In this document: positions 1 through 64,000 of the stretch, one piece after another
Numbering within the stretch: the first letter of the stretch is position 1
Layout of the letters: the number at the start of each line of letters is the position of its first letter
Assembly (NCBI GenBank): GCA_947494325.1
Contig: CANLUS010000003.1
Span: 62,001-126,000, forward strand
Length of the DNA stretch: 64,000 nucleotides
Reading direction: 5' to 3'
DNA from: an uncultured Flavobacteriaceae bacterium
GTDB taxonomy: Bacteria; Bacteroidota; Bacteroidia; Flavobacteriales; Flavobacteriaceae
Position numbers and translations under genes: made by a program
Notes under the pieces: generated by a model
What the model saw: the letters and a program-made list of their open reading frames with translations, nothing else
What the model was told of the DNA's origin: nothing
Database searches by the model: none

Positions 1-359
1 GTTTTCAACTAGAATTAAGTCCTACACTCCTTATTACCTTTATTTGCTTATTCGTTGCCTCACATGCCATTGGTCAAGGAGCTGTGATTTGGGTGTTTAT
101 ATCTGAGATTTTTCCGAATAGAGTGCGATCTTACGGACAAAGCTGGGGAACAGGGACTCATTGGGTCTTTGCCGCCATAATAACCTTAGTGACTCCGTTT
201 TTTATTGATGATAAAGAAGGAATTTTCAGAAATAACTTAGAGGTAATTTATTATTTCTTTGCAGGTATGATGGTCTTACAGCTATTATGGGTATTCTTTA
301 AAATGCCAGAGACAAAAGGTGTTTCGTTGGAAGATTTAGAAAAGGAATTGATTGATTAA
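1..359 (+). CDS. MFS sugar porter, C-terminal part (truncated by window edge)
   Basis: The reading frame is open from base 3 and ends at the TAA at 357-359, so only the last ~118 residues are present. The visible part holds the end of the sugar porter fold: a GQGAVIWVFISEIFPNRVRS segment, which is the classical cytoplasmic signature between helices, and the C-terminal PETKGVSLEDLE signature, which matches the PESKGxSLE motif of the sugar porter family. These proteins import monosaccharides or disaccharides through the inner membrane by proton symport. The fructokinase gene starts about 10 bases downstream, so permease and kinase are very likely co-transcribed. The substrate is inferred (fructose or sucrose), not shown. 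Confidence 0.9.
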   Translation, partial: FQLELSPTLLITFICLFVASHAIGQGAVIWVFISEIFPNRVRSYGQSWGTGTHWVFAAIITLVTPFFIDDKEGIFRNNLEVIYYFFAGMMVLQLLWVFFKMPETKGVSLEDLEKELID

Positions 360-369
360 TACTTTTGAT

Positions 370-1254
370 ATGAAAGTTACTTGCTTTGGAGAAATTCTTT
401 GGGATGTTTTCCCAACTGAAAAAAAAATAGGCGGAGCTCCATTGAATGTTGCTTTACGATTGCATTCTTTTGGTGTAACAACGAATGTCGTAAGCAGTAT
501 TGGAGATGATGATGATGGTAAAACCGCTCTTGAGTATCTTCGTGAGAGTCAATTAGACACTTCACACGTACAAATCAATCAGAGCCATAAAACAGGATGC
601 GTTGCAGTAACGCTTAACAATCAAGGCTCTGCTTCTTACGAGATTGAAAAACCTGCAGCGTGGGATTTTATCGAGCTTACTGAAAATACGGTTGAAACAG
701 TGAAGGTCTCAGACGCCTTTGTTTTTGGAAGTTTAGCATGTAGAAATAAGACATCTAAGAATACCTTATTTAAATTATTGGAACACGCGAAGTTAAGTAT
801 TTTTGATGTGAATTTAAGGCCGCCATTTTATTCGATGGATCTTTTGGTAGAACTGATGAGAAAATCTGATGTCATAAAATGTAATGATGACGAAATTAAG
901 GAAATTACCAAGAGTCTTGGGTTCAACAATGAATCGTTAGAGGATCAAGTACGTTTTTTGGCTTCCGAAACGACTACCAAGACCATTTGTGTTACCAAAG
1001 GAGGTGAAGGGGCGCTTTTATACATCGACAACGAGTTTTTTAATAATAAAGGCTATCGCATTGAGGTGGCAGATACTGTTGGAGCTGGAGATTCTTTTCT
1101 TGCTTCCTTCGTTTTTAAATTCTTGTTGAAGGAAAATATTCAGGAATCTTTAGACTTTGCTTCTGCTGTTGGTTCACTAGTTGCCAGTAAAAATGGAGCA
1201 AATCCATCTATCTTATCGAGTGATATTTCGCAGTTGCGAGAAAATCAAGGTTAA
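370..1254 (+). CDS. PfkB-family carbohydrate kinase, probable fructokinase
   Basis: A ribokinase-like (PfkB) sugar kinase of 295 residues that should phosphorylate a sugar, most likely fructose, with ATP in the cytoplasm. The N-terminal GEILWDVFP and GGAPLNVA segments form the substrate-binding side. The C-terminal DTVGAGDSF motif holds the catalytic base (Asp241 of the 295-residue form) and anion hole. An in-frame TTG at 352 would overlap the permease stop; the ATG at 370 is preferred because the family's conserved start (VTCFGEILWD) follows it at once. The gene lies directly behind a sugar porter and ahead of SusC/SusD, which fits a sucrose or fructan utilisation locus. Fructokinase is inferred from motifs and context. 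Confidence 0.85.
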   Translation: MKVTCFGEILWDVFPTEKKIGGAPLNVALRLHSFGVTTNVVSSIGDDDDGKTALEYLRESQLDTSHVQINQSHKTGCVAVTLNNQGSASYEIEKPAAWDFIELTENTVETVKVSDAFVFGSLACRNKTSKNTLFKLLEHAKLSIFDVNLRPPFYSMDLLVELMRKSDVIKCNDDEIKEITKSLGFNNESLEDQVRFLASETTTKTICVTKGGEGALLYIDNEFFNNKGYRIEVADTVGAGDSFLASFVFKFLLKENIQESLDFASAVGSLVASKNGANPSILSSDISQLRENQG

Positions 1255-1277
1255 ACAAATTATTTTTTATCTATTTC

Positions 1278-1294
1278 CGAAACCGTTTTCGTTT
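1278..1294. promoter_or_regulatory. LacI-type operator, copy 1
   Basis: The sequence CGAAACCGTTTTCGTTT is an imperfect palindrome with a central CpG, the usual layout of LacI/GalR-family operators, where the hinge leucines intercalate at the central step. An identical copy follows 31 bp downstream. It sits in the 260-bp gap upstream of susC. That the regulator is a LacI-family protein is inference from the motif shape; the LacI gene at 34817 is a candidate, but one beyond the left edge is equally possible. Confidence 0.6.
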
Positions 1295-1308
1295 AAAAGT
1301 TATTAACA

Positions 1309-1325
1309 CGAAACCGTTTTCGTTT
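1309..1325. promoter_or_regulatory. LacI-type operator, copy 2
   Basis: An exact 17-base repeat of the palindrome at 1278-1294, on the same face of the helix (31 bp, about three turns). Exact conservation of two palindromic copies in an otherwise AT-rich gap argues for a functional paired operator controlling susC/susD. No perfect TAnnTTTG promoter element was found next to it; the closest is CACCTTTG at 1367-1374. Confidence 0.6.
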
Positions 1326-1514
1326 GTTAAACGAATGTGAATGAAAAGTTAAATTATCATATCTTCACCTTTGAAATATTGTGAATTCTTGAATTTTGAG
1401 ATGTGAAAAATATGTTAAATATAATTTTTCCATAGAATAAATTTGATAATACCATTTTAACACATTTCTCCATTTAAGAATCACAAGAGAAACACTTAAC
1501 TAATTTAAATAATT

Positions 1515-4502
1515 ATGAAATTCAATTTACTTAAACAATTAATGTTTTTTGGTATTATGCTATGCAGTAGTGTAATGCTTGCGCAAACAGTAACTGGTAC
1601 GGTAACAAGTAGCGATGGCCCTCTGCCAGGCGTTAGTGTTATTGTAAAAGGTACGAGTAATGGAGCGAGTACAGATTTTGATGGAAAATATTCTATCGAT
1701 AATGTTGCTTCGGATGCTATTTTAGTGTTTAGCTCTATAGGCTATACTACCAAAGAAGTGCCGGTTAACGGGCAATCAACTGTCGATGTAATGCTAGAGG
1801 AAGATTCTCAAGCTTTAGATGAGGTTGTTGTTGTTGGTTATGGTTCAACTACAAGAAAAGAAGTAACCACTGCCGTAACAAGCGTTGGTGAAGAAGATTT
1901 TAACAAAGGTGTAATTGCTGATGCAACACAATTACTACAAGGTAAAGTTGCTGGTTTGACGATCTATAATAAAGGTGGTAATCCAAATTCAAATGCAACC
2001 ATTAGACTAAGAGGTATATCTACTGTTGGTGGTAACACACAACCATTAGTAGTTATTGATGGAGTACTTGGGCAATCATTAAGTAATGTAGATCCAAGTG
2101 ATATCGAGAATATAACAGTTTTAAAAGATGGTTCAGCAGCTGCGATTTACGGAACTCGTGGGTCGAGTGGTGTAATTTTGGTAACGACGAAATCAGGTAA
2201 AAATGGGCAACCATTTAATGTAAGTTATAATGGACAGTATTCAGTAGCCTCAATTGGGAATCAAATTGATATAATGGATAGATCAACCTTCCTTGCTACT
2301 GGAGGAACAGACTTAGGAGCTGATACGGATTGGATTGATGAAGTTACGCGAAATGCTGTTTCTACTGTTCATAATATTGCTGCCGTAGGAGGAACAGAAT
2401 CTGCCAATTATCGTGTGTCTGCAAATTTCAGAGATACAGAAGGTATATTAATCGGTTCTGGTTTTGATCAGTTCAATGTAAGAACTAAATTATCAGGCAA
2501 AATGTTAAATGATAAATTGAAAATTGATTTTAATTCTTCATTGACACAACGTGATAGTGATTTTGGTTTTAATGAAGCCTTGCGTTATGCAGTTTTGTAT
2601 AACCCAACAGCTCCAATTCTAGGTGCAGACGCTCCGTTTGCATTTAATGCAGATCAATTTGGTGGTTTTTTCGAAACTCTAGGTTTATTTGATAGTTTCA
2701 ACCCAGTTTCGATTGCAAAACAAAATCAAAACTATGGTTCTAGAAATATCTTAAACTATAGTTTAGATTTTAGATATTCATTTACAGATGATTTATCTGC
2801 GAACTTTAGTTTTGGTGAGCAAAATGAAAAGAATACGAATAGACAATATTACCCAGTAACTTCTTTCTTTAGAGGTAATGCAGTAAGTCCATTTAGAAAA
2901 GGTCGAGCAGATTTCTTCACCAATGAAATTAGAAATAAAACATTGGAAATGTTTGCCACTTATAATAAAACAATTAATGATAATTTTATTTTAAAAATTA
3001 CAGGTGGTTATTCTTGGCAAGAGACTGATTATAACGAGTATTATCTTCAATTAGGAGATTTTCCTCCAGGAGTTGATTTTAACTTTAGTGATAATATAGA
3101 AGTATCACAAGATTTGTTAGAAGCTGGACGTGTGGTAGCCAATAGTGGTCGTAATGATGATGATAGAATTATCGCATTCTTTGCCAGAGCTAATGCCACC
3201 ATAAGTGATGGAATTTATTTAAATGCTTCTGTAAGAAGAGAAGGTTCAAGTAGATTTGGTGAAGATGAGCAATGGGGTATTTTCCCAGCTGCCGCGATAG
3301 GTGCTGATTTGAACAAATTTTTAGATTTAAATAACGTAAACTTGTTGAAAGCAAGGTTGGGTTATGGTGTAACAGGTGCTATTCCTCCAGGAGTAGGATT
3401 GTCACAAACGACATTCGGAATCAGTAATGGTGCAAACGGTTTTGGTTCTTCAAGTACTGGTTTAGGAAGTAGAAAAGCAAATCCAGGATTAAAATGGGAA
3501 GAGAAAAGAGAATTGAATTTAGGATTTGAATTCGAAACAGATCGTTTATCTGCAACCTTAGATTTATACAATAGAGATATCGTAGATTTTATTACTAATG
3601 TTAATATTGATGCTGCAGCAAATGATGGATTTACTAGCCAATTCCAAAACGGTGGTGAATTAAATACTAAAGGTCTTGAATTGAGTTTGAATTATGATAT
3701 TGTAAAAAATGATAAAGTAAATTATAACTCAGGTATTATCTTCTCTACGTACAAAACGATATTAGAGAAAAATACTGGTGGAGATAGAACAACGGCCAAT
3801 TTAGGTGCGCCTGGACAAAATAACACTAACGTAATACTTGTAAGAGAAGGTGAAGAAATAGGTCAAATATGGGGACCAGTATTCTCGGGAGATGTTGATG
3901 CAAATGGTACGCCAATTTTAGTTGATGTAAATGGTGATGGTAATTTGGTAACGGATCAAGGAAGTGCTTTAAATGATGATGTAGATTTTAAAGTGTTAGG
4001 TAAAGGTATTCCTGATTTCGAATTGAGTTGGACGCACTCATTGACTTATGGTAACTGGGACGCGAATGTATTATTTAGAGGAGCTTTTGGTCATAGTTTG
4101 GTGAATGCATTCCGTGCGTTTTACGAGCCAAGAGTTGGATCACAATCGTCTTATAACTTCATTAACACTAGCTTAGCTAGAAACGATATTAGAACTGCTC
4201 AGTTTAGTTCATATTATGTAGAGAAGGCAGATTTCATTAGATTAGATAACTTATCTGTGGGATACAATTTTGATGTAAATAATGATTATATTAAAAATAT
4301 TAGAGTATCATTAACTGGTCAAAATTTATTTACCATAACGGATTATACAGGAGCTGATCCTGAGCCAGCTTTACAAGATTTTGGAGCTACCTCAAATGGA
4401 GGTAATACAGGTGGTGCGAATGTACTAGCGCCTGGTGTGGATAGACGATATAACTATTTTGCGTCTAGAACAATTACTTTAGGATTAAATATTAACTTTT
4501 AA
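1515..4502 (+). CDS. SusC/RagA-type TonB-dependent outer membrane transporter
   Basis: A 995-residue outer membrane barrel that, with its SusD partner, binds an oligosaccharide and moves it into the periplasm using TonB energy. A signal peptide ends near LMLAQ (residue 24). A carboxypeptidase-regulatory-like domain follows (about 25-95, with DGPLPGVSVIVKGT and DFDGKYSI), then the DEVVVVGYG segment at 102-110 and the plug domain with GTRGSSGVILVTTKSG. The rest is the barrel, ending in ITLGLNINF with a terminal phenylalanine, as usual for outer membrane barrels. Length is normal for SusC. Two LacI-type operators lie upstream and susD follows after 15 bases. The substrate is not readable from sequence; the adjacent fructokinase and sugar porter suggest a fructose-containing glycan. 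Confidence 0.95.
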   Translation: MKFNLLKQLMFFGIMLCSSVMLAQTVTGTVTSSDGPLPGVSVIVKGTSNGASTDFDGKYSIDNVASDAILVFSSIGYTTKEVPVNGQSTVDVMLEEDSQALDEVVVVGYGSTTRKEVTTAVTSVGEEDFNKGVIADATQLLQGKVAGLTIYNKGGNPNSNATIRLRGISTVGGNTQPLVVIDGVLGQSLSNVDPSDIENITVLKDGSAAAIYGTRGSSGVILVTTKSGKNGQPFNVSYNGQYSVASIGNQIDIMDRSTFLATGGTDLGADTDWIDEVTRNAVSTVHNIAAVGGTESANYRVSANFRDTEGILIGSGFDQFNVRTKLSGKMLNDKLKIDFNSSLTQRDSDFGFNEALRYAVLYNPTAPILGADAPFAFNADQFGGFFETLGLFDSFNPVSIAKQNQNYGSRNILNYSLDFRYSFTDDLSANFSFGEQNEKNTNRQYYPVTSFFRGNAVSPFRKGRADFFTNEIRNKTLEMFATYNKTINDNFILKITGGYSWQETDYNEYYLQLGDFPPGVDFNFSDNIEVSQDLLEAGRVVANSGRNDDDRIIAFFARANATISDGIYLNASVRREGSSRFGEDEQWGIFPAAAIGADLNKFLDLNNVNLLKARLGYGVTGAIPPGVGLSQTTFGISNGANGFGSSSTGLGSRKANPGLKWEEKRELNLGFEFETDRLSATLDLYNRDIVDFITNVNIDAAANDGFTSQFQNGGELNTKGLELSLNYDIVKNDKVNYNSGIIFSTYKTILEKNTGGDRTTANLGAPGQNNTNVILVREGEEIGQIWGPVFSGDVDANGTPILVDVNGDGNLVTDQGSALNDDVDFKVLGKGIPDFELSWTHSLTYGNWDANVLFRGAFGHSLVNAFRAFYEPRVGSQSSYNFINTSLARNDIRTAQFSSYYVEKADFIRLDNLSVGYNFDVNNDYIKNIRVSLTGQNLFTITDYTGADPEPALQDFGATSNGGNTGGANVLAPGVDRRYNYFASRTITLGLNINF

Positions 4503-4517
4503 TTAAAACAGAATAAA

Positions 4518-6125
4518 ATGAATCGTTTTATAAAATTAACATTTGTATGTAGTATGCTTTTTACGGCATATTCATGTACTGATTTAGACGAAGTCTTAGA
4601 AGACGAGTTAACTTCTGAATTTTCAGATGATGGCGTTGTCGTAGTAGAGGGCGCTACAGATGGAGGAATTTTGCCATCAGGTACATTAACTCCTGCTTAT
4701 AATAGACTAAGAAATGGATCTGCAGGTCACGGAAGTTATTATTCTGCTCAAGAAGTTTCTTCTGATGAAATGGCACTTGGCCAAAAAGGTGGTGACTGGT
4801 TTGATGGTGGTATTTGGCTAAGAATGCACCGTCACACATTTGATTCGTCAAATGGAACTTTCAATAATATTTGGAATGACGCTTATGGAGGTATCGGTGA
4901 GGTGAATTTAGCCTTATCTGGAACGTTATCGCCAAGTGAAGAAGCACAGGCTAAAACACTAAGAGCTTTCTTTTATTGGAGATTATTAGATAACTTCGGT
5001 AGAGTGAAGATAATTACGACAGCAGGTGGTGATGCACCTCAAGCAACAAGTCAACAAGTATTTGACTTTATTGAGGGTGAATTGTTAGGTGTTTTAGGTA
5101 TTGGAGCAGTAACAAATAGTTTAGATTTGTCTGGTAGCGCCTTAGGTACGGCAGCTGAGCCTTATATTGTTGGACAATATGCTGCTTTAGGATTGTTAGC
5201 GAAGTTATATTTAAATGCTGAAGTGTATACAGGTACGGCACGTTATCAAGAAGCTGATTGGGCTGCGACGTATATTATAGACAATGGCCCATATCAATTA
5301 TGTGCTGATGGTTGTTCTGTACAGAATCTTGCGAAAAGACCAGCAGTTGCTAGCGACCCTGATAATTTAGAAGGTTATGCAGCTATTTTTGCACCTAACA
5401 ATCAATTCAACCCTGAAATGATTTGGTCTATAAGATACGATGCCGTAAGTGCGGGAGGAATGAATTTTACGCAAATGAACTTCCACTATAGTACACAATT
5501 AACGTATGCTTTAGATGCACAACCTTGGAATGGATATCAAGTAGTTGAAGAGTTTTATAATAGTTATGAAGCGAATGATAAAAGAAAAGAAGCAAACTTT
5601 TTAGTAGGACCTCAATTAGATTTTGGTGGTAATGCTTTATTAGACTTTGCTGCTGATGATCCAGATCTTCAACTAGATTATACACCAAATATTGGTGAGT
5701 TAGAACCAAATAGTGTAAGAGAAAGTGGAGCACGTGCGGCTAAATTTAGCTTCCAATTATTTGGAAGACCAGACATGAATAATGACTACCCAATCTTTAG
5801 ATTAGGGCAAGTTCACTTATTACGTGCTGAGGCTAGAGCAAGAGCTGCTGGTGACTGGAGTTTATCATTACCTGATGTGAATGCATTAAGAGATAGAGCT
5901 GGAGTTGCTGCATTAGGATCTATCGACGCTGCTGGTTTCTTAGCAGAGAGAGGTAGAGAAATGTTTCAAGAGTCTTCTCGTAGAACAGATCAGATTCGTT
6001 TTGGTACGTTCGATGATACATGGTGGGAAAAATCAAATACTGATGCCTTTAGATCATTATTTCCGATTCCACAAGCGCAAATTGACGCTTCTTCTGGAAG
6101 TTTGACTCAGAATCCAGGTTACTAA
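4518..6125 (+). CDS. SusD/RagB-family surface glycan-binding lipoprotein
   Basis: A 535-residue lipoprotein that caps the SusC barrel and captures its glycan ligand on the cell surface. The N-terminus MNRFIKLTFVCSMLFTAYSC is a lipoprotein signal peptide; the cysteine is followed by TDLDEVLEDE, acidic residues of the kind that favour surface export in Bacteroidota. Family features include the N-terminal SusD-like region with a tetratricopeptide-like fold (WRLLDNFGRV), the RLGQVHLLRAEA helix and the typical C-terminus RSLFPIPQAQID..LTQNPGY. It is co-transcribed with susC and followed by a terminator. No SusE/SusF-type gene follows. Confidence 0.95.
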   Translation: MNRFIKLTFVCSMLFTAYSCTDLDEVLEDELTSEFSDDGVVVVEGATDGGILPSGTLTPAYNRLRNGSAGHGSYYSAQEVSSDEMALGQKGGDWFDGGIWLRMHRHTFDSSNGTFNNIWNDAYGGIGEVNLALSGTLSPSEEAQAKTLRAFFYWRLLDNFGRVKIITTAGGDAPQATSQQVFDFIEGELLGVLGIGAVTNSLDLSGSALGTAAEPYIVGQYAALGLLAKLYLNAEVYTGTARYQEADWAATYIIDNGPYQLCADGCSVQNLAKRPAVASDPDNLEGYAAIFAPNNQFNPEMIWSIRYDAVSAGGMNFTQMNFHYSTQLTYALDAQPWNGYQVVEEFYNSYEANDKRKEANFLVGPQLDFGGNALLDFAADDPDLQLDYTPNIGELEPNSVRESGARAAKFSFQLFGRPDMNNDYPIFRLGQVHLLRAEARARAAGDWSLSLPDVNALRDRAGVAALGSIDAAGFLAERGREMFQESSRRTDQIRFGTFDDTWWEKSNTDAFRSLFPIPQAQIDASSGSLTQNPGY

Positions 6126-6155
6126 TAATTTGAATTAGATTTTTTTATATTTGAA

Positions 6156-6184
6156 GGGTTGTTCTCAATGAACAGCCCTTTTTT
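6156..6184 (+). terminator. Rho-independent terminator after susD
   Basis: A 9-bp stem (GGGTTGTTC paired with GAACAGCCC, one G-U pair) with a 5-base loop is followed by a run of six T. It lies only 15 bases before the start codon of the next gene, so the downstream cluster either relies on readthrough or has a promoter hidden in this region. Confidence 0.85.
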
Positions 6185-6199
6185 ATATGACGTGTGCTA

Positions 6200-9100
6200 A
6201 TGAAGAATTTTTTGCCCCTTTTGTTTATACTCATTATTTCATGTGCTGAAAAATCAGTACCTGAAGAAACGCGCTTTATCCTAAAAGGCAATGATATAGG
6301 TATTTCTTTCGAAAACACATTAACCTATGACGAAACTTTTAATCCTTATGTATATCGTAACTTTTATAATGGAGGTGGAGTTGCCATAGGTGATATCAAT
6401 AATGATGGTCTTGAGGATATTTATTTCACAGGAAATTTAGTTGATAACAAACTCTTCTTAAACAAAGGTAATTGGCAATTTGAAGATATCACAATAATGG
6501 CCAAGGTAAATTGTCCAGATGTATGGTCAACTGGAGCAACATTTGTTGATATTAATAAAGATGGCTTATTAGACCTATACGTTTGTAAATCGGGTAAACC
6601 TGGGGGTGAAAATAGACATAATGAGTTATTTATTAATAATGGAGACCTGACATTTAGAGAATCTTCAAAAGAATATGGTTTAGATATTACTGGATTGTCG
6701 GTGCACTCAGCATTTTTCGATTATGATAAAGATGGCGATTTAGATGCTTATATTTTAAATAATTCTATAAGATCTGTAGGAGCTTTCGATTTGATTAAAG
6801 ATCAACGATTAATTCCAGACCCTTCTGGAAGTGGCAATAGATTTATGAGAAACGATAATGGGAAATTTGTCGATGTGAGTCAAGAAGTTGGTGTATTCAC
6901 CAGCAAAATTGGTTTCGGCTTGGGAATCACTTTAGGAGATTTTAATGATGATAATTGGACAGACATATTTATTTCAAATGATTTTTTTGAACGAGATTAC
7001 TTATACATTAATGATACCAAAGGCGCTTTTAATGAACAATTAGAAGATTATTTTGAGTCTACTTCAATGGGAGCCATGGGAGCAGATCTTGCGGACCTAG
7101 ATAACGATTTGCATTCAGATTTGATGGTCACAGAAATGTTACCCCAAACCGATGAAAGACAAAAAACAAAAACGGTTTTTGAATCCTGGGATAAACAACA
7201 ATTGGCAAAGAAGCAAGGTTACTATAACCAATTCTCCAGAAATACATTGCAACGTAATTTAGGAAGCGGTAAGTTTATTGAACTAGGTAGACAAGCAGAA
7301 GTATCGGCAACTGAATGGAGTTGGAGTGCATTGTTATTTGATATGGATAATGATGGACTTAAGGATATATACATTACAAATGGAATCTATAAAGATTTGC
7401 TCGACAGAGATTATCTTACCTACGAAGCCAATGACGAAAGTATACGAAATAGAATCAACAGCAGTGAAAAAGAAGTGCTTAAGAAATTGATAGATGCAAT
7501 GCCTTCAAAAGCAGTTGCCAATGCTGCTTTTCATAATCAGGGCAACTTTAATTTTGAGAATGAAAACAGATCTTGGGGACTAGATCAACCAAGCTTTAGT
7601 AATGGTGCAGCGTATGCAGATTTAGATAATGATGGAGACTTGGATATAATCGTGAACAATGTAAATATGCCTTCCTTTGTGTATGAGAATAAAACAGATA
7701 CATTAACTCAAAGAAGTATTTCATTAAACTTGATTGATGATAAAGGGAGTCCTGCAAGGGGCAAAGCTATTATAAAATATGGAGATGATAGGAACGCATA
7801 TGGTGAGAACTATAATTCAAGAGGTTTTCAAAGCAGTGTAACCGATAAAATTCATTTCGGCGTTGGGGAAACACAGGTCGTAGATTCAGTCTTTATCAGC
7901 TGGCCCGATGGTACAACATCTATAAAAACACACCTAGCTACGAATAAAACACACACTATAACTAAAGGAAGGGAGATTTCAGATAGACGGATATCACCAA
8001 GTAAGGACTCAAAAAGATTCCTACTAGAAGAAATAGATCCTCTTTTTAATTTTCAACACAAAGAAAATAATTATATCGATTTTAACAAAGAACGTTTGTT
8101 AACGCAAATGTATAGTAATGAAGGACCAGCATTTGCTGCCGAAGATGTAAATAAGGATGGGATCATAGATTTTTTCATTGGGGGAGCGAAGAATCAAGTG
8201 GGTAGATTATTTCTATCAAAAGGCGACGCTTATAGCGAGTTAAGTACTCCATTTGTAAATGAACGAAACTCTGAGGATACCGCCGCTGCTTTTTTCGATG
8301 GAGATAATGATGGCGATTTAGATTTATATGTCTGTCATGGAGGACGCGCTTATTCGCAATATTCAATCGATTTGAATGATGCGTATTATGAAAACATAAA
8401 TAACACCTTTGTAAAATCAACGATTACTCCGAAATTTTCAAAAACAATTAGTACTTCTGTGGTTAAGCCTATGGATGTTGATAAAGACGGTGACCTGGAT
8501 GTATTTGTGGGAGAACGGTATAAAACAAATAGCTATGGTGAACCTGGATCGGGATACATCTTAGAGAACGACGGGAAAGGTAATTTTACGCCGTCTACTA
8601 CAAATATATTCGATAAGCTAGGAATGATTACTGATGCGCATTGGGCAGATATTAATAAAGATGGTTGGCAAGATCTAATTGTGTCGGGTGAATGGATGTC
8701 GATTAAAATCTTTATAAATGACCAAGGTAAATTGGTTGATGCTACTGATTCATATAATTTGAATAATACGAATGGCTTGTGGTCTTCTCTCGAAGTTGCA
8801 GATATTGATAACGATGGCGATCAAGATATCATTGCTGGAAATATGGGGAGAAATAATTTTCTTAAGGAAGATATGAGAATGTATGTTCATGATTTTGATG
8901 GAAATGGGTTTAAAGAGCAAATCATATGTAAAAAAGGAAAAGATGGCTATTACCCAGTAATTGATAAAGATGAACTAATCTCCCAAATACCTTCCTTGAA
9001 AAAGAAGCTATTATACTATAAAGATTATGCAAAGGCAACTATGAAATCTATTTTTTCAGAAGACCTTTTAAATAGGGCGTATGTTGTTGATTTAAAGATG

Positions 9101-9460
9101 TTAAATAGTGTGATTTTTTTTAATGAAAATAATACATTTACGGTGCAGGTTCTGCCTGATGAGATACAATATGCACCTACATATGTGATTGCAGTTGAAG
9201 ATGTAAATGAAGATGGTTATTTAGATTTATTTTTTGGTGGAAATCAATATTTGGTAAAGCCTAAATTCGGATCTTATGACGCCTCCTTAGGTTGGGGAAT
9301 CTATGGGCCGCATGCCAATCAAAAAATACAAAAAGATGTTTTTCCGCTCAATATAAGTGGGCAGATAAGAGATCTTAAGTGGGTAGAATACAAGAATAAA
9401 AAACTATTAATTACAGCGATAAATAATGAAAAAACAGGTTTCTATAGGATTAAAAGGTAG
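6200..9460 (+). CDS. Large ASPIC/UnbV lipoprotein with FG-GAP/VCBS repeats, paralogue 1
   Basis: A 1086-residue lipoprotein (MKNFLPLLFILIISC lipobox). Seven calcium-loop motifs of DxNxDG type lie between about residues 64 and 475 (DINNDGLEDI, DINKDGLLDL, DYDKDGDLDA, DLDNDGDLDI and others). An ASPIC/UnbV domain follows (about 510-580, with RGFQSS and FISWPDGT), then seven more motifs from about 650 to 1000. This suggests two seven-bladed propellers joined by ASPIC. FG-GAP/VCBS propellers bind ligands or partners extracellularly; the biochemical role of ASPIC/UnbV proteins is not established. The in-frame GTG at 6194 is less likely than the ATG at 6200. It is the first of three paralogues in a row, 75 bases behind susD across a terminator. 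Confidence 0.85.
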   Translation: MKNFLPLLFILIISCAEKSVPEETRFILKGNDIGISFENTLTYDETFNPYVYRNFYNGGGVAIGDINNDGLEDIYFTGNLVDNKLFLNKGNWQFEDITIMAKVNCPDVWSTGATFVDINKDGLLDLYVCKSGKPGGENRHNELFINNGDLTFRESSKEYGLDITGLSVHSAFFDYDKDGDLDAYILNNSIRSVGAFDLIKDQRLIPDPSGSGNRFMRNDNGKFVDVSQEVGVFTSKIGFGLGITLGDFNDDNWTDIFISNDFFERDYLYINDTKGAFNEQLEDYFESTSMGAMGADLADLDNDLHSDLMVTEMLPQTDERQKTKTVFESWDKQQLAKKQGYYNQFSRNTLQRNLGSGKFIELGRQAEVSATEWSWSALLFDMDNDGLKDIYITNGIYKDLLDRDYLTYEANDESIRNRINSSEKEVLKKLIDAMPSKAVANAAFHNQGNFNFENENRSWGLDQPSFSNGAAYADLDNDGDLDIIVNNVNMPSFVYENKTDTLTQRSISLNLIDDKGSPARGKAIIKYGDDRNAYGENYNSRGFQSSVTDKIHFGVGETQVVDSVFISWPDGTTSIKTHLATNKTHTITKGREISDRRISPSKDSKRFLLEEIDPLFNFQHKENNYIDFNKERLLTQMYSNEGPAFAAEDVNKDGIIDFFIGGAKNQVGRLFLSKGDAYSELSTPFVNERNSEDTAAAFFDGDNDGDLDLYVCHGGRAYSQYSIDLNDAYYENINNTFVKSTITPKFSKTISTSVVKPMDVDKDGDLDVFVGERYKTNSYGEPGSGYILENDGKGNFTPSTTNIFDKLGMITDAHWADINKDGWQDLIVSGEWMSIKIFINDQGKLVDATDSYNLNNTNGLWSSLEVADIDNDGDQDIIAGNMGRNNFLKEDMRMYVHDFDGNGFKEQIICKKGKDGYYPVIDKDELISQIPSLKKKLLYYKDYAKATMKSIFSEDLLNRAYVVDLKMLNSVIFFNENNTFTVQVLPDEIQYAPTYVIAVEDVNEDGYLDLFFGGNQYLVKPKFGSYDASLGWGIYGPHANQKIQKDVFPLNISGQIRDLKWVEYKNKKLLITAINNEKTGFYRIKR

Positions 9461-10037
9461 TATCAAGCTGATGGCTATTCTTCTTTTTATAATAATAGTC
9501 GGTTGTGAAAAATCAGAATATGCAAAGCTTGTGAAGAGCGAAATGAACAAGGACATTGTTAAGGATTCACTCATTTTCGGGATGAAATTCGGACAAACAA
9601 AAAAATTGTTTTTTGATCAATGCTGGGAACTAAATAATAAAAAAATAATAAATCAGGGTACATCGAATAAATTTGTGGAATACAAGCTTCCTATTAAAGA
9701 AGGAGATACCGTGAGAAACCCAATTACAATGTTGTTTTATGGGATTTTTAATAAGCAAAAAATAATGACCGGAATGGATATGAAGTTCCATTATGTGGGA
9801 TGGTCACTTTGGAATAAATCATTGCAATCCGACAAGCTAGTCCCAGAAATAAAAGATAGCTTGAAGTCTTGGTTTCCAGGGAACGATTTTATACTGGTTC
9901 CGGCAAAAAAAACAAAGGGTGAAATACACGTAAAAGTAGACGGTAATCGTCGTATCGTGATAGAACCTTTAAAAGATACTAGAGAAGTAGATGTTCGAAT
10001 AGATGATTTAAGATATGTACTCAATAAGTCAAAATGA
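9426..10037 (+). CDS. Small lipoprotein of unknown function
   Basis: I do not recognise this 203-residue protein. It has a lipoprotein-type N-terminus (MKKQVSIGLKGSIKLMAILLFIIIVGC) whose lysine-rich n-region supports the start at 9426, although this overlaps the previous gene by 35 bases. A start at 9471 would avoid the overlap but leave a signal peptide without positive charge. The mature part is lysine-rich, with a GMKFGQTKKLFF segment and a C-terminal half of alternating charged and aliphatic residues that looks like beta strands. Its stop overlaps the next gene's start (ATGATGA), so it is translationally coupled inside the ASPIC cluster and probably serves the same system. Confidence 0.7.
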   Translation: MKKQVSIGLKGSIKLMAILLFIIIVGCEKSEYAKLVKSEMNKDIVKDSLIFGMKFGQTKKLFFDQCWELNNKKIINQGTSNKFVEYKLPIKEGDTVRNPITMLFYGIFNKQKIMTGMDMKFHYVGWSLWNKSLQSDKLVPEIKDSLKSWFPGNDFILVPAKKTKGEIHVKVDGNRRIVIEPLKDTREVDVRIDDLRYVLNKSK

Positions 10038-13000
10038 TGAAAGGAATAAGAATGAATTATACTAAATTAATACTTGGCTTATGCGCACTACTGGTGTTTT
10101 CTTGTGCAACCGAAGATAAGCCCGCTTTACAAACCTTCGAATTAATAGATGCGTCAATTACTGGGATTGATTTTTCTAATGATTTGACCTATGACAATGA
10201 TTTTAACGTCTATAAATACCGTAATTTTTACAATGGAGGAGGCGTAGCAATAGGAGATATCAATAATGACGGTTTGCCTGATATTTATTTTACATCAAAT
10301 CAGAATGAGAATAAGCTATATTTAAATAAAGGAAATTTTGAATTTGAAGATATTAGTATAGCTGCAAAAGTTTCTGGAACACGACCTTGGTCTACGGGTG
10401 TGACCATGGTTGATATCAATGCGGATGGATTTTTAGATATCTATGTATGTAATTCGGGAGATTTAAATGGAGAGAACAAGCAAAACGAACTGTTCATCAA
10501 TAATGGTGATTTAACATTTACTGAAAAAGCCGTCGATTACAATCTTGGCGATAAAGGCTTTTCCACGCACGCATCTTTTTTTGATTATGACAAAGATGGC
10601 GACTTAGATGCCTATATCCTAAATAACTCTTATCAAGCCATTGGAAGTTTTGATTTACGAAGAAATGAACGCCCAAAAAGAGACTTGCTCGGTGGAGATA
10701 AATTAATGGAGAATGTAGACGGAAAGTTTGTCGATGTTAGTGAAAAAGCTGGCGTTTATGGCAGTGTAGTAGGTTTTGGTTTAGGCGTAACAGTTGGTGA
10801 TGTAAATAATGATGGTTGGGAAGATATCTACGTTTCTAATGATTTTTTCGAAAGAGACTATTTGTATATAAACAACCAAAATGGCACTTTTTCTGAAGAA
10901 TTAGAAAATCAGATTACGGCAACAAGTGGTGCTTCTATGGGTGCCGATATGGCCGATATAAATAATGATGGGTACAATGATATTTTTATTACCGAAATGC
11001 TTCCATCAGAATATCAACGTCTTAAAACGGTTACAACCTTTGAAGATTGGAATAAGTATAAATTAAAGGTGAATAGCGGTTATCATCATCAGTTCACGCG
11101 AAATACTTTTCAATTAAACAATACAAATAACTCATTTAGTGAAATTGGAAGATTGAGTGGTGTGGAAGCTTCTGATTGGAGTTGGGGAGCACTCATTTTT
11201 GACATGGATAATGATGGATACAAAGACCTGTTTATTTCGAATGGGATTTATAGAGATTTAACCAACCAAGATTATTTACAATATGTTTCGAATGAAGAAG
11301 TGTTAAAATCAATTACTTCAAAGAATGAAGTTGATTATAAAAGGTTGATAGAAATTATTCCTTCAAACAAATTAAAAAATCACGCGTATAAAAATATGGG
11401 CGACCTAAACTTTGAAAATTTTACGACTTCTGGATTGCAAACCGAAAGTTTCTCGAATGGGGCAGCATATGGAGACTTAGATAATGACGGAGACCTAGAT
11501 TTAGTCGTAAATAATTTAAATATGAAATCTTTTGTGTACAAGAATACCACGATGGATTCTGGCGAAGGCGTCTATATTAAATTTGTTCTAAAAGGGGAAG
11601 ATAAGAATATAAATGCTATTGGTTCTAAGATTAAAATTGAGACAGAGAATTACACGATTGAAAATCAACCAACTCGTGGCTTTCAGTCGAGTGTTGACCC
11701 TAGACCTAATTTCGGACTGCGAAGTAAAGATTCAATTTCGGTGACCATTACTTGGCCTTCTGGAAAGGTCACAGCATTAAAAGATGTGAAGGTAAATCAA
11801 ATATTAACTTTAGAAGAGAGTGAAGCAAGAAGAATAGAAGCTTCTACAGAAACTGACGGCGATTTGTTATTTGCTGAAGTCGATGAGCGTATCGCATTCA
11901 AACATAAAGAGAATAATTTTGTTGACTTTCATCGAGATCGATTGTTACATCATATGTGCAGTACTGAAGGACCTAAAGTTTCGATGGGCGATTTGAATAA
12001 TGACGGTATTCAAGATATGTTTATTGGTGGGTCGAAAGGAAACGCGCCGAGTATATTGCTTGGAAATAAGGATAACGCCTTAGTCAACACCTATTCGTCG
12101 AACTTTGATAAAAATATGAATTCAGAAGATGCAGCCAGTCTCCTTTTTGATGCTGATAATGATGGAGATCTAGATGTATATGTGTGTAGTGGAGGAGTTG
12201 AGTTTTCGCAGTATTCGACTGATTTTATGGATCGTTTGTATTTCAATGATGGAAAAGGGAATTTAACCTTGTCCGATCAAAAATTACCAACCAAAGCAGC
12301 TGTACATAGTACATCGACGGTGATCTCTTCAGATATTGATAATGATGGTGATTTAGACTTGTTCGTTGGTGAACGCATTATTCCTCTGAAATATGGAGCA
12401 CCATGTTCAGGATTTATATTACAGAATGACGGAAAAGGAAACTTTACTGATGTAACACAAGCACTAGCTGCAAAGTTAGATGGAATAGGTATGATTACCG
12501 ATGCCTTGTTTACCGATTTAGACGAAGATGGAGATGAAGACTTGATGGTTGTTGGTGAATTTATGGGAATTGAAATATTCACAAATCAGGAGGGCAAGTT
12601 TCTGAAAAAGGAAAGTGAAACTTCTAATCTTAAAGGCTGGTGGAACACTATCCATAAAGTTGATTTAGATAATGATGGAGATTTAGATTTTATTGTGGGA
12701 AATCATGGGGAAAATAGTCGATTTAAAGCTAGCAAGGAGCAACCGATTACCTTGTTTTCGAAAGACTTCGATAAGAACGGTTTTATAGATCCGGTAATGG
12801 CATTTCGAGGGAATGATGGAAAAGATTATCCATATGCACTTCGTCATAATCTCATTGATCAGATGAAAGGATTGAAAAAGAGATTCCCAGATTATGAGTC
12901 ATTTAAAAATGCTGGGATCCGTGATATTTTTACAGAAGATGAATTAAAAGAAGCCAATCTTTTACAGGCGACAACACTGTCTTCTGTTATATTAATTAAT

Positions 13001-13333
13001 GATGGTGATTTTAAGTTTAGGGTACAGGTGTTACCAATAGCAGCTCAAGTTTCGAATGTATATGCTATTGCAACAAATGATTTTGATAATGATGGAGATC
13101 AAGACATTGTCATGGGAGGAAATTTATATAATGTAAAACCAGAAGTAGGTCGATATGATGCTAGTTATGGAGTCTATTTGGAAAATTTAGGAGACTTTAA
13201 CTTTAAGACACATAAGGATGGAAATGGCTTTTCCGTAAAAGGTGAAGTACGAGATATGATTATACATAATGACAAACTCATCGTGGCAAGAAACAGTGAT
13301 TCATTAGCAATATTTAAATACAAAAAGAAATGA
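10034..13333 (+). CDS. Large ASPIC/UnbV lipoprotein with FG-GAP/VCBS repeats, paralogue 2
   Basis: A lipoprotein of 1099 residues (lipobox LLVFSC) with the same layout as its upstream paralogue. Seven calcium-loop motifs lie before the ASPIC/UnbV domain (DINNDGLPDI near residue 74 through DLDNDGDLDL near 482). The ASPIC part is at about 545-580 (RGFQSS, TITWPSGK). Seven motifs follow (DLNNDGIQDM near 652 through DFDNDGDQDI near 1017). The start at 10034 overlaps the previous stop as ATGA. An in-frame ATG at 10052, preceded by AAAGGAATAAG, would give MNYTKLILGLCALLVFSC and is an equally good signal peptide. Translational coupling with both neighbours indicates co-production. Surface or periplasmic binding is inferred from the propeller fold. 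Confidence 0.85.
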   Translation: MMKGIRMNYTKLILGLCALLVFSCATEDKPALQTFELIDASITGIDFSNDLTYDNDFNVYKYRNFYNGGGVAIGDINNDGLPDIYFTSNQNENKLYLNKGNFEFEDISIAAKVSGTRPWSTGVTMVDINADGFLDIYVCNSGDLNGENKQNELFINNGDLTFTEKAVDYNLGDKGFSTHASFFDYDKDGDLDAYILNNSYQAIGSFDLRRNERPKRDLLGGDKLMENVDGKFVDVSEKAGVYGSVVGFGLGVTVGDVNNDGWEDIYVSNDFFERDYLYINNQNGTFSEELENQITATSGASMGADMADINNDGYNDIFITEMLPSEYQRLKTVTTFEDWNKYKLKVNSGYHHQFTRNTFQLNNTNNSFSEIGRLSGVEASDWSWGALIFDMDNDGYKDLFISNGIYRDLTNQDYLQYVSNEEVLKSITSKNEVDYKRLIEIIPSNKLKNHAYKNMGDLNFENFTTSGLQTESFSNGAAYGDLDNDGDLDLVVNNLNMKSFVYKNTTMDSGEGVYIKFVLKGEDKNINAIGSKIKIETENYTIENQPTRGFQSSVDPRPNFGLRSKDSISVTITWPSGKVTALKDVKVNQILTLEESEARRIEASTETDGDLLFAEVDERIAFKHKENNFVDFHRDRLLHHMCSTEGPKVSMGDLNNDGIQDMFIGGSKGNAPSILLGNKDNALVNTYSSNFDKNMNSEDAASLLFDADNDGDLDVYVCSGGVEFSQYSTDFMDRLYFNDGKGNLTLSDQKLPTKAAVHSTSTVISSDIDNDGDLDLFVGERIIPLKYGAPCSGFILQNDGKGNFTDVTQALAAKLDGIGMITDALFTDLDEDGDEDLMVVGEFMGIEIFTNQEGKFLKKESETSNLKGWWNTIHKVDLDNDGDLDFIVGNHGENSRFKASKEQPITLFSKDFDKNGFIDPVMAFRGNDGKDYPYALRHNLIDQMKGLKKRFPDYESFKNAGIRDIFTEDELKEANLLQATTLSSVILINDGDFKFRVQVLPIAAQVSNVYAIATNDFDNDGDQDIVMGGNLYNVKPEVGRYDASYGVYLENLGDFNFKTHKDGNGFSVKGEVRDMIIHNDKLIVARNSDSLAIFKYKKK

Positions 13334-16300
13334 GATATGTAGTCGGTATTGCGATAGTTGTAATGCTATTTGGATGTTCTCAAAAAGAAGAGAAGATTGT
13401 TGACAGAGCTCCAATCTTTTTCGAATCGGTTGCATCCGATAAAAGTGGAATCGATTTTTCGAACGATTTGTACTATAAAGATGACCTTAACATCATAGAA
13501 TACTTATATTATTACAATGGGGGAGGTGTGGCCATTGGAGACATCAACAATGATGGATTGGATGATATTTATTTAACTGCAAATCAAACTTCCGATAAGC
13601 TATATCTCAATTTAGGAAATTTGAAATTCAAAGATATTACGAAGGAGGCATCAATTCAAACTGACAGTTCTTGGTCTACAGGTGTTACCATGGAAGACAT
13701 TAATAACGATGGTCTTATAGATATTTATGTATCTAAAGTAGGTAATTATAAAAGCTTAAAGGCCCATAATCTATTATATATAAATCAAGGGGGTAATACC
13801 TTTACCGAATCCTCTAAAGCCTATGGTCTTGACTTTTCAGGATTTTCAACACAGGCTACATTTTTAGACTATGATAACGATGGTGATGTCGACATGTATT
13901 TAATGAATCATGCAGTACATACACCGAGAAGTTATGGGGACATAAGGAAAAGAGCTACTAGCGATTCGTTATCTGGAGATCGATTTTATGAGAATAAGCT
14001 GAATGAAGGTGAAGCTAAGTTTGTGAATGTTACCGAAGCCTCAGGTATTTATAATAGTGCTCTCGGCTATGGCTTGGCAATCACAACTTCTGATATTAAT
14101 AACGACGGATTTCTTGATATCTATGTAGGAAACGATTTTCATGAAAACGATTACTTATATATCAATCAGGGAGATAAAACCTTTAAGGAGTCAAGTGCAG
14201 CATATTTGAGCCATAATGCTAGATTTACCATGGGTGTTGATATTGCCGATGTTAATAATGATCAAAAACAGGATATTTTCACGCTGGATATGATGCCTTT
14301 TAACAGTGAGGTTTTTCTGAAGTCGGGAGGAGAAGATTCCGACAAAGTAAGTGCTATTAAAAAGAATTTTGGCTTTCAAACCCAATATGCGAGAAATACG
14401 TTTCAATTGAATAAAGATTTCTCTTCTTTTACAGATGTGGCCTTGATGACCGAAACACATGCGACCGATTGGAGCTGGTCAACCCTTATTCAAGATTATG
14501 ATAATGATGGTTTCAATGATATTTATATTACAAACGGTATCTATAAAAGACCAAATGATTTGAATTATATCAACTATATAAGTAATATTAATTTTGCAAA
14601 ATTTGATCAGACAAAACAAGCGAAGCTAAAACGTCAGTTAATTGATGAAATGCCCACAATTAATATTCCGAATGTGGTCTTTCGGAATAAAGGAGAATTA
14701 GCATTCGACCGCTATTCGAAAAAATCTGGTTTAAGTCCGTCATATTCTAATGGGGCTGCCTACAGTGATCTAGATAATGATGGTGATCTAGACTTGGTGA
14801 TCAATAATATCAATCAGAAGGCGAGTATTTTAGAAAACAGAAGCTTGAAAGGAGATACTAATAATTTTGTTTCTTTTACGGTATTAGGAGATTCAATTCT
14901 TAAGAATCCGAATGGAGCGAAGTTAACCGTATATGCCGATGGGAAAACTTATTTCAGAGAATTGATAGTCACCAAAGGATTTCAATCTTCATCATCACAT
15001 AAGGTACATTTCGGATTAGGAAATGTATCCAAAATTGATTCTTTAAAACTAATTTGGCTCGATGGGAAGGTACAAACAAGTCCGTCATTAGCGGTGAATG
15101 AACATCATGTGATTAAAAGAGGTGCCGATTTAAAGAATGAGATTAAAAATGTAGCGACAAACGCCAACGAAAGTTCAAAGGTCTTTCCATTTAGACATCT
15201 TGAAAATAATTTTTTAGATTATGAAAGAGAACCACTGATGCCCGAAAAACTTTCTAGAGAAGGCCCGGCTTCAATTGCTGCTGATTTTAACGGTGATGGT
15301 TTGGATGATCTTTATATTGGTGGGGCAAGATATCAATCTCCAAGTTTTTATATCCAACAAAAAGACGGTAGCTATCGTATCAATAAAGAAAGTGATTTTA
15401 ATAAAGACATCCTCTATGAAGATGTTGATGTGACTGCTTTTGATATGGAGAATGATGGTGATCTTGATTTGTACGTTATGAGTGGTGGAAACGAAAAAGT
15501 AGAAGGAGGGGCTCATCTTGAAGATAGAATTTATATCAATGATGGGAAAGCCAAGTTTACACGCTTCAAAGCGCCACTAGTGAGAACAAATGGGGGTAGT
15601 GTGGCAGCAGGAGACTTCGATAAAAATGGGTCTGATGACCTTTTTATAGGCAATAGATCTATGCCTGGCGGATATGGATTATCACCCTTTAGCTATATTT
15701 TAAAAAGTAATGGTGCTGGTCAATTTAATATTGTTAAAAAAAGCCGTCTCGGTATGGTCACCGATAGTAAATGGGCAGATCTCAATAATGACGCCTTATT
15801 GGATTTGGTAGTTGTTGGTGATTGGATGCCAATTACAGTACTGATCAATCAAGGAGATTCAACGTTTGTAAACCAAACAAAAAAGTATGGTTTAGAACAT
15901 TCTCATGGTATGTGGAATACCGTCGAAGTGATAGATATAGATAATAACGGTCAAAAAGATATTATTGCGGGCAACGCTGGACTTAATTTTAAATGGAAGG
16001 CTTCAAAAGAGAAACCTGTAAAGCTGTTTCTTGATGATTTTGACGGAAATGGTAATGTAGATCCCATTATTTTTTATAACTTTTTTGGAGAAAACGTTCC
16101 ATTTGCTTCTAAGGATAAACTAGTAGGTCAATTGCCTTCCCTGAGAAAGAAGTTTTTGAGCTATGAGAAATTTGCGAAAGTTAATAATATAAAAGAGCTG
16201 ACTGGAAAACAAGAAGAAGATGTTCTTGAAGTCAGAAAAATTTCTGAACTACGTTCAATGTTATTCTTAAACGTAGGAGAGCATACTAAAGCTATTGCCT

Positions 16301-16599
16301 TGCCAAAAGAAGCTCAGATGAGCAGTATTGAAGATATTCATGTTGAGCAAAAAGAAGGATACGCTCAAATATTCTTTGTTGGTAATTATTTGGATTATAC
16401 GACAGAGTTAGGTGAGAGTAATGCAAATTCTGGAGGGATTTTGTCATTTAGTAGAGGAGCGCTAGATTTTTATAAGAACCTTCCTATACCAAATGGATTG
16501 AACGCAAGACAATTAGTGAAATTAGGCGATGATCATTTTTTGGTTCTTGCAAATGATGATAAATCATACACATTTAAATTTGATGATAAAAAACAATAG
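13330..16599 (+). CDS. Large ASPIC/UnbV lipoprotein with FG-GAP/VCBS repeats, paralogue 3
   Basis: A 1089-residue lipoprotein (MRYVVGIAIVVMLFGC). The residues after the cysteine, SQKEEK, resemble the lysine/acid lipoprotein export signal of Bacteroidota, so it is probably surface-exposed. Seven calcium-loop motifs precede the ASPIC/UnbV domain (about 71-480; ASPIC near 549-584 with KGFQSS and LIWLDGK). Only six clear motifs follow (DFNGDGLDDL to DFDGNGNVDP); the position of the seventh holds DIHVEQKEGYAQIFF, which has lost the calcium ligands. Its ATG overlaps the previous stop by four bases. It is the most diverged of the three and lies directly before the haloperoxidase-like gene. Confidence 0.85.
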   Translation: MRYVVGIAIVVMLFGCSQKEEKIVDRAPIFFESVASDKSGIDFSNDLYYKDDLNIIEYLYYYNGGGVAIGDINNDGLDDIYLTANQTSDKLYLNLGNLKFKDITKEASIQTDSSWSTGVTMEDINNDGLIDIYVSKVGNYKSLKAHNLLYINQGGNTFTESSKAYGLDFSGFSTQATFLDYDNDGDVDMYLMNHAVHTPRSYGDIRKRATSDSLSGDRFYENKLNEGEAKFVNVTEASGIYNSALGYGLAITTSDINNDGFLDIYVGNDFHENDYLYINQGDKTFKESSAAYLSHNARFTMGVDIADVNNDQKQDIFTLDMMPFNSEVFLKSGGEDSDKVSAIKKNFGFQTQYARNTFQLNKDFSSFTDVALMTETHATDWSWSTLIQDYDNDGFNDIYITNGIYKRPNDLNYINYISNINFAKFDQTKQAKLKRQLIDEMPTINIPNVVFRNKGELAFDRYSKKSGLSPSYSNGAAYSDLDNDGDLDLVINNINQKASILENRSLKGDTNNFVSFTVLGDSILKNPNGAKLTVYADGKTYFRELIVTKGFQSSSSHKVHFGLGNVSKIDSLKLIWLDGKVQTSPSLAVNEHHVIKRGADLKNEIKNVATNANESSKVFPFRHLENNFLDYEREPLMPEKLSREGPASIAADFNGDGLDDLYIGGARYQSPSFYIQQKDGSYRINKESDFNKDILYEDVDVTAFDMENDGDLDLYVMSGGNEKVEGGAHLEDRIYINDGKAKFTRFKAPLVRTNGGSVAAGDFDKNGSDDLFIGNRSMPGGYGLSPFSYILKSNGAGQFNIVKKSRLGMVTDSKWADLNNDALLDLVVVGDWMPITVLINQGDSTFVNQTKKYGLEHSHGMWNTVEVIDIDNNGQKDIIAGNAGLNFKWKASKEKPVKLFLDDFDGNGNVDPIIFYNFFGENVPFASKDKLVGQLPSLRKKFLSYEKFAKVNNIKELTGKQEEDVLEVRKISELRSMLFLNVGEHTKAIALPKEAQMSSIEDIHVEQKEGYAQIFFVGNYLDYTTELGESNANSGGILSFSRGALDFYKNLPIPNGLNARQLVKLGDDHFLVLANDDKSYTFKFDDKKQ

Positions 16600-16602
16600 A
16601 AA

Positions 16603-17940
16603 ATGAGAAGAATAATGAAAAGACTTTGTTTTACTGCATTAATCTTTACACTCGTGCTAAGTAGTTGTAAAGAAAATACGGCATATAAAGATCAGTTAAA
16701 AGATCCGGTATTGTTTCAATCCGCAATGAAAAAATTGACTGATGTAATTGTCTATGATATTTTTTCGCCACCAGTGGCTTCAAGAGTTTACATGTATCCC
16801 AGTGTGGCTTCATATGCTGTTATTCAACAGGCATATCCAGAAAAGTATAATAGTTTAGTTGGGCAATTGGCAGGCTTCGAAGCCGTTCCTGAAACTACCG
16901 ATGAAAATGTTGATTATCATCTAGCTTCATTTCATGCTTTTACAGTAGTAGGAAAACAACTCATATTTTCTGAAGATAGGATTACAGAATTTCAAGAGAA
17001 AACATATGATAGTCTGATGAAAAACGGACTTCCAAAACGTATATTGAAAGCTTCTAAGGCTTATGGTGATGAAGTAGCTCAGCATATTTTAAAATGGTCG
17101 AAAGGTGATTTGTATGACCAAACAAGAACGTATCCCAAATATACAATTCAAGAGGAAGATAAATTTTGGAAACCGACACCACCAGATTATATGGATGGTA
17201 TTGAGCCGCATTGGAATAAGATAAGAACGTTGGTATTAAAATCGGCAGATCAATTTCCTCCAGTAGCTCCGTTAGAATTTGACCTCACAAAAGGAAGTGA
17301 ATTTCAAAAACAATTGATGGAAGTCTATGCCAAGGGGAGAGGAGAAGATGAAGAGAGTAAAGAAATTGCTAGTTTCTGGGATTGTAACCCTTATGTATCT
17401 CATCATAAAGGACATGCCATGTTTGCTACAAAGAAAATCACGCCAGGCGGACATTGGATAGGAATCACGAATATCGCTACAACTGAGAATAAAAGTACCT
17501 ATGATGAAACAATAAATGCCTACACCAATGTTAGCATCGCTCTTTTTGATGCTTTTATTAGTTGCTGGGATGAAAAGTGGAGAAGCTTAGTTGTGCGTCC
17601 AGAAACGTTGATCAACCAATATATTGATGAAGAATGGGTACCTTTATTACAAACGCCACCATTCCCTGAGTATACTAGTGGTCATTCGGTTATTTCGAGA
17701 GCTGCTGCGGTGACCTTAACAAAACTATATGGAGATAATTTTGCCTTCGATGATACAACAGAGCTCGAATATGGTTTACCTATGCGAAGCTTCAAATCAT
17801 TTATACATGCTTCTGAAGAAGCAGCAATTTCGCGTTTGTATGGTGGAATACACTATATGATGGCAATCGATGCTGGTGTTGCACAAGGACAAAATGTAGG
17901 CGAATTCATAAATAAAAATTTACAAACTCTAAAAAAATAA
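16603..17940 (+). CDS. Vanadium-dependent haloperoxidase / PAP2-superfamily lipoprotein
   Basis: A 445-residue lipoprotein (FTLVLSSC) of the PAP2/vanadium haloperoxidase superfamily. The complete anion-binding set is present: Lys325 and Arg332 in KWRSLVVRP (K-x6-RP), the SGH motif at 359-361 in YTSGHS, and Arg411 with His417 in SRLYGGIH. In this superfamily these residues hold either vanadate (halide oxidation with peroxide) or a phosphoryl intermediate (phosphatase). Sequence alone does not tell which reaction applies here. It starts four bases after the ASPIC triplet and is followed by an SLC45-like permease, so it belongs to the same operon. Proteins annotated this way recur next to SusCD and ASPIC genes in Bacteroidota, which argues for a role in glycan or phospho-compound handling. 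Confidence 0.85.
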   Translation: MRRIMKRLCFTALIFTLVLSSCKENTAYKDQLKDPVLFQSAMKKLTDVIVYDIFSPPVASRVYMYPSVASYAVIQQAYPEKYNSLVGQLAGFEAVPETTDENVDYHLASFHAFTVVGKQLIFSEDRITEFQEKTYDSLMKNGLPKRILKASKAYGDEVAQHILKWSKGDLYDQTRTYPKYTIQEEDKFWKPTPPDYMDGIEPHWNKIRTLVLKSADQFPPVAPLEFDLTKGSEFQKQLMEVYAKGRGEDEESKEIASFWDCNPYVSHHKGHAMFATKKITPGGHWIGITNIATTENKSTYDETINAYTNVSIALFDAFISCWDEKWRSLVVRPETLINQYIDEEWVPLLQTPPFPEYTSGHSVISRAAAVTLTKLYGDNFAFDDTTELEYGLPMRSFKSFIHASEEAAISRLYGGIHYMMAIDAGVAQGQNVGEFINKNLQTLKK

Positions 17941-17995
17941 TAAGTTAGAATGCCTCAATAAATTACAAGAATTTTCACGTTTAAAAAGTACAACC

Positions 17996-19312
17996 ATGAA
18001 CACAAAACCCCGCTTATCCTTTTGGCAAATATTTAATATGAATGTTGGATTTCTCGGAATTCAATATAGTTTTGGGTTGCAACAAACTGCAATTAATCCG
18101 ATTTTTTTATACCTAGGTGCACCTGAAGATATGCTGCCTATATTGAATATTGCAGGACCAGTTACAGGTTTAATAGTTCAGCCGATCATTGGTGCGATGT
18201 CAGATAAGACCTGGTCATCACGTTGGGGACGACGTAAACCGTATTTTTTAATCGGAGCGCTACTAGGAAGTTTGTGTTTATTTATATTTCCGCATAGCCC
18301 AGTTCTTTGGTTTGCGGTTGGGTTATTATGGATTTTAGATGTTGGCAATAACATGGCCATGGAACCATATCGAGCTTTTGTGGGAGATAAATTGCCAGAA
18401 AAACAACTAAGTCTGGGGTATCAAATGCAGAGCTTGTTTGTTGGAGCTGGTATCTTATTGGCAAACGGATCTATCGTATTATTTCAGTATTGGTTTGGTG
18501 GTGAGTCAGTAGAGGAAACAGGAACTATTCCGCAATGGTTATACTATTCGTTTTATATAGGGGCTTTCCTTTCGTTAACCACCATTTTATATTCTGTTCT
18601 TAAGACGCCAGAAATACCACCGTCAGAAGATGAGTTAAAGGAAATTAATAAAATAAAAAGCTTGTCATTGAGTAAACGAATGACAAAACCCTTTACGGAG
18701 ATTGCAGAAGCTATAAAAGACATGCCTAAATTTATGTGGAAAATTGGAGCCGTGTATTTATTTCAATGGTATGCATTATTTATTTATTGGCAATTTACAA
18801 CACCGCTCTTTAAATTAACTTTAGGATATTCAACATCAGAAGCAGCGTCACAAGCGGCCAAAATGAGTTTGACCTATAATACTGTGACGATGATAGTAGC
18901 CCTAGCACTTGTGCCTCTAACGCTCCGTTTTGGGGGTAAAAAGATTTATGCGTTGAGTTTGATAGGTACGGCAATTGCTTTATTTGCCATACCATATATT
19001 ACGGATCCAACTATGGTACTCATACCAATGGTTCTATTCGGAATTGGATGGGCAGCAATGATGGGAATTCCTTATACGATGGTATCTAAAATTGTTCCGC
19101 AAGATAGAAGAGGTGTGTATATGGGAATTTTAAATATGATGATTGTAATCCCGATGTTTATTCAAACCTTAACTTTTGGACCGATCTATAAATTTTTACT
19201 AGGTGGAAATGCGATAAATGCCATGTTATTCGCAGGAGCATTTTTTACTATTGCTGGTCTCTTAGCGTATAGATTAAACGTAAAAGGAAAAAATGAAGTT
19301 GAGGTAAGCTAG
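17996..19312 (+). CDS. SLC45-like MFS sugar:proton symporter
   Basis: A 438-residue, about 12-helix MFS permease of the glycoside-type SLC45/sucrose transporter group. The loop RWGRRKPYFLIG matches the RWGRRxP signature of sucrose and SLC45 transporters. The N-terminus (FWQIFNMNVGFLGIQYSFGLQ) and the DxGNNMAMEPYRAFVGD segment are typical of the bacterial members that import disaccharides such as maltose or sucrose. It is 55 bases behind the haloperoxidase-like gene on the same strand, so it may close the operon that starts at 6200. It could instead serve the maltose module near 39 kb. Its stop is one base from the stop of the convergent Nudix gene. Confidence 0.85.
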   Translation: MNTKPRLSFWQIFNMNVGFLGIQYSFGLQQTAINPIFLYLGAPEDMLPILNIAGPVTGLIVQPIIGAMSDKTWSSRWGRRKPYFLIGALLGSLCLFIFPHSPVLWFAVGLLWILDVGNNMAMEPYRAFVGDKLPEKQLSLGYQMQSLFVGAGILLANGSIVLFQYWFGGESVEETGTIPQWLYYSFYIGAFLSLTTILYSVLKTPEIPPSEDELKEINKIKSLSLSKRMTKPFTEIAEAIKDMPKFMWKIGAVYLFQWYALFIYWQFTTPLFKLTLGYSTSEAASQAAKMSLTYNTVTMIVALALVPLTLRFGGKKIYALSLIGTAIALFAIPYITDPTMVLIPMVLFGIGWAAMMGIPYTMVSKIVPQDRRGVYMGILNMMIVIPMFIQTLTFGPIYKFLLGGNAINAMLFAGAFFTIAGLLAYRLNVKGKNEVEVS

Positions 19313-19313
19313 G

Positions 19314-19895
19314 TTATAAAATACCTTCTAGTCTAATGTGTTGTAAGAGCATAATGGTCTTACCATCTTTAATTTCACCACTTTTGATCATGTCAAGTGC
19401 TTTGTCGATAGTTAGTTCTAAGACGTCAATTTCTTCTTGCTCATGTTCTAAACCACCGCCATCGGTAGTTTTCATGTTTTCTTCATACTCAGCAATGAAA
19501 AAATGTATAATTTCGGTAACCGAACCTGGTGACATATATGACTCGAATACTTTGGTAACATCCGAAATTTTATAACCCGTTTCTTCTTGTGTTTCTTTTT
19601 TAATACAATCTTCTGGATTGTCTTTATCTAAAAGCCCGGCACAAGTTTCAATAAGCATTCCCGTTTCGTTCCCATTAATATAGGTGGGTGCTCTAAATTG
19701 CTTTGTAAGAATGACGTTTTTTGACTGCTTATTATAGAGAAGAATGGTAGCTCCGTTACCCCTATCGTAGGCCTCGCGTTGTTGCGGTTGCCATTCTCCT
19801 TTTTTAGTTAAATATTCGTAATGTACTTTGTTTAAGGTGTACCAATTATCCGAAAGAACTTCTATTGATAGGTTTCTAACCTTTTCATTTTTCAT
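19314..19895 (-). CDS. Nudix hydrolase, NudK-like (GDP-mannose / nucleoside diphosphate sugar pyrophosphatase)
   Basis: A 193-residue cytoplasmic Nudix protein resembling NudK, which hydrolyses nucleotide sugars such as GDP-mannose. The ETCAGLLD stretch, the Nudix helix (KKETQEETGY) and the MSPGSVTEIIHFFIAEY segment are characteristic. The first glutamate of the consensus Gx5Ex7REUxEExGU is an asparagine here (GLLDKDNPED), with a glutamate two residues later; the metal-binding EE pair is intact. It is the last gene of a leftward group with two DUF1080 genes and a TIM-barrel isomerase, spacing 9 bases, so a role in sugar turnover is likely. Confidence 0.85.
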   Translation of the reverse strand: MKNEKVRNLSIEVLSDNWYTLNKVHYEYLTKKGEWQPQQREAYDRGNGATILLYNKQSKNVILTKQFRAPTYINGNETGMLIETCAGLLDKDNPEDCIKKETQEETGYKISDVTKVFESYMSPGSVTEIIHFFIAEYEENMKTTDGGGLEHEQEEIDVLELTIDKALDMIKSGEIKDGKTIMLLQHIRLEGIL

Positions 19896-19904
19896 AAGAT
19901 TGCT

Positions 19905-20660
19905 TTACAGTTCTCTAACCCAAATATTACGATAACTAACGCCACTATTATCATTATGGTCTTGCAATTTTAAAGGTCCTTTTCCATGTGGATTATTTTT
20001 AGGAATGCCAATGTATTCAGTGGTTCCGTAAATGACCACATGATCTTGTATTAAGACTCCATTGTGGAGCACGGTTACTGTAGCTGATTTTGTCTTACGA
20101 CCAATTTGATCAAACTTAGGAGCATGATAAATAATGTCATAAGTTTGCCATTCTCCCGAAGGTTTGGAAGCATTCACCAATGGGATGTGCTGTTTATATA
20201 CAGAACCAGCCTGCCCGTTAGCATATGTTATATTGTCATAATTATCAAGAACCTGAACTTCATAGCGCCCTTGAAAAAAGACACCGCTATTTGCCCTATT
20301 TTGCCCTTTGGCCCTTGGAGTAGCTGGGTTTCTCCATTCGATATGTAATTGGATATCACCAAAGTTTTGCTTTGTTTGAATATCTCCCGACCCATTTTTT
20401 ACGGTCATGCTACCATCCTTATTAAGGATCCATTTTGCAGCCAAAGAATCACGAGCACCTACCCAATTATCTAGATTAGTACCGTCAAAAAGTACAATGG
20501 CATCAGAAGGAGCCGAGTTCATTTTTCCAGTGGTAACTTTAGCAGGAATGGGCTCATGTACCTCGGTTGTTTTCGGTTTTGTATAATCTTTTTCCTGAGC
20601 ATCCACCATACCAACTAGCATGAAAATAAAAGCAATAAACAGTAGGTGTTTTTTTGTCAT
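19905..20660 (-). CDS. DUF1080 protein (3-keto-disaccharide hydrolase family), secreted
   Basis: A 251-residue exported protein with a signal peptide ending near MVDAQ. The family signatures are AIVLFDGTNLDNWVG at the start of the jelly-roll, the middle NSGVFFQGRYEVQVLDN and the end GPLKLQDHNDNSGVSYRNIWVREL. The DUF1080 family (Pfam PF06439) is now linked to cleavage of glycosides whose sugar has first been oxidised at C3. The absence of a lipobox suggests a soluble periplasmic form. It lies two bases from a second, lipoprotein copy and belongs to the same leftward operon as a TIM-barrel isomerase, which fits a 3-keto-sugar pathway. The exact substrate is unknown. Confidence 0.85.
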   Translation of the reverse strand: MTKKHLLFIAFIFMLVGMVDAQEKDYTKPKTTEVHEPIPAKVTTGKMNSAPSDAIVLFDGTNLDNWVGARDSLAAKWILNKDGSMTVKNGSGDIQTKQNFGDIQLHIEWRNPATPRAKGQNRANSGVFFQGRYEVQVLDNYDNITYANGQAGSVYKQHIPLVNASKPSGEWQTYDIIYHAPKFDQIGRKTKSATVTVLHNGVLIQDHVVIYGTTEYIGIPKNNPHGKGPLKLQDHNDNSGVSYRNIWVREL

Positions 20661-20662
20661 AA

Positions 20663-21406
20663 TTATAGCTCTTTAATTTTGATGTTTTTGTACCAAACTT
20701 TGTCAGAATGATCTTGCAAACCTATATGTCCAGTGCGGTACTTGGCAAAACCTTCCCAACCTTTGAATTTAGAATTTTCTACCATCTTGTCCCATGCCTC
20801 TCCATGCACTGGAAACGTTATTACCTCAGTGCCGTTCATGGATACTTTTCCTTCGTTCGTTTCGTGATTGATCTCCAAAACACAAAGGTTCCATTCTCCG
20901 GCTGGCTTTACATGTTCATCAGGACACGCAATCATGTCATATAATGAGCCGGCTTTATGAGTTCCATTAGCAACCTTCGCATCGGCATGCAAAGCATTGT
21001 CAAGTACTTGAATTTCGGCACCTGTTTGGTAGGCTTCTGGAAATTTTTCATCTTCATGAACTCCCCAAAAAATACCACTATTACCTCCTTCAGAAATTTT
21101 CCATTCCAACGATAATATGAAATTGGTAAATTTTTGTTTTGAAATAATGTTCTTACCGCCTTTATCACCAGGAGTAAAAGCCATAGCACCATCTGCGTCG
21201 ATGGTCCATTCTTTATGAATACTATCTGTTAAATAGCCACGCCAATTATCGAAAGAACTACCATCAAATAGGGCAATCCACTCAGCTTCTTTTTGTACAA
21301 TTTCATTCGTATTCTCTTCAGTTTCGTTAGTTGCCGTAGTTGTTTCACCTTTCTTGCATGCACCAAGAATGAGTAGCGAGCATACGACGAAAATTACTTT
21401 TTTCAT
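20663..21406 (-). CDS. DUF1080 lipoprotein (3-keto-disaccharide hydrolase family)
   Basis: A 247-residue lipoprotein (MKKVIFVVCSLLILGAC) of the same jelly-roll family as its downstream neighbour: WIALFDGSSFDNWRG, GGNSGIFWGVHED, GAEIQVLDN and the end GHIGLQDHSDKVWYKNIKIKEL. It should act in the periplasm or on the cell surface on 3-keto-glycosides or 3-keto-disaccharides. It differs from the secreted copy in its mature sequence, so the two are likely to have different substrates. It sits ten bases behind the TIM-barrel gene and two bases before the other DUF1080 gene, in one transcription unit that starts near 22546. Confidence 0.85.
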   Translation of the reverse strand: MKKVIFVVCSLLILGACKKGETTTATNETEENTNEIVQKEAEWIALFDGSSFDNWRGYLTDSIHKEWTIDADGAMAFTPGDKGGKNIISKQKFTNFILSLEWKISEGGNSGIFWGVHEDEKFPEAYQTGAEIQVLDNALHADAKVANGTHKAGSLYDMIACPDEHVKPAGEWNLCVLEINHETNEGKVSMNGTEVITFPVHGEAWDKMVENSKFKGWEGFAKYRTGHIGLQDHSDKVWYKNIKIKEL

Positions 21407-21416
21407 GATTTATGTT

Positions 21417-22469
21417 TTAAATACCTAATATTTTTTTCAATTGCTCTTTGTCTACTTCTGCGCCAGCAAAATCATCAAAAGCTTTTTCAGTTGCTTCAAT
21501 GATATGATTTTGAATAAACTGTGCGCCTTCACGGGCCCCTTGCTCAGGACTTTTGATACAACATTCCCATTCCATTACAGCCCAAAGATCACATCCATAT
21601 TGGGTTAATTTGGAGAAAATAGTTTTAAAGTCAATCTGTCCGTCTCCCGGAGATCGGTACCTTCCAGCTCTATCTCCCCAGTCATTATACCCACCGAATG
21701 CACCTTTTTTACCGGTTGGATTAAATTCAGAATCTTTTACGTGAAACGATTTTATAAACTCATGGTAGTGATCGATATATTCGATATAATCTAATTGCTG
21801 CAGAACAAAATGCGACGGGTCATACAAAATATTGACACGTTTATGATTACCCGTTGCTTTTAAAAATCGTTCAAAAGTATCGCCATCATGGATATCTTCT
21901 CCAGGATGAACTTCATAACAAACATCAACACCTTGTTCATCGAAGTGATTTAAAATTGGTAACCATCTTTTGGCAAGTTCTTCAAATCCCATTTCTACAA
22001 GACCAGGAGGTCTCTGTGGCCAAGGATGCCAAGTATGCCAAAGTAGAGCGCCAGAAAAAGTAGCGTGTACATTCAATCCTAAATGCTTACTTGCAGTCGC
22101 GGCATTTTTTACAGTTTGTACAGCCCATTCAGTACGTGCTTTGGGATTTCCTTTACAATTATCTGGAGCAAAATTATCAAACATTAAATCATAGGCTGGA
22201 TTCACAGCTACTAATTGTCCTTGAAGGTGTGTCGAAAGTTCTGTAATTTCTAATCCGTAAGAATTAATTTTACCCTTGAGTTCATCACAATAAACTTTGC
22301 TTTCAGCAGCAAGATCTAAATCAATCAATCTTGATTCCCAAGTAGGTATTTGAATACCTTTATATCCTAAATCACTTGCCCATTTGCAAAGACCACTTAA
22401 AGAATTGAAAGGTGGTTTGTCATCCATAAATTGCGCCAAAAATACAGCTGGTCCTTTAATAGTTTTCAT
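21417..22469 (-). CDS. TIM-barrel sugar isomerase/epimerase (AP-endonuclease 2-like), cytoplasmic
   Basis: A 350-residue xylose-isomerase-like TIM barrel without a signal peptide, so cytoplasmic. The metal-binding acidic and histidine residues of the fold can be placed in CYEVHPGED, LYDPSHFVLQ, SFHVKDSEF and the C-terminal MEWECC. Such proteins isomerise or epimerise (keto)sugars and are frequent partners of Gfo/Idh dehydrogenases. It is the first gene of the leftward operon with two DUF1080 genes and a Nudix gene. A consensus TATATTTG promoter element lies about 80 bases upstream on the minus strand. Confidence 0.85.
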   Translation of the reverse strand: MKTIKGPAVFLAQFMDDKPPFNSLSGLCKWASDLGYKGIQIPTWESRLIDLDLAAESKVYCDELKGKINSYGLEITELSTHLQGQLVAVNPAYDLMFDNFAPDNCKGNPKARTEWAVQTVKNAATASKHLGLNVHATFSGALLWHTWHPWPQRPPGLVEMGFEELAKRWLPILNHFDEQGVDVCYEVHPGEDIHDGDTFERFLKATGNHKRVNILYDPSHFVLQQLDYIEYIDHYHEFIKSFHVKDSEFNPTGKKGAFGGYNDWGDRAGRYRSPGDGQIDFKTIFSKLTQYGCDLWAVMEWECCIKSPEQGAREGAQFIQNHIIEATEKAFDDFAGAEVDKEQLKKILGI

Positions 22470-22521
22470 ACTATAAAATATTATGTCGTTATGTTTTTAT
22501 TGGTTCTTTTTTAAGAATTTA

Positions 22522-22540
22522 ATCCTATATTTATAGGGAT
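22522..22540. promoter_or_regulatory. Palindromic site in the divergent promoter region
   Basis: The sequence ATCCTATATTTATAGGGAT is an imperfect palindrome. A shorter relative (ATCCTTATGTAGGA, 22559-22572) follows 37 bp on. Both lie between the divergent TIM-barrel and GMC genes, and the minus-strand promoter element lies between them. Binding of an unknown regulator is inference. Confidence 0.4.
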
Positions 22541-22551
22541 AAAATCGCTAT

Positions 22552-22559
22552 CAAATATA
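22552..22559 (-). promoter_or_regulatory. Promoter -7 element for the leftward TIM-barrel/DUF1080 operon
   Basis: On the minus strand this reads TATATTTG, a perfect match to the Bacteroidota -7 consensus TAnnTTTG. A TTTA stands 16 bases upstream as a weak -33. The start of transcription would fall near 22546, leaving a leader of about 75 bases before the ATG at 22469. Confidence 0.55.
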
Positions 22560-22613
22560 TCCTTATGTAGGACTCTAAAGATAGAAATAAGAATAGAATT
22601 AAAAAAATATATC

Positions 22614-24317
22614 ATGGGTCAAGAAATAGAATATGACGCAATCGTTGTAGGTACAGGAATAAGCGGAGGTTGGGCCGCAAAAGAGCTTTGTGAGAAAGGA
22701 TTAAAAACTCTTGTATTAGAACGAGGACCAATGGTAGAGCATTTAAAGGATTATAAAACCATGAATGATGACCCTTGGGATTATCCTTTACGGGGTGAGT
22801 TGTCAAAAGACGATTTAGACAAGTATCATATACAGAAGCGACTGGGATGGGCACCAAAAGAGGATTGCAAACATTTTTTTGTCAACGACCTAGAGCATCC
22901 CTATGTAGAAACAAAGCGTTTTGATTGGATCCGTGGCTATCAAGTAGGAGGGCGGTCGTTGACTTGGGGGCGACAAAGTTATCGCTGGAGTGATCTTGAT
23001 TTTGAAGCTAATAAAAAAGAAAATATCGGGATAGATTGGCCATTAAGATATAAGGATATCGCACCTTGGTACGACCAGGTTGAAGAATATATTGGCGTGA
23101 GTGGAGAATCTTTAGGGTTAAAACAATTACCTGATGGGAAATTTTTGCCGCCAATGGAATTACATTGTCCCGAAGAAGACTTGAAGAAAGCTATGGCCGA
23201 AAAATTTGAGGATGAACGCGTTTTAACAATAGGAAGAGTAGCTCATTTAACAGGAAACACTTCCGACAAGGAAGGAAGAGGACCATGTCAATATAGAAAT
23301 AGGTGTTGGAGAGGTTGCCCTTACGGAGCTTATTTTAGCAGTAATGCGTCGACCCTGCCTGCCGCTGAACGAACAGGAAATATGACCTTGAGACCAAATT
23401 CTATTGTTCATGAAGTTGTGTATGATGACGCAATGAAAAAGGCGACCGGAGTGCGTGTCATTGATGCTCAAACGAAAGAAAAATTAACTTTTAAAGGAAA
23501 GATCGTTTTCTTATGTGCTTCGGCAATGGCGTCAGTAGGGATTTTATTACAATCTAAGTCTGATCGTTTTCCAAATGGTTTAGGTAACGATTCAGATGCT
23601 TTAGGTCGCGGTATTATGGACCATCATTATAAGCTAGGTGCCTATGCAAAAGTAGAGGGGCATTTAGAAAGTTACACCAAAGGGAGAAGACCTAATGGTT
23701 TTTATATTCCTCGCTTTGTAAATTTAGATGAAAAGACGAAAAAAGATGGATATGTACGAGGTTTTGGTTATCAAGGAGGTGCGAGCCGTGAAGATTGGTC
23801 TGAATCGATTGCGGAAATGGGATATGGGGAAGAACTCCAACGAGAAATTCTAAAACCAGGTGGGTGGCAAATAGGTGTTACGGGATTTGGAGAGTTTTTA
23901 CCGTATGACGATAATAGAGTAACCTTGAGTCCCGACAAAAAAGATCAATGGGGTTTACCGCAACTGGCGTTTGATGTCGAACTCAAAGAGAATGAATATA
24001 ACATGCGTGCAGATATTAAAAAAGAAATTGTTGCGATGTTTGAAGCAGCAGGATTCAAAAACGTGCAAGCTTATGAAGAGACACATGGCCCTGGATTAGG
24101 TATTCATGAAATGGGTGGCGCAAGAATGGGATCAGATCCTAAAACCTCTGTCGTAAATAAAAATAATCAAATACACGCAGTGCCGAATGTTTATGTAACC
24201 GATGGAGCTTTTATGTCATCTTCAAGTTGTGTGAACCCTTCTCTGACGTATATGGCTTTTACTGCCAGAGCAGCAAATCATGCCGCAACAGAATTTAAAA
24301 AAGGCAAGTTTTCTTAA
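22614..24317 (+). CDS. GMC-family flavoprotein dehydrogenase (probable glucoside 3-dehydrogenase catalytic subunit), copy 1
   Basis: A 567-residue FAD enzyme. The N-terminal VGTGISGGWAAKEL is the dinucleotide-binding motif. GIHEMGGARMG and NPSLTYMAFTARA near the C-terminus carry the catalytic histidine and asparagine of the pyranose-oxidase/gluconate-dehydrogenase branch. Cys225, Cys231 and Cys235 (CQYRNRCWRGC, C-x5-C-x3-C) match the cysteine spacing that binds a [3Fe-4S] cluster in cytochrome-linked FAD glucose dehydrogenase. Expected reaction: oxidation of a sugar C3-OH to a 3-keto sugar, with electrons to a cytochrome. It has no signal peptide and no subunit-3 gene next to it, unlike copy 2 at 29208. 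It stands alone between two leftward operons and shares a terminator with the convergent Gfo/Idh gene. Confidence 0.85.
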   Translation: MGQEIEYDAIVVGTGISGGWAAKELCEKGLKTLVLERGPMVEHLKDYKTMNDDPWDYPLRGELSKDDLDKYHIQKRLGWAPKEDCKHFFVNDLEHPYVETKRFDWIRGYQVGGRSLTWGRQSYRWSDLDFEANKKENIGIDWPLRYKDIAPWYDQVEEYIGVSGESLGLKQLPDGKFLPPMELHCPEEDLKKAMAEKFEDERVLTIGRVAHLTGNTSDKEGRGPCQYRNRCWRGCPYGAYFSSNASTLPAAERTGNMTLRPNSIVHEVVYDDAMKKATGVRVIDAQTKEKLTFKGKIVFLCASAMASVGILLQSKSDRFPNGLGNDSDALGRGIMDHHYKLGAYAKVEGHLESYTKGRRPNGFYIPRFVNLDEKTKKDGYVRGFGYQGGASREDWSESIAEMGYGEELQREILKPGGWQIGVTGFGEFLPYDDNRVTLSPDKKDQWGLPQLAFDVELKENEYNMRADIKKEIVAMFEAAGFKNVQAYEETHGPGLGIHEMGGARMGSDPKTSVVNKNNQIHAVPNVYVTDGAFMSSSSCVNPSLTYMAFTARAANHAATEFKKGKFS

Positions 24318-24336
24318 GATAAAACTTGCCTTTTTT
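24301..24336 (+). terminator. Terminator between the convergent GMC and Gfo/Idh genes
   Basis: A 12-bp stem (AAGGCAAGTTTT with AAAACTTGCCTT) and a loop of about 8 bases are followed by TTTT. The hairpin begins inside the last codons of the GMC gene. The left arm is also preceded by A residues, so it can work for transcripts from both directions. Confidence 0.85.
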
Positions 24337-24355
24337 ATTTTGATTTGATCGTTTG

Positions 24356-25492
24356 TTAATCTAGTTGTACCCAGGTATTGCCAGATTTATGAGAAGCGAC
24401 CGTGCTCTCTATAAAATTAAGTCCTCTAACGCCATCCACAATTGTTGGAAATTCACCATCGTTATATTCTTCTCCTCGAATAGCCCGCGCAACACCTAAG
24501 TAAATATTTGCCATCGAATCAAAAATACCTTCAGGGTGTCCTGCAGGTAGCTTGGTACCATCTAACGATAATTTTGAATTATAAGCATGTCCTGGTTTAT
24601 AAACTTGAGTCGGTTCAGTATCGCTCATTTTATATAAGAAGTTAGGTCGTTCCTGCTCCCATCTAAATGATCCTTTTTCTCCATAAATGGCAATCGCCAA
24701 ACCATTTTCTTCACCTGTGGCAACTTGACTCGCGCGAATGACTCCTTTTACATGGTCACTCATTCTAATCAATGTAGTTCCGTCAACATCCATTTTATTA
24801 TCTTCATATAGATAATTAAAATCACATAAAATAGATTTAATTTGAAGTCCTGTGGTATATTCAACTAAATTAAAGGCGTGTACACCGATATCACCAATAC
24901 ATGAGCTAATTCCAGCTTTGGCTGGGTCTAATCTCCAAACGGTTGAGCGTTTTTCTTTATCATGAATGATTTCATTAATCCAACCTTGATAATAACGAGC
25001 ATCTACTTTATGGATTTTTCCAAGCTCTCCTGCTTTGATCATCTCTCGCATTTGGCGTACCATAGGGTATCCCGTATAGGTATGTGTTAAGGCGAAAACG
25101 GTACCTGCCTTTTGATGGGCTTCTTGTAAAATTTTAGCCTCGTCTAACGTCGTTGTCATGGGTTTTTCACAAATGACATGAAAACCATTGTCCAACAATT
25201 TTTTAGCCATTGGAAAGTGTAAGAAATTTGGTGTTAAAATAGCACAAACCTCAATGCGCTCTTCCTTTGGAAGTTTCATTTCCTCTTCAATAAAAGTGTC
25301 AAAATCTTTATACACTCTATTCGTTGGAATATCAATTTCTTTTGCAAAGGCTAAATTCTGTTCAAAATCTGGATTGAAAACAGCGCCTGTAATTTGATAA
25401 TTGTCATTAATGTGTGATGCTACACGATGAAGTACTCCTATCAGTGAGTCTCCACCTCCGCCTAAAATTCCAAGTTTAATTTTTTTTGGCAT
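24356..25492 (-). CDS. Gfo/Idh/MocA-family oxidoreductase, cytoplasmic
   Basis: A 378-residue NAD(P)-dependent sugar dehydrogenase. The N-terminal LGILGGGGDSLIG is the Rossmann turn, VICEKPMTT holds the family EKP lysine, and GDIGVHAFNLVEY carries the catalytic aspartate/histidine. No signal peptide is present, so it works in the cytoplasm, probably reducing or oxidising a 3-keto sugar delivered by the MFS permeases encoded directly upstream in the same operon. It is the last gene of the leftward group running from 28961. Confidence 0.9.
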   Translation of the reverse strand: MPKKIKLGILGGGGDSLIGVLHRVASHINDNYQITGAVFNPDFEQNLAFAKEIDIPTNRVYKDFDTFIEEEMKLPKEERIEVCAILTPNFLHFPMAKKLLDNGFHVICEKPMTTTLDEAKILQEAHQKAGTVFALTHTYTGYPMVRQMREMIKAGELGKIHKVDARYYQGWINEIIHDKEKRSTVWRLDPAKAGISSCIGDIGVHAFNLVEYTTGLQIKSILCDFNYLYEDNKMDVDGTTLIRMSDHVKGVIRASQVATGEENGLAIAIYGEKGSFRWEQERPNFLYKMSDTEPTQVYKPGHAYNSKLSLDGTKLPAGHPEGIFDSMANIYLGVARAIRGEEYNDGEFPTIVDGVRGLNFIESTVASHKSGNTWVQLD

Positions 25493-25504
25493 ATTATAAT
25501 TTTT

Positions 25505-26674
25505 CTAAGTTGTCGTTTTGTTTCTTTTTTTCATATAGACATACAATCCTATGAAGGCAAAAATGAGTATTGCTGGAAGAATTGACATCGTTCTTAAAGC
25601 TTCTATAGTACCGCCATCATCCATGAGTCTACCCATAATCGGCAATACGATTGACACAGAAAACATACCTGCTCCGCCCATCACTGAAAGTCCGAGTGCT
25701 CCCGTTTCTGGTAAATATTCGGCAACAAAGCCTAACATCGTAGGCCAGAAAAAAGTAATACCTACTGCGAACACACCCGCTGCCGCAAACGTCATTGCGC
25801 CGCTCGTTATGGTCATGAGCCACAATCCGATAAAGGTAAAAATCGCCGAAAATAACAACATTCCTGAAGGCTGTAATCTATGGATTACTTTTCCTGCGAA
25901 AGCTCTTCCAAAGGCCATGATTCCATTTATAAATACCAGTACCAACAAAGGAACTGTTCCTGATTCTTTCAATAGAGATTCTATACGTTGTGTTGTGCCT
26001 AATTCTGAAGCGGCCGTTAGAAGCATACAGAAAACCATAAAAATAAATAGAGGTTTTCCTAAACTTGACCACATTTTACTACTACTCACGCCCATTTGAA
26101 CTCGTTCTGTCACTGGAAATTTTTGCCCAAAAAATAGGAACGCATAAATAATTAACGGAATGAATAATAGTGCAACCATTATTTGCCAACTGAGTCCGGC
26201 AACATCCATCACCAGCCATCCTAGGATACCCCCAATCGCAATTCCTCCGGGAAACCACACATGAAATCGATTCAACATTTTGGTTTTATTTTCAGGATAC
26301 ATCGATGCGATCATTGGGTTTAGCGCGGCTTCTACTAATCCATTACCGATTCCAACAAAAAGTGTTGCTGTAAACAGTGATGTCATATCTTTGGCCATGA
26401 TGGTCCAAACAATTCCAATGGCATGCATAATAAATGCTGCCCAGGTAATTTTTTTTATGCCTAATGTATCTACTAATGGACCTCCGATAATCATCGCAAT
26501 CGTAAAGCCATAAAATGCAGGTCCAAATGCATATCCAATTTGTTCTAGCGTCAATCCAACACCTTCAGGGCCGAAAACGGTCTCAAGTCTGGCTCGTATG
26601 GCAAAAGTCATTGAAGTTACCAGCAACGCCATACACGAGGCGATAAAAAGTCGGTTTTTGTTTATGTTCTCCAT
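25505..26674 (-). CDS. MFS transporter
   Basis: A 389-residue, roughly 12-helix major facilitator. The start RLFIASCMALLVTSMTFAIRA, the GGPLVDTLGIKK loop (the position of MFS motif A) and the FHVWFPGGIAIGGILG segment after helix 5 resemble the fucose/sugar permease branch. It lies 12 bases before the Gfo/Idh gene in reading direction, which suggests it imports the substrate of that enzyme. The exact sugar cannot be read from the sequence. Confidence 0.8.
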   Translation of the reverse strand: MENINKNRLFIASCMALLVTSMTFAIRARLETVFGPEGVGLTLEQIGYAFGPAFYGFTIAMIIGGPLVDTLGIKKITWAAFIMHAIGIVWTIMAKDMTSLFTATLFVGIGNGLVEAALNPMIASMYPENKTKMLNRFHVWFPGGIAIGGILGWLVMDVAGLSWQIMVALLFIPLIIYAFLFFGQKFPVTERVQMGVSSSKMWSSLGKPLFIFMVFCMLLTAASELGTTQRIESLLKESGTVPLLVLVFINGIMAFGRAFAGKVIHRLQPSGMLLFSAIFTFIGLWLMTITSGAMTFAAAGVFAVGITFFWPTMLGFVAEYLPETGALGLSVMGGAGMFSVSIVLPIMGRLMDDGGTIEALRTMSILPAILIFAFIGLYVYMKKRNKTTT

Positions 26675-26717
26675 AAGTAAATTTTAATTGGTTAGGGTTC
26701 TATTAATTACAATATTT

Positions 26718-27947
26718 TTATGTTTTATATGTTACTTTTTCATTTTTAAATACAAGCGCAAAAAGCAAGAAAACGACACCGGCAAAAATGGCTGGGAAAA
26801 TCCAAATATCTTGCCAGCTGTGCAGACCTTCTTCAACTAAATTTTTGTCCACTATTTGACCAGCCACCCAAAATCCTATGAGCATACCGACGCCATAAGT
26901 CGCTAAGGTTATCAAGCCTTGAGCAGCACTTTTTACTTTCTCACCTGCTTTTGAATCGGTATAAATTTGTCCTGAAACAAAGAAAAAATCATAGCAAATT
27001 CCATGCAGCGCAATACCCACTACAAGCATAAAAAATAAATCGCCTCCATTCCCGTAGGCGAACAAAAGATATCTAATACCCCATGCTAACATCCCTACTA
27101 AAATTGTCTTTTTAAAGCCATACTTTTTGAAGAAAAATGGCAATAACAGCATAAAAAGCACTTCAGACATTTGACCTACCGAAGCCCATGCCGTCGAATT
27201 TTCAACCTTGTACTCGGTTAAAAACGGACTAATATTCTGATAATAGAAAGCCAACGGAATACAAATCAATACTGACGATAAAAAGAAAATTAAAAAATTT
27301 CTGTCTTTCAATAATTTCAAGGCATCAAGGCCTAAGATATCAGACAAACCTACTTTTTCACCTTTAGCAACACTTGGAGGCGTTTTCGGTAAGGTAAAAC
27401 TAAATACTCCGAGAATAGCAGAAGCAATTGCTACCATTAAAAACGTATTTGATAGCATCCCGTTTCCTATATTTTCAATAGAATCCCATTTAAAAACAAA
27501 ACTAATAATGAGCCCGGCAAGTATCCAACCAATCGTTCCAAATACCCGTACAAAGGGAAACTGTTTTGCAGGATCATTCATTTGGTTAAACGAAACAGAA
27601 TTTACCAACGCAAGCGTAGGCATGTAGGCAATCATATATCCTAAAACATAAGGATAGAACACACTAAATTCCGTCGTTTGAGACATTAAATACATTAGAA
27701 CGGCCCCTACTAAATGTAGAATACCCAGGATTTTTTCGGCATTAAAAAAGCGATCTGCAATCAATCCAATAATGAACGGTGCAATAATAGCACCCCAAGA
27801 TTGTGTAGAGTAGGCCATGGCTGTTTCTGCTCCGCTAGCACCTAAGTTGTTGCCTAGAAAAGACCCCATAGTCACGAACCAACCTCCCCAAATAAAGAAT
27901 TCAAGGAACATCATAAATGAAAGTTGAAACTGTGTTGATTTTTTCAT
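26718..27947 (-). CDS. Nucleoside:H+ symporter-family MFS permease
   Basis: A 409-residue permease resembling the NupG/XapB nucleoside:proton symporter family. FFIWGGWFVTMGSFLG at the N-terminus and the PFIIGLIADRFFNAEKILG loop are typical. In Bacteroidota this family often accompanies sugar-phosphate-isomerase and Gfo/Idh genes, so it may carry a sugar derivative or glycoside rather than a nucleoside. It is the second gene of a four-gene leftward operon, 18 bases behind the TIM-barrel lipoprotein gene. Confidence 0.85.
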   Translation of the reverse strand: MKKSTQFQLSFMMFLEFFIWGGWFVTMGSFLGNNLGASGAETAMAYSTQSWGAIIAPFIIGLIADRFFNAEKILGILHLVGAVLMYLMSQTTEFSVFYPYVLGYMIAYMPTLALVNSVSFNQMNDPAKQFPFVRVFGTIGWILAGLIISFVFKWDSIENIGNGMLSNTFLMVAIASAILGVFSFTLPKTPPSVAKGEKVGLSDILGLDALKLLKDRNFLIFFLSSVLICIPLAFYYQNISPFLTEYKVENSTAWASVGQMSEVLFMLLLPFFFKKYGFKKTILVGMLAWGIRYLLFAYGNGGDLFFMLVVGIALHGICYDFFFVSGQIYTDSKAGEKVKSAAQGLITLATYGVGMLIGFWVAGQIVDKNLVEEGLHSWQDIWIFPAIFAGVVFLLFALVFKNEKVTYKT

Positions 27948-27965
27948 CGCTTTAATTTATTCGGG

Positions 27966-28961
27966 TTATTTTAATTTTTCAGTTGCACTCAATAATAATT
28001 TTTTTGTGGCCAGAATGCCTTCTTTTTCTCCTAGAACATCTCCTTCATATTCAACACCAATAAACCCTGTAAAACCAGCGTCTTTTACAATCTGTAACAT
28101 TTTTACATAATCTATTGCGGTTTCATTCCCATTTGCATCAAAATCATGAGACTTGGCACTCACACCTTTCGCAAATGGCATGAGTTCTTCAGTACCTTTA
28201 TAGATATCATATTGTTCAATACAATTTCCACCCCATCGCTCACCACTATCTCTTTTTACACAGAAGTTACCAAAATCAGGTAGCGTACCGCAATTTGGTA
28301 AGTTGATGGCTTTCATAACTTCAACAACCTTCGCTGCATCAGATGATAGTCCACCATGATTTTCAACAATTACATTGATATTCTTTGTAGCAGCATATTG
28401 CGCTAAACGTCCCATCCCATCGACAGAATTGTCATGCCATACTTGAGGATCTTTTTCAGCATCACCTCCAAATAAGTTCACACGTACCGATGAGCAACCT
28501 AACTCTGCTGCCGCATCGACCCACATCGAATGTCTTCGAATAGCTTCATCTCGCTCAGCTTTATCACTTACGGACAAGTCTCCTTCATGATCGATCATGA
28601 TTAAAACATTTTGTATATCGTGCTCTTCACTTCTCTTTTTAAGCTCATTTACGAGGCTATCCAGGCTCTCTTGTTCCTTACCTTCTTCTAAAGGATACAA
28701 CTGACTCACATATTCAATTCCTTCAAAGCCTAACTCTTTAGCCTTTTTAGCAAAATCTAAATTTGATAACGTCTTATCATCGCGAATAGCCTTGTGAAAA
28801 GACCATTGAGCTAATGATAGTTTAAAAAAGGGCTTTGTAGTTTCGGCAGCAGCTGTCATTTTTTCTTCACTTTTTTGAACTTCTTTACATGTTATTAGAA
28901 GTGTTGAAATAGATAGTATTAAAAATAAGATTTTAGTACTTTTAAATGCGTAAGATTTCAT
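27966..28961 (-). CDS. TIM-barrel sugar isomerase/epimerase lipoprotein
   Basis: A 331-residue xylose-isomerase-like TIM barrel with a lipoprotein signal (STLLITC), so it acts in the periplasm or on the surface, unlike the cytoplasmic paralogue at 21417. The fold's metal-binding positions can be placed at VIVENHGG, GTLPDFGNF, KSHDFD and GVEYEGD. It heads a leftward operon with two permeases and a Gfo/Idh dehydrogenase. It probably epimerises or isomerises an oxidised sugar in the periplasm before import; the reaction is not proven by sequence. Confidence 0.85.
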   Translation of the reverse strand: MKSYAFKSTKILFLILSISTLLITCKEVQKSEEKMTAAAETTKPFFKLSLAQWSFHKAIRDDKTLSNLDFAKKAKELGFEGIEYVSQLYPLEEGKEQESLDSLVNELKKRSEEHDIQNVLIMIDHEGDLSVSDKAERDEAIRRHSMWVDAAAELGCSSVRVNLFGGDAEKDPQVWHDNSVDGMGRLAQYAATKNINVIVENHGGLSSDAAKVVEVMKAINLPNCGTLPDFGNFCVKRDSGERWGGNCIEQYDIYKGTEELMPFAKGVSAKSHDFDANGNETAIDYVKMLQIVKDAGFTGFIGVEYEGDVLGEKEGILATKKLLLSATEKLK

Positions 28962-29043
28962 GGAATTTTAAAAATTTAAATTTTTTTAAAGTTAGTTTTA
29001 CTTTTAGAGAAATTAAATGAGTTGACTAAAAAATATACTACAT

Positions 29044-29053
29044 CGTTTTCGTT
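29044..29053. promoter_or_regulatory. LacI-operator-like half site between divergent operons
   Basis: CGTTTTCGTT matches ten consecutive bases of the duplicated operator at 1278 and 1309. It lies in the 246-bp gap between the divergent TIM-barrel lipoprotein operon and the GMC/subunit-3 operon. The left half of the palindrome is not conserved, so it is only a weak candidate. No perfect TAnnTTTG promoter was found in this gap; TAAATTTA is the nearest on the plus strand. Confidence 0.3.
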
Positions 29054-29207
29054 GTGATAAACACTGCCCTTAACTTAAAATGTCTATTAATAATTCCATT
29101 ATAAAAGTTGATAAATATTAATTTTAACATAGAAATATGATGTAAATATTATAAATTTATGCAATAAATAAAAGGTTAGAACAGAATAATTTAATACATA
29201 ATACCCA

Positions 29208-30911
29208 ATGAATACAGAACAAGCATATGATGCGATCGTCATCGGTACTGGAATTAGTGGAGGCTGGGCAGCGAAAGAACTTTGTGAAAAAGGCCTGAAA
29301 ACATTAGTTTTAGAAAGAGGACGAATGGTAAGACATATTGATGATTATCCAACCGCTAATGATGACCCTTGGGATCTTGAGTTGAGAGGTCAAACTACTG
29401 AAGAAGATAAAAAGACACAAGAAAAGCAGGCACGAACGGGCTATACGACTGCAGCTGCAAGTAGGCATTGGTTCGTGAATGATTTAAAGCATCCTTATAA
29501 TGAAACGAAACGTTTTGATTGGATGAGAGGTTATCATGTAGGTGGACGCTCTATTATGTGGGGAAGACACTGTTATCGATTGAGTGATTTAGATTTCGAA
29601 GCGAATAAAAAAGATGGTCATGGTGTAGACTGGCCCATTCGCTATAAAGATATTGCACCTTGGTATGATAAAGTTGAGGAGTATATTGGTTTAAGTGGGG
29701 AAGCTATGGGGCTACCTCATTTGCCAGATGGTAAGTTTTTACCTCCAATAGAAATGAATTGTGTAGAAGAGCACTTGAAAAAAAGTATGTCAGAAAATTA
29801 TACCGATAGAGTTTTGACCGTAGGTAGAATTGCACATATTACTACAGGTGATAAAGAATTTGAAGGTAGAGGTAAATGTCAATTTAGAAATAGATGTATA
29901 CGTGGTTGTCCTTTTGGAGGATATTTTAGTAGTAACTCATCTACATTACCAGCTGCTGAGCGTACGAAAAACATGACTCTGAGACCTAATTCTATAGTAC
30001 ATGAAATAATTTATGACGATACTCAAAAGTTGGCAACTGGAGTTAGAGTTATTGATACAGAAACCAAAGAAAAATTGGTGTTTAATGCGAAAATTATATT
30101 CTGTTGTGCATCTGCGATTCCAACGGCGTCGATATTGTTACAATCAAAGTCGGAGAGATTCCCGAATGGACTAGGAAATGATTCTGGTGAACTGGGTCAT
30201 AATATTATGGACCATCATTTGGGTGCAGGAGCTCACGGTAAAACAAGTGAGTATAAAGATAGATATTATAAAGGTAGACGACCAGGCGGCCTTTATTTAC
30301 CAAGATTTAGAAATTTAGGAGATAAAGCAACAGAGAAAAAGGAATTTATTCGAGGATATGGTTATCAAGGAGGCGCAGGAAGAGGAGATATTTCTGAATT
30401 GGTTGCGGAAGCCGGATATGGAGAACAATTAACCAAGAATATTCTAGAGCCAGGAAGTTGGAGTATTACCCTATTCGGATTTGGTGAATGCCTACCGTAT
30501 CATGATAATAAAATGACCCTAGATTATGAGAAATTAGATGATTGGGGGTTACCGACAATTACCTTTGATGCTGAATGGAAAGAAAATGAATATGAAATGC
30601 GTAAGGATATGATCGAGCAAGCCGTTGATATGTTAGAGAAAGGTGGCTTTTCGGATATCCAAACAATTGATAGAGTGCATGCTCCAGGTATTGGAATACA
30701 TGAAATGGGTACGGCGCGTATGGGTAGAGACCCGAAAACATCGGTATTAAATGAGAACAATCAGATTCATACCGTACCAAATGTATATGTAACAGATGGT
30801 GCTTGTATGACATCTGCGGGATGTACAAATCCTTCGATTACCTATATGGCGTTAACTGCAAGAGCAGCTGATCATGCCGCGAAACAATTTGAAAAAATGA
30901 AACAAGCTTAA
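29208..30911 (+). CDS. GMC-family flavoprotein dehydrogenase (probable glucoside 3-dehydrogenase catalytic subunit), copy 2
   Basis: A 567-residue close paralogue of the GMC protein at 22614, with the same FAD motif (IGTGISGGWAAKEL), the same C-x5-C-x3-C cluster (Cys224, Cys230, Cys234 in CQFRNRCIRGC) and the same catalytic end (GIHEMGTARMG, NPSITYMALTARA). It has no signal peptide but is followed after four bases by a Tat-signal subunit-3 gene. Known GMC/subunit-3 pairs are exported together on the small subunit's Tat signal. Likely role: periplasmic oxidation of glycosides to 3-keto-glycosides. It heads a five-gene operon with DUF1080, TIM-barrel and Gfo/Idh genes. Confidence 0.9.
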   Translation: MNTEQAYDAIVIGTGISGGWAAKELCEKGLKTLVLERGRMVRHIDDYPTANDDPWDLELRGQTTEEDKKTQEKQARTGYTTAAASRHWFVNDLKHPYNETKRFDWMRGYHVGGRSIMWGRHCYRLSDLDFEANKKDGHGVDWPIRYKDIAPWYDKVEEYIGLSGEAMGLPHLPDGKFLPPIEMNCVEEHLKKSMSENYTDRVLTVGRIAHITTGDKEFEGRGKCQFRNRCIRGCPFGGYFSSNSSTLPAAERTKNMTLRPNSIVHEIIYDDTQKLATGVRVIDTETKEKLVFNAKIIFCCASAIPTASILLQSKSERFPNGLGNDSGELGHNIMDHHLGAGAHGKTSEYKDRYYKGRRPGGLYLPRFRNLGDKATEKKEFIRGYGYQGGAGRGDISELVAEAGYGEQLTKNILEPGSWSITLFGFGECLPYHDNKMTLDYEKLDDWGLPTITFDAEWKENEYEMRKDMIEQAVDMLEKGGFSDIQTIDRVHAPGIGIHEMGTARMGRDPKTSVLNENNQIHTVPNVYVTDGACMTSAGCTNPSITYMALTARAADHAAKQFEKMKQA

Positions 30912-30914
30912 ATT

Positions 30915-31511
30915 ATGGATAGAAGAAAAGCACTTAAGGGGTTAGGGTTATCAATGGGTTTTATGGTAGCTACACCAACCGTAATAGGATTACTTCAAAG
31001 TTGTAAAAATGATGCCGAAAAAGTGGCGCCTTGGGTTCCATTGTTTTTTACGGCAGATGAAGCAACCGTCGTTAAAAGTTTGACAAATTTAATATTACCA
31101 AGATCTGGAGATTTACCAGGGGCGAGTGATGTAAATGTAACTCAGTTTCTTGATTTGGTTTCTGCTAAGGTAAGTAATAAAGAAGATCAAGAAGAATATA
31201 AAGCTGGAATTGGAGCTGTTATAAATGCTCTTGGGAAACCTGTTGCAGAGGTGACTACTGAAGATTATGACGCTTTATTATCGAAATACTTAAAGGCAAC
31301 TAAAGAAGAAATGAAGAGTTATGGCGAAAGTGAAGATCCCGTTTTTGGCACACTTATGAACCTACGTGGTAGCACGATCTGGGCTTATAAAACAAGCGAA
31401 AAAGTTGGAAAAGAAGTATTGGCCTATGACCCTATTCCTGGTGAGCAGAAAGGATGTATTTCTGTGGAAGAAGCAACGGGCAAATGGGGAGGTAGAGCTT
31501 GGTCTTTATAA
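30915..31511 (+). CDS. Gluconate 2-dehydrogenase subunit 3-family protein (Tat-exported partner of GMC)
   Basis: A 198-residue small subunit of membrane-linked FAD sugar dehydrogenases. The N-terminus MDRRKALKGLGLSMGF carries a twin-arginine signal and continues to a lipobox-like GLLQSC, so it may be a Tat lipoprotein. The mature part (FFTADEATVVKSLTNLILP, DLPGASDVNVTQFLD) is typical of the family. It is thought to chaperone and export the flavoprotein subunit. It follows the GMC gene by four bases and precedes a DUF1080 gene. No cytochrome c subunit gene is in the window. Confidence 0.9.
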   Translation: MDRRKALKGLGLSMGFMVATPTVIGLLQSCKNDAEKVAPWVPLFFTADEATVVKSLTNLILPRSGDLPGASDVNVTQFLDLVSAKVSNKEDQEEYKAGIGAVINALGKPVAEVTTEDYDALLSKYLKATKEEMKSYGESEDPVFGTLMNLRGSTIWAYKTSEKVGKEVLAYDPIPGEQKGCISVEEATGKWGGRAWSL

Positions 31512-31528
31512 AGAGTTTTAACAATGTT

Positions 31529-32347
31529 ATGAAATACCTAAGGTTATTTGTTTTATGTGTAGGTGCATCATTAATGATGCAGTGCAAAAAAAGCAATAAC
31601 GTAACTAAAAAAGAAGTTGAACCCATTTCAGAAGAATGGGTTCAGCTGTTTAATGGAAAAGATTTAGACGATTGGATCGTAAAAATAAAAGGATATCCAT
31701 TAGATACTAATATTCATAATACTTTTAGGGTTGAAGACAGCGTCATTAAGGTGTCTTATGACGGTTATGAAACCTTTAACAATTCTTTTGGGCATTTATT
31801 TTATAAGAAACCTTTTACGAATTATCGATTAAAATTACAATATCGATTCGTTGGTGAGCAGGCTCCCGGAGGTGAAGGTTGGGCAATGAAAAATAGTGGA
31901 GTTATGCTTCATTCACAAGCGCCAGAAAGTATGGAGCTGGATCAGGCGTTTCCAATTTGTTTGGAAGCTCAATTTTTAGGCGGACTGGAAAAAGGATTTG
32001 AAAGACCTTCAGGAAATCTCTGTACACCAGGAACGCATGTGGTAATGAAAGATTCATTAGTTACTGATCATTGTATAAATTCGATTTCAGGGACCGTTTA
32101 CAACGAAGATTGGGTAGATGTTGAGCTTCTGGTACTAAATGATTCTTTAATCTCGCATATGATAAACGGAAAAGAAGTTATACGATATTCAAAAGCTGTT
32201 TATGGAGGCGAATTTTTAACCGAGACAGAAGAATGGCAGTCAAAAGTAGGAAAACCGTTGAGTTCTGGATATATTGCCTTACAAAGTGAGAGTCACCCTG
32301 TAGAATTTAGAAATATAGCGTTGTTGGAATTGAAAGACATTAAATAA
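31529..32347 (+). CDS. DUF1080 lipoprotein (3-keto-disaccharide hydrolase family), third copy
   Basis: A 272-residue lipoprotein (MKYLRLFVLCVGASLMMQC). Family signatures: WVQLFNGKDLDDWIVKIKG, MKNSGVMLHSQAPESM, PICLEAQFLGG and the end SGYIALQSESHPVEFRNIALLEL. The ATG at 31529 is chosen over the in-frame TTG at 31499, which would overlap the previous gene. Placed directly behind the GMC and subunit-3 genes, it should cleave the 3-keto-glycoside that the dehydrogenase makes. It belongs to a longer DUF1080 subtype than the two copies at 19905 and 20663. Confidence 0.85.
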   Translation: MKYLRLFVLCVGASLMMQCKKSNNVTKKEVEPISEEWVQLFNGKDLDDWIVKIKGYPLDTNIHNTFRVEDSVIKVSYDGYETFNNSFGHLFYKKPFTNYRLKLQYRFVGEQAPGGEGWAMKNSGVMLHSQAPESMELDQAFPICLEAQFLGGLEKGFERPSGNLCTPGTHVVMKDSLVTDHCINSISGTVYNEDWVDVELLVLNDSLISHMINGKEVIRYSKAVYGGEFLTETEEWQSKVGKPLSSGYIALQSESHPVEFRNIALLELKDIK

Positions 32348-32354
32348 TCCTCAT

Positions 32355-33278
32355 ATGAAACGAAGAAATTTTATTAAGAAATCAATGGTCGCAAGTTCTG
32401 CAGCTATGGTGAGTACTAATATATTTTCTGCAGTACCTGACAAAGAAGCATTTCGAGAAAATTTTGATTTTAAATTGAATTTCGCTCCACATGACGGTAT
32501 GTTTAAGCATTTAGGGGGTAGTGATATTTTGGATCAATTGAATTTTATTGCAAGTCAGGGGTTTAAGTCTTTTGAGGATAATGAAATGCGGAATCGTCCT
32601 GTCGAATTACAGCTTAAGATCGCAAAACGTATGCAAGATAAAGGTATCGAAATGGGTGTTTTTGTAGCGCATAAGATTTATTGGTCAGAACCTAATCTGG
32701 CCAGTGGCGATAGTGAAAAAAGAAAAGAGTTTTTACGTGATATCAAAAATTCAGTTGAGGTTGCGAAAAGAGTGAATGCCAAATGGATGACTGTGGTTCC
32801 AGGTCACGTAGATTTGGATCAAAATATGGCTTATCAAACTGAGCATGTTGTTGAAACACTCAAACAAGCTGCAGCCATTTTGGAACCACACGGAATTATA
32901 ATGGTCTTGGAACCCTTAAATTTTAGAGATCATCCAGGATTGTTTTTGACCGAATCGCCACAAGCTTATCAAATTTGTAAAGCAGTGAATTCACCATCAT
33001 GCAAAATACTCTTCGATATTTACCATCAGCAGATTCAAGAGGGAAATTTAATTCCAAATATTGAAAAATGTTGGGATGAGATTGCCTATTTTCAGATCGG
33101 GGATAACCCAGGTCGTAAAGAACCAACAACGGGCGAAATAAACTATAAAAATGTATTTAAATATATCCATTCTAAAGGCTTTAAAGGGATTTTAGGAATG
33201 GAACACGGCAATTCTATTACCGGTAAAAAAGGAGAAGAAGCTGTTCTTAAGGCGTATAAAATGAGTTCAAATTTTTAA
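32355..33278 (+). CDS. TIM-barrel hydroxypyruvate isomerase-like protein with Tat-type signal
   Basis: A 307-residue protein with a twin-arginine-like leader (MKRRNFIKKSMVASSAA) and a hydroxypyruvate-isomerase-like TIM barrel: VLEPLNFRDHPG, ILFDIYHQQIQEGNLI and FQIGDNPGRKEPTTGEINY are diagnostic, and the C-terminal GMEHGNS supplies the last acidic ligand position. It should act on a small keto-aldose or keto-sugar in the periplasm. It is the fourth gene of the GMC operon, seven bases behind the DUF1080 gene. Its exact substrate is unknown. Confidence 0.85.
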   Translation: MKRRNFIKKSMVASSAAMVSTNIFSAVPDKEAFRENFDFKLNFAPHDGMFKHLGGSDILDQLNFIASQGFKSFEDNEMRNRPVELQLKIAKRMQDKGIEMGVFVAHKIYWSEPNLASGDSEKRKEFLRDIKNSVEVAKRVNAKWMTVVPGHVDLDQNMAYQTEHVVETLKQAAAILEPHGIIMVLEPLNFRDHPGLFLTESPQAYQICKAVNSPSCKILFDIYHQQIQEGNLIPNIEKCWDEIAYFQIGDNPGRKEPTTGEINYKNVFKYIHSKGFKGILGMEHGNSITGKKGEEAVLKAYKMSSNF

Positions 33279-33287
33279 TCATTAGTT

Positions 33288-34730
33288 ATGAGTGCAAATC
33301 ACAAATCTAGTAGACGTTCATTTATTAAAAAATCAGCCGTGGCTTTCGCGGGTATTAGTATTGTTCCGAGGCATGTCTTAGGGCAAGGATTTATTCCCCC
33401 GAGTGATCAATTAAATATTGGTGTTATTGGTGGTGGAGGTAAAGGGTATGGAGATGCAGTCAATGCATGGAATAACGGAGCCTCTAATATTACTGCTATT
33501 TGTGATATTGATTGGGGGATGGCATCTCGAGCGTTTAAGAAGTTTCCAAAGGCAAAAAAGTTCAAGGATTTTCGGAAAATGTTCGATCAAATGAAAGATA
33601 TTGATGCCGTAACCATTTCTACACCAGATCATACGCATGCCGTTGCAGCTATGGCAGCCATGAAATCAGGGAAGCACGTATACGTTCAAAAGCCCTTGAC
33701 GCACAGCATTCATGAGGCTCGAGTCTTAACGGAAGCCGCTAGAAAATATAAGTCAGTCAGTCAGATGGGAAATCAAGGTGCTTCGGGCCCTGGAGTGCAG
33801 CAAATGATAACATGGTTTGACGAAGGTAAAATCGGAAAAGTAAGTACTGCCCATGTTTGGACGAATAGACCCGTTTGGCCGCAAGGTATTGCAACACCTA
33901 CAGATAAGCCTAAAATGAAAGATGGATTGGATTGGGATTCTTGGGTAGGACCAGCACAAATGGTAGACTATCATCCGTTATATCATCCTTTTGCATGGAG
34001 AGGTTGGTGGAATTTCGGTACGGGTGCATTGGGCGATATGGGATGTCATTTGATTGACCCTCCTTTTAGAGTTTTAGGCTTAGGTTATCCTACAGAAGTT
34101 GAAAGTAGTGTAGGTGCAATTTTTACTAAAAACTGGACTCCAGAATATTTGCCAGAATCTTGCCCTTCGTCATCTAGAACACAGTTGAAATTTCCGGCAA
34201 CGAAAAAGAATCCAACTGAATTAACCTTGACCTGGACAGATGGCGGTTTACGTCCGTTCCATCCAGATTTGATTCCAGCTGATCACCCAATTGGAGATGA
34301 AAATAGTGCCAATGGAGTTATTATGATCGGTGAAAAAGGAATCATGACTTGCGGAACTTATGGAGCAAACCCTAAAATTTATTTCAATGACGGAAGTGTT
34401 TTGGTTGCTGATTTAAAAACATCTAAAAATGCATTACCGGAGCATGGTCACCAGGCGTCATGGGTAGAAGCTTGTAAAGAAGGATTCGGTAAAAGTAAGC
34501 ATAAGGCATTGACATCATCCTTTGATTTTGCTGGCCCTTTAACAGAATCGATTTTAATGGGTAATTTAGCTATTCGAAGCTATATGCTAAGAGAACAAGG
34601 ATCAAAAGGAGGTCATGAATACCCTGGTAGAAAGAGGTTACTTTGGGATGGAGTAAATATGAAAATTACGAATTTCGAAAAGGCCAACCAATTTGTAAAG
34701 AGAGAATATCGAAAAGGTTGGACCCTTTAG
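33288..34730 (+). CDS. Gfo/Idh/MocA-family oxidoreductase with Tat signal
   Basis: A 480-residue dehydrogenase with a Tat leader (SSRRSFIKKSAVAFAGIS) and a tightly bound-cofactor Rossmann fold (LNIGVIGGGGKGYG, YVQKPLTHS in place of EKP, GDMGCHLIDPP). Periplasmic Gfo/Idh proteins of this subtype keep their NAD(P) and act as self-contained oxidoreductases or isomerases on sugars. It closes the rightward operon that begins with the GMC enzyme. With the cytoplasmic Gfo/Idh at 24356 it gives the pathway one oxidoreductase per compartment. Confidence 0.9.
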   Translation: MSANHKSSRRSFIKKSAVAFAGISIVPRHVLGQGFIPPSDQLNIGVIGGGGKGYGDAVNAWNNGASNITAICDIDWGMASRAFKKFPKAKKFKDFRKMFDQMKDIDAVTISTPDHTHAVAAMAAMKSGKHVYVQKPLTHSIHEARVLTEAARKYKSVSQMGNQGASGPGVQQMITWFDEGKIGKVSTAHVWTNRPVWPQGIATPTDKPKMKDGLDWDSWVGPAQMVDYHPLYHPFAWRGWWNFGTGALGDMGCHLIDPPFRVLGLGYPTEVESSVGAIFTKNWTPEYLPESCPSSSRTQLKFPATKKNPTELTLTWTDGGLRPFHPDLIPADHPIGDENSANGVIMIGEKGIMTCGTYGANPKIYFNDGSVLVADLKTSKNALPEHGHQASWVEACKEGFGKSKHKALTSSFDFAGPLTESILMGNLAIRSYMLREQGSKGGHEYPGRKRLLWDGVNMKITNFEKANQFVKREYRKGWTL

Positions 34731-34816
34731 ATTATGTGATCAAAATTTTAGAATGCGTGCTAATCTTTTGTATATTGGAATAAAAATTTAATCATAGTTC
34801 ACTATCAAAGCTTACA

Positions 34817-35851
34817 ATGAAATCTAAGTTAACCATAAAGGATATCGCTAAAGAACTAGGAGTTTCTATTTCTACTGTATCTAAAGCTTTAAAAGATAGT
34901 ACTGAAATAAGTGTCGAAACGCGAGAAAGAATTAAGGCGTTTGCAAAGTTCCATAATTATAAGCCAAATAGTCTTGCGCTGAAATTAAGAAGTCAAAAAA
35001 CCTTGACTATTGGGGTAGTGTTTCCAGCAATTGTTCATTACTTTTTTTCAACAGTTCTTAGAGGTATTGATGAATACGCCAACTCGCGAGGCTATAACGT
35101 AATGGTATGTATTTCGAATACTACGTATGAAAAGGAAAAATTAAGTATCGATACCTTGATTGAAGGAAGTGTTGATGGGATATTATTATCGCTATCTAAC
35201 GGGACCGAGAAAAGAGGAGACTTTAGCCATATTACCAAATTAATTGAAGAAAAGATTCCGTTAGTTTTGTTTGACAGTGTCGCAGAAAGCATTAATTGTG
35301 ATAAAGTGACTATTGATGATGAATTAGGAGCCTTGAAGGCTACAGAATACCTCATTGAAACTGGATGTAAAAAAATAGCATTGATAACGAATCCAGATTT
35401 TGTCAATATTGGATTGCTAAGAACCAAAGGTTATATAAAGGCATTACATAAGCATAATATTGCGATCGATGAACGTCTCATAGTGGAGATAGATGAAGAG
35501 AAGGATATGAAATCTCAAATCGAAGTATTGTTCCAAGATGAGGATAACTATCCGGATGGTGTACTCGCAATTAATGGAGAAATTTATGCCAGTACAGCAA
35601 TGCAAGTTGCAAAGAATAAGGGCTTAGAGGTACCTAAGGATATCGGCATTATTACCTTTACGGATGGCTTGATTTCTAAGCATACTTCTCCACCCCTTAC
35701 AGCATTAGTGCAACATGGGTATGAAATGGGTAAACAAGCGGTTGAATTACTGATAGATCGTATCGAAAGTAAGGACAATGAGTTTCAATTTCAAAAGAAG
35801 GTAATTTCAACGAAATTAAAGGTTAGGGAGTCGACTAGAAAACTAGAATAG
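34817..35851 (+). CDS. LacI-family transcriptional regulator
   Basis: A 344-residue repressor: N-terminal helix-turn-helix (TIKDIAKELGVSISTVSKAL), hinge helix (YKPNSLALKLRSQKT, with the leucine that intercalates in the operator), then a periplasmic-binding-protein-like sensor domain (IGVVFPAIVHYFFSTVLRG). It lies 86 bases behind the GMC operon and 20 bases from the convergent secreted amylase gene, next to the maltose module, so regulation of alpha-glucan use by a maltose-type ligand is the best guess. Palindromes suited to this family occur at 1278 and 1309, and weaker ones near 29044 and 38523. Confidence 0.9.
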   Translation: MKSKLTIKDIAKELGVSISTVSKALKDSTEISVETRERIKAFAKFHNYKPNSLALKLRSQKTLTIGVVFPAIVHYFFSTVLRGIDEYANSRGYNVMVCISNTTYEKEKLSIDTLIEGSVDGILLSLSNGTEKRGDFSHITKLIEEKIPLVLFDSVAESINCDKVTIDDELGALKATEYLIETGCKKIALITNPDFVNIGLLRTKGYIKALHKHNIAIDERLIVEIDEEKDMKSQIEVLFQDEDNYPDGVLAINGEIYASTAMQVAKNKGLEVPKDIGIITFTDGLISKHTSPPLTALVQHGYEMGKQAVELLIDRIESKDNEFQFQKKVISTKLKVRESTRKLE

Positions 35852-35870
35852 GCGACCTATCATTCAATAA

Positions 35871-38402
35871 TTATTGCTTAATGATTTTCTTGGTTAGCGT
35901 ACCTAAATCTGCTTCAATGTTAACAAGATATATAGAAGCACTTAGGTCTGAAATATCGAAGGTGCTGTTTTCAATAAAATTGCCATTAAAAACCTTTACC
36001 AATCTTCCGGTTATATCATAGAGGGAAACTTTAGTAGTAGCAGTGTTAAGTTTGAAACTGTTTTTTACAGGGTTTGGCGCTAAGGAAACCACACTGTTTA
36101 TAAAAGTGTCATTAGTAGATAGTGTCACTTGTGAAGTCGTGAATATCTTAAACTCACCCGGTTGTAAACTAATATTGGCATTTGTATTGGTAACATTTAA
36201 TACTTCATTGTCATTTGAAAAATCATACCAGATACCTTGTTCTTGAAAGTCTGGATTGATGTTTTGTGTCGTAACACCGAAATTTCCAATAATGGTGATG
36301 TGTTTAATACTTGGACTTGCAGCATCATCAGTCAAATGAATTTTTTTTAGTCCGTTACTGTTCGCAACATCGAGCGTAAAATTCTCAGTTTTAAAAATAG
36401 GTTCTTGCTTTTTTAACTTAATGAGTTTGGCCCAACTATCATATAAATCCTTTCGATCTGTTTCGGTAAAATAATTCCATAAAATGGGTTTATTACCAGT
36501 TCTGCCATTTTGATCGATACTAATATCATAGCCCAATTCACCAAACTGCCAAATCATTTTTGGCCCTGGAATGGTAAAGTAAAATGCCCCCGCTAACTCT
36601 TGTCTGTCTAAGGCAGTGGCTTGATTTTTAACTGAGTAACTACCATTTGAATTCCCAAAGGATTTATTTTTAAACATAAGACGTTCTTCATCATGACTTT
36701 CCATATAACTTATGTTCGCCGGAACAGTCCAGCCTCTGTTTTTATAAGAAACACTTGAAAAATTAGTGTCTGTATACCCCATCGTAGCTTCATTGTAATT
36801 ATAATTGTGATTACCCCAAACCATAATACCTTTCCCTTCACCCAACCGATAATTGACCCATTCTATTTCTTCTGTGTTTGTTCCTAAATGTTCGAAAATG
36901 ATGTAAAAGTTCGGATCAGAAGCCCATTGGTAATCGGCATATTCCTTTAGAATTCCAACTCTATCTCCTTGAAAGGCATTCGTACACACTTCGTCATTAC
37001 TCGTACAGTTTTGTGTAAATCCTTTGGTTAAATCCCATCTAAAACCATCAATTTTGTATTCATCTATCCAATATTGAACAGTACGTTTTACATAATCTTG
37101 TGTTGCTTGCTTACTATGATTAAAGTCGTTAAAAACACTGTACGAATGTGTTGCCGTTTGATTGAAAAAAGGACTATCCGCACTTGCTTGTCCGTTATAT
37201 CCTCCGCCATCTGTATTCCATAATCTATAAAACGGATGCTGCCCAGAAGCATGATTATATACCACATCTAAGATTACGGCTATACCTCGCTTATGGCATT
37301 CATCTATCAATTGTTTAAAAGCTGTAGAGGTACCATAATATTTATCAAGAGCCATATGAAAGGACGGATTGTATCCCCATGATTCATTACCATCAAACTC
37401 ATTTACTGGCATGAATTCGATGGCATTAACACCTAAATCTTGTAAATAATCTAACCTACTTTTTACGGCATCGAAGCTATGTAAGGCATCGAAGTCTCGA
37501 ATTAACAATTCATAGATCACCAAATCGGTCTTCGCCGGACGTTGAAAATTCGTCGTTTGCCAAACATAAGGTGCATCTCCAGTTCTCAATAAAGTCACTG
37601 CATGATTGGTGCTCCCGGTTGGATAAGCTGGCAAATTTGGATAGGTTGTTGCATTTATAAATTGGTCATTAGATTCACTTAAAATAGTGGTGGAATAAGG
37701 ATCGGCTATTTTAATTGTGCCATCCACTAAATATTGATACATGTAATTCGTTTGAGGGGTTAGACCAGATAATTCTATCCAGAAACGATCTTTTGCACTA
37801 TCTTTTTTAAGTAAATAATTGGTATCATCCCGCTGCCAGTTATTAAAATTTCCAATCAGATTGACAAAGTCCTTGTTCGGTGCATATAACACCAATGTTA
37901 CCTTGGTATTATCGCTTTGATTTAAGTTAAATCCGTCTAGCATGCCAGTGGGCACAGGAGCCTCAGTAACGGCTGGAATATCGGGCGTAGAACTGGTTCC
38001 GACTTCAACTAAATTATCTTGAGATTTTTTATCGCCATCGCCATTTTTTGCTTTTACTAAAAATCCTATTCTTCCAATTCCCGTTGCATTGTAAAACGTG
38101 GTAGGAGTAATTGTTATAGAATAGGTGTTATCTCCATTATTGGTAAATTTTTGAGATTCATTCGAATTTTGCCATGTTCCATTTGTTGGTGAATCACCAA
38201 CAAAAACATCATTGGTATTGTAATACCAGGCCCATAGATAAACATCCGTTACGCCCCATGTAGTTACATTTATATTTGACACCGTAATCGTGATTTCATC
38301 ATTTTCGTTGAAACTGGTTGGCTCAACAGAAAAAGTCACATTTTGCTGCTGTGCAATTAGATTACCAGAGATACATAAAAATAAGAGTAATAATTTCTTC
38401 AT
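35871..38402 (-). CDS. Secreted GH13 alpha-amylase-family enzyme with T9SS sorting domain
   Basis: An 843-residue extracellular alpha-glucan hydrolase. A signal peptide (MKKLLLLFLCISGNLIAQ) is followed by an N-terminal beta domain, an E-set/CBM48-like module (about 170-250, VTLVLYAPNKDFVNLIGNFNNWQ) and the GH13 barrel. Conserved regions: DVVYNHA near 380, GFRWDLTKG near 454 (nucleophile aspartate), IIFEHLG near 503 (acid/base glutamate) and MESHDEER near 569. The C-terminus (SLAPNPVKNSF to LTKKIIKQ) is a type A T9SS sorting domain, so the enzyme is exported through the type IX system. It is convergent with the LacI gene and divergent from the pgmB/GH65 operon, and probably starts starch or glycogen breakdown outside the cell. 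Confidence 0.9.
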   Translation of the reverse strand: MKKLLLLFLCISGNLIAQQQNVTFSVEPTSFNENDEITITVSNINVTTWGVTDVYLWAWYYNTNDVFVGDSPTNGTWQNSNESQKFTNNGDNTYSITITPTTFYNATGIGRIGFLVKAKNGDGDKKSQDNLVEVGTSSTPDIPAVTEAPVPTGMLDGFNLNQSDNTKVTLVLYAPNKDFVNLIGNFNNWQRDDTNYLLKKDSAKDRFWIELSGLTPQTNYMYQYLVDGTIKIADPYSTTILSESNDQFINATTYPNLPAYPTGSTNHAVTLLRTGDAPYVWQTTNFQRPAKTDLVIYELLIRDFDALHSFDAVKSRLDYLQDLGVNAIEFMPVNEFDGNESWGYNPSFHMALDKYYGTSTAFKQLIDECHKRGIAVILDVVYNHASGQHPFYRLWNTDGGGYNGQASADSPFFNQTATHSYSVFNDFNHSKQATQDYVKRTVQYWIDEYKIDGFRWDLTKGFTQNCTSNDEVCTNAFQGDRVGILKEYADYQWASDPNFYIIFEHLGTNTEEIEWVNYRLGEGKGIMVWGNHNYNYNEATMGYTDTNFSSVSYKNRGWTVPANISYMESHDEERLMFKNKSFGNSNGSYSVKNQATALDRQELAGAFYFTIPGPKMIWQFGELGYDISIDQNGRTGNKPILWNYFTETDRKDLYDSWAKLIKLKKQEPIFKTENFTLDVANSNGLKKIHLTDDAASPSIKHITIIGNFGVTTQNINPDFQEQGIWYDFSNDNEVLNVTNTNANISLQPGEFKIFTTSQVTLSTNDTFINSVVSLAPNPVKNSFKLNTATTKVSLYDITGRLVKVFNGNFIENSTFDISDLSASIYLVNIEADLGTLTKKIIKQ

Positions 38403-38522
38403 AATGTGGGGTTCGATTGTTGATTTAGAATATCAAAATGTCAAAACATTCTTTACGTCTTCAGTAAAAATAGTTCTATATCTAAAGATTCACAATTGTA
38501 AAATTCTTAAAAAGGACACTAT

Positions 38523-38536
38523 ACCGATTTCGTGTT
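38523..38536. promoter_or_regulatory. Operator-like site in the divergent amylase/pgmB region
   Basis: Read on the minus strand, AACACGAAATCGGT (38523-38536) shares AACACGAAA-y-CG with the operator copy at 1306-1316. It lies 120 bases upstream of the secreted amylase gene and 160 bases upstream of pgmB. The right half is poorly conserved, so this is a weak candidate for LacI control of the maltose module. Confidence 0.3.
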
Positions 38537-38648
38537 GAAAAAAAAAGGGGGATAACTTCATAATTCTATTCAATAAGCATAATTTAGTTATTTGTTAGGG
38601 AAATGATGCCGTAGGTAGAAAAAGGGGTATATCTAAAAGTTGACTTCT

Positions 38649-38656
38649 TATATTTG
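38649..38656 (+). promoter_or_regulatory. Promoter -7 element for the pgmB/GH65 operon
   Basis: TATATTTG is a perfect TAnnTTTG match 38 bases upstream of the pgmB ATG. No convincing TTG-type -33 element is seen at the usual distance. Transcription would start near 38663. Confidence 0.5.
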
Positions 38657-38694
38657 TTTATAATAAACACAATAATTTATCAAGAAGAAATTGA

Positions 38695-39354
38695 ATGAGT
38701 AAAAAGGGATTTATATTTGATTTAGATGGCGTAATTGTAGATACTGCCAAATATCATTTTTTAGCATGGCGTAAGTTGGCGAATAGTATTGGTGTAGATT
38801 TTACAGAAGTGCAGAATGAACAATTAAAAGGAGTCAGTAGAGTTCGATCATTAGAGAAAATATTGGCTTGGGGAGAAAAATCAATTTCGGAAGAACAGTT
38901 TGCCGAATTGATGCGGATGAAAAATGATGATTATTTAAACTATATTGAAAAAATGGGGCAAGATGAAATTTTGCCTGATGTTTCGAGAGTTTTAGATTGT
39001 TTAATCGAACAAAAACAGCCTATATCTTTGGGTTCTGCGAGTAAAAACGCTAGAGTTATATTAGAAAAAGTGGCACTTAGAGATAAGTTCGATGCTATTG
39101 TAGATGGTAATGATGTTTCAAATGCTAAACCCGATCCTGAAGTCTTTTTAATCGCTGCCAAAGCGTTAGATATGGAAGCAAATCGATGTATTGTATTTGA
39201 AGATTCGGTAGCTGGAGTTGAGGCTGCCAATATTGCAAATATGATATCTATTGGTATTGGAGATACAACGATTCTTGGAGATGCTGATTATAATTTTAAT
39301 GATTTTACAGAAATTTCCAATCAGTTTATAGAGGAATTAATACATAAAAAATAG
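38695..39354 (+). CDS. pgmB: Beta-phosphoglucomutase
   Basis: A 219-residue HAD-family enzyme that converts beta-glucose 1-phosphate to glucose 6-phosphate in the cytoplasm. The N-terminal FDLDGVIVDTAKYHFLAW holds the two catalytic aspartates and the substrate cap start. SLGSASKNA and the NAKPDPEVFL / VFEDSVAGVEAA motifs complete the HAD set and are typical of PgmB. It sits 33 bases before a GH65 phosphorylase, which releases beta-glucose 1-phosphate, so the pair forms the maltose phosphorolysis pathway. Confidence 0.95.
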   Translation: MSKKGFIFDLDGVIVDTAKYHFLAWRKLANSIGVDFTEVQNEQLKGVSRVRSLEKILAWGEKSISEEQFAELMRMKNDDYLNYIEKMGQDEILPDVSRVLDCLIEQKQPISLGSASKNARVILEKVALRDKFDAIVDGNDVSNAKPDPEVFLIAAKALDMEANRCIVFEDSVAGVEAANIANMISIGIGDTTILGDADYNFNDFTEISNQFIEELIHKK

Positions 39355-39387
39355 GTCGTTCATATTGGTAACGATGACAATAAAAAA

Positions 39388-41694
39388 ATGAATCAAGATT
39401 ATATTCAACCAAATGAATGGTCAATTATCGAAGAAGGGTTTGATGCAACGCGCGTACGTTCATCAGAAAGTCTTTTTAGTATTGGCAATGGTGCCATGGG
39501 GCAGCGTGCAAATTTTGAAGAACAATATTCAGGCCCTTCCTTTCAAGGAAGTTATATTGCAGGAGTGTATTACCCTGATAAAACCAGAGTAGGATGGTGG
39601 AAAAATGGATATCCAGAATATTTCGCAAAAGTATTAAACGCTCCTAACTGGATTGGGATCAACGTAACCATTGATGACGAAAGTTTAGATTTATACACGG
39701 CCGAAAGTGTTCGCGGTTTTAGACGTGAGTTGAATATGCTAGAAGGATGGTTGTCTAGAAGTTTTATCGCAACGCTTCAGAACGGTATTCAAGTCAAAAT
39801 AGCAACGAAACGCTTTTTGAGTTTGGCCCATGATGAACTAGGTGCGATCAATTATGAAGTAACATTATTGAACAAAGATGCCAAGATCCGTTTTGAACCC
39901 TATCTAGATGGAGGCATAACCAACGAGGATACCAATTGGGATGATCAATTTTGGGATACCTTAAAGGTACATGTTGATGGTCGACAAGCTTTTATAGAAT
40001 CAAGAACAAGGAAGACCGATTTTCATACCTGTACCTACATGGAATCAGAACTTTTCATTGATGGTGCTAAAATTGATGTAAATCCTCAAAGAAATGAATC
40101 GGCCACTTTCCTCTCTTTTAATTACGAACAAGACGTAAAAAAAGGAACAACATATGCTATTCAAAAATATGGTGGTTATGTAGTTGATCGTAATCATGAT
40201 AAAGCAAATTTGGTTACAATCGCACAGCGTAATTTGGCAATTGCAAAAGAGCTTGGGTTTACTGAATTACTTAAAGCGCAAAAAGAGTCATGGTCGCAAA
40301 TTTGGGATATGGCAGATATTACTATAGAAGGTGATTTAAAAGCTCAACAGGGTATTCGTTTTAATATTATGCAGTTAAATCATACCTATTTAGGTAAGGA
40401 TGCTAGCTTAAACATTGGACCGAAAGGATTTACTGGTGAAAAATATGGGGGGAGCACCTATTGGGATACCGAAGCGTATTGCATTCCATTTTATATGGCT
40501 ACTAAAGATCAAAAAGTAGCGAGAAATTTATTGGCATATCGCTATAATCATTTAGATAAGGCGATTGAGAATGCCGAAAAACTTGGTTTTAGCAATGGGG
40601 CGGCATTATATCCAATGGTAACAATGAACGGAGAAGAATGTCATAATGAATGGGAAATAACGTTCGAAGAAATTCACAGAAATGGAGCAATTTCTTTTGC
40701 CATTTTTAATTATCATCGGTTTACCGGAGATTATAGTTATATTCCCGAAAAGGGACTAGAAGTATTAATTGGAATAGCGCGTTTTTGGCATCAACGAGCT
40801 ACATTTTCACAGGCAAAAGAACAGTTTGTTATCTTAGGTGTAACTGGCCCGAACGAATATGAAAATAATGTAAATAATAATTTTTATACTAATTATATAG
40901 CTCAGTGGTCTATTCGATATGCTCTTGAGAATATATCGAAGGTAAAGGTTGAGTATCCTAAAGATTATGACAGAATACTAAAGAAAACAAAGATTTCCGA
41001 CGAAGAATTAGAGGCTTGGCAACGGGTGGCAGATACGATGTATTTCCCTTATTCTGATGAACACAGCGTATTTTTGCAGCAGGATGGGTTCTTAGATAAA
41101 GAATTGGTTACCGTGGCGAACCTTGATCCATCTCAGCGTCCGATAAATCAAAAGTGGTCTTGGGACCGTATTCTTCGCTCACCATATATCAAACAAGCAG
41201 ATACGCTACAAGGGTTCTATTTTTTCGAGGATCACTTTAGTCAGAAGGAGTTAGAAAGACATTTTGATTTTTACGAACCGCTAACGGTGCATGAAAGTTC
41301 ACTATCTCCTTGTGTGCATAGCATTCAAGCAGCGAAATTAGATAGAATGGAACAAGCTTATACCTTTTATCTACAAACATCTAGGTTAGATCTTGATGAT
41401 TATAATCACGAAGTAGAAGAAGGCCTCCATATTACTTCCATGGCAGGTACATGGATGAGTATTGTAGAAGGGTTTGGAGGCATGAGAATTAAAGAAGATA
41501 CCTTATCATTTGAGCCTAAAATTCCGCAACAATGGAAGGGGTATTCGTTTAAAATTAATTTTAGGAATCAGATCATAAAAGTGAATGTGAATCAAAACGA
41601 GACACATTTTGAGCTTGAAGGGTCTGAAGAACTAGATATTTTAATTAATAATAGTAAAATTACCATAGCACCAAATACCTTGGTGACCATATAA
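39388..41694 (+). CDS. mapA: GH65 family glycoside phosphorylase, probable maltose phosphorylase
   Basis: A 768-residue cytoplasmic phosphorylase of family GH65 that splits an alpha-linked glucose disaccharide with phosphate into glucose and beta-glucose 1-phosphate. The N-terminal beta-sandwich (ESLFSIGNGAMGQRANFEEQ) precedes the alpha/alpha barrel. KYGGSTYWDTEAYC and NGEECHNEWEITFEEIHRNG hold the substrate pocket and the catalytic glutamate. Maltose is the most likely substrate given pgmB upstream and the amylases downstream, but trehalose or kojibiose phosphorylases share this fold. Confidence 0.9.
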   Translation: MNQDYIQPNEWSIIEEGFDATRVRSSESLFSIGNGAMGQRANFEEQYSGPSFQGSYIAGVYYPDKTRVGWWKNGYPEYFAKVLNAPNWIGINVTIDDESLDLYTAESVRGFRRELNMLEGWLSRSFIATLQNGIQVKIATKRFLSLAHDELGAINYEVTLLNKDAKIRFEPYLDGGITNEDTNWDDQFWDTLKVHVDGRQAFIESRTRKTDFHTCTYMESELFIDGAKIDVNPQRNESATFLSFNYEQDVKKGTTYAIQKYGGYVVDRNHDKANLVTIAQRNLAIAKELGFTELLKAQKESWSQIWDMADITIEGDLKAQQGIRFNIMQLNHTYLGKDASLNIGPKGFTGEKYGGSTYWDTEAYCIPFYMATKDQKVARNLLAYRYNHLDKAIENAEKLGFSNGAALYPMVTMNGEECHNEWEITFEEIHRNGAISFAIFNYHRFTGDYSYIPEKGLEVLIGIARFWHQRATFSQAKEQFVILGVTGPNEYENNVNNNFYTNYIAQWSIRYALENISKVKVEYPKDYDRILKKTKISDEELEAWQRVADTMYFPYSDEHSVFLQQDGFLDKELVTVANLDPSQRPINQKWSWDRILRSPYIKQADTLQGFYFFEDHFSQKELERHFDFYEPLTVHESSLSPCVHSIQAAKLDRMEQAYTFYLQTSRLDLDDYNHEVEEGLHITSMAGTWMSIVEGFGGMRIKEDTLSFEPKIPQQWKGYSFKINFRNQIIKVNVNQNETHFELEGSEELDILINNSKITIAPNTLVTI

Positions 41695-41715
41695 TTTAGT
41701 GTAACATAATTGCTT

Positions 41716-42702
41716 ATGTGTAAAAAAATAATACTCTTGTTTGCGCTTGTGCTTAGCATACTTGCTTGTAAGAAACAGGAAAAAGAAACTGTAACGAAGG
41801 AAGTAGTTAGGAATTCAATTCAGTCAAAAAAAGTTACAGAGGTATTGTTAGCGAGTGGCGAATTACAACGTGTAGATAGTTTTCCTTCTAAATATATCAC
41901 TCCAAGACCAGTAGATGTTTGGTTGCCTGATGGATACTCAAATCAAAAGCAATATAAGGTCTTGTATATGCATGATGGCCAAAATTTATTTGACGCCAAT
42001 ACGACGTGGAATAATCAAGAATGGAAGGCGGATGAATGGATAACCGAATTGGTTGAAAAGGATAGTATACATGATCTCATTCTTGTAGGAATTCATAATA
42101 TTCCTAAGATTCGATTTTTTGATTTATTTCCAGAAAAAGCATTTGAGTTCCTTTCCGAAAAGGTAAAAGATTCGCTCTTAGAAAATGGGAAGAAAAAAGA
42201 TGAAAATTTGACAATGGATGTTTTTACAGGAGATGAATATCTGAAGTTTATAGTGGAAGAATTGAAGCCATATATCGATAGCACTTATGCTACAAAATCA
42301 GTACGTGAAGATACCTTTATTGCAGGTTCAAGTATGGGAGGATTGATGTCTATGTATGCTATGTGCGAATATCCAGAGGTGTTTGCTGGCGCTGCTTGTG
42401 TTTCGACACACTGGTCAGGAATGAACCCAACAACATATAAGAATCCGGTCGCAAAGTCAATTTTAGCATATATGGAAGCCAATTTACCTTCGCCGACGAA
42501 TCATAAATTTTATTTTGACTATGGTACCGAAACTTTAGATGCTTTTTATCCAAAATATCTCACTGATGTAGATCGAATATTTGCATTGAAAGGATATGGA
42601 AATAGTAATTATATGAACCTCGAATTTGAAGGTGCAGATCATTCTGAAAGCTCATGGAATAGAAGATTTGATATTCCGCTAACTTTTTTACTTAAAAAAT
42701 AA
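41716..42702 (+). CDS. Esterase D-like alpha/beta hydrolase lipoprotein
   Basis: A 328-residue lipoprotein (MCKKIILLFALVLSILAC) of the putative esterase family PF00756. Visible are the VLYMHDGQNLFDANTTW segment, the nucleophile elbow AGSSMGGLMS and the C-terminal DHSESSWNRRF with the catalytic histidine. The ATG at 41716 is preferred to the TTG at 41710. It lies 21 bases behind the GH65 gene and 14 before a GH13 gene, so it probably removes acyl groups from sugars or oligosaccharides in the periplasm. This hydrolase type recurs in flavobacterial alpha-glucan clusters. Confidence 0.8.
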   Translation: MCKKIILLFALVLSILACKKQEKETVTKEVVRNSIQSKKVTEVLLASGELQRVDSFPSKYITPRPVDVWLPDGYSNQKQYKVLYMHDGQNLFDANTTWNNQEWKADEWITELVEKDSIHDLILVGIHNIPKIRFFDLFPEKAFEFLSEKVKDSLLENGKKKDENLTMDVFTGDEYLKFIVEELKPYIDSTYATKSVREDTFIAGSSMGGLMSMYAMCEYPEVFAGAACVSTHWSGMNPTTYKNPVAKSILAYMEANLPSPTNHKFYFDYGTETLDAFYPKYLTDVDRIFALKGYGNSNYMNLEFEGADHSESSWNRRFDIPLTFLLKK

Positions 42703-42716
42703 TTAAACCGAAGTAA

Positions 42717-44372
42717 ATGAAAACAAACTTGCTCCTATTAAGTGTGCTTTTTTTAACCCTTGGATGTTCTCAAAAAAAAGCAACCGTAGAAAATGAACCT
42801 GAAATGCCTTTTACTTGGAAAGCAGCGAACATTTACTTTTTATTGACAGACAGATTCAATAATGGAGATACATCGAATGATACGAATTTCAATAGAACGA
42901 AAGAAACTGCTACATTGAGAGGCTTCAAGGGAGGAGATATTAAAGGGATTACACAAAAAATTAATGACGGCTATTTTACCGATTTAGGAGTCAATGCTAT
43001 CTGGATGACACCCATTGTTGAACAAATACATGATGGTACAGACGAAGGTACTGGAGTTACCTATGGCTTTCATGGATATTGGACAAGTGATTGGACAACT
43101 TTGGATCCAAATTTTGGCACAAAAGAAGATTTGAAAAATTTAGTTGAAACGGCGCATAAAAAAGGAATTAGAATTCTATTAGATGCGGTTATAAATCACA
43201 CTGGTCCAGTCACAGATATTGATAAAGTATGGCCTAATGAATGGGTTCGAACAGCACCACAATGTACGTATGATAATTATGCTAATACCACGGCATGTAC
43301 ACTCGTTAAGAATCTGCCCGATATTAAAACAGAAAGTAATGAGGCCGTTGAGTTGCCTCCTCAACTTGTGGAAAAATGGAAATCTGAAGGCAGGTACGAT
43401 GAAGAAGTAGCCGAATTGGATGCTTTTTTTAATAGAACTGGATATCCTAGGGCGCCACGATTTTATATTATGAAATGGCTAACCGACTATATCACTGAAT
43501 TTGGTATCGATGGATATCGTGTAGATACCGTAAAACACACCGAAGAATCTGTATGGCAAGAATTTCGTAAAGAATGTGATTATGCTTTCGCGGAATGGAA
43601 GAAAAATAACCCGGCTGAGGTGTTAGATGACACTCATTTTTACTTAGTAGGAGAGGTGTATAATTATCATGTTCAATCTGGAAGAAATTTTGATTTTGGA
43701 GATAAAGTTGTCGATTATTTTGAAGATAGTTTTGATGCCTTGATTAATTTTAATTTGAAATATGAAAATGGTCGTACGTTGGAAGAAACGTATGCTGAGT
43801 ACGATAGTATTCTAAATAACGGTTTGAAAGGTTTTAGTACGTTAAATTATCTCACATCTCATGATGACGGACAACCATTCGATAAAACAAGAGAAAAGCC
43901 TTACGAAACAGCAACTAGATTATTATTAGCTCCTGGAGCCTCACAGATATACTATGGTGATGAATTAGCCCGAACCTTAATTGTTGAAGGTACCGAAGGT
44001 GATGCCACGTTGCGTTCTTTTATGGATTGGGAAGCGGCACGAACTAATGAAGAAACGAAAAATATATTAGCGCATTGGCAGCGCTTAGGAAAGTTTAGAT
44101 CAAATCACCCAGCGGTCGGTGCAGGGAGGCATCAAAAAATAGCTAGTGATGTTGGATATGTTTTTTCGAGAGACTTTTCAAAAGATGATTATAACGATAC
44201 AGTGGTCGTAGGCTTAAATCTAACTAAAGGAGCAAAAGTAATAAACGTCAGTTCTAAGTTTGAAGAAGGAACCGAACTATATGATGCATATTCGGGTGTG
44301 AGTGCGAAAGTAACCGATGGCAACATACGTATTGATTCTGCTGCAGACATTGTTTTATTAGAAAGAAAATAA
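42717..44372 (+). CDS. GH13 alpha-amylase-family lipoprotein
   Basis: A 551-residue lipoprotein (LFLTLGC). The GH13 conserved regions are ILLDAVINHTG near residue 155, GIDGYRVDTVKH near 263 (nucleophile), YLVGEVYNY near 311 (acid/base) and LTSHDDGQP near 380. It should hydrolyse malto-oligosaccharides in the periplasm or at the surface. A long insertion between the first and second regions (about 165-250) contains two cysteines (APQCTYDNYANTTACTL). It is followed after six bases by a second GH13 gene that is not closely similar, so the two probably cut different oligomers. Confidence 0.9.
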   Translation: MKTNLLLLSVLFLTLGCSQKKATVENEPEMPFTWKAANIYFLLTDRFNNGDTSNDTNFNRTKETATLRGFKGGDIKGITQKINDGYFTDLGVNAIWMTPIVEQIHDGTDEGTGVTYGFHGYWTSDWTTLDPNFGTKEDLKNLVETAHKKGIRILLDAVINHTGPVTDIDKVWPNEWVRTAPQCTYDNYANTTACTLVKNLPDIKTESNEAVELPPQLVEKWKSEGRYDEEVAELDAFFNRTGYPRAPRFYIMKWLTDYITEFGIDGYRVDTVKHTEESVWQEFRKECDYAFAEWKKNNPAEVLDDTHFYLVGEVYNYHVQSGRNFDFGDKVVDYFEDSFDALINFNLKYENGRTLEETYAEYDSILNNGLKGFSTLNYLTSHDDGQPFDKTREKPYETATRLLLAPGASQIYYGDELARTLIVEGTEGDATLRSFMDWEAARTNEETKNILAHWQRLGKFRSNHPAVGAGRHQKIASDVGYVFSRDFSKDDYNDTVVVGLNLTKGAKVINVSSKFEEGTELYDAYSGVSAKVTDGNIRIDSAADIVLLERK

Positions 44373-44378
44373 AAGGAG

Positions 44379-45815
44379 ATGAAAAAAATATTAATCCTAT
44401 GTACTACTTTTTTACTCTTAGTTTCTTGTAAGGAAGAGCAAAAAGATCTAAAAGCTACACAGAATCAACTTAAGACTATAGCTCCAGTGGCTGATAAAAC
44501 TATAGCTGGTTCGGTTATTTATGAAGCGAATATTCGTCAATATTCAAAAGAAGGTACTTTTGAAGCATTTACAAAAGATATTCCCACATTAAAAGAATTA
44601 GGAGTTAAAGTAATTTGGGTAATGCCAATCAATCCTATTTCTAAGATTAAACGAAAAGCTACTGGAGATACTTTTACGAGCGACATTGAAGATGAAGAAG
44701 AACGTAAAAAATATTTAGGAAGTTATTATTCTGTATCTGACTATAAGGCTATAAATCCTGAATTCGGAACATTACAAGATTTTAAAAATTTGGTAACTAC
44801 TGCCCATGAAAATGATATTTATGTGATTATTGATTGGGTGCCAAATCACACGGGATGGGATCATCCTTGGATCTCAGAACATCCCGATTTTTATACACAA
44901 AATGAGAAAGGAGAAATAATTGATCCCGTGAATCCAGATACTGGTGAATCTTGGGGATGGACAGATACAGCCGATTTAAATTATGACAATCAAGAAATGC
45001 GAACTAACATGATTGCTGATATGAAGTACTGGGTAGAAGAGGCTGATGTCGATGGGTTTCGAATGGATGTAGCCCATAAAGTACCACCTGCTTTTTTTAA
45101 GAAGGCTATTAAAGAAATGGAAACTGTAAAGCCCGTTTTTATGTTGGCAGAGGCAGAGCAGGTCGATCTATTTGAAAACGGTTTTGATATGCACTATGCT
45201 TGGGAAGGTCATCACTTATTGAATAGGATCGCAAAGGGGGAGTCAAGTATACATGATCTAGATAGGTACTTGGCAAAGCAAGACAGTATTTTAGAAGACC
45301 ATCAGATCAATATGAATTTCATTACCAATCATGATGAGAACTCATGGGCTGGTACGCTAAGAGAGCGTATGACGAATAATAAAGAACTGTTTACGGCCTT
45401 GATTTATATGTTACCGGGTATGCCATTAGTGTATAGCGGACAAGAATATGATTTAGATCATCGCTTAAAGTTTTTTGAAAAAGATTCTATTCCGAAAACA
45501 AAAGGAGCCTATTTTGAACTCTTAAAAAAATTAGGCGCACTTAAAAATGCGAACTTGGCATTAGGCGTGGGTAAAAATGCAGGAATCTATACGAGAATTG
45601 ATTCAAATAGTGAGGACACGGTTTTCACTTTCGAAAGAAGTTATGATAGTAAATCAATTGTATTTATTGGTAATTTTTCTGACGAATCCACAAAAGTAAA
45701 CGCCAATATTTCAGGTAATTATATTGATTATATTTCGGGAGATTTAACTGTTTTAGATGACAAAAAAGCGATAGTACTTGATGCCTGGCAGTATCATATA
45801 TTTATAAAGAACTAA
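44379..45815 (+). CDS. GH13 alpha-amylase-family lipoprotein, second
   Basis: A 478-residue lipoprotein (LLLVSC) with the GH13 regions IIDWVPNHTGWDH near 149, DGFRMDVAHK near 224 (nucleophile), MLAEAEQ near 256 (acid/base) and FITNHDENSW near 316. A short C-terminal beta domain follows. It should degrade malto-oligosaccharides that the secreted amylase produces, and ends the operon pgmB-GH65-esterase-GH13-GH13. The stop codon lies inside a strong bidirectional terminator. Confidence 0.9.
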   Translation: MKKILILCTTFLLLVSCKEEQKDLKATQNQLKTIAPVADKTIAGSVIYEANIRQYSKEGTFEAFTKDIPTLKELGVKVIWVMPINPISKIKRKATGDTFTSDIEDEEERKKYLGSYYSVSDYKAINPEFGTLQDFKNLVTTAHENDIYVIIDWVPNHTGWDHPWISEHPDFYTQNEKGEIIDPVNPDTGESWGWTDTADLNYDNQEMRTNMIADMKYWVEEADVDGFRMDVAHKVPPAFFKKAIKEMETVKPVFMLAEAEQVDLFENGFDMHYAWEGHHLLNRIAKGESSIHDLDRYLAKQDSILEDHQINMNFITNHDENSWAGTLRERMTNNKELFTALIYMLPGMPLVYSGQEYDLDHRLKFFEKDSIPKTKGAYFELLKKLGALKNANLALGVGKNAGIYTRIDSNSEDTVFTFERSYDSKSIVFIGNFSDESTKVNANISGNYIDYISGDLTVLDDKKAIVLDAWQYHIFIKN

Positions 45816-45849
45816 AAAAGGTGTTGCAATGCAACACCTTTTTTAGTTC
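45809..45849. terminator. Bidirectional terminator between GH13 and xylose isomerase
   Basis: Two perfectly complementary 20-base arms (45809-45828 and 45830-45849) flank a single central A. The core GGTGTTGCA/TGCAACACC is flanked by A6 and T6 runs, so it ends transcripts from both strands. The left arm includes the stop codon of the GH13 gene. Confidence 0.9.
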
Positions 45850-45860
45850 AAGAATCTATT

Positions 45861-47186
45861 TTATATATACTGGTTGATTATATTTTCAAAAAGCTCTTGC
45901 TTACCACTTTGCAGTTGTAATTCTCCATTCTCTTGTGCTATTTTATATAAATCTGTTAAATCTAATTTGCCATTTTCAAAATCTTTTCCCTTTCCTTCAT
46001 CAAAAGAACGATAACGCTCTTTTCTTAATTTTTGATATGGTGAAGAGGTCATTATTTTATCTGCAATTATTAAGGCTCTTGCGAAGGTATCGGCGCCACC
46101 AATATGGGCATGAAACACATCTTCCATGTCAGTCGAGTTCCTTCTTATTTTGGCATCAAAATTAATACCTCCACCTTGCAAGCCTCCGGCGTTTAAAAAT
46201 ACTAGCATGGCTTCGGTAGTTTCGCGAATGTTCGTCGGAAATTGATCGGTATCCCAACCGTTTTGATAGTCACCTCTGTTCGCATCAATACTACCAAGCA
46301 TGCCGGCATTGGCTGCCACTGTAAGTTCGTGTTGCATTGTATGTTGTGCAAGCGTCGCGTGATTCACTTCTATATTCATTTTGAAATCTTTATCCAGGCC
46401 ATATTCTTTCAAGAAACCAATAGCAGTTGCAGCATCAAAATCATATTGATGTTTCATAGGTTCCATAGGTTTAGGTTCGATAAAGAAAGTTCCTTTAAAA
46501 CCTTGACCACGTGCATAATCTCTAGCGATGGTTAAGAATTGCGCCATATGCTCTAATTCACGCCCCATATTGGTATTTAATAATGACATGTAGCCTTCAC
46601 GACCTCCCCAAAAAACATAATTTTCTCCATCTAATGCGATGGTAGCATCAAGGGCTAATTTTATTTGACCACCAGCTCTAGCAAGCACGTTAAAATCAGG
46701 ATTCGTCGCTGCACCATTCATATAACGAGGATTCGAAAAACAGTTGGCCGTTCCCCAAAGTAGTTTAATGCCAGAGGCTGCTTTTTTCTCTTTTATATAA
46801 TCAACAATAGTGGAAAGTCTCTTTTCAGATCCTTCAAAAGTAGCTGCTTCTTGTATTAGGTCAAAGTCATGAAAACAGAAATAATCAAATCCCATTTTAC
46901 TAATAAATTCAAAAGCAGCATCTGCTTTGTCTTTTGCAGCCTGCACAGGATCTGTTGATGCATCCCAAGGAAACTGTTGTGTTCCTGGGCCGAAAGGATC
47001 AGAACCTTGTCCGCAGAAGGTATGCCAATAGGCAATAGCGAATTTAAAATGCTCCCGCATTGTTTTTCCCGCAACAACTTTATCAGCATCATAAAATTTG
47101 AACGCCAAAGGATTGTCTGAGTCTTTCCCTTCATACGCAATTCGACCAATTCCTTTATAATATTCTTTATCTCCAAGTAGTATCAT
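45861..47186 (-). CDS. xylA: Xylose isomerase
   Basis: A 441-residue cytoplasmic enzyme converting D-xylose to D-xylulose (and glucose to fructose). Length and motifs fit class II xylose isomerases: FCFHDFDL (catalytic histidine), [19 protein letters not shown] (metal-binding glutamate and lysine), [11 protein letters not shown] and [20 protein letters not shown] (metal ligands). It stands alone on the minus strand between the maltose module and tRNA-Met; no xylulokinase or xylose transporter is adjacent. Confidence 0.95.
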
Positions 47187-47423
47187 TGTTGTTCATTTTT
47201 TAGCAGTGGTAATTTAAAAAATAATGAGGAAATAGAAGGTGTTTTCATGAATGAAAAACTAATCATAAAAAAAATCTGTTTTTATGAAGAAGGAACGGGA
47301 TTCATTGCTTCATTTCATTTCGCAATGGGCCAAAAAATAGACAGCCCAAGGAAAACCAATGACAGCGTCATTAATGTATTTATGCATCAAATTAAAGATG
47401 TGAGCATCTTACTTTTACGCATT

Positions 47424-47453
47424 AAAAAACCAATTGCCTTCACAATTGGTTTT
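47424..47453 (-). terminator. Terminator downstream of tRNA-fMet
   Basis: On the minus strand an 11-bp stem (AAAACCAATTG with CAATTGGTTTT) and a 6-base loop run into a T tract, starting five bases past the 3' end of the tRNA. Confidence 0.8.
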
Positions 47454-47458
47454 CCTAG

Positions 47459-47531
<73 letters not shown>

Positions 47532-47604
47532 ATATGGGTTCCAAAATAATCAACGTTGCTCTAAAGCATTCAGTTCATAATGCTGACTGATTTATTTGGG
47601 ATTG

Positions 47605-47636
47605 CAAATATATACATATTTAATGGTTATGTACAA
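47605..47636 (-). promoter_or_regulatory. Promoter of tRNA-fMet
   Basis: On the minus strand TTG (47634-47636) is followed after 21 bases by TATATTTG (47605-47612), a full Bacteroidota -33/-7 promoter. Transcription would start near 47598, giving a leader of about 67 nt that RNase P would remove. Confidence 0.7.
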
Positions 47637-47644
47637 GCTTTTTG

Positions 47645-47679
47645 CAAAAAAAGAAAGCCAAACACGTAATGTGTTTGAC
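47645..47679 (-). terminator. Terminator downstream of rho
   Basis: On the minus strand a 9-bp stem (GTCAAACAC with GTGTTTGGC, one G-U pair) and a 5-base loop are followed by TTTCTTTTTTT, 30 bases after the rho stop codon. Confidence 0.8.
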
Positions 47680-47711
47680 TCTCAGTAATTTGAATTAGTC
47701 TAATTTAAATA

Positions 47712-49331
47712 CTATCCATTCATCGAAATAATGAACTCTTCATTGTTTTTCGAGAACTTAATTTTTTCGCTAATAAATTCCATAGCTTCAATAGGATTCA
47801 TATCTGCTAAATATTTACGCATTACCCACATACGCTGCACTGTTTTTGCATCAAGTAACAAGTCATCTCTACGTGTACTTGATTTTACAAGATCTACAGC
47901 TGGGTAAATTCTTCTGTTGGCAATATTTCTATCTAATTGCAACTCCATGTTACCAGTTCCTTTAAATTCTTCGAAGATTACTTCGTCCATTTTAGAACCT
48001 GTATCAGTTAAGGCAGTAGCTATAATAGTTAAAGAACCACCATTTTCAATTTTTCGGGCTGCTCCAAAGAAACGTTTTGGTTTATGTAAGGCATTCGCAT
48101 CAATACCACCTGATAATATTTTACCAGATGCCGGTGCTACCGTATTATAAGCTCTTGCTAAACGCGTAATAGAATCTAAGAGTACCACAACATCGTGACC
48201 ACATTCTACCAAACGTTTTGCTTTCTCTAATACGATATTAGCAACTCTTACATGTTTTTCTGCAGGCTCATCAAAAGTTGAAGCGACAACTTCTCCTCTT
48301 ACGTTACGTTGCATGTCGGTCACCTCTTCAGGTCGCTCATCAATTAACAAGACAATTTGATAAACTTCAGGATGATTGGCAGCAATGGCATTTGCAATGT
48401 CTTTTAATAACATTGTTTTACCAGTTTTTGGTTGCGATACAATCATACCTCTTTGCCCTTTACCAATCGGAGAAAACAAATCGATAATTCTTGTTGAGGT
48501 AGAACTTCCTTTTTCGGCTAAATTGAATTTTTCGTTCGGAAAAAGCGGCGTTAAATGTTCAAAAGCCACACGGTCTCTAACAATACTTGGGTTTAACCCA
48601 TTGATCAAAGAAACTCGAATTAATGGAAAATATTTTTCTCCTTCTTTAGGAGGTCTCACAATACCACGAACAGTATCACCAGTCTTTAACCCGAATAATT
48701 TGATTTGAGATTGAGACACATATATATCATCTGGAGACGATAAATAATTGTAGTCAGAAGAACGTAAGAAACCATAGCCATCTTGCATGATTTCTAATAC
48801 TCCTTCGCTTTCTATAATTCCATCAAATTCAAAATCAGGATCACGATATTTACCTTGACGTTTAGTGCTATTTCCTCTTTCGCCGTTGCGTTGCTTGTTT
48901 TGCTGAGGATGTTGTCTTTTATCTTTTTGATCTCTATTATTATCTCTTTTTTGAGGATGAGAAGGTCCATCTTTTTTATCTTGAGCTTGTTTTTTCTCAG
49001 GATGTTGTGGTCTTTCCTTTGGCTGGTTTTTTTGTTGAGGTTTTGGTGGGTCAACTTTTACCACTTCTTTAGTTTCTTCCTTTTTTTCAGCTGGTACTTT
49101 AGCTTCTGGAGTAACTTTTGCATCTGCCTGAGGTTTAGCGATTCTCTTGCGCTGAGGACGCGGTTTGCGTGGTTTTTGTTCTTTTTCAATGGGCTTGGTT
49201 GCCTGAACGTCTAGTATTTGATAGACTAGATCTAATTTTTTTAATTGACGATATTTAGGTACGCCAATTTTTTCAGCAATTTCCTGTAGCTCAGGAAGCT
49301 TTTTTTCTTTTAGTGCTTCGATTTCAAACAT
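47712..49331 (-). CDS. rho: Transcription termination factor Rho
   Basis: A 539-residue hexameric RNA helicase that ends transcription. The N-terminal Rho-N helical domain ([25 protein letters not shown]) is followed by a long Lys/Gln/Pro/Glu-rich insert (about 56-165) that is usual in Bacteroidota. Next come the RNA-binding cold-shock-like domain ([20 protein letters not shown]) and the ATPase core with Walker A (SQPKTGKT), [15 protein letters not shown] and [11 protein letters not shown]. The insert is predicted disordered and basic and may add RNA affinity. Single gene with its own terminator; divergent from the DUF4293 gene. Confidence 0.97.
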
Positions 49332-49509
49332 TCGAATGTTAATGATATTAGTTAATAAGAATTATCCTTTTATGGTTTTTATTAAGGACTAAATAAACTA
49401 TTAGGTTTGAGTTGTTTAAGACGTATTATATAGAAGTTATACTTATAATACAGTGCAATTATACAAATTTATTTTAATATATAAACTTTATCTGTTAAAA
49501 AGATTAATG

Positions 49510-49517
49510 TACTTTTG
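49510..49517 (+). promoter_or_regulatory. Promoter -7 element of the DUF4293 gene
   Basis: TACTTTTG is a perfect TAnnTTTG match 18 bases before the ATG at 49536; the leader would be about 12 nt. A TTTAT lies about 20 bases upstream in place of the -33 TTG. Confidence 0.5.
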
Positions 49518-49535
49518 CACTCTTAAAAGAAAATA

Positions 49536-49967
49536 ATGATCCAAAGAATTCAAACATTGTATTTATTTGTGGCTGCTATTTTAGCTGGAGGTCTGATATT
49601 TGCATTCTCATTATGGAAAGAAAATGAATTGGTGGTATATGCATTTGATTTACTTTCGTCTGAGAATACTTTATTAAAAATAGTTCCGTTTTCTTTTATA
49701 GGTTCAGCTGTATTGTCATTTGTTGCAATATTTTTATTTAAAAATAGACAGTTGCAATTTGTGCTGAATAGATTAAATATTTTGATAAACCTTATTTTAT
49801 TAGGAGTATTGATATACTATTTACTAATGTTACCTGGAGAAACGATCATTTCTGAGAAGGGTATTGGGATTTTCATACCCTTTGTTGTTGTTTTATTGTT
49901 GGTTTTAGCAAATAAGGCGATACACAAAGATGAAAACCTCGTAAAATCTGTAGATAGATTGAGATAA
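49536..49967 (+). CDS. DUF4293-family membrane protein
   Basis: A 143-residue protein with four predicted transmembrane segments (LFVAAILAGGLIFAF; IGSAVLSFVAIFLF; ILINLILLGVLIYYLL; GIFIPFVVVLLLVLA) and a MIQRIQTLYLF start typical of DUF4293. The family is restricted mainly to Bacteroidota and its function is unknown. Its usual place next to rho is kept here: the two genes are divergent, 204 bases apart. It ends in a terminator. Confidence 0.9.
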   Translation: MIQRIQTLYLFVAAILAGGLIFAFSLWKENELVVYAFDLLSSENTLLKIVPFSFIGSAVLSFVAIFLFKNRQLQFVLNRLNILINLILLGVLIYYLLMLPGETIISEKGIGIFIPFVVVLLLVLANKAIHKDENLVKSVDRLR

Positions 49968-49994
49968 TTCTAACATCTTAGTTATATTTGTGTG

Positions 49995-50023
49995 AAAGCT
50001 GCTTTTTTAAGCAGCTTTTTTTT
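49995..50023 (+). terminator. Terminator after the DUF4293 gene
   Basis: A 10-bp stem (AAAGCTGCTT with AAGCAGCTTT) and a 4-base T loop lead into eight T. It lies 28 bases past the stop codon. Confidence 0.85.
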
Positions 50024-50051
50024 GTTCGAATGCTTAGTTTGTAAACAAAAG

Positions 50052-50096
50052 AAAAGGTCTAAAAAGCAAAAAGACCTTGATAACTCAAGGTCTTTT
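50052..50096 (+). other. Three mutually complementary segments (alternative hairpins)
   Basis: AAGGTCT (50054-50060), AGACCTT (50072-50078) and AAGGTCT (50087-50093) can pair in two exclusive ways: segments 1 and 2, or segments 2 and 3. The second pairing extends to a perfect 12-bp stem (50069-50080 with 50085-50096) ending in TTTT. It could be a weak second terminator, or a switch-like element. Confidence 0.4.
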
Positions 50097-50109
50097 AAAA
50101 TTTTTGCAA

Positions 50110-50184
50110 AACTCACGGTTTCCCGTGATTTTCAAAAATACCCAGTCTCTCTATTGACTGATATTTGGTTTTGCAATACATTTG
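50110..50184 (+). promoter_or_regulatory. Regulatory element copy A plus promoter
   Basis: From 50110 to 50156 the sequence aligns without gaps to 50535-50581 (31 of 40 bases identical over 50117-50156). The element ends in CTATTG, whose TTG (50154-50156) forms a -33 box 20 bases before TACATTTG (50177-50184), a perfect TAnnTTTG. It contains the small palindrome CACGG-TTTC-CCGTG (50114-50127). The layout (element, -33, -7) is the same in copy B. No protein-coding gene follows directly; transcription would start near 50191. Confidence 0.55.
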
Positions 50185-50190
50185 GAGTAT

Positions 50191-50390
50191 TAATCGTCGC
50201 TAAACATTTATAATACACTCCTTAGTAATAAGGGGAGAAAGGAAGGGGAGAAAGGGGAGAAGTAAAACAGTTAAGAAAACTTAACATTTCAATAGAGCTT
50301 CTCTCCTTACTATAATAGGAGTTTCCTATTCTCAGGTGCTAAGTTAGCAATTTATTGAGTATCTGCAATTTTTAGTAGTTTTTTTTTCGA
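50191..50390 (+). ncRNA. Candidate structured non-coding RNA
   Basis: A gene-free stretch behind promoter A. AAGGGGAGAAG (50252-50262) can pair with CTTCTCTCCTT (50298-50308), enclosing a perfect GTTAAG-AAAA-CTTAAC hairpin (50270-50285). A further perfect hairpin AATAGGA-GTT-TCCTATT lies at 50314-50330, and a run of nine T ends near 50387. The left arm belongs to a purine-rich tract with three copies of GGGGAGAA (50232, 50245, 50254), any of which could pair with the single pyrimidine arm. The exact 3' end is uncertain because no hairpin abuts the T run. Confidence 0.4.
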
Positions 50391-50411
50391 GGTTTTTGAC
50401 GAAATATAACA

Positions 50412-50458
50412 TGTTGATAATTAACATTTTAAATACTTATTAACAATATTTATCAACA
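50412..50458. repeat. AT-rich stretch with inverted TTATCAACA boxes
   Basis: TGTTGATAA (50412-50420) and TTATCAACA (50450-50458) are exact inverse copies, one base off the DnaA box TTATCCACA, inside very AT-rich DNA with two TTATTAACAA copies. No dnaA or other origin gene is near. It may be chance in AT-rich DNA. Confidence 0.25.
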
Positions 50459-50513
50459 AAAAACACTACTTATTAACAATTTTTACTTTTATTTGTATCG
50501 GTAAGAATGCCAA

Positions 50514-50610
50514 AACTAGTGGTTTCTGGGTAGTAACTAGTGGTTTTCAGGGATTTTTAAAAACACCCGTTTTCGCTATTGTTTTGTGCGCAACTTACCT
50601 AGTACTTTTG
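50514..50610 (+). promoter_or_regulatory. Regulatory element copy B plus promoter of the small secreted protein gene
   Basis: AACTAGTGGTTT occurs at 50514-50525 and again at 50535-50546, exactly 21 bp (two helical turns) apart. The second copy leads into the 47-bp element shared with 50110-50156. CTATTG at 50576-50581 gives a -33 TTG, and 21 bases later TACTTTTG (50603-50610) is a perfect -7. An 11-bp inverted repeat (50604-50614 with 50627-50637) overlaps the -7 box and the start region. A response-regulator site is the likely reading, given the LuxR-type regulator 0.6 kb downstream. Confidence 0.6.
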
Positions 50611-50682
50611 ATTCGTAGAATTTGGTGAATCAAAAGTTTACTAAATAACTCAAATTTTAATAACTCCTAAATCCCCTAAATC

Positions 50683-51075
50683 ATGAGAAAAGCTCTACTA
50701 GCTGTGTGCGCTGTATTGTTATTGGCCTCGTTTGCCAACGATACCTCGAACAAAACAATTTTAAAAGACATTGACGGAACGTTATTACAATCATTTGTGG
50801 TTGTTGATAACAATGAGAAGACTGTAACATTTGAAACTGATGCCAATACTACGGTATCGTCATCGGTAATAGATGGTGAATTTAAAATATTTTTAATCGA
50901 AAACGGTACGTCGGGAACTACTGTTTCACATACATTAGAACTTAAAGAGATGAAAGCCTTAAGTTTTGATCACTATTTCGAATCAAGTTACGATTTGGCG
51001 TCAGGTGAAGAAATGATTGGATCTTCAATGATTGCGCTTCTTCGTCCTAGGCATGTTATAAGAGAGGAGCAATAG
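50683..51075 (+). CDS. Small secreted protein of unknown function
   Basis: I do not recognise this 130-residue protein. A Sec signal peptide (MRKALLAVCAVLLLASFAN) precedes a mature part of about 110 residues rich in T, S, E and alternating hydrophobics, suggesting a small beta-sandwich. It ends in a basic stretch (LLRPRHVIREE). It has its own promoter with the duplicated element and its own terminator, and lies just before a response regulator/histidine kinase pair, so it may be the main target or an output of that pair. Confidence 0.75.
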   Translation: MRKALLAVCAVLLLASFANDTSNKTILKDIDGTLLQSFVVVDNNEKTVTFETDANTTVSSSVIDGEFKIFLIENGTSGTTVSHTLELKEMKALSFDHYFESSYDLASGEEMIGSSMIALLRPRHVIREEQ

Positions 51076-51095
51076 CCTGTTCTAATTCCTTAAAG

Positions 51096-51126
51096 AAAGT
51101 CTTGAAAGAAATTTCAAGACTTTTTT
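51096..51126 (+). terminator. Terminator after the small secreted protein gene
   Basis: A perfect 12-bp stem (AAAGTCTTGAAA with TTTCAAGACTTT) around a GAAA tetraloop runs into TTTTTT, 21 bases past the stop. It separates the small gene from the response regulator. Confidence 0.9.
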
Positions 51127-51142
51127 GTTTTATATAAAATCT

Positions 51143-51160
51143 GTACAATATATATTGTAC
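51143..51160. promoter_or_regulatory. Perfect 18-bp palindrome upstream of the response regulator gene
   Basis: GTACAATATATATTGTAC is a perfect palindrome 42 bases upstream of the ATG. A related looser inverted repeat (AATACAA with TTGTATT) follows within the next 35 bases. A binding site for a dimeric regulator, perhaps autoregulation, is likely but unproven. Confidence 0.45.
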
Positions 51161-51202
51161 TTTAGTGTTAATACAATATAACCCTATTTTGTATTGAATT
51201 TT

Positions 51203-51880
51203 ATGGAAGAATTGATTGATAATAAGATCACCGTGCATATTGCCGATGACCATCAAATTTTAATTGATGGTGTGATGGCTGTATTGGACTTAGAAGAAGA
51301 CATTGAAGTAGTAGGTTATTCGTTGGACGGGAGCCAGGTCGTCGATTGGTTTAGCGAGCATAGTTCTGATGTCTTGGTGCTAGATATAAATATGCCCAAG
51401 TTAGATGGTATTGGGGTTTTAAAAGAATTTGCCAATTATGATGATGTGCCTCAGGTGGTTATTTTATCGAGTTATGATGACATCAAATTAGTGAAAGAGG
51501 TGCTAGGGATGGGGGCCAAAGGTTTTGTGCCTAAAAAGTCAGCTGGAGAACATATTGTAAAGGCCATTCGTAAAGTCTATAATGACGAGCAGTATTTTAG
51601 CGATGAGATCAAAGAAAAGATGATGAAAACCTTGATGAGCAAACCTTTAAAATCGGCGGATGACAATAATATTGAAGGGGTGTTGATCAGTTCATTAACT
51701 CGACGAGAATACCAAATTTTAAAACTCATTGCGCAACAATATACTACCAAAGAAATTAGCGAAACCTTACATATTAGCGATAGTACTGTAGAAACTCACC
51801 GAAAGAATTTGATTAAAAAGACTAATGTAAAGAATAGTGTTGGCTTGGCAATCTTTGCCATGCGTAATGAAATTATTTAG
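51203..51880 (+). CDS. Response regulator, NarL/FixJ (LuxR) type
   Basis: A 225-residue two-component regulator. The receiver domain (about 8-128) has the acidic pocket IADDH, the phospho-acceptor Asp61 in VLDINMPKLDG and the lysine in GFVPKKS. A LuxR-type helix-turn-helix follows (LTRREYQILKLIAQQYTTKEI and HISDSTVETHRKNL). The ATG at 51203 is preferred to an in-frame TTG at 51194. The histidine kinase gene begins 25 bases after its stop, so the two form one signalling operon. Its likely sites are the duplicated elements at 50110 and 50535. Confidence 0.92.
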   Translation: MEELIDNKITVHIADDHQILIDGVMAVLDLEEDIEVVGYSLDGSQVVDWFSEHSSDVLVLDINMPKLDGIGVLKEFANYDDVPQVVILSSYDDIKLVKEVLGMGAKGFVPKKSAGEHIVKAIRKVYNDEQYFSDEIKEKMMKTLMSKPLKSADDNNIEGVLISSLTRREYQILKLIAQQYTTKEISETLHISDSTVETHRKNLIKKTNVKNSVGLAIFAMRNEII

Positions 51881-51905
51881 TAGTTTAAATATTAACAAAA
51901 CCTAC

Positions 51906-53702
51906 ATGAATATTTTCAGCTCCAAACGTATATTGTTTTTTATCTTGCTATGTGGCCTTAATAGTTTCCTTTTGACATATGGACAAAGTAAGGAGTTAGC
52001 CAAGCATATAGAGGATGAAATAAAAAGTATTGACGAGCATTTAAGTAAAAACGAATTTACTTTAGCTCTAACTACCATTGAGCAGTTGGAGTCTTATACT
52101 CAATATATTGCTAGCGATCGTAATAGGTTAGCTTTAAATCTCAAAAAAGCAAAGGCACATTATGGGAATAATGCTGATGAAAAGGCAATTAAATTGTTGT
52201 TAGATGGTTTGAAAGAACTGGAGATACTAACTTTTCCTAATATAAAAATTGATTATAACAATTATCTAGGTAAAATATTTAGCAGTTCGAAAGATTATCG
52301 AAGAACCTTACAATATTATAAGAATACGTTGAGAATCGCTAATGAAATATCTGATACGCTCAATTTATTAAAGGCATATTCTAGCATCGGCCTCACTTTT
52401 TTTAAGAGTAAAGAACTTGATTCTTCAATATATTATTATTCCAGATGCGTTGAGTTTCCTGTAACTACTGAAAGAAGTAACATAATCGCAATAAGTTACA
52501 ATGCTTTAAGTGCGAATTCCATAGCAATAAATGACTTGTTAAAGGCTGAGGAGTATGGAAATAAAGCATTGGAAATAAGGCAGAAACAGAATGATACTTT
52601 AGGAATTGCTTTTGCTTTGATGAATCTGGGGGGTATAAAATATTCAAATGGAGATTATGAGAATTCAGAAGAGGATTACCTAATTGCATATGAGTCAGTC
52701 GATAAATTTTATGATGCGAATTCAATAAGAGTTAAAGAAAATGTATTATACAATTTGGCTTTTATTAATGAAGAGTTAAAAGATTTTGAAAAGGCATATA
52801 AATATTTAGAACAGGCAACCAACTTGACCGATAGTTTAGCGCAAGCAAATGTTGACAAAAACATATCTGAGATACAGGCAAAGTACAATGTTGCCGAGGC
52901 AGCAAATAATGCTGAAAAAGAAAAATCGAAACGCCAGCGGGCACAATTCTTTTCTTATGCCACCATTTTTGCTTTTATTTCGCTGCTCGTAGTTGGATAT
53001 ATCTTTTATAGAAACTACCGTTTAAAACAAGAACGTGAAGTAGACAAATTGGCTAGTGATGCACAAATAAAAATTATTAATGCTACCATCGATGCGAAAG
53101 AAAAAGAGCGTAAGTCGATTGCAGAAATTTTACATGATAGTGTGAGTGCCCTCTTATCATCTGCGAATTTACATTTGCAAGCAACCAAGGCCCAACTAAA
53201 AACAGGGTATCCCCAAGAAATTACCAAAGCGCAGACCATAGTAAACGAAGCTTCGGTGAAAATTAGAGACTTGTCACACGAGCTTATTTCTTCGGTATTG
53301 TTAAAATTCGGGTTGGCCTTCGCCGTACATGATATGTGTCAGAAATACTCGAATTCTGAAATTTCATTGTTTAGTGATGATGACGGTGTGAAGCGATACG
53401 AACAAGATTTTGAAATTAAAATTCACAGTATTATTGAAGAATTGGTGAACAATATCTTAAAACATAGTAAAGCGAAGAATGCCACTATTATGTTGGCGCA
53501 TAGAGAAAATAATATGTTAAGTATTCGAATGAATGATGATGGTGTTGGTTTTGATGCGAAAAAGGCGAAAACAAAAGGTGGCTTAGGGTTGAGTCATATC
53601 GACGCGCGTATTACGGTGATGAAAGGGGTATTTAATATCGTGTCTTCTAAAAATAATGGTACAAGCATCTTTATCTTAGTACCAATTGTACCAAGAGCTT
53701 AA
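51906..53702 (+). CDS. Sensor histidine kinase with tetratricopeptide repeats
   Basis: A 598-residue kinase. The signal peptide (RILFFILLCGLNSFLLTYGQ) is followed by a periplasmic region of tetratricopeptide repeats (about 30-330: ISYNALSANSIAINDLLKAEEYG, ALMNLGGIKYSNGDYENSEEDY), one transmembrane helix (FFSYATIFAFISLLVVGYIFY), a coiled stretch, the HisKA_3 helix with His410 in AEILHDSVSALL, and a HATPase with EELVNNILKHSKAK, DDGVGFD and GGLGLSHI. The ATG at 51906 is chosen because the upstream in-frame starts lie inside the response regulator. It phosphorylates the regulator encoded just upstream. Its stop overlaps that of the convergent phosphoesterase gene by four bases. Confidence 0.9.
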   Translation: MNIFSSKRILFFILLCGLNSFLLTYGQSKELAKHIEDEIKSIDEHLSKNEFTLALTTIEQLESYTQYIASDRNRLALNLKKAKAHYGNNADEKAIKLLLDGLKELEILTFPNIKIDYNNYLGKIFSSSKDYRRTLQYYKNTLRIANEISDTLNLLKAYSSIGLTFFKSKELDSSIYYYSRCVEFPVTTERSNIIAISYNALSANSIAINDLLKAEEYGNKALEIRQKQNDTLGIAFALMNLGGIKYSNGDYENSEEDYLIAYESVDKFYDANSIRVKENVLYNLAFINEELKDFEKAYKYLEQATNLTDSLAQANVDKNISEIQAKYNVAEAANNAEKEKSKRQRAQFFSYATIFAFISLLVVGYIFYRNYRLKQEREVDKLASDAQIKIINATIDAKEKERKSIAEILHDSVSALLSSANLHLQATKAQLKTGYPQEITKAQTIVNEASVKIRDLSHELISSVLLKFGLAFAVHDMCQKYSNSEISLFSDDDGVKRYEQDFEIKIHSIIEELVNNILKHSKAKNATIMLAHRENNMLSIRMNDDGVGFDAKKAKTKGGLGLSHIDARITVMKGVFNIVSSKNNGTSIFILVPIVPRA

Positions 53703-54196
53703 CCACGCTTACCGAGTTCGATCACCTCTAATTCTTTAATTTCTTTACCATCAATCGTAAAGCGTAGCATCGTACGGATACTATGAAAACCATGTTTACC
53801 TGCCGCCCCAGGATTCATATGCAACAAATTCAGCTTCTTATCGGGCATTACTTTTAAAATATGTGAATGGCCTGAAATAAAAAGGTCTGGCGGATTCGCC
53901 TGTAATTTCTCTCTTGTTCGTTGGTTGTATTTCGAAGGATAGCCCCCAATATGAGTCATATAAACCGAAACTTTCTCAACAGTAAATTCATTATCCAACG
54001 GAAATTCAGCTCGAATACTGGCGTTATCAATATTTCCGTAAACAGCCCGAAAAGGCTTTAACGCTTTAATGGCATCGCTCACCTTTAGATCGCCTATATC
54101 GCCGACATGCCATACTTCATCAGCTTGCTTCACAAATTTTAATATTTGAGCATCAATATAACTATGGGTGTCCGACAGTAATAAAATACGTACCAA
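53699..54196 (-). CDS. YfcE/MJ0936-type metallophosphoesterase
   Basis: A 165-residue calcineurin-like phosphoesterase: LLLSDTHS (metal ligands Asp and His), EVWHVGDIGD, VYGNIDN and FISGHSHI, the ordered D-x-H, GD, GN(I/H)D and GHTH-type motifs. It should hydrolyse phosphodiesters in the cytoplasm. No ATG or GTG is available: the frame is stopped upstream, so translation starts at the TTG at 54194-54196. It is divergent from truA with only 46 bases between. Confidence 0.9.
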   Translation of the reverse strand: MVRILLLSDTHSYIDAQILKFVKQADEVWHVGDIGDLKVSDAIKALKPFRAVYGNIDNASIRAEFPLDNEFTVEKVSVYMTHIGGYPSKYNQRTREKLQANPPDLFISGHSHILKVMPDKKLNLLHMNPGAAGKHGFHSIRTMLRFTIDGKEIKELEVIELGKRG

Positions 54197-54212
54197 GCTT
54201 AACTTTTTAATT

Positions 54213-54220
54213 TATCTTTG
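54213..54220 (+). promoter_or_regulatory. Promoter -7 element of truA
   Basis: TATCTTTG is a perfect TAnnTTTG match 23 bases before the TTG start at 54243. The leader would be about 16 nt. It shares the 46-bp gap with the divergent phosphoesterase gene. Confidence 0.5.
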
Positions 54221-54242
54221 TAGTCAGTAAAAATAGTACTTC

Positions 54243-54995
54243 TTGAGATACTTTATTGAACTTTCTTACAACGGTAAAAATTACCATGGCTGGCAAATTC
54301 AGCCCAACGCAACTTCGGTGCAAGAAGTTATTCAAAATGCTTTGTCAACGCTGTTAAGAAAAGAGATAAACATTATGGGCGCCGGTAGAACAGATGCCGG
54401 AGTACATGCGACTCAGATGTTTGCACATTTTGATGTTGACCACATTATTGAGGTTTCGGAATTGAGGGACAGAATGAACGCTTTTTTACCTGAAGATATT
54501 GTGATCAATACTGTTTTCTTGACGGATGATAACGCTCATACGCGATTCGATGCGTTGAGTAGATCGTATGAATATAGAATTTGGTTGGGTAGAAATCCTT
54601 TTGTGATAGATACTACTTGGCAACTATATCAGCAGCAATTAGCAGTTGAAAAAATGAATGAAGCCGCCCGTATGTTGTTAAATTATAGTAATTTTAAGAG
54701 TTTTTCGAAGTCTAAAACCGATGTAAAGACTTATAATTGTAAGATTACAAATGCAGTTTGGGAGCTTAAAGGAAATTCGTTAGTATTTCATATTACCGCC
54801 GACCGTTTTTTGCGTAATATGGTGCGAGCTATTGTTGGCACGTTGGTGGAAGTAGGACTCGGAAAAAAGTCGAAAGAAGATGTGATACGCATTATAGAAA
54901 GTCAGGATAGAACAAAAGCCGGAGTTTCAGTGCCTGCCCAAGGACTCTTTTTAACTGAAGTAGCATATCCCGAAACGATATTAAAAAATAGATAA
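54243..54995 (+). CDS. truA: tRNA pseudouridine(38-40) synthase TruA
   Basis: A 250-residue enzyme that makes pseudouridine at positions 38-40 of tRNA. The catalytic aspartate is in MGAGRTDAGVHA; RYFIELSYNGKNYHGWQ and the C-terminal FLRNMVRAIVGTLVEVG are typical of TruA. The start is TTG: an in-frame stop lies three codons upstream and there is no ATG before the conserved start. The ABC transporter gene begins immediately after its stop codon (TAA ATG), so the two are co-transcribed. Confidence 0.96.
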   Translation: MRYFIELSYNGKNYHGWQIQPNATSVQEVIQNALSTLLRKEINIMGAGRTDAGVHATQMFAHFDVDHIIEVSELRDRMNAFLPEDIVINTVFLTDDNAHTRFDALSRSYEYRIWLGRNPFVIDTTWQLYQQQLAVEKMNEAARMLLNYSNFKSFSKSKTDVKTYNCKITNAVWELKGNSLVFHITADRFLRNMVRAIVGTLVEVGLGKKSKEDVIRIIESQDRTKAGVSVPAQGLFLTEVAYPETILKNR

Positions 54996-56765
54996 ATGTC
55001 TGAAAAGGTTACAGGTAAAGTTTTTGATATAAAATTGTTTAAGCGTTTATTAGGTTATATACGTGTATATCGAATCAACTTTTTAATTGCTTTAATATCG
55101 GTATTGGTAGGAGCGATCCTCGCCATCGTAAATCCTGGGTTACTCATTGATATTGTAGATGAATACATCCCGGCAAAGAACTCGAGTGCACTTTTAACTA
55201 CTGTAACCATTATGTTAAGTGTGCTATTATTGAAAGTGCTCTTTCAGTTTTTGTTCATTTATTTTGCCAATTGGCTGGGGCAACATATCATAAAGGATAT
55301 ACGATCAGAATTATTTCGACATATGTTGCGTTTTAAAATGCAATACTTTAATAACACACCTGTAGGAAAATTAGTAACACGATCTGTTTCTGATATTGAA
55401 ACTATTGCTAGTATTTTCGGACAAGGTCTTTTTATGATTGTAAGTGATCTATTGACTATGCTCGTGGTAATGGGCTTTATGCTCTATAAAAACTGGCAAT
55501 TAGCCTTGATTGCATTTACAGTGCTTCCCATCTTAATTTATGCAACTAAGATTTTTCAGAAGGCAATGAAAGCAGCATTTAATGATGTGAGAAATGAGGT
55601 TTCTAATTTAAACACCTTTGTTCAAGAGCGCATTGTGGGTATGAAAATAGTGCAATTATTTACGCGTGAAAAAATAGAATATGATGCTTTTAAATCGATT
55701 AATAATAAACATAAAAAAGCATGGGTTAAGGCTATTTGGTATAATTCAATCTTTTTTCCGATCGCCGAAATTTTCCCTCAAATTGCTATAGGATTTATCG
55801 TTTGGTACGGAGGGTTAAGTATTCTTTCTATTAGTGTTTCCGCAACGACGGGTGAGATTATTGCATTCATTATGCTGTGTCAATTGTTATTTAGACCACT
55901 ACGTCAAATAGCGGATAAGTTTAACACGCTGCAAATGGGAATGGTAGCAGCAGATAGAGTATTTATCATCTTAGATGAAAAAGAAGAAGAGGTAGACGAC
56001 GGAAAGTTGGTTGTGCCTGTTGTAGAAGGAAATATTGCGTTTAAGAATGTTCACTTTAGTTATATTAAAGATGAACCTGTTTTAAAAGGAGTTTCTTTCG
56101 AAGTGAAGCAGGGTGAAACCATTGCCGTTGTTGGTGCAACAGGAGCTGGAAAATCTACCATAATTAATTTGTTGAATCGTTTTTATGATATCGATAGTGG
56201 TGAAATCTTAATCGATGGCACTTCCGTAAACACTTTTAAGTTAGATTCATTAAGAGATAATATTGCTGTTGTTTTGCAAGATGTGTTTTTGTTTTCTGAT
56301 ACCATTTATAATAATATTACCTTGAATGATACGAATATTACAATGAAGCAAGTAGAAGAGGCAGCAAAAGTCATAGGAGTGCATGATTTTATTATGAGTT
56401 TACCTGAAGGATATGATTATAATGTAAAAGAACGCGGTGTGATGTTGTCGGCAGGGCAGCGCCAACTAATTTCATTTTTAAGAGCTTATGTAAGTGACCC
56501 AGCGATCTTAATTTTAGATGAAGCAACTTCATCTATCGATTCACAATCAGAAAAATTAATCCAAAAAGCCACAAATAAAATCACCAAGGGTAGAACATCT
56601 ATTGTCATTGCTCATAGACTTGCGACAATCAAGAAGGCAGATAGAATTATTGTTATGGAAAAGGGTGAAATTGTAGAGCAAGGAACGCATAATGAGTTGC
56701 TCAAGCAAAAAGGATATTACAGCAAATTATACGAGATTCAGTTTGCCACTGCTTTGGCAAGCTAA
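54996..56765 (+). CDS. ABC exporter, MsbA/ABCB-type half-transporter
   Basis: A 589-residue half-transporter with six membrane helices (about 1-320) fused to an ATPase. Walker A is VGATGAGKST, the signature is LSAGQRQL and Walker B is AILILDEATS, followed by the H-loop IVIAHRLAT. It exports a lipid or drug-like substrate as a dimer. In flavobacteria the gene behind truA is often of this type. The stop is two bases from the stop of the convergent cdaA gene. Confidence 0.93.
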   Translation: MSEKVTGKVFDIKLFKRLLGYIRVYRINFLIALISVLVGAILAIVNPGLLIDIVDEYIPAKNSSALLTTVTIMLSVLLLKVLFQFLFIYFANWLGQHIIKDIRSELFRHMLRFKMQYFNNTPVGKLVTRSVSDIETIASIFGQGLFMIVSDLLTMLVVMGFMLYKNWQLALIAFTVLPILIYATKIFQKAMKAAFNDVRNEVSNLNTFVQERIVGMKIVQLFTREKIEYDAFKSINNKHKKAWVKAIWYNSIFFPIAEIFPQIAIGFIVWYGGLSILSISVSATTGEIIAFIMLCQLLFRPLRQIADKFNTLQMGMVAADRVFIILDEKEEEVDDGKLVVPVVEGNIAFKNVHFSYIKDEPVLKGVSFEVKQGETIAVVGATGAGKSTIINLLNRFYDIDSGEILIDGTSVNTFKLDSLRDNIAVVLQDVFLFSDTIYNNITLNDTNITMKQVEEAAKVIGVHDFIMSLPEGYDYNVKERGVMLSAGQRQLISFLRAYVSDPAILILDEATSSIDSQSEKLIQKATNKITKGRTSIVIAHRLATIKKADRIIVMEKGEIVEQGTHNELLKQKGYYSKLYEIQFATALAS

Positions 56766-56767
56766 AG

Positions 56768-57553
56768 CTATGCTAGATCTTCTTTGATAATCTCAATCAA
56801 TCTATCGGTGTCATCGAATAAAATAAACTCTCCATTTTTCACGTACGAGATTTGACCAGTTTCTTCAGAAACGATAAGAGCAACCGCATCCGATTTCATC
56901 GTGATACTCAAACCTGCACGATGTCTTAAGCCGAATCTACCAGGAATATTTAATTTGTCTTCAACTGGCAGTATAACACGAGTAGCAGTGATAAAATTGT
57001 CTTCTATAATAATAGCGCCATCGTGCAAAGGGCTATTTTTGTAAAAGATACTTTTTAGTAACGGCATATTGATTTCGGCGTTCATTTTATCACCCGTATG
57101 CTTTACGAAATCAAGACTATTATTACGTTCAATAACGACCAAGGCACCAGTTCTGGTTTTGCCCATTTCAACACAAGAATTTACAATACCTTCAACATCA
57201 GTTACGGTGGCATCACCATCCGATTTTAAGAACTTTAAGTTTTTTAAAAATCCTTTTTTTGTGGCAAAATTAGTAGAGCCAACCATCAATAAGAATTTTC
57301 GAATCTCTTGCTGAAAAACAATGATCATGGCAATAAAACCTACCCCTAGAAATTTTCCTAAAATATCACTCAAAAGCTCCATTTGTAAAACTTCAGTAAG
57401 TTTCCAAATAAGATAAATAATGGCGATTCCTAAGAAAATATTAATGGCGACAGTTCCTCGTATCAATCGATATACATAATAGAGGAGTAGGGCAACCAAC
57501 ACAATATCTAGAATATCTAGAATTCGAAAGTCTAAAAAATCGAGTGCATCCAA
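56768..57553 (-). CDS. cdaA: Diadenylate cyclase CdaA
   Basis: A 261-residue membrane enzyme that makes cyclic di-AMP from two ATP. Three N-terminal membrane helices (DIVLVALLLYYVYRLI; INIFLGIAIIYLIW; FLGVGFIAMIIVF) precede the DAC domain with the two diagnostic motifs LHDGAIIIE and GLRHRAGLS. The start is a TTG at 57551-57553 (LDALDFLDFRILD); no ATG precedes the first helix. It lies downstream of an exbD-like gene and folP on the minus strand, probably in one operon with folP. Confidence 0.93.
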   Translation of the reverse strand: MDALDFLDFRILDILDIVLVALLLYYVYRLIRGTVAINIFLGIAIIYLIWKLTEVLQMELLSDILGKFLGVGFIAMIIVFQQEIRKFLLMVGSTNFATKKGFLKNLKFLKSDGDATVTDVEGIVNSCVEMGKTRTGALVVIERNNSLDFVKHTGDKMNAEINMPLLKSIFYKNSPLHDGAIIIEDNFITATRVILPVEDKLNIPGRFGLRHRAGLSITMKSDAVALIVSEETGQISYVKNGEFILFDDTDRLIEIIKEDLA

Positions 57554-57634
57554 GCTTTTGGTTTTTGTAAAAATACTAATTATTTATAGTTATTTACAAG
57601 AACCTTTTTTTAGTTTTTAAGATACTTATGAAAT

Positions 57635-58237
57635 TCATTTAATAGGTTCATTGTCAAATATAAGAACGGGATATTTGGTCTTGATATCTTCAATTTTAGC
57701 CTTTAAGATATTGTTTTTTTTGTCTTGTTGATAGGCTGAAATCAATTCTTTATAGGTCATTCCGTATTGCGAGTACGTTAATTTTGAGCGCAATTCCGCA
57801 TAAGCGCTATTGATTTCATTATGTGTTGCTATATATGTACCATAAGATGCATTTCTACTACTTTCAAGTGCAATCGCAGCCTTTGCAGGATGGTCTGATG
57901 ACGTTATGTCTTTTTTACCGTTACACCAATCACATGGATTTCCTTGTAGATCGGTAGTAGCACCATTATCAATGAAGTCAGTTACAAATTGTTTCAATTC
58001 TTTTAATTGAATTATAGTAGCGCCTTCTAACTGAATTTCATTGTTGGCGTTGATCGCAATTTCTAGAACATTTCTTTCATGGACTGGTTCCTTAGCGTTA
58101 GTATTTTTTTCGGGCAACATTTTTTGAATTCCAATATCATCGTCTATAGTGGTGGTTACTAAAAAGAAGATCAATAACAAAAAGGCAATATCGGCCATAG
58201 ATCCTGCATTAATGGTGGGCGTGTTTCGATTGCTCAT
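57635..58237 (-). CDS. ExbD/TolR-family protein
   Basis: A 200-residue single-pass inner-membrane protein. The start MSNRNTPTINAGSMADIAFLLLIFFLVTTTI has the membrane-embedded aspartate (MADIAFL) that ExbD needs to use the proton gradient. The periplasmic part is longer than usual and contains a CDWCNGKKD segment and a coiled C-terminal part. No exbB or tonB gene is adjacent; it stands between cdaA and folP. It may energise outer membrane transporters such as SusC through partners elsewhere. Confidence 0.88.
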   Translation of the reverse strand: MSNRNTPTINAGSMADIAFLLLIFFLVTTTIDDDIGIQKMLPEKNTNAKEPVHERNVLEIAINANNEIQLEGATIIQLKELKQFVTDFIDNGATTDLQGNPCDWCNGKKDITSSDHPAKAAIALESSRNASYGTYIATHNEINSAYAELRSKLTYSQYGMTYKELISAYQQDKKNNILKAKIEDIKTKYPVLIFDNEPIK

Positions 58238-58293
58238 AGTAGAAAAGTTTTAAGGTGAGTTAAAACATCCACAAAAACGATGCCGAGGAGAGC

Positions 58294-59121
58294 TTATTTT
58301 CTACAAGCTTCTACAATGCTAATAGTTTCTGTCGCTTCCTTTACATCGTGTACGCGTAAAATTGAAGCACCGTTTAATAAGGCGATTGTATTGGCTGCAG
58401 TTGTACCGTTTAATGCCTCTTGAGGCGTTGAATCTAACAATTTATAGAGCATCGATTTTCTAGATAGTCCTGCTAAAATAGGTAGCTCAAGTATTTTAAA
58501 TAAATCAAGCTGCTGTAATAGTGTGTAATTTTGTTCGAGTGTTTTTCCAAAACCAAATCCTACGTCAAGAATAATGTCATTAACATGTAAGGCATTCAAC
58601 TGCTGAACTTTCTCGGAGAAAAAATAAATAATGTCTTTAACAAGGTCATCATAGACGGTATTTTTTTGCATGTTTTGAGGTGTTCCTTGCATATGCATTA
58701 AGATGTATGGCACTTGCAATTCGGCGATCGTAGAATACATAGCGGTATCTAGAGTACCACCTGAGATATCGTTGACCATACAGGCGCCGATTTGAACACA
58801 TTCTTTGGCAACCTTGCTTCTAAAAGTATCAATGGATATTAAAATTTCAGGAAATTTTTCTACCATTGTTGTCACAATTGGGAGTATTCTGTGTAATTCT
58901 TCTTCTTCAGTTATATGAGTTGCATTCGGGCGTGATGAATAGGCACCAACATCAATAAAAGTGGCTCCAGCGTTGAGCATTTTTTCAACATGAGTCAAGG
59001 CAGTATCCATATCTTTATACTTGCCACCGTCATAGAAAGAATCGGGCGTTGTATTTAAGATACCCATCACTTTCGGAGTGGACAAATTAATAAGCTTTCC
59101 TTTGCAATTGATTTGTGACAT
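58294..59121 (-). CDS. folP: Dihydropteroate synthase
   Basis: A 275-residue cytoplasmic enzyme that joins p-aminobenzoate to dihydropterin in folate synthesis. All TIM-barrel motifs are visible: MGILNTTPDSFYDGG, FIDVGAYSSRP, ISIDTFRSKVA, MVNDISGG, LMHMQGTPQNM, ILDVGFGFGKT and AGLSRKSML. The DPG of the seventh-strand motif is DVG here. First gene of the leftward folP-exbD-cdaA group. Confidence 0.97.
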   Translation of the reverse strand: MSQINCKGKLINLSTPKVMGILNTTPDSFYDGGKYKDMDTALTHVEKMLNAGATFIDVGAYSSRPNATHITEEEELHRILPIVTTMVEKFPEILISIDTFRSKVAKECVQIGACMVNDISGGTLDTAMYSTIAELQVPYILMHMQGTPQNMQKNTVYDDLVKDIIYFFSEKVQQLNALHVNDIILDVGFGFGKTLEQNYTLLQQLDLFKILELPILAGLSRKSMLYKLLDSTPQEALNGTTAANTIALLNGASILRVHDVKEATETISIVEACRK

Positions 59122-59182
59122 AACTACTTGTTTAAGAGCTTTTTTGTGAAATAATTAACAACTTCAATATATTTTTTTTTTG

Positions 59183-59190
59183 TAAATTTG
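59183..59190 (+). promoter_or_regulatory. Promoter -7 element of a candidate small RNA
   Basis: TAAATTTG is a perfect TAnnTTTG match on the plus strand, directly behind a T tract. No TTG-type -33 is seen at the right distance. It points away from folP and toward the terminator at 59248. Confidence 0.45.
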
Positions 59191-59196
59191 AGTATT

Positions 59197-59274
59197 CTTC
59201 TCATAACTCCTATTTGAGAGAATGATGTTTAGCGACATATAATACTTAAGGCTACTACTCAGTAGCCTTTTTTT
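59197..59274 (+). ncRNA. Candidate small RNA of about 78 nt
   Basis: Between two minus-strand genes, a plus-strand unit is visible. A -7 box at 59183 is followed by a hairpin ATTCTTCTCA/TGAGAGAAT with one bulge (59194-59223), a small stem ATGT/ACAT (59225-59238) and an intrinsic terminator AAGGCTACT-ACTC-AGTAGCCTT with seven T (59248-59274). The terminator can only act on plus-strand transcripts, because no T tract follows it on the minus strand, yet no plus-strand protein gene lies upstream. It does not resemble tmRNA, 6S or the SRP RNA tip. The start point is approximate, since hairpin 1 begins 3 nt before the predicted +1. Confidence 0.55.
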
Positions 59275-59857
59275 ATTTTGATGCCACTGTATTAACAACC
59301 TTTGATACTTTCGGAGCCTCATACCTCCGCATCATCTGTATGAGTTTTTCAAAAGAGTCACTAACAAAAAGCATATCTCGATTTATTTGTTTTAAGAAAC
59401 CTTCTTTTACCATGACATCTAATTGTTTCAAGGTGTAATCAAAATAACCATTGGTGTTTAAAATCCCAATAGGTTTAGCTTCTATGCCTAATTGTCCTAA
59501 AGTAAGGGCTTCGAAAAGTTCATCTAGCGTTCCGAAACCTCCAGCTAATGCAATATAACCATCGACCAATTTACTTATTTTTACCTTGCGTTTAGACATT
59601 TTTCGAGTAACTACCATTTTGGTGATCTTGGTGTGTGCAACTTCTTCATGTTTTAATAAATCGGGTATGACCCCAATGACTTCACCTCGCATTTCCATAA
59701 CGGCATCAGCTATGGTTCCCATAATTCCGATTTTTCCACCGCCATAAACAAGACTAATGTTTTGTTCAGCTAAGAAATGACCTAATTTTTTAGCTTCGTC
59801 GGCATACACAGGAGCGAAACCTATGCTTGATCCACAAAAAACAGCGACTCTTTTCAT
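59273..59857 (-). CDS. LOG-family (TIGR00730) Rossmann-fold protein
   Basis: A 194-residue protein of the LOG family, whose characterised members cleave cytokinin or nucleoside 5'-monophosphates to base and ribose 5-phosphate. AVFCGSSIG, YGGGKIGIMG and the active-site segment ALAGGFGTLDELFE are present; the usual PGG is AGG here, while the catalytic arginine (TRKMSKRK) and glutamate are kept. Cytoplasmic, single gene; its stop overlaps the terminator of the candidate small RNA. Confidence 0.9.
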   Translation of the reverse strand: MKRVAVFCGSSIGFAPVYADEAKKLGHFLAEQNISLVYGGGKIGIMGTIADAVMEMRGEVIGVIPDLLKHEEVAHTKITKMVVTRKMSKRKVKISKLVDGYIALAGGFGTLDELFEALTLGQLGIEAKPIGILNTNGYFDYTLKQLDVMVKEGFLKQINRDMLFVSDSFEKLIQMMRRYEAPKVSKVVNTVASK

Positions 59858-59965
59858 TATTTTTTATTGATTTGATGGTTGATAGTACGCTCGTAAAAAT
59901 ACGCATTTGCATAAGATTATATGGTTTGTTTTTTATAAATTCGTTCGATAAAATAGATGTACTAA

Positions 59966-60508
59966 ATGCAGAAAACTACGGAGCAATATGATGCAATTAT
60001 TGCTAAATGTCGAGATCTCTTCATTAATAAAATGAAAGACTATGGTAGCGCATGGCGCATTTTACGCCTACCTTCTTTAACAGACCAAATCTTTATAAAA
60101 GCACAACGTATTCGTCAGTTGCAAGAGAATGAAACACGAAAAGTAGATGAAGATGAGATTCCAGAATTTGTTGGGATTATTAATTATTCAATCATGGCGC
60201 TGATTCAATTAGAAAAAGGTGTAGTTGAACAGCCAGATTTAAGTGTACATCAAGCAACGGAACTCTATGATAAGCACATTGGTTTGACACAAAAATTAAT
60301 GGAAAATAAGAACCATGATTATGGGGAAGCTTGGCGGGATATGCGTGTGAATTCTTTGACAGATTTGATTTTGCAAAAGTTATTGCGTGTCAAGCAGATT
60401 GAAGATAATAAAGGAAAGACCTTAGTCTCGGAAGGAATTGACGCCAATTATCAGGATATGATTAATTATGCAGTATTCGCTTTAATTTTAATGAAAGAAA
60501 ATTCATAA
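59966..60508 (+). CDS. DUF1599-family protein
   Basis: A 180-residue protein made of two tandem repeats of the domain now called nucleotide-modification-associated domain 1: KMKDYGSAWRILRLPSLTDQIFIKAQRIRQ in the first half and NKNHDYGEAWRDMRVNSLTDLILQKLLRVKQ in the second. The D-Y-G-x-A-W core with charged neighbours recurs in both. Function unknown. In flavobacteria it sits beside folP and the DoxX/BT_3928 gene, as here, and the next gene starts two bases after its stop. Confidence 0.92.
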   Translation: MQKTTEQYDAIIAKCRDLFINKMKDYGSAWRILRLPSLTDQIFIKAQRIRQLQENETRKVDEDEIPEFVGIINYSIMALIQLEKGVVEQPDLSVHQATELYDKHIGLTQKLMENKNHDYGEAWRDMRVNSLTDLILQKLLRVKQIEDNKGKTLVSEGIDANYQDMINYAVFALILMKENS

Positions 60509-60509
60509 T

Positions 60510-61610
60510 ATGAAAATAATAGTACAGATAGCAAGAGTTTTTGTAGCAATTACATTTATTTTTTCGGGTTTTGTAAAAGTGGTAGATCCCTTGGGCTCTG
60601 CATATAAGTTTCAAGAGTATTTTGGTGCCGATGTCTTGAACTTAGAATTTATGATTCCGTTTGCATTGCCTTTCTCTATTGTGCTAATCATTGCCGAAAT
60701 AATGTTGGGAATTATGCTACTGATCGGATTTAAACCAAAATTGACTGTCTGGTCTTTAGCCATTATAACCTTGATTTTTTTATTTCTAACATGGTATTCA
60801 GCATATTATAATAAAGTAACTGATTGTGGTTGTTTTGGTGATGCGATTACCTTAACGCCATGGGAAACCTTTTATAAGAACATTATACTCATTGTGTTGA
60901 TTGCCTTGTTATTGCTAAAAGTTGATATGATTAAACCAATTTTTAGTGTTAAAATGACAAAAGCCTTGACTTTTGTATGTCTTTTTGCTTTTCTTTTCAT
61001 AACCTATCACGTATTGGTGCACTTGCCAATTATTGATTTTAGAGCCTACGCCGTGGGTAAAAATATACCAGAAGGAATGGTCTACCCGGAAAATGCGAAA
61101 AAGTCGGTTTATAAAGATACTTGGATTTATAAAGTAAATGGAGAAGATAAAGAATATACTACAGAAGAGAAGCCTTGGGAAATAGAAGGCGCTACTTTTG
61201 TTGATAGAAAAACAAAATTGATAGAAAAGGGGTATGAGCCGCCGATCCATGACTTTTCAATGGAAAAAGACGATGTAGATTTTACCGATTTGCTAATGCA
61301 AAAAGAAAGATTGATGCTAGTGGTAATGTATAACCTACAAAAAGTAGATAAAGATGCTTTAAAAAATGTCAAAGAAATTGTTACACAAGCCCAAGAGAAA
61401 GGATATGATGTGTATGCTTTCTCTTCGTCTCCAATGAGTGAATATGAAAGTTTGAAAAAGGAGTTTGGGTTAGATCTGGAGCTGCTATTTTGTGATGAAA
61501 CTACCTTAAAAACAATTGTGAGGGCAAATCCAGGTTTTGTAACCTTGAACAAAGGAACGATAATGGGTAAATGGAACGCTTTAGATTATAAAAAAGTAAC
61601 GCTTCATTAA
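60510..61610 (+). CDS. BT_3928-like DoxX/MauE-type membrane protein with thioredoxin-like C-terminus
   Basis: A 366-residue protein. Four N-terminal membrane helices of the DoxX/MauE type enclose a TDCGCFGDAITLTPWETF segment, a cysteine pair typical of MauE-like redox proteins. A further helix (ALTFVCLFAFLFITYHVLVHL) leads to a soluble part (about 170-366) with a thioredoxin-like domain but no obvious CxxC. A role in redox homeostasis or disulfide handling is inferred. Co-transcribed with the DUF1599 gene. Confidence 0.88.
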   Translation: MKIIVQIARVFVAITFIFSGFVKVVDPLGSAYKFQEYFGADVLNLEFMIPFALPFSIVLIIAEIMLGIMLLIGFKPKLTVWSLAIITLIFLFLTWYSAYYNKVTDCGCFGDAITLTPWETFYKNIILIVLIALLLLKVDMIKPIFSVKMTKALTFVCLFAFLFITYHVLVHLPIIDFRAYAVGKNIPEGMVYPENAKKSVYKDTWIYKVNGEDKEYTTEEKPWEIEGATFVDRKTKLIEKGYEPPIHDFSMEKDDVDFTDLLMQKERLMLVVMYNLQKVDKDALKNVKEIVTQAQEKGYDVYAFSSSPMSEYESLKKEFGLDLELLFCDETTLKTIVRANPGFVTLNKGTIMGKWNALDYKKVTLH

Positions 61611-61620
61611 TTCTACAGTT

Positions 61621-61992
61621 ATGAAACAATTGGTGCTGGTTTTTATTGGTGGAGGTTTCGGAAGTATTGCGCGTTATGTTTTATCAAAATACTTCAATAA
61701 TGATGTTACAGGTATTCCTTATGGTACTTTCATTGCTAATATTTTAGGGAGTTTGCTAATCGGCCTCATTTTAGGGTTCGCCGCTAAAAATGAATCCTTA
61801 AACAGTAATCAGACGTTACTGTTAGCTACTGGTTTTTGTGGTGGTTTTACTACATTTTCCACTTTTGCATATGAAAACCATGTCTTCCTAAAATCAGGTG
61901 ATTTTATGAATTTCTTTTTCTACGCCGTTGGCAGTTTTATCCTAGGGTTCGCCGCCGTATTTCTAGGAATGTTCCTTGTAAAGTTTATTTGA
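61621..61992 (+). CDS. crcB: Fluoride-specific channel CrcB/FluC
   Basis: A 123-residue membrane protein with four helices that exports fluoride as a dual-topology dimer. GGGFGSIARYVLSKY, GTFIANILGSLLIGL (pore asparagine) and the GFCGGFTTFSTFAYE segment with the phenylalanine box are diagnostic. It follows the DoxX-like gene by ten bases. No fluoride riboswitch was seen upstream. Confidence 0.95.
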   Translation: MKQLVLVFIGGGFGSIARYVLSKYFNNDVTGIPYGTFIANILGSLLIGLILGFAAKNESLNSNQTLLLATGFCGGFTTFSTFAYENHVFLKSGDFMNFFFYAVGSFILGFAAVFLGMFLVKFI

Positions 61993-62008
61993 TACATAAA
62001 ACAGGCGA

Positions 62009-62416
62009 TTACCTAGCGAAACGATATTCAAATTTATCAGTAATAATTGATCCGTCAGAGGCAATATTTTGATTGATGATAAATCTATTTCCAGTAACGA
62101 CTATCGAACCATATTCTAGATCGTCAATAAAAAGAAAATCTTCATTCGCAATGGTTTGAATTGAATAGTCATACGTACCAGGATCTAGAGCGTCGGCTAC
62201 TCCTGCAGTATTATGCTCTACTATAAGTGTTCCGTTCACTTCATTAAACGTCCAATTGATCTGGTTTTGTTGGTAAGTTGTGTTACTGCCAGCTAGGCCG
62301 CCAGTAGCTTGAATTAAGCTCCATTTGGCACTTGTTTGTGTTGGAGGTTGTAAATCAGATTCGATGGAACAACTTACTAAAACTAAAGACAAAATAATAA
62401 TTGCAAATTTTCTCAT
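62009..62416 (-). CDS. Small lipoprotein, lipocalin-like
   Basis: A 135-residue lipoprotein (MRKFAIIILSLVLVSC) with a mature part of predicted beta strands (KWSLIQATGGLAGS, INWTFNEVNGTLIVEH, FLFIDDLEYGSIVVTG). This resembles the small lipocalin-like lipoproteins of Bacteroidota. Function unknown. Convergent with crcB. Confidence 0.8.
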   Translation of the reverse strand: MRKFAIIILSLVLVSCSIESDLQPPTQTSAKWSLIQATGGLAGSNTTYQQNQINWTFNEVNGTLIVEHNTAGVADALDPGTYDYSIQTIANEDFLFIDDLEYGSIVVTGNRFIINQNIASDGSIITDKFEYRFAR

Positions 62417-62475
62417 TATGGTATTTTTAGAAGAGATGTATAAATATAGAAATGGTTGCGAATATACATCGATAA

Positions 62476-63207
62476 TTATTGATTGGTTTTAGAAGAATCG
62501 GCAACTAAACGATGAATCTCATTTAATTCTTGCGATGTTAAATCACGCCATTGCCCAATTGGAACATCCAAAGAAACATTCATGATTCTAACACGTTTTA
62601 GCTCCCGTACATGGTAGCCAAGATGCTCAGACATCCTACGTATTTGACGATTCAATCCTTGCGTTAAAATAATTCTGAATTTTACCACGCCAATTTGTTC
62701 AACAAAACATTTGCGCGTAATGGTATCTAAAATAGGAACCCCATTACTCATTTGTTGCACGAACTGCTTAGTAATAGGCTTATCAACAGTAACAATATAT
62801 TCTTTTTCATGATTGTTACGCGCTCTCAGAATTTTATTGACAATATCACCATCATTGGTTAAGAATATTAAACCTTCACTAGGTTTATCTAATCGACCAA
62901 TGGGAAAAATTCTCGTTGGATATTTTATGAAATCAATAATATTATCTTTTTCAACCTTTGTGTCTGTAGTACATACAATGCCAACGGGCTTGTTAAAGGC
63001 AATATATACTGGTTTGTCGTTAGGAGGTGATATTAATTCACCATCTACATGCACTTCATCTGTAGGGCTAATTTTCGTACCCATTTCAGGAACTTTTCCA
63101 TTAATTGTGACACGTTTTTGTTCGATCAATTTATCGGCAGCTCTTCTAGAGCAATAGCCAACTTCACTGAGATATTTATTGATGCGTGTCAATTGATTTT
63201 CTTCCAA
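62476..63207 (-). CDS. rluF: 23S rRNA pseudouridine synthase, RluF type
   Basis: A 243-residue pseudouridine synthase with an N-terminal S4 RNA-binding domain ([21 protein letters not shown]) and the catalytic aspartate in [19 protein letters not shown]. The C-terminal [25 protein letters not shown] is typical of the RluB/RluF group. The closest known function is modification of U2604 in 23S rRNA. It starts with TTG (LEENQLTRI); an in-frame stop a few codons upstream rules out an earlier start. Confidence 0.88.
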
Positions 63208-63226
63208 TGCCTTTTCTTTTTAAATG

Positions 63227-63832
63227 TTACTTATGCTCCCAGTTAGAAGGGTCGTTGCTTTCACCTGGAGAAAGGCCTAATATATCTCCTTTTGTTGTTA
63301 CACCAAGTCCGAGTACCATCCTATTTACATAATTAAAATAACTAGTGACTTGATTGATTTCTAAGATTTCACCATCCGTAAATCCAACATTTTTTAATCT
63401 TTCGATATCACCTTGTTCGATTTTTTCTAAAGTTAATGTTAACTTTTGAGCATACTTAATGCCTTCGAAATACCTTTTTTCAAAATAGCCATCCAAAGTT
63501 TTATGCTGTATTGCTTCAAAAAATTCTTTTGCTTTTACATCGTCGTTTAAAAGTCTTCTAAGCCCTTCAAAATGGTGTTGAACACAATAATCACAGGTAT
63601 TTAGGAAACTCACGTACACTCCGATAGCTTCTAAGTACCATTTAGGTAATGTATTGTTCGAATTGTGTAAGACACTTTTATATAAGGTCATATGACCAAC
63701 CAAAGAGTGAGGGCGCAAACTATGAATAGAAAGTACATTATCTATGGCATTATTTGGTCCTTTTACACGATCGTAAATTTTTTTGAGTTGAGGATTAGCG
63801 TCCTTGTAATTAATAGTTTCTATCCAGGCCAT
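63227..63832 (-). CDS. Carboxymuconolactone decarboxylase/AhpD-like peroxidase-related protein
   Basis: A 201-residue helical protein of the AhpD-like superfamily. The CDYCVQHHFEGL motif supplies the CxxC-x3-H redox site. SLRPHSLVGHMTLYKSVL and the N-terminal YKDANPQLKKIYDRVKG are typical of the 'peroxidase-related' subfamily. Likely a thiol peroxidase or alkyl hydroperoxide-handling enzyme in the cytoplasm. It is followed after 19 bases by rluF. Confidence 0.88.
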   Translation of the reverse strand: MAWIETINYKDANPQLKKIYDRVKGPNNAIDNVLSIHSLRPHSLVGHMTLYKSVLHNSNNTLPKWYLEAIGVYVSFLNTCDYCVQHHFEGLRRLLNDDVKAKEFFEAIQHKTLDGYFEKRYFEGIKYAQKLTLTLEKIEQGDIERLKNVGFTDGEILEINQVTSYFNYVNRMVLGLGVTTKGDILGLSPGESNDPSNWEHK

Positions 63833-63852
63833 GGTGTAATTATGAATGGGAC

Positions 63853-64000
63853 TTATTGAAAAACACGAACATAATCAACAACCAAGTATTGCGAGAAATT
63901 AGTAGAAGCATCTGGATTACCCGGCCAATTACCACCAACTGCAAGATTTATTAATAAATGAAATTCTTCTTGAAATTCACTCAAACCTGATGGGGTCGTA
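63853..64000 (-). CDS. GH16 beta-glucanase/laminarinase, C-terminal fragment
   Basis: On the minus strand an open frame runs in from the right edge and stops at 63853-63855. The 48 visible residues contain FHLLINLAVGGNWPGNP and the end YLVVDYVRVFQ, the hallmark C-terminus of GH16 endo-beta-1,3-glucanases (laminarinases). The gene's start is outside the window. It is unrelated to the housekeeping genes beside it and probably opens another polysaccharide locus. Confidence 0.9.
   Translation of the reverse strand, partial: TTPSGLSEFQEEFHLLINLAVGGNWPGNPDASTNFSQYLVVDYVRVFQ

Follow-up and report, generated by a model that had tools for sequence, protein, structure and literature searches.

The 15.4-kb locus at positions 19314-34730 of the window (the whole analyzed stretch of 64,000 nucleotides, from an uncultured Flavobacteriaceae bacterium) appears to be a Flavobacteriaceae form of the known 3-keto-glycoside route, which proceeds by oxidation, elimination, hydration, and reduction. 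A probability of roughly 70% was assigned to the reading that the locus encodes a four-step, non-hydrolytic glycoside route distributed over two compartments. As judged from family matches, a candidate gene for every step was present in the locus. The original prediction of an “oxidise-cleave-isomerise” scheme was revised, since one TIM barrel (timC) is a predicted hydratase homologue and another (timL) appears lyase-like. We infer the activities, operons, electron acceptor, importer cargo, and substrate of the route.

Gene content of the locus

The locus comprises 14 ORFs. Thirteen had been counted previously, because only one of the two GMC dehydrogenases (22614-24317 and 29208-30911) had been included; all of the genes that had been predicted were found in place, and profile matches put all of them in the expected families. 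The locus constitutes 0.4% of the 3.64-Mb genome and holds three of its six PF06439 genes, three of its five PF01261 genes, two of its three GMC_oxred_C genes, and one of its two Gluconate_2-dh3 genes, a concentration that exceeds chance. The gene order was repeated in relatives.

GMC2 (29208-30911, plus strand) is a FAD dehydrogenase proposed, from its family match and its pairing with sub3, to be the large subunit of a glycoside 3-dehydrogenase. The adjoining sub3 (30915-31511, plus strand) is a predicted Tat-exported Gluconate_2-dh3 small subunit (PF13618, 77.6 bits; RR motif). The LacABC-type layout of a GMC large subunit and a Tat-signal small subunit is thus present, the likeness being one of families and not of alignment to LacA or LacC. 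In two family sets, GMC2 was followed by sub3 in 82/86 and 60/64 cases. The second GMC dehydrogenase, GMC1 (22614-24317, plus strand; PF05199/PF00732), is 65% identical to GMC2 and lacks a subunit-3 gene of its own; a subunit 3 followed it in 0/8 and 0/47 cases. As background, a 3Fe-4S cysteine motif is a feature of FAD-glucose dehydrogenase. The predicted Tat-exported Gfo/Idh protein gfoT (33288-34730, plus strand) is a relative of the glycoside 3-dehydrogenase BT_2158, with 8tdf/8tdh as its nearest PDB entries. Its score against the BT_2158 equivalog NF058561 (498.2 bits) fell below the cut-off of 750, and membership was therefore rejected; gfoT occurred in 19/80 and 2/80 loci. The BT2157-BT2158 system of B. 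thetaiotaomicron was reportedly treated by Nasseri and by Kastner, both in 2024.

Three DUF1080 (PF06439) proteins were identified. The exported kghA (19905-20660, minus strand; 146.5 bits; Sec signal) and the lipoprotein kghB (20663-21406, minus strand; 143 bits; solved DUF1080 relatives) are candidate 3-keto-glucoside lyases or “hydrolases”. Counting the window, the C-terminal LQDH His was conserved in 30/30 sequences of the kghA group, and the C-terminal His of kghB in 51/53. The lipoprotein kghC (31529-32347, plus strand; 116 bits) belongs to a divergent group in which a Glu replaced the conserved His in 22/22 sequences, again including that of the window. Its ORF opens at a TTG at 31499, and the signal fits a start at 31529 better.

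The original prediction had named three TIM-barrel isomerases, a description that held for only one of them. The cytoplasmic timC (21417-22469, minus strand; PF01261) matched the solved 2-hydroxy-3-keto-glucal hydratase 8ro4, which we take to be AtHYD of A. tumefaciens, with an E-value of 5.8e-163 and 545 bits (residues 1-350 on 1-349). The E-x-H/D/H/E set (E186, H188, D217, H243, and E300) was invariant in 138/138 rows of an alignment in which certain species were present in both source sets. Judged from its sequence, timC is a hydratase homologue, not an isomerase. For the lipoprotein timL (27966-28961, minus strand), a model with a pLDDT of 91.7 was used in a fold search. The nearest structure was 4ovx, followed mostly by C-glycoside lyases (lyases from an E-value of 3e-15, epimerases from 7e-12); among annotated functions, the model thus places timL nearest, by a small margin, to 3-keto-C-glycoside lyases of the DgpC/DfgA type. 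Its E200-N-H202 (E-x-H), an active-site plan common to timC and timL, was found in 40/40 sequences, as was S268, at the strand-7 position that holds the metal-binding His in AtOGE. The lyase-like fold and the E-x-H cast doubt on an isomerase, and timL is proposed to be a periplasmic 3-keto-glycoside lyase; this role is insecure because of the Ser in place of His and because epimerases were close behind in the fold search. The predicted Tat-exported timT (32355-33278, plus strand), in which E-P-L replaced E-x-H in 29/29 sequences, scored 139 bits against TIGR03234, under the cut-off of 353. From this profile and a fold search it was placed in the hydroxypyruvate isomerase/epimerase type, and it alone of the three barrels looks like an isomerase.

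The cytoplasmic Gfo/Idh protein gfoC (24356-25492, minus strand; PF01408/PF22725) is proposed to be a 3-keto-glucose reductase from its linkage to timC, around which it was found in 76/80 named loci and in 15/20 loci outside Flavobacteriaceae. No specific function name is attached to its nearest solved relatives, and its role as a reductase was assumed. The NupG-like H+ symporter (nupG; 26718-27947, minus strand; PF03825, 398 bits), a proposed importer of unsaturated keto-sugars, was found in 49/80 fetched and 66/80 named loci, and the accessory MFS importer mfsA (25505-26674, minus strand; PF07690) in 13/80 and 16/80, respectively. The Nudix gene (19314-19895, minus strand), the last after timC-kghB-kghA, had been included in the route. 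It passed the cut-off for the GDP-mannose pyrophosphatase NudK (NF011585; 253.7 bits, cut-off 234) and was found in 0/80 fetched and 2/80 named loci of relatives; it was therefore removed from the pathway and is probably a passenger outside the conserved unit.

Export signals

Export signals were called by simple rules of our own, not by a dedicated signal-peptide program, and all counts in this section rest on those rules. Sec, lipoprotein, or Tat signals were predicted for the DUF1080 proteins, sub3, timL, timT, and gfoT; none was predicted on timC, gfoC, GMC1, or GMC2. The predicted division between periplasm and cytoplasm was borne out and is kept in relatives, with signals in 292/295 ORFs for the exported enzymes (kghA 29/29, kghB 52/52, kghC 21/21, timL 61/62, timT 28/28, gfoT 20/20, and sub3 81/83) compared to 2/120 for the hydratase and reductase (timC 0/57, gfoC 2/63). 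Signals were called in 2/94 control ORFs.

Conservation and linkage

The hydratase was found in 71 of 149 sampled Flavobacteriaceae genomes, or about half. Counting the window's own genome, hydratase and a GMC dehydrogenase of either type were both present in 69 genomes, the hydratase only in two, the GMC only in eight, and neither in 70 (Fisher p = 1.8e-30, relatedness ignored). Where both were on one contig, they were <20 kb apart in 62/62 pairs and <10 kb apart in 61. Seven core roles occurred all together in 50/80 fetched and 55/80 named loci. Across the 80 fetched loci, timC had the highest median identity of all genes that were compared (85%, range 74-90%; gfoC 67%, GMC2 68%, timL 52%). 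The linkage expected in related genomes was thus present, and the co-occurrence, the conserved locus content, and the conserved export split uphold the notion of one linked 3-keto-glycoside route. In 20 timC loci fetched from outside Flavobacteriaceae (20-kb stretches), gfoC was found in 15, nupG in 10, kghA or kghB in eight, a GMC in five, and timL in none; the full locus is not kept outside the family.

Surroundings of the locus

In this lineage, the locus sits within a maltose/starch region, and α-glucosides are therefore slightly favored as the substrate. The SusC/SusD pair that marks a polysaccharide utilization locus was absent from the family matches of the 14 ORFs; the window's pair lies outside the locus at 1515-6125 (SusD recognized by Pfam, SusC by eye). 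Among the 14 ORFs, with those of at least 120 aa examined, no family match to a cytochrome (LacB-like cytochrome c) was found. A cupredoxin adjoined the locus in 22/80 relatives and a cytochrome c in 6/80; the nearest cupredoxin of this genome is on another contig.

No shared operator motif was found in the divergent gaps of the locus. A guessed general operator pattern was not enriched (31 occurrences against 27 expected). A pattern derived from the palindrome pair upstream of susC (1278 and 1309) gave 16 rows against 4.6 expected, four of the 16 being the pair itself on both strands. A LacI operator shared by the 3-keto operons was thus not demonstrated; because one row with three mismatches (29038) lies in the timL/GMC2 gap, LacI control of these operons is possible.

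Proposed mechanism and alternatives

In the periplasm, GMC2, exported with the Tat-signal sub3, would oxidize C3 of a glucosyl unit, with a periplasmic carrier receiving the electrons; gfoT may serve there as another oxidoreductase. The DUF1080 proteins and timL would then split the 3-keto-glycoside by elimination. This would release 2-hydroxy-3-keto-glucal, some of which might become hydrated to 3-keto-glucose, together with the aglycone or the other sugar. After import by the NupG-like symporter and/or mfsA, timC would add water to form 3-keto-glucose, which gfoC would reduce to glucose in the cytoplasm. With export signals on all of the cleaving candidates and a cytosolic hydratase, the intermediate that is imported may be 2-hydroxy-3-keto-glucal.

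Cleavage and hydration could instead be wholly periplasmic, with 3-keto-glucose imported for reduction by gfoC and timC only rescuing leaked glycal. A B. thetaiotaomicron 3-keto-O-glycoside lyase also hydrates the glycal, and its H275N variant is hydration-deficient (PMC13273386); if the DUF1080 proteins here do likewise, timC would be partly redundant. The conserved C-terminal His of kghA and kghB fits this arrangement, its equivalence to H275 being a guess. However, the top median identity of timC and its persistence alongside gfoC even where a kgh homologue was not observed would be odd for an accessory enzyme, and we consider the arrangement unlikely. Less probable still is the import of intact 3-keto-glycosides for splitting in the cytoplasm, with timC as both lyase and hydratase and the exported DUF1080 proteins and TIM barrels serving other glycans. 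The active-site plan shared by timC and timL is compatible with it, as is the makeup of the loci outside the family, in which timC accompanies gfoC and nupG more often than kghA or kghB, and never timL. Yet in Flavobacteriaceae the genes for the exported DUF1080 proteins immediately follow timC and share its strand, and AtHYD was inactive on 3-keto-phlorizin in the available portion of the A. tumefaciens study (PMC10628242). 

A further reading, in which unrelated sugar oxidoreductase genes form a loose island next to a maltose locus and make up no single pathway, is very improbable. The four gene groups with opposing directions, the absence of a shared operator motif from the divergent gaps, and the differing presence of kghC, timT, and gfoT among relatives agree with such an island, but the core gene order repeats next to differing sets of flanking genes, and the co-occurrence of hydratase and GMC is strong before any correction for relatedness. 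The two-compartment route is thus preferred. A tentative extension of it, which we regard as somewhat doubtful, treats the reactive, unsaturated 2-hydroxy-3-keto-glucal as a metabolite that truly crosses the membrane: exported lyases would produce it outside the inner membrane, a dedicated NupG-like symporter would bring it in, and hydration and reduction would trap it in the cell. Under this extension, GMC1 would be an oxidase that either borrows the Tat partner of GMC2 or is cytoplasmic.

Relation to known systems and significance

Oxidation, elimination, hydration, and reduction have been published for glucosides in A. tumefaciens (PMC10628242), where, in the available portion of the paper, the second sugar phosphate isomerase is AtHYD, a hydratase on preliminary evidence. 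The present locus shares the four steps, the hydratase-type TIM barrel, and the Gfo/Idh reductase with that operon (GlycDH, OGE, HYD, Gfo); it differs in its cleaving candidates (exported DUF1080 proteins and a lipoprotein TIM barrel) and its MFS-type importers, and no sequence match to AtOGE was established. In the excerpt available for the Bacillus smithii levoglucosan Lgd pathway, the four chemical steps are identical, but the four Lgd enzymes begin with a levoglucosan dehydrogenase and act on another substrate (PMC7676230). Like B. thetaiotaomicron BT2157-BT2158 as given in the consulted parts of PMC11300592 and PMC9007349, the locus has an exported DUF1080 and a BT_2158-related Gfo/Idh; here, however, gfoT is sub-threshold and infrequent, and the core oxidase would be the flavin dehydrogenase GMC2.

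Flavobacteriaceae GMC enzymes have already been proposed as glycoside oxidases: in the accessible text of PMC6950322, a tree groups one Zobellia GMC clade with characterized FAD-dependent glycoside oxidoreductases (53-58% identity). That text treats the GMC enzymes alone and mentions neither a surrounding locus, a hydratase, nor a compartment split. Three Zobellia loci (L105, L106, and L133) had GMC1 beside timC. As far as the excerpt of PMC9007349 extends, the Caulobacter lacABC-DUF1080 cluster and the Pedobacter dehydrogenase resemble the present system in having a GMC with a small subunit, an exported DUF1080, a transporter, two “epimerases”, and a reductase; this locus has an extra lipoprotein TIM barrel and a second GMC, and no LacB-like cytochrome among its 14 ORFs. 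That excerpt leaves the fate of the 3-keto-sugar open, and the locus offers a testable answer both to that question and to why “epimerases” and a reductase adjoin the dehydrogenase; we suggest that one Caulobacter “epimerase” may be a hydratase.

The presence of the hydratase in 71/149 genomes, with the oxidase in 69 of those 71, suggests a general non-hydrolytic harvest of glucosides in Flavobacteriaceae, which an inventory of glycoside hydrolases would miss. If the glycal is indeed transported, one transporter would yield glucose from many different glycosides.

Layout of the locus

The 3-keto-glycoside locus (19314-34730) comprised 14 ORFs within 15.4 kb, arranged in four same-strand groups; the gene labels were assigned in the present analysis, and operons were predicted from strand and spacing. 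On the minus strand (22469-19314) were timC (a 2-hydroxy-3-keto-glucal hydratase homologue, 21417-22469), the DUF1080 genes kghB and kghA, and nudK (Nudix). A GMC dehydrogenase gene, GMC1, stood alone on the plus strand (22614-24317). The third group (28961-24356, minus) contained timL (lipoprotein TIM barrel), the MFS-type importer genes nupG and mfsA, and gfoC (cytoplasmic Gfo/Idh, 24356-25492), and the fourth (29208-34730, plus) contained a further GMC gene, GMC2 (29208-30911), sub3 (Tat Gluconate_2-dh3 small subunit), the DUF1080 gene kghC, timT (Tat TIM barrel), and gfoT (Tat-exported Gfo/Idh). Family searches returned the gene families given in the original prediction, which had listed one GMC gene too few.

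The host genome was 3.64 Mb in size, and the locus held 3 of its 6 DUF1080, 3 of its 5 PF01261, and 2 of its 3 GMC members, far above background density. The third GMC gene adjoined the second of the genome's two subunit-3 genes on contig C9. On contig C1 (L170:7091-10004), two exported DUF1080 genes adjoined a Gfo/Idh gene with an exported-type N-terminus; no GMC and no hydratase gene was found within this 15-kb stretch. A timL paralogue (41% identity, lipoprotein-like N-terminus) was located on contig C3 (L167:3127-4152), and the other locus genes were absent from its 7-kb stretch.

Linkage and conservation

The family search covered 149 genomes, including that of the window, with GMC2 (E <= 1e-100) and timC (E <= 1e-60) as queries. 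GMC matches, which may be of either GMC type, were found in 77/149 genomes and timC matches in 71/149; both were present in 69, timC only in 2, GMC only in 8, and neither in 70 (Fisher p = 1.8e-30 over the 149 genomes, with kinship ignored). The two genes shared a contig in 62 of the 69 genomes, always within 20 kb (62/62); in the remaining 7, no timC-GMC pair was on one contig.

Two sets of 80 loci were then compared. The fetched set contained regions from about 68 genomes, mostly the better-scoring GMC places, with weaker matches and fragments left out; the named set was collected around timC in Maribacter, Zobellia, Aquimarina, Arenibacter, Flagellimonas, Cellulophaga, and others. Both were chosen by similarity to the window and are therefore biased to close relatives. 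In the fetched set, genes were counted by best BLASTP match to a window protein (E <= 1e-8, more than 40% of its length). Among the fetched loci, sub3 was found in 78, timL in 62, gfoC in 60, timC in 57, kghB in 50, nupG in 49, kghA in 29, timT in 28, kghC in 21, gfoT in 19, mfsA in 13, GMC1 in 8, and nudK in 0. The corresponding counts for the named loci were gfoC 76, timL 69, nupG 66, kghB 65, GMC2 64, sub3 60, kghA 59, GMC1 43, timT 31, mfsA 16, kghC 4, gfoT 2, and nudK 2. A core of seven roles (kghA or kghB, timC, gfoC, nupG or mfsA, timL, a GMC, and sub3) was complete in 50/80 fetched and 55/80 named loci. Several loci were truncated by contig ends or the flank limit, and the sets overlap in species. 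One near-identical named record, from an uncultured Flavobacteriaceae isolate (L087), had an identical hydratase (100%) and 83-96% identity in the remaining labelled genes.

In the fetched loci, the order kgh-timC-(GMC1)-gfoC-(mfsA/nupG)-timL recurred against GMC2-sub3. The flanking gene sets differed, and the retention of the core order beside them therefore points to more than inherited position. Across the phylum, timC was found in 57/296 genomes. Twenty loci were also fetched from other families, of which 15 carried gfoC, 10 nupG, 8 kghA or kghB, 5 a GMC, and none timL; the hydratase-Gfo/Idh pair is therefore the wider core. Within the genomes and loci sampled, the full locus is a Flavobacteriaceae feature.

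Flanking genes and regulation

In the lineage of the window, the locus was flanked by a sugar MFS gene (17996-19312) on one side and a LacI/GH65/beta-PGM/GH13 cluster (34817-45815) on the other. Such genes were rare in relatives (amyS-like, 2/80 fetched loci; MFS, 2/80 named loci); GH65 or amylase-like genes were also seen near timC in L177 and L179. A LacI-type palindrome, CGAAACCGTTTTCG, occurs twice (1278-1291 and 1309-1322) upstream of susC (1515), and no further exact copies were found in the window; the SusC/D operon may therefore be a target of the LacI regulator at 34817. A weak match with three mismatches lies at 29038-29051 in the timL/GMC2 gap. Positions 6194-17940, after SusC/D, encode three large FG-GAP/ASPIC-UnbV-like proteins (two called by Pfam and the third, at 10034, by eye) together with a PAP2 protein; similar genes neighbored the 3-keto locus in L015, L018, and L030 as well as in two loci from other families (L179 and L182).

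Oxidoreductases and DUF1080 proteins

FAD glucose and fructose dehydrogenases are relatives of GMC2. The Tat subunit gene sub3 directly followed GMC2 in 82/86 and 60/64 cases (4 at a locus end); a subunit 3 directly followed GMC1 in 0/8 and 0/47 (2 at a locus end). In three loci from other families (L179, L180, L189), a GMC gene with GMC1 as best match (53-62% identical) adjoined a subunit 3, and the orphan state is therefore particular to the Flavobacteriaceae GMC1.

A cupredoxin gene was beside the locus in 22/80 fetched loci and a cytochrome c gene in 6/80. Either was often in the same relative place at the GMC2 end (e.g. L011 14238-14756, L080 8000-8506), as if they were interchangeable electron carriers, although these counts come from locus-bearing regions only. 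In the window's own genome, the nearest cupredoxin was on a different contig from the locus.

The DUF1080 proteins formed three groups. The His of a C-terminal LQDH motif was kept in groups A (30/30) and B (51/53) and was replaced by Glu in group C (22/22). The protein GfoT resembled BT_2158, yet it scored below the BT_2158 equivalog cut-off; according to PMC11300592, BT_2158 is a periplasmic glycoside 3-dehydrogenase on which growth with trehalose, leucrose, and palatinose depends.

TIM barrels

The best PDB match of TimC was 8ro4, named 2-hydroxy-3-keto-glucal hydratase (E 5.8e-163, 350 residues). Its E186-x-H188, D217, H243, and E300 were invariant in 138/138 aligned rows (window, 57 fetched, and 80 named). 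The AtOGE site, as given in PMC10628242, comprises His132, catalytic His134, Asp163, His189, and, weakly, Glu233, and C-glycoside enzymes there carry Glu at the His132 position. By our own position matching, the TimC residue set resembles this site of 3-keto-glycoside lyases.

The AlphaFold model of TimL (pLDDT 91.7) was nearest to 4ovx, which carries no function name; of ranks 2-16 in the fold search, 13 were C-glucosyl deglycosidases, either of the DgpC/DfgA type or of other types, and epimerases followed closely. E200-N-H202, D229, and E304 were invariant (40/40 rows), and Ser268 occupied the position expected to be His in this alignment. TimT had E186-P-L188, D221, Q247, and E283 in 29/29 rows and is probably isomerase-type, because its nearest named relatives were hydroxypyruvate isomerase and tagatose/psicose epimerases.

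Compartments and proposed route

Export was scored by simple in-house rules (hydrophobic N-terminus, lipobox, twin Arg). Signals were present in 292/295 ORFs of the exported enzymes (kghA 29/29, kghB 52/52, kghC 21/21, timL 61/62, timT 28/28, gfoT 20/20, sub3 81/83). Among predicted cytosolic enzymes they were scored in timC 0/57 and gfoC 2/63, and in 2/94 controls, which were five flanking groups judged by eye to be cytosolic housekeeping enzymes. By the same rules, neither GMC type had a signal (GMC1 0/8, GMC2 0/86).

Because the candidates for cleavage are all exported, and TimC and GfoC are the sole soluble cytosolic pathway enzymes besides, perhaps, GMC1, a periplasm-then-cytoplasm route is proposed. 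Oxidation and elimination would both occur in the periplasm, NupG or MfsA would bring the product into the cell, and hydration (TimC) followed by reduction (GfoC) would take place in the cytoplasm. A B. theta 3-keto-O-glycoside lyase is also able to hydrate the glycal, as PMC13273386 reports, and import of 3-keto-glucose itself is therefore a serious alternative for the transport step.

Relation to published systems

The chemistry of the proposed route has been published (PMC7676230, PMC10628242, and PMC9007349). The last describes a similar Caulobacter cluster (transporter, two "epimerases", and reductase), for which the authors left open the fate of the 3-keto-sugar. A Zobellia GMC clade with 53-58% identity to characterized enzymes was proposed as FAD-dependent glycoside oxidoreductases (PMC6950322). 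In laminarin-grown Maribacter, one induced sugar phosphate isomerase/epimerase is mentioned; the laminarin/Maribacter passages of that source (PMC11345257) do not mention the present locus. No paper describing the flavobacterial locus was recognized among the matches listed, which were mostly titles or abstract starts, with subscription papers mostly outside coverage.
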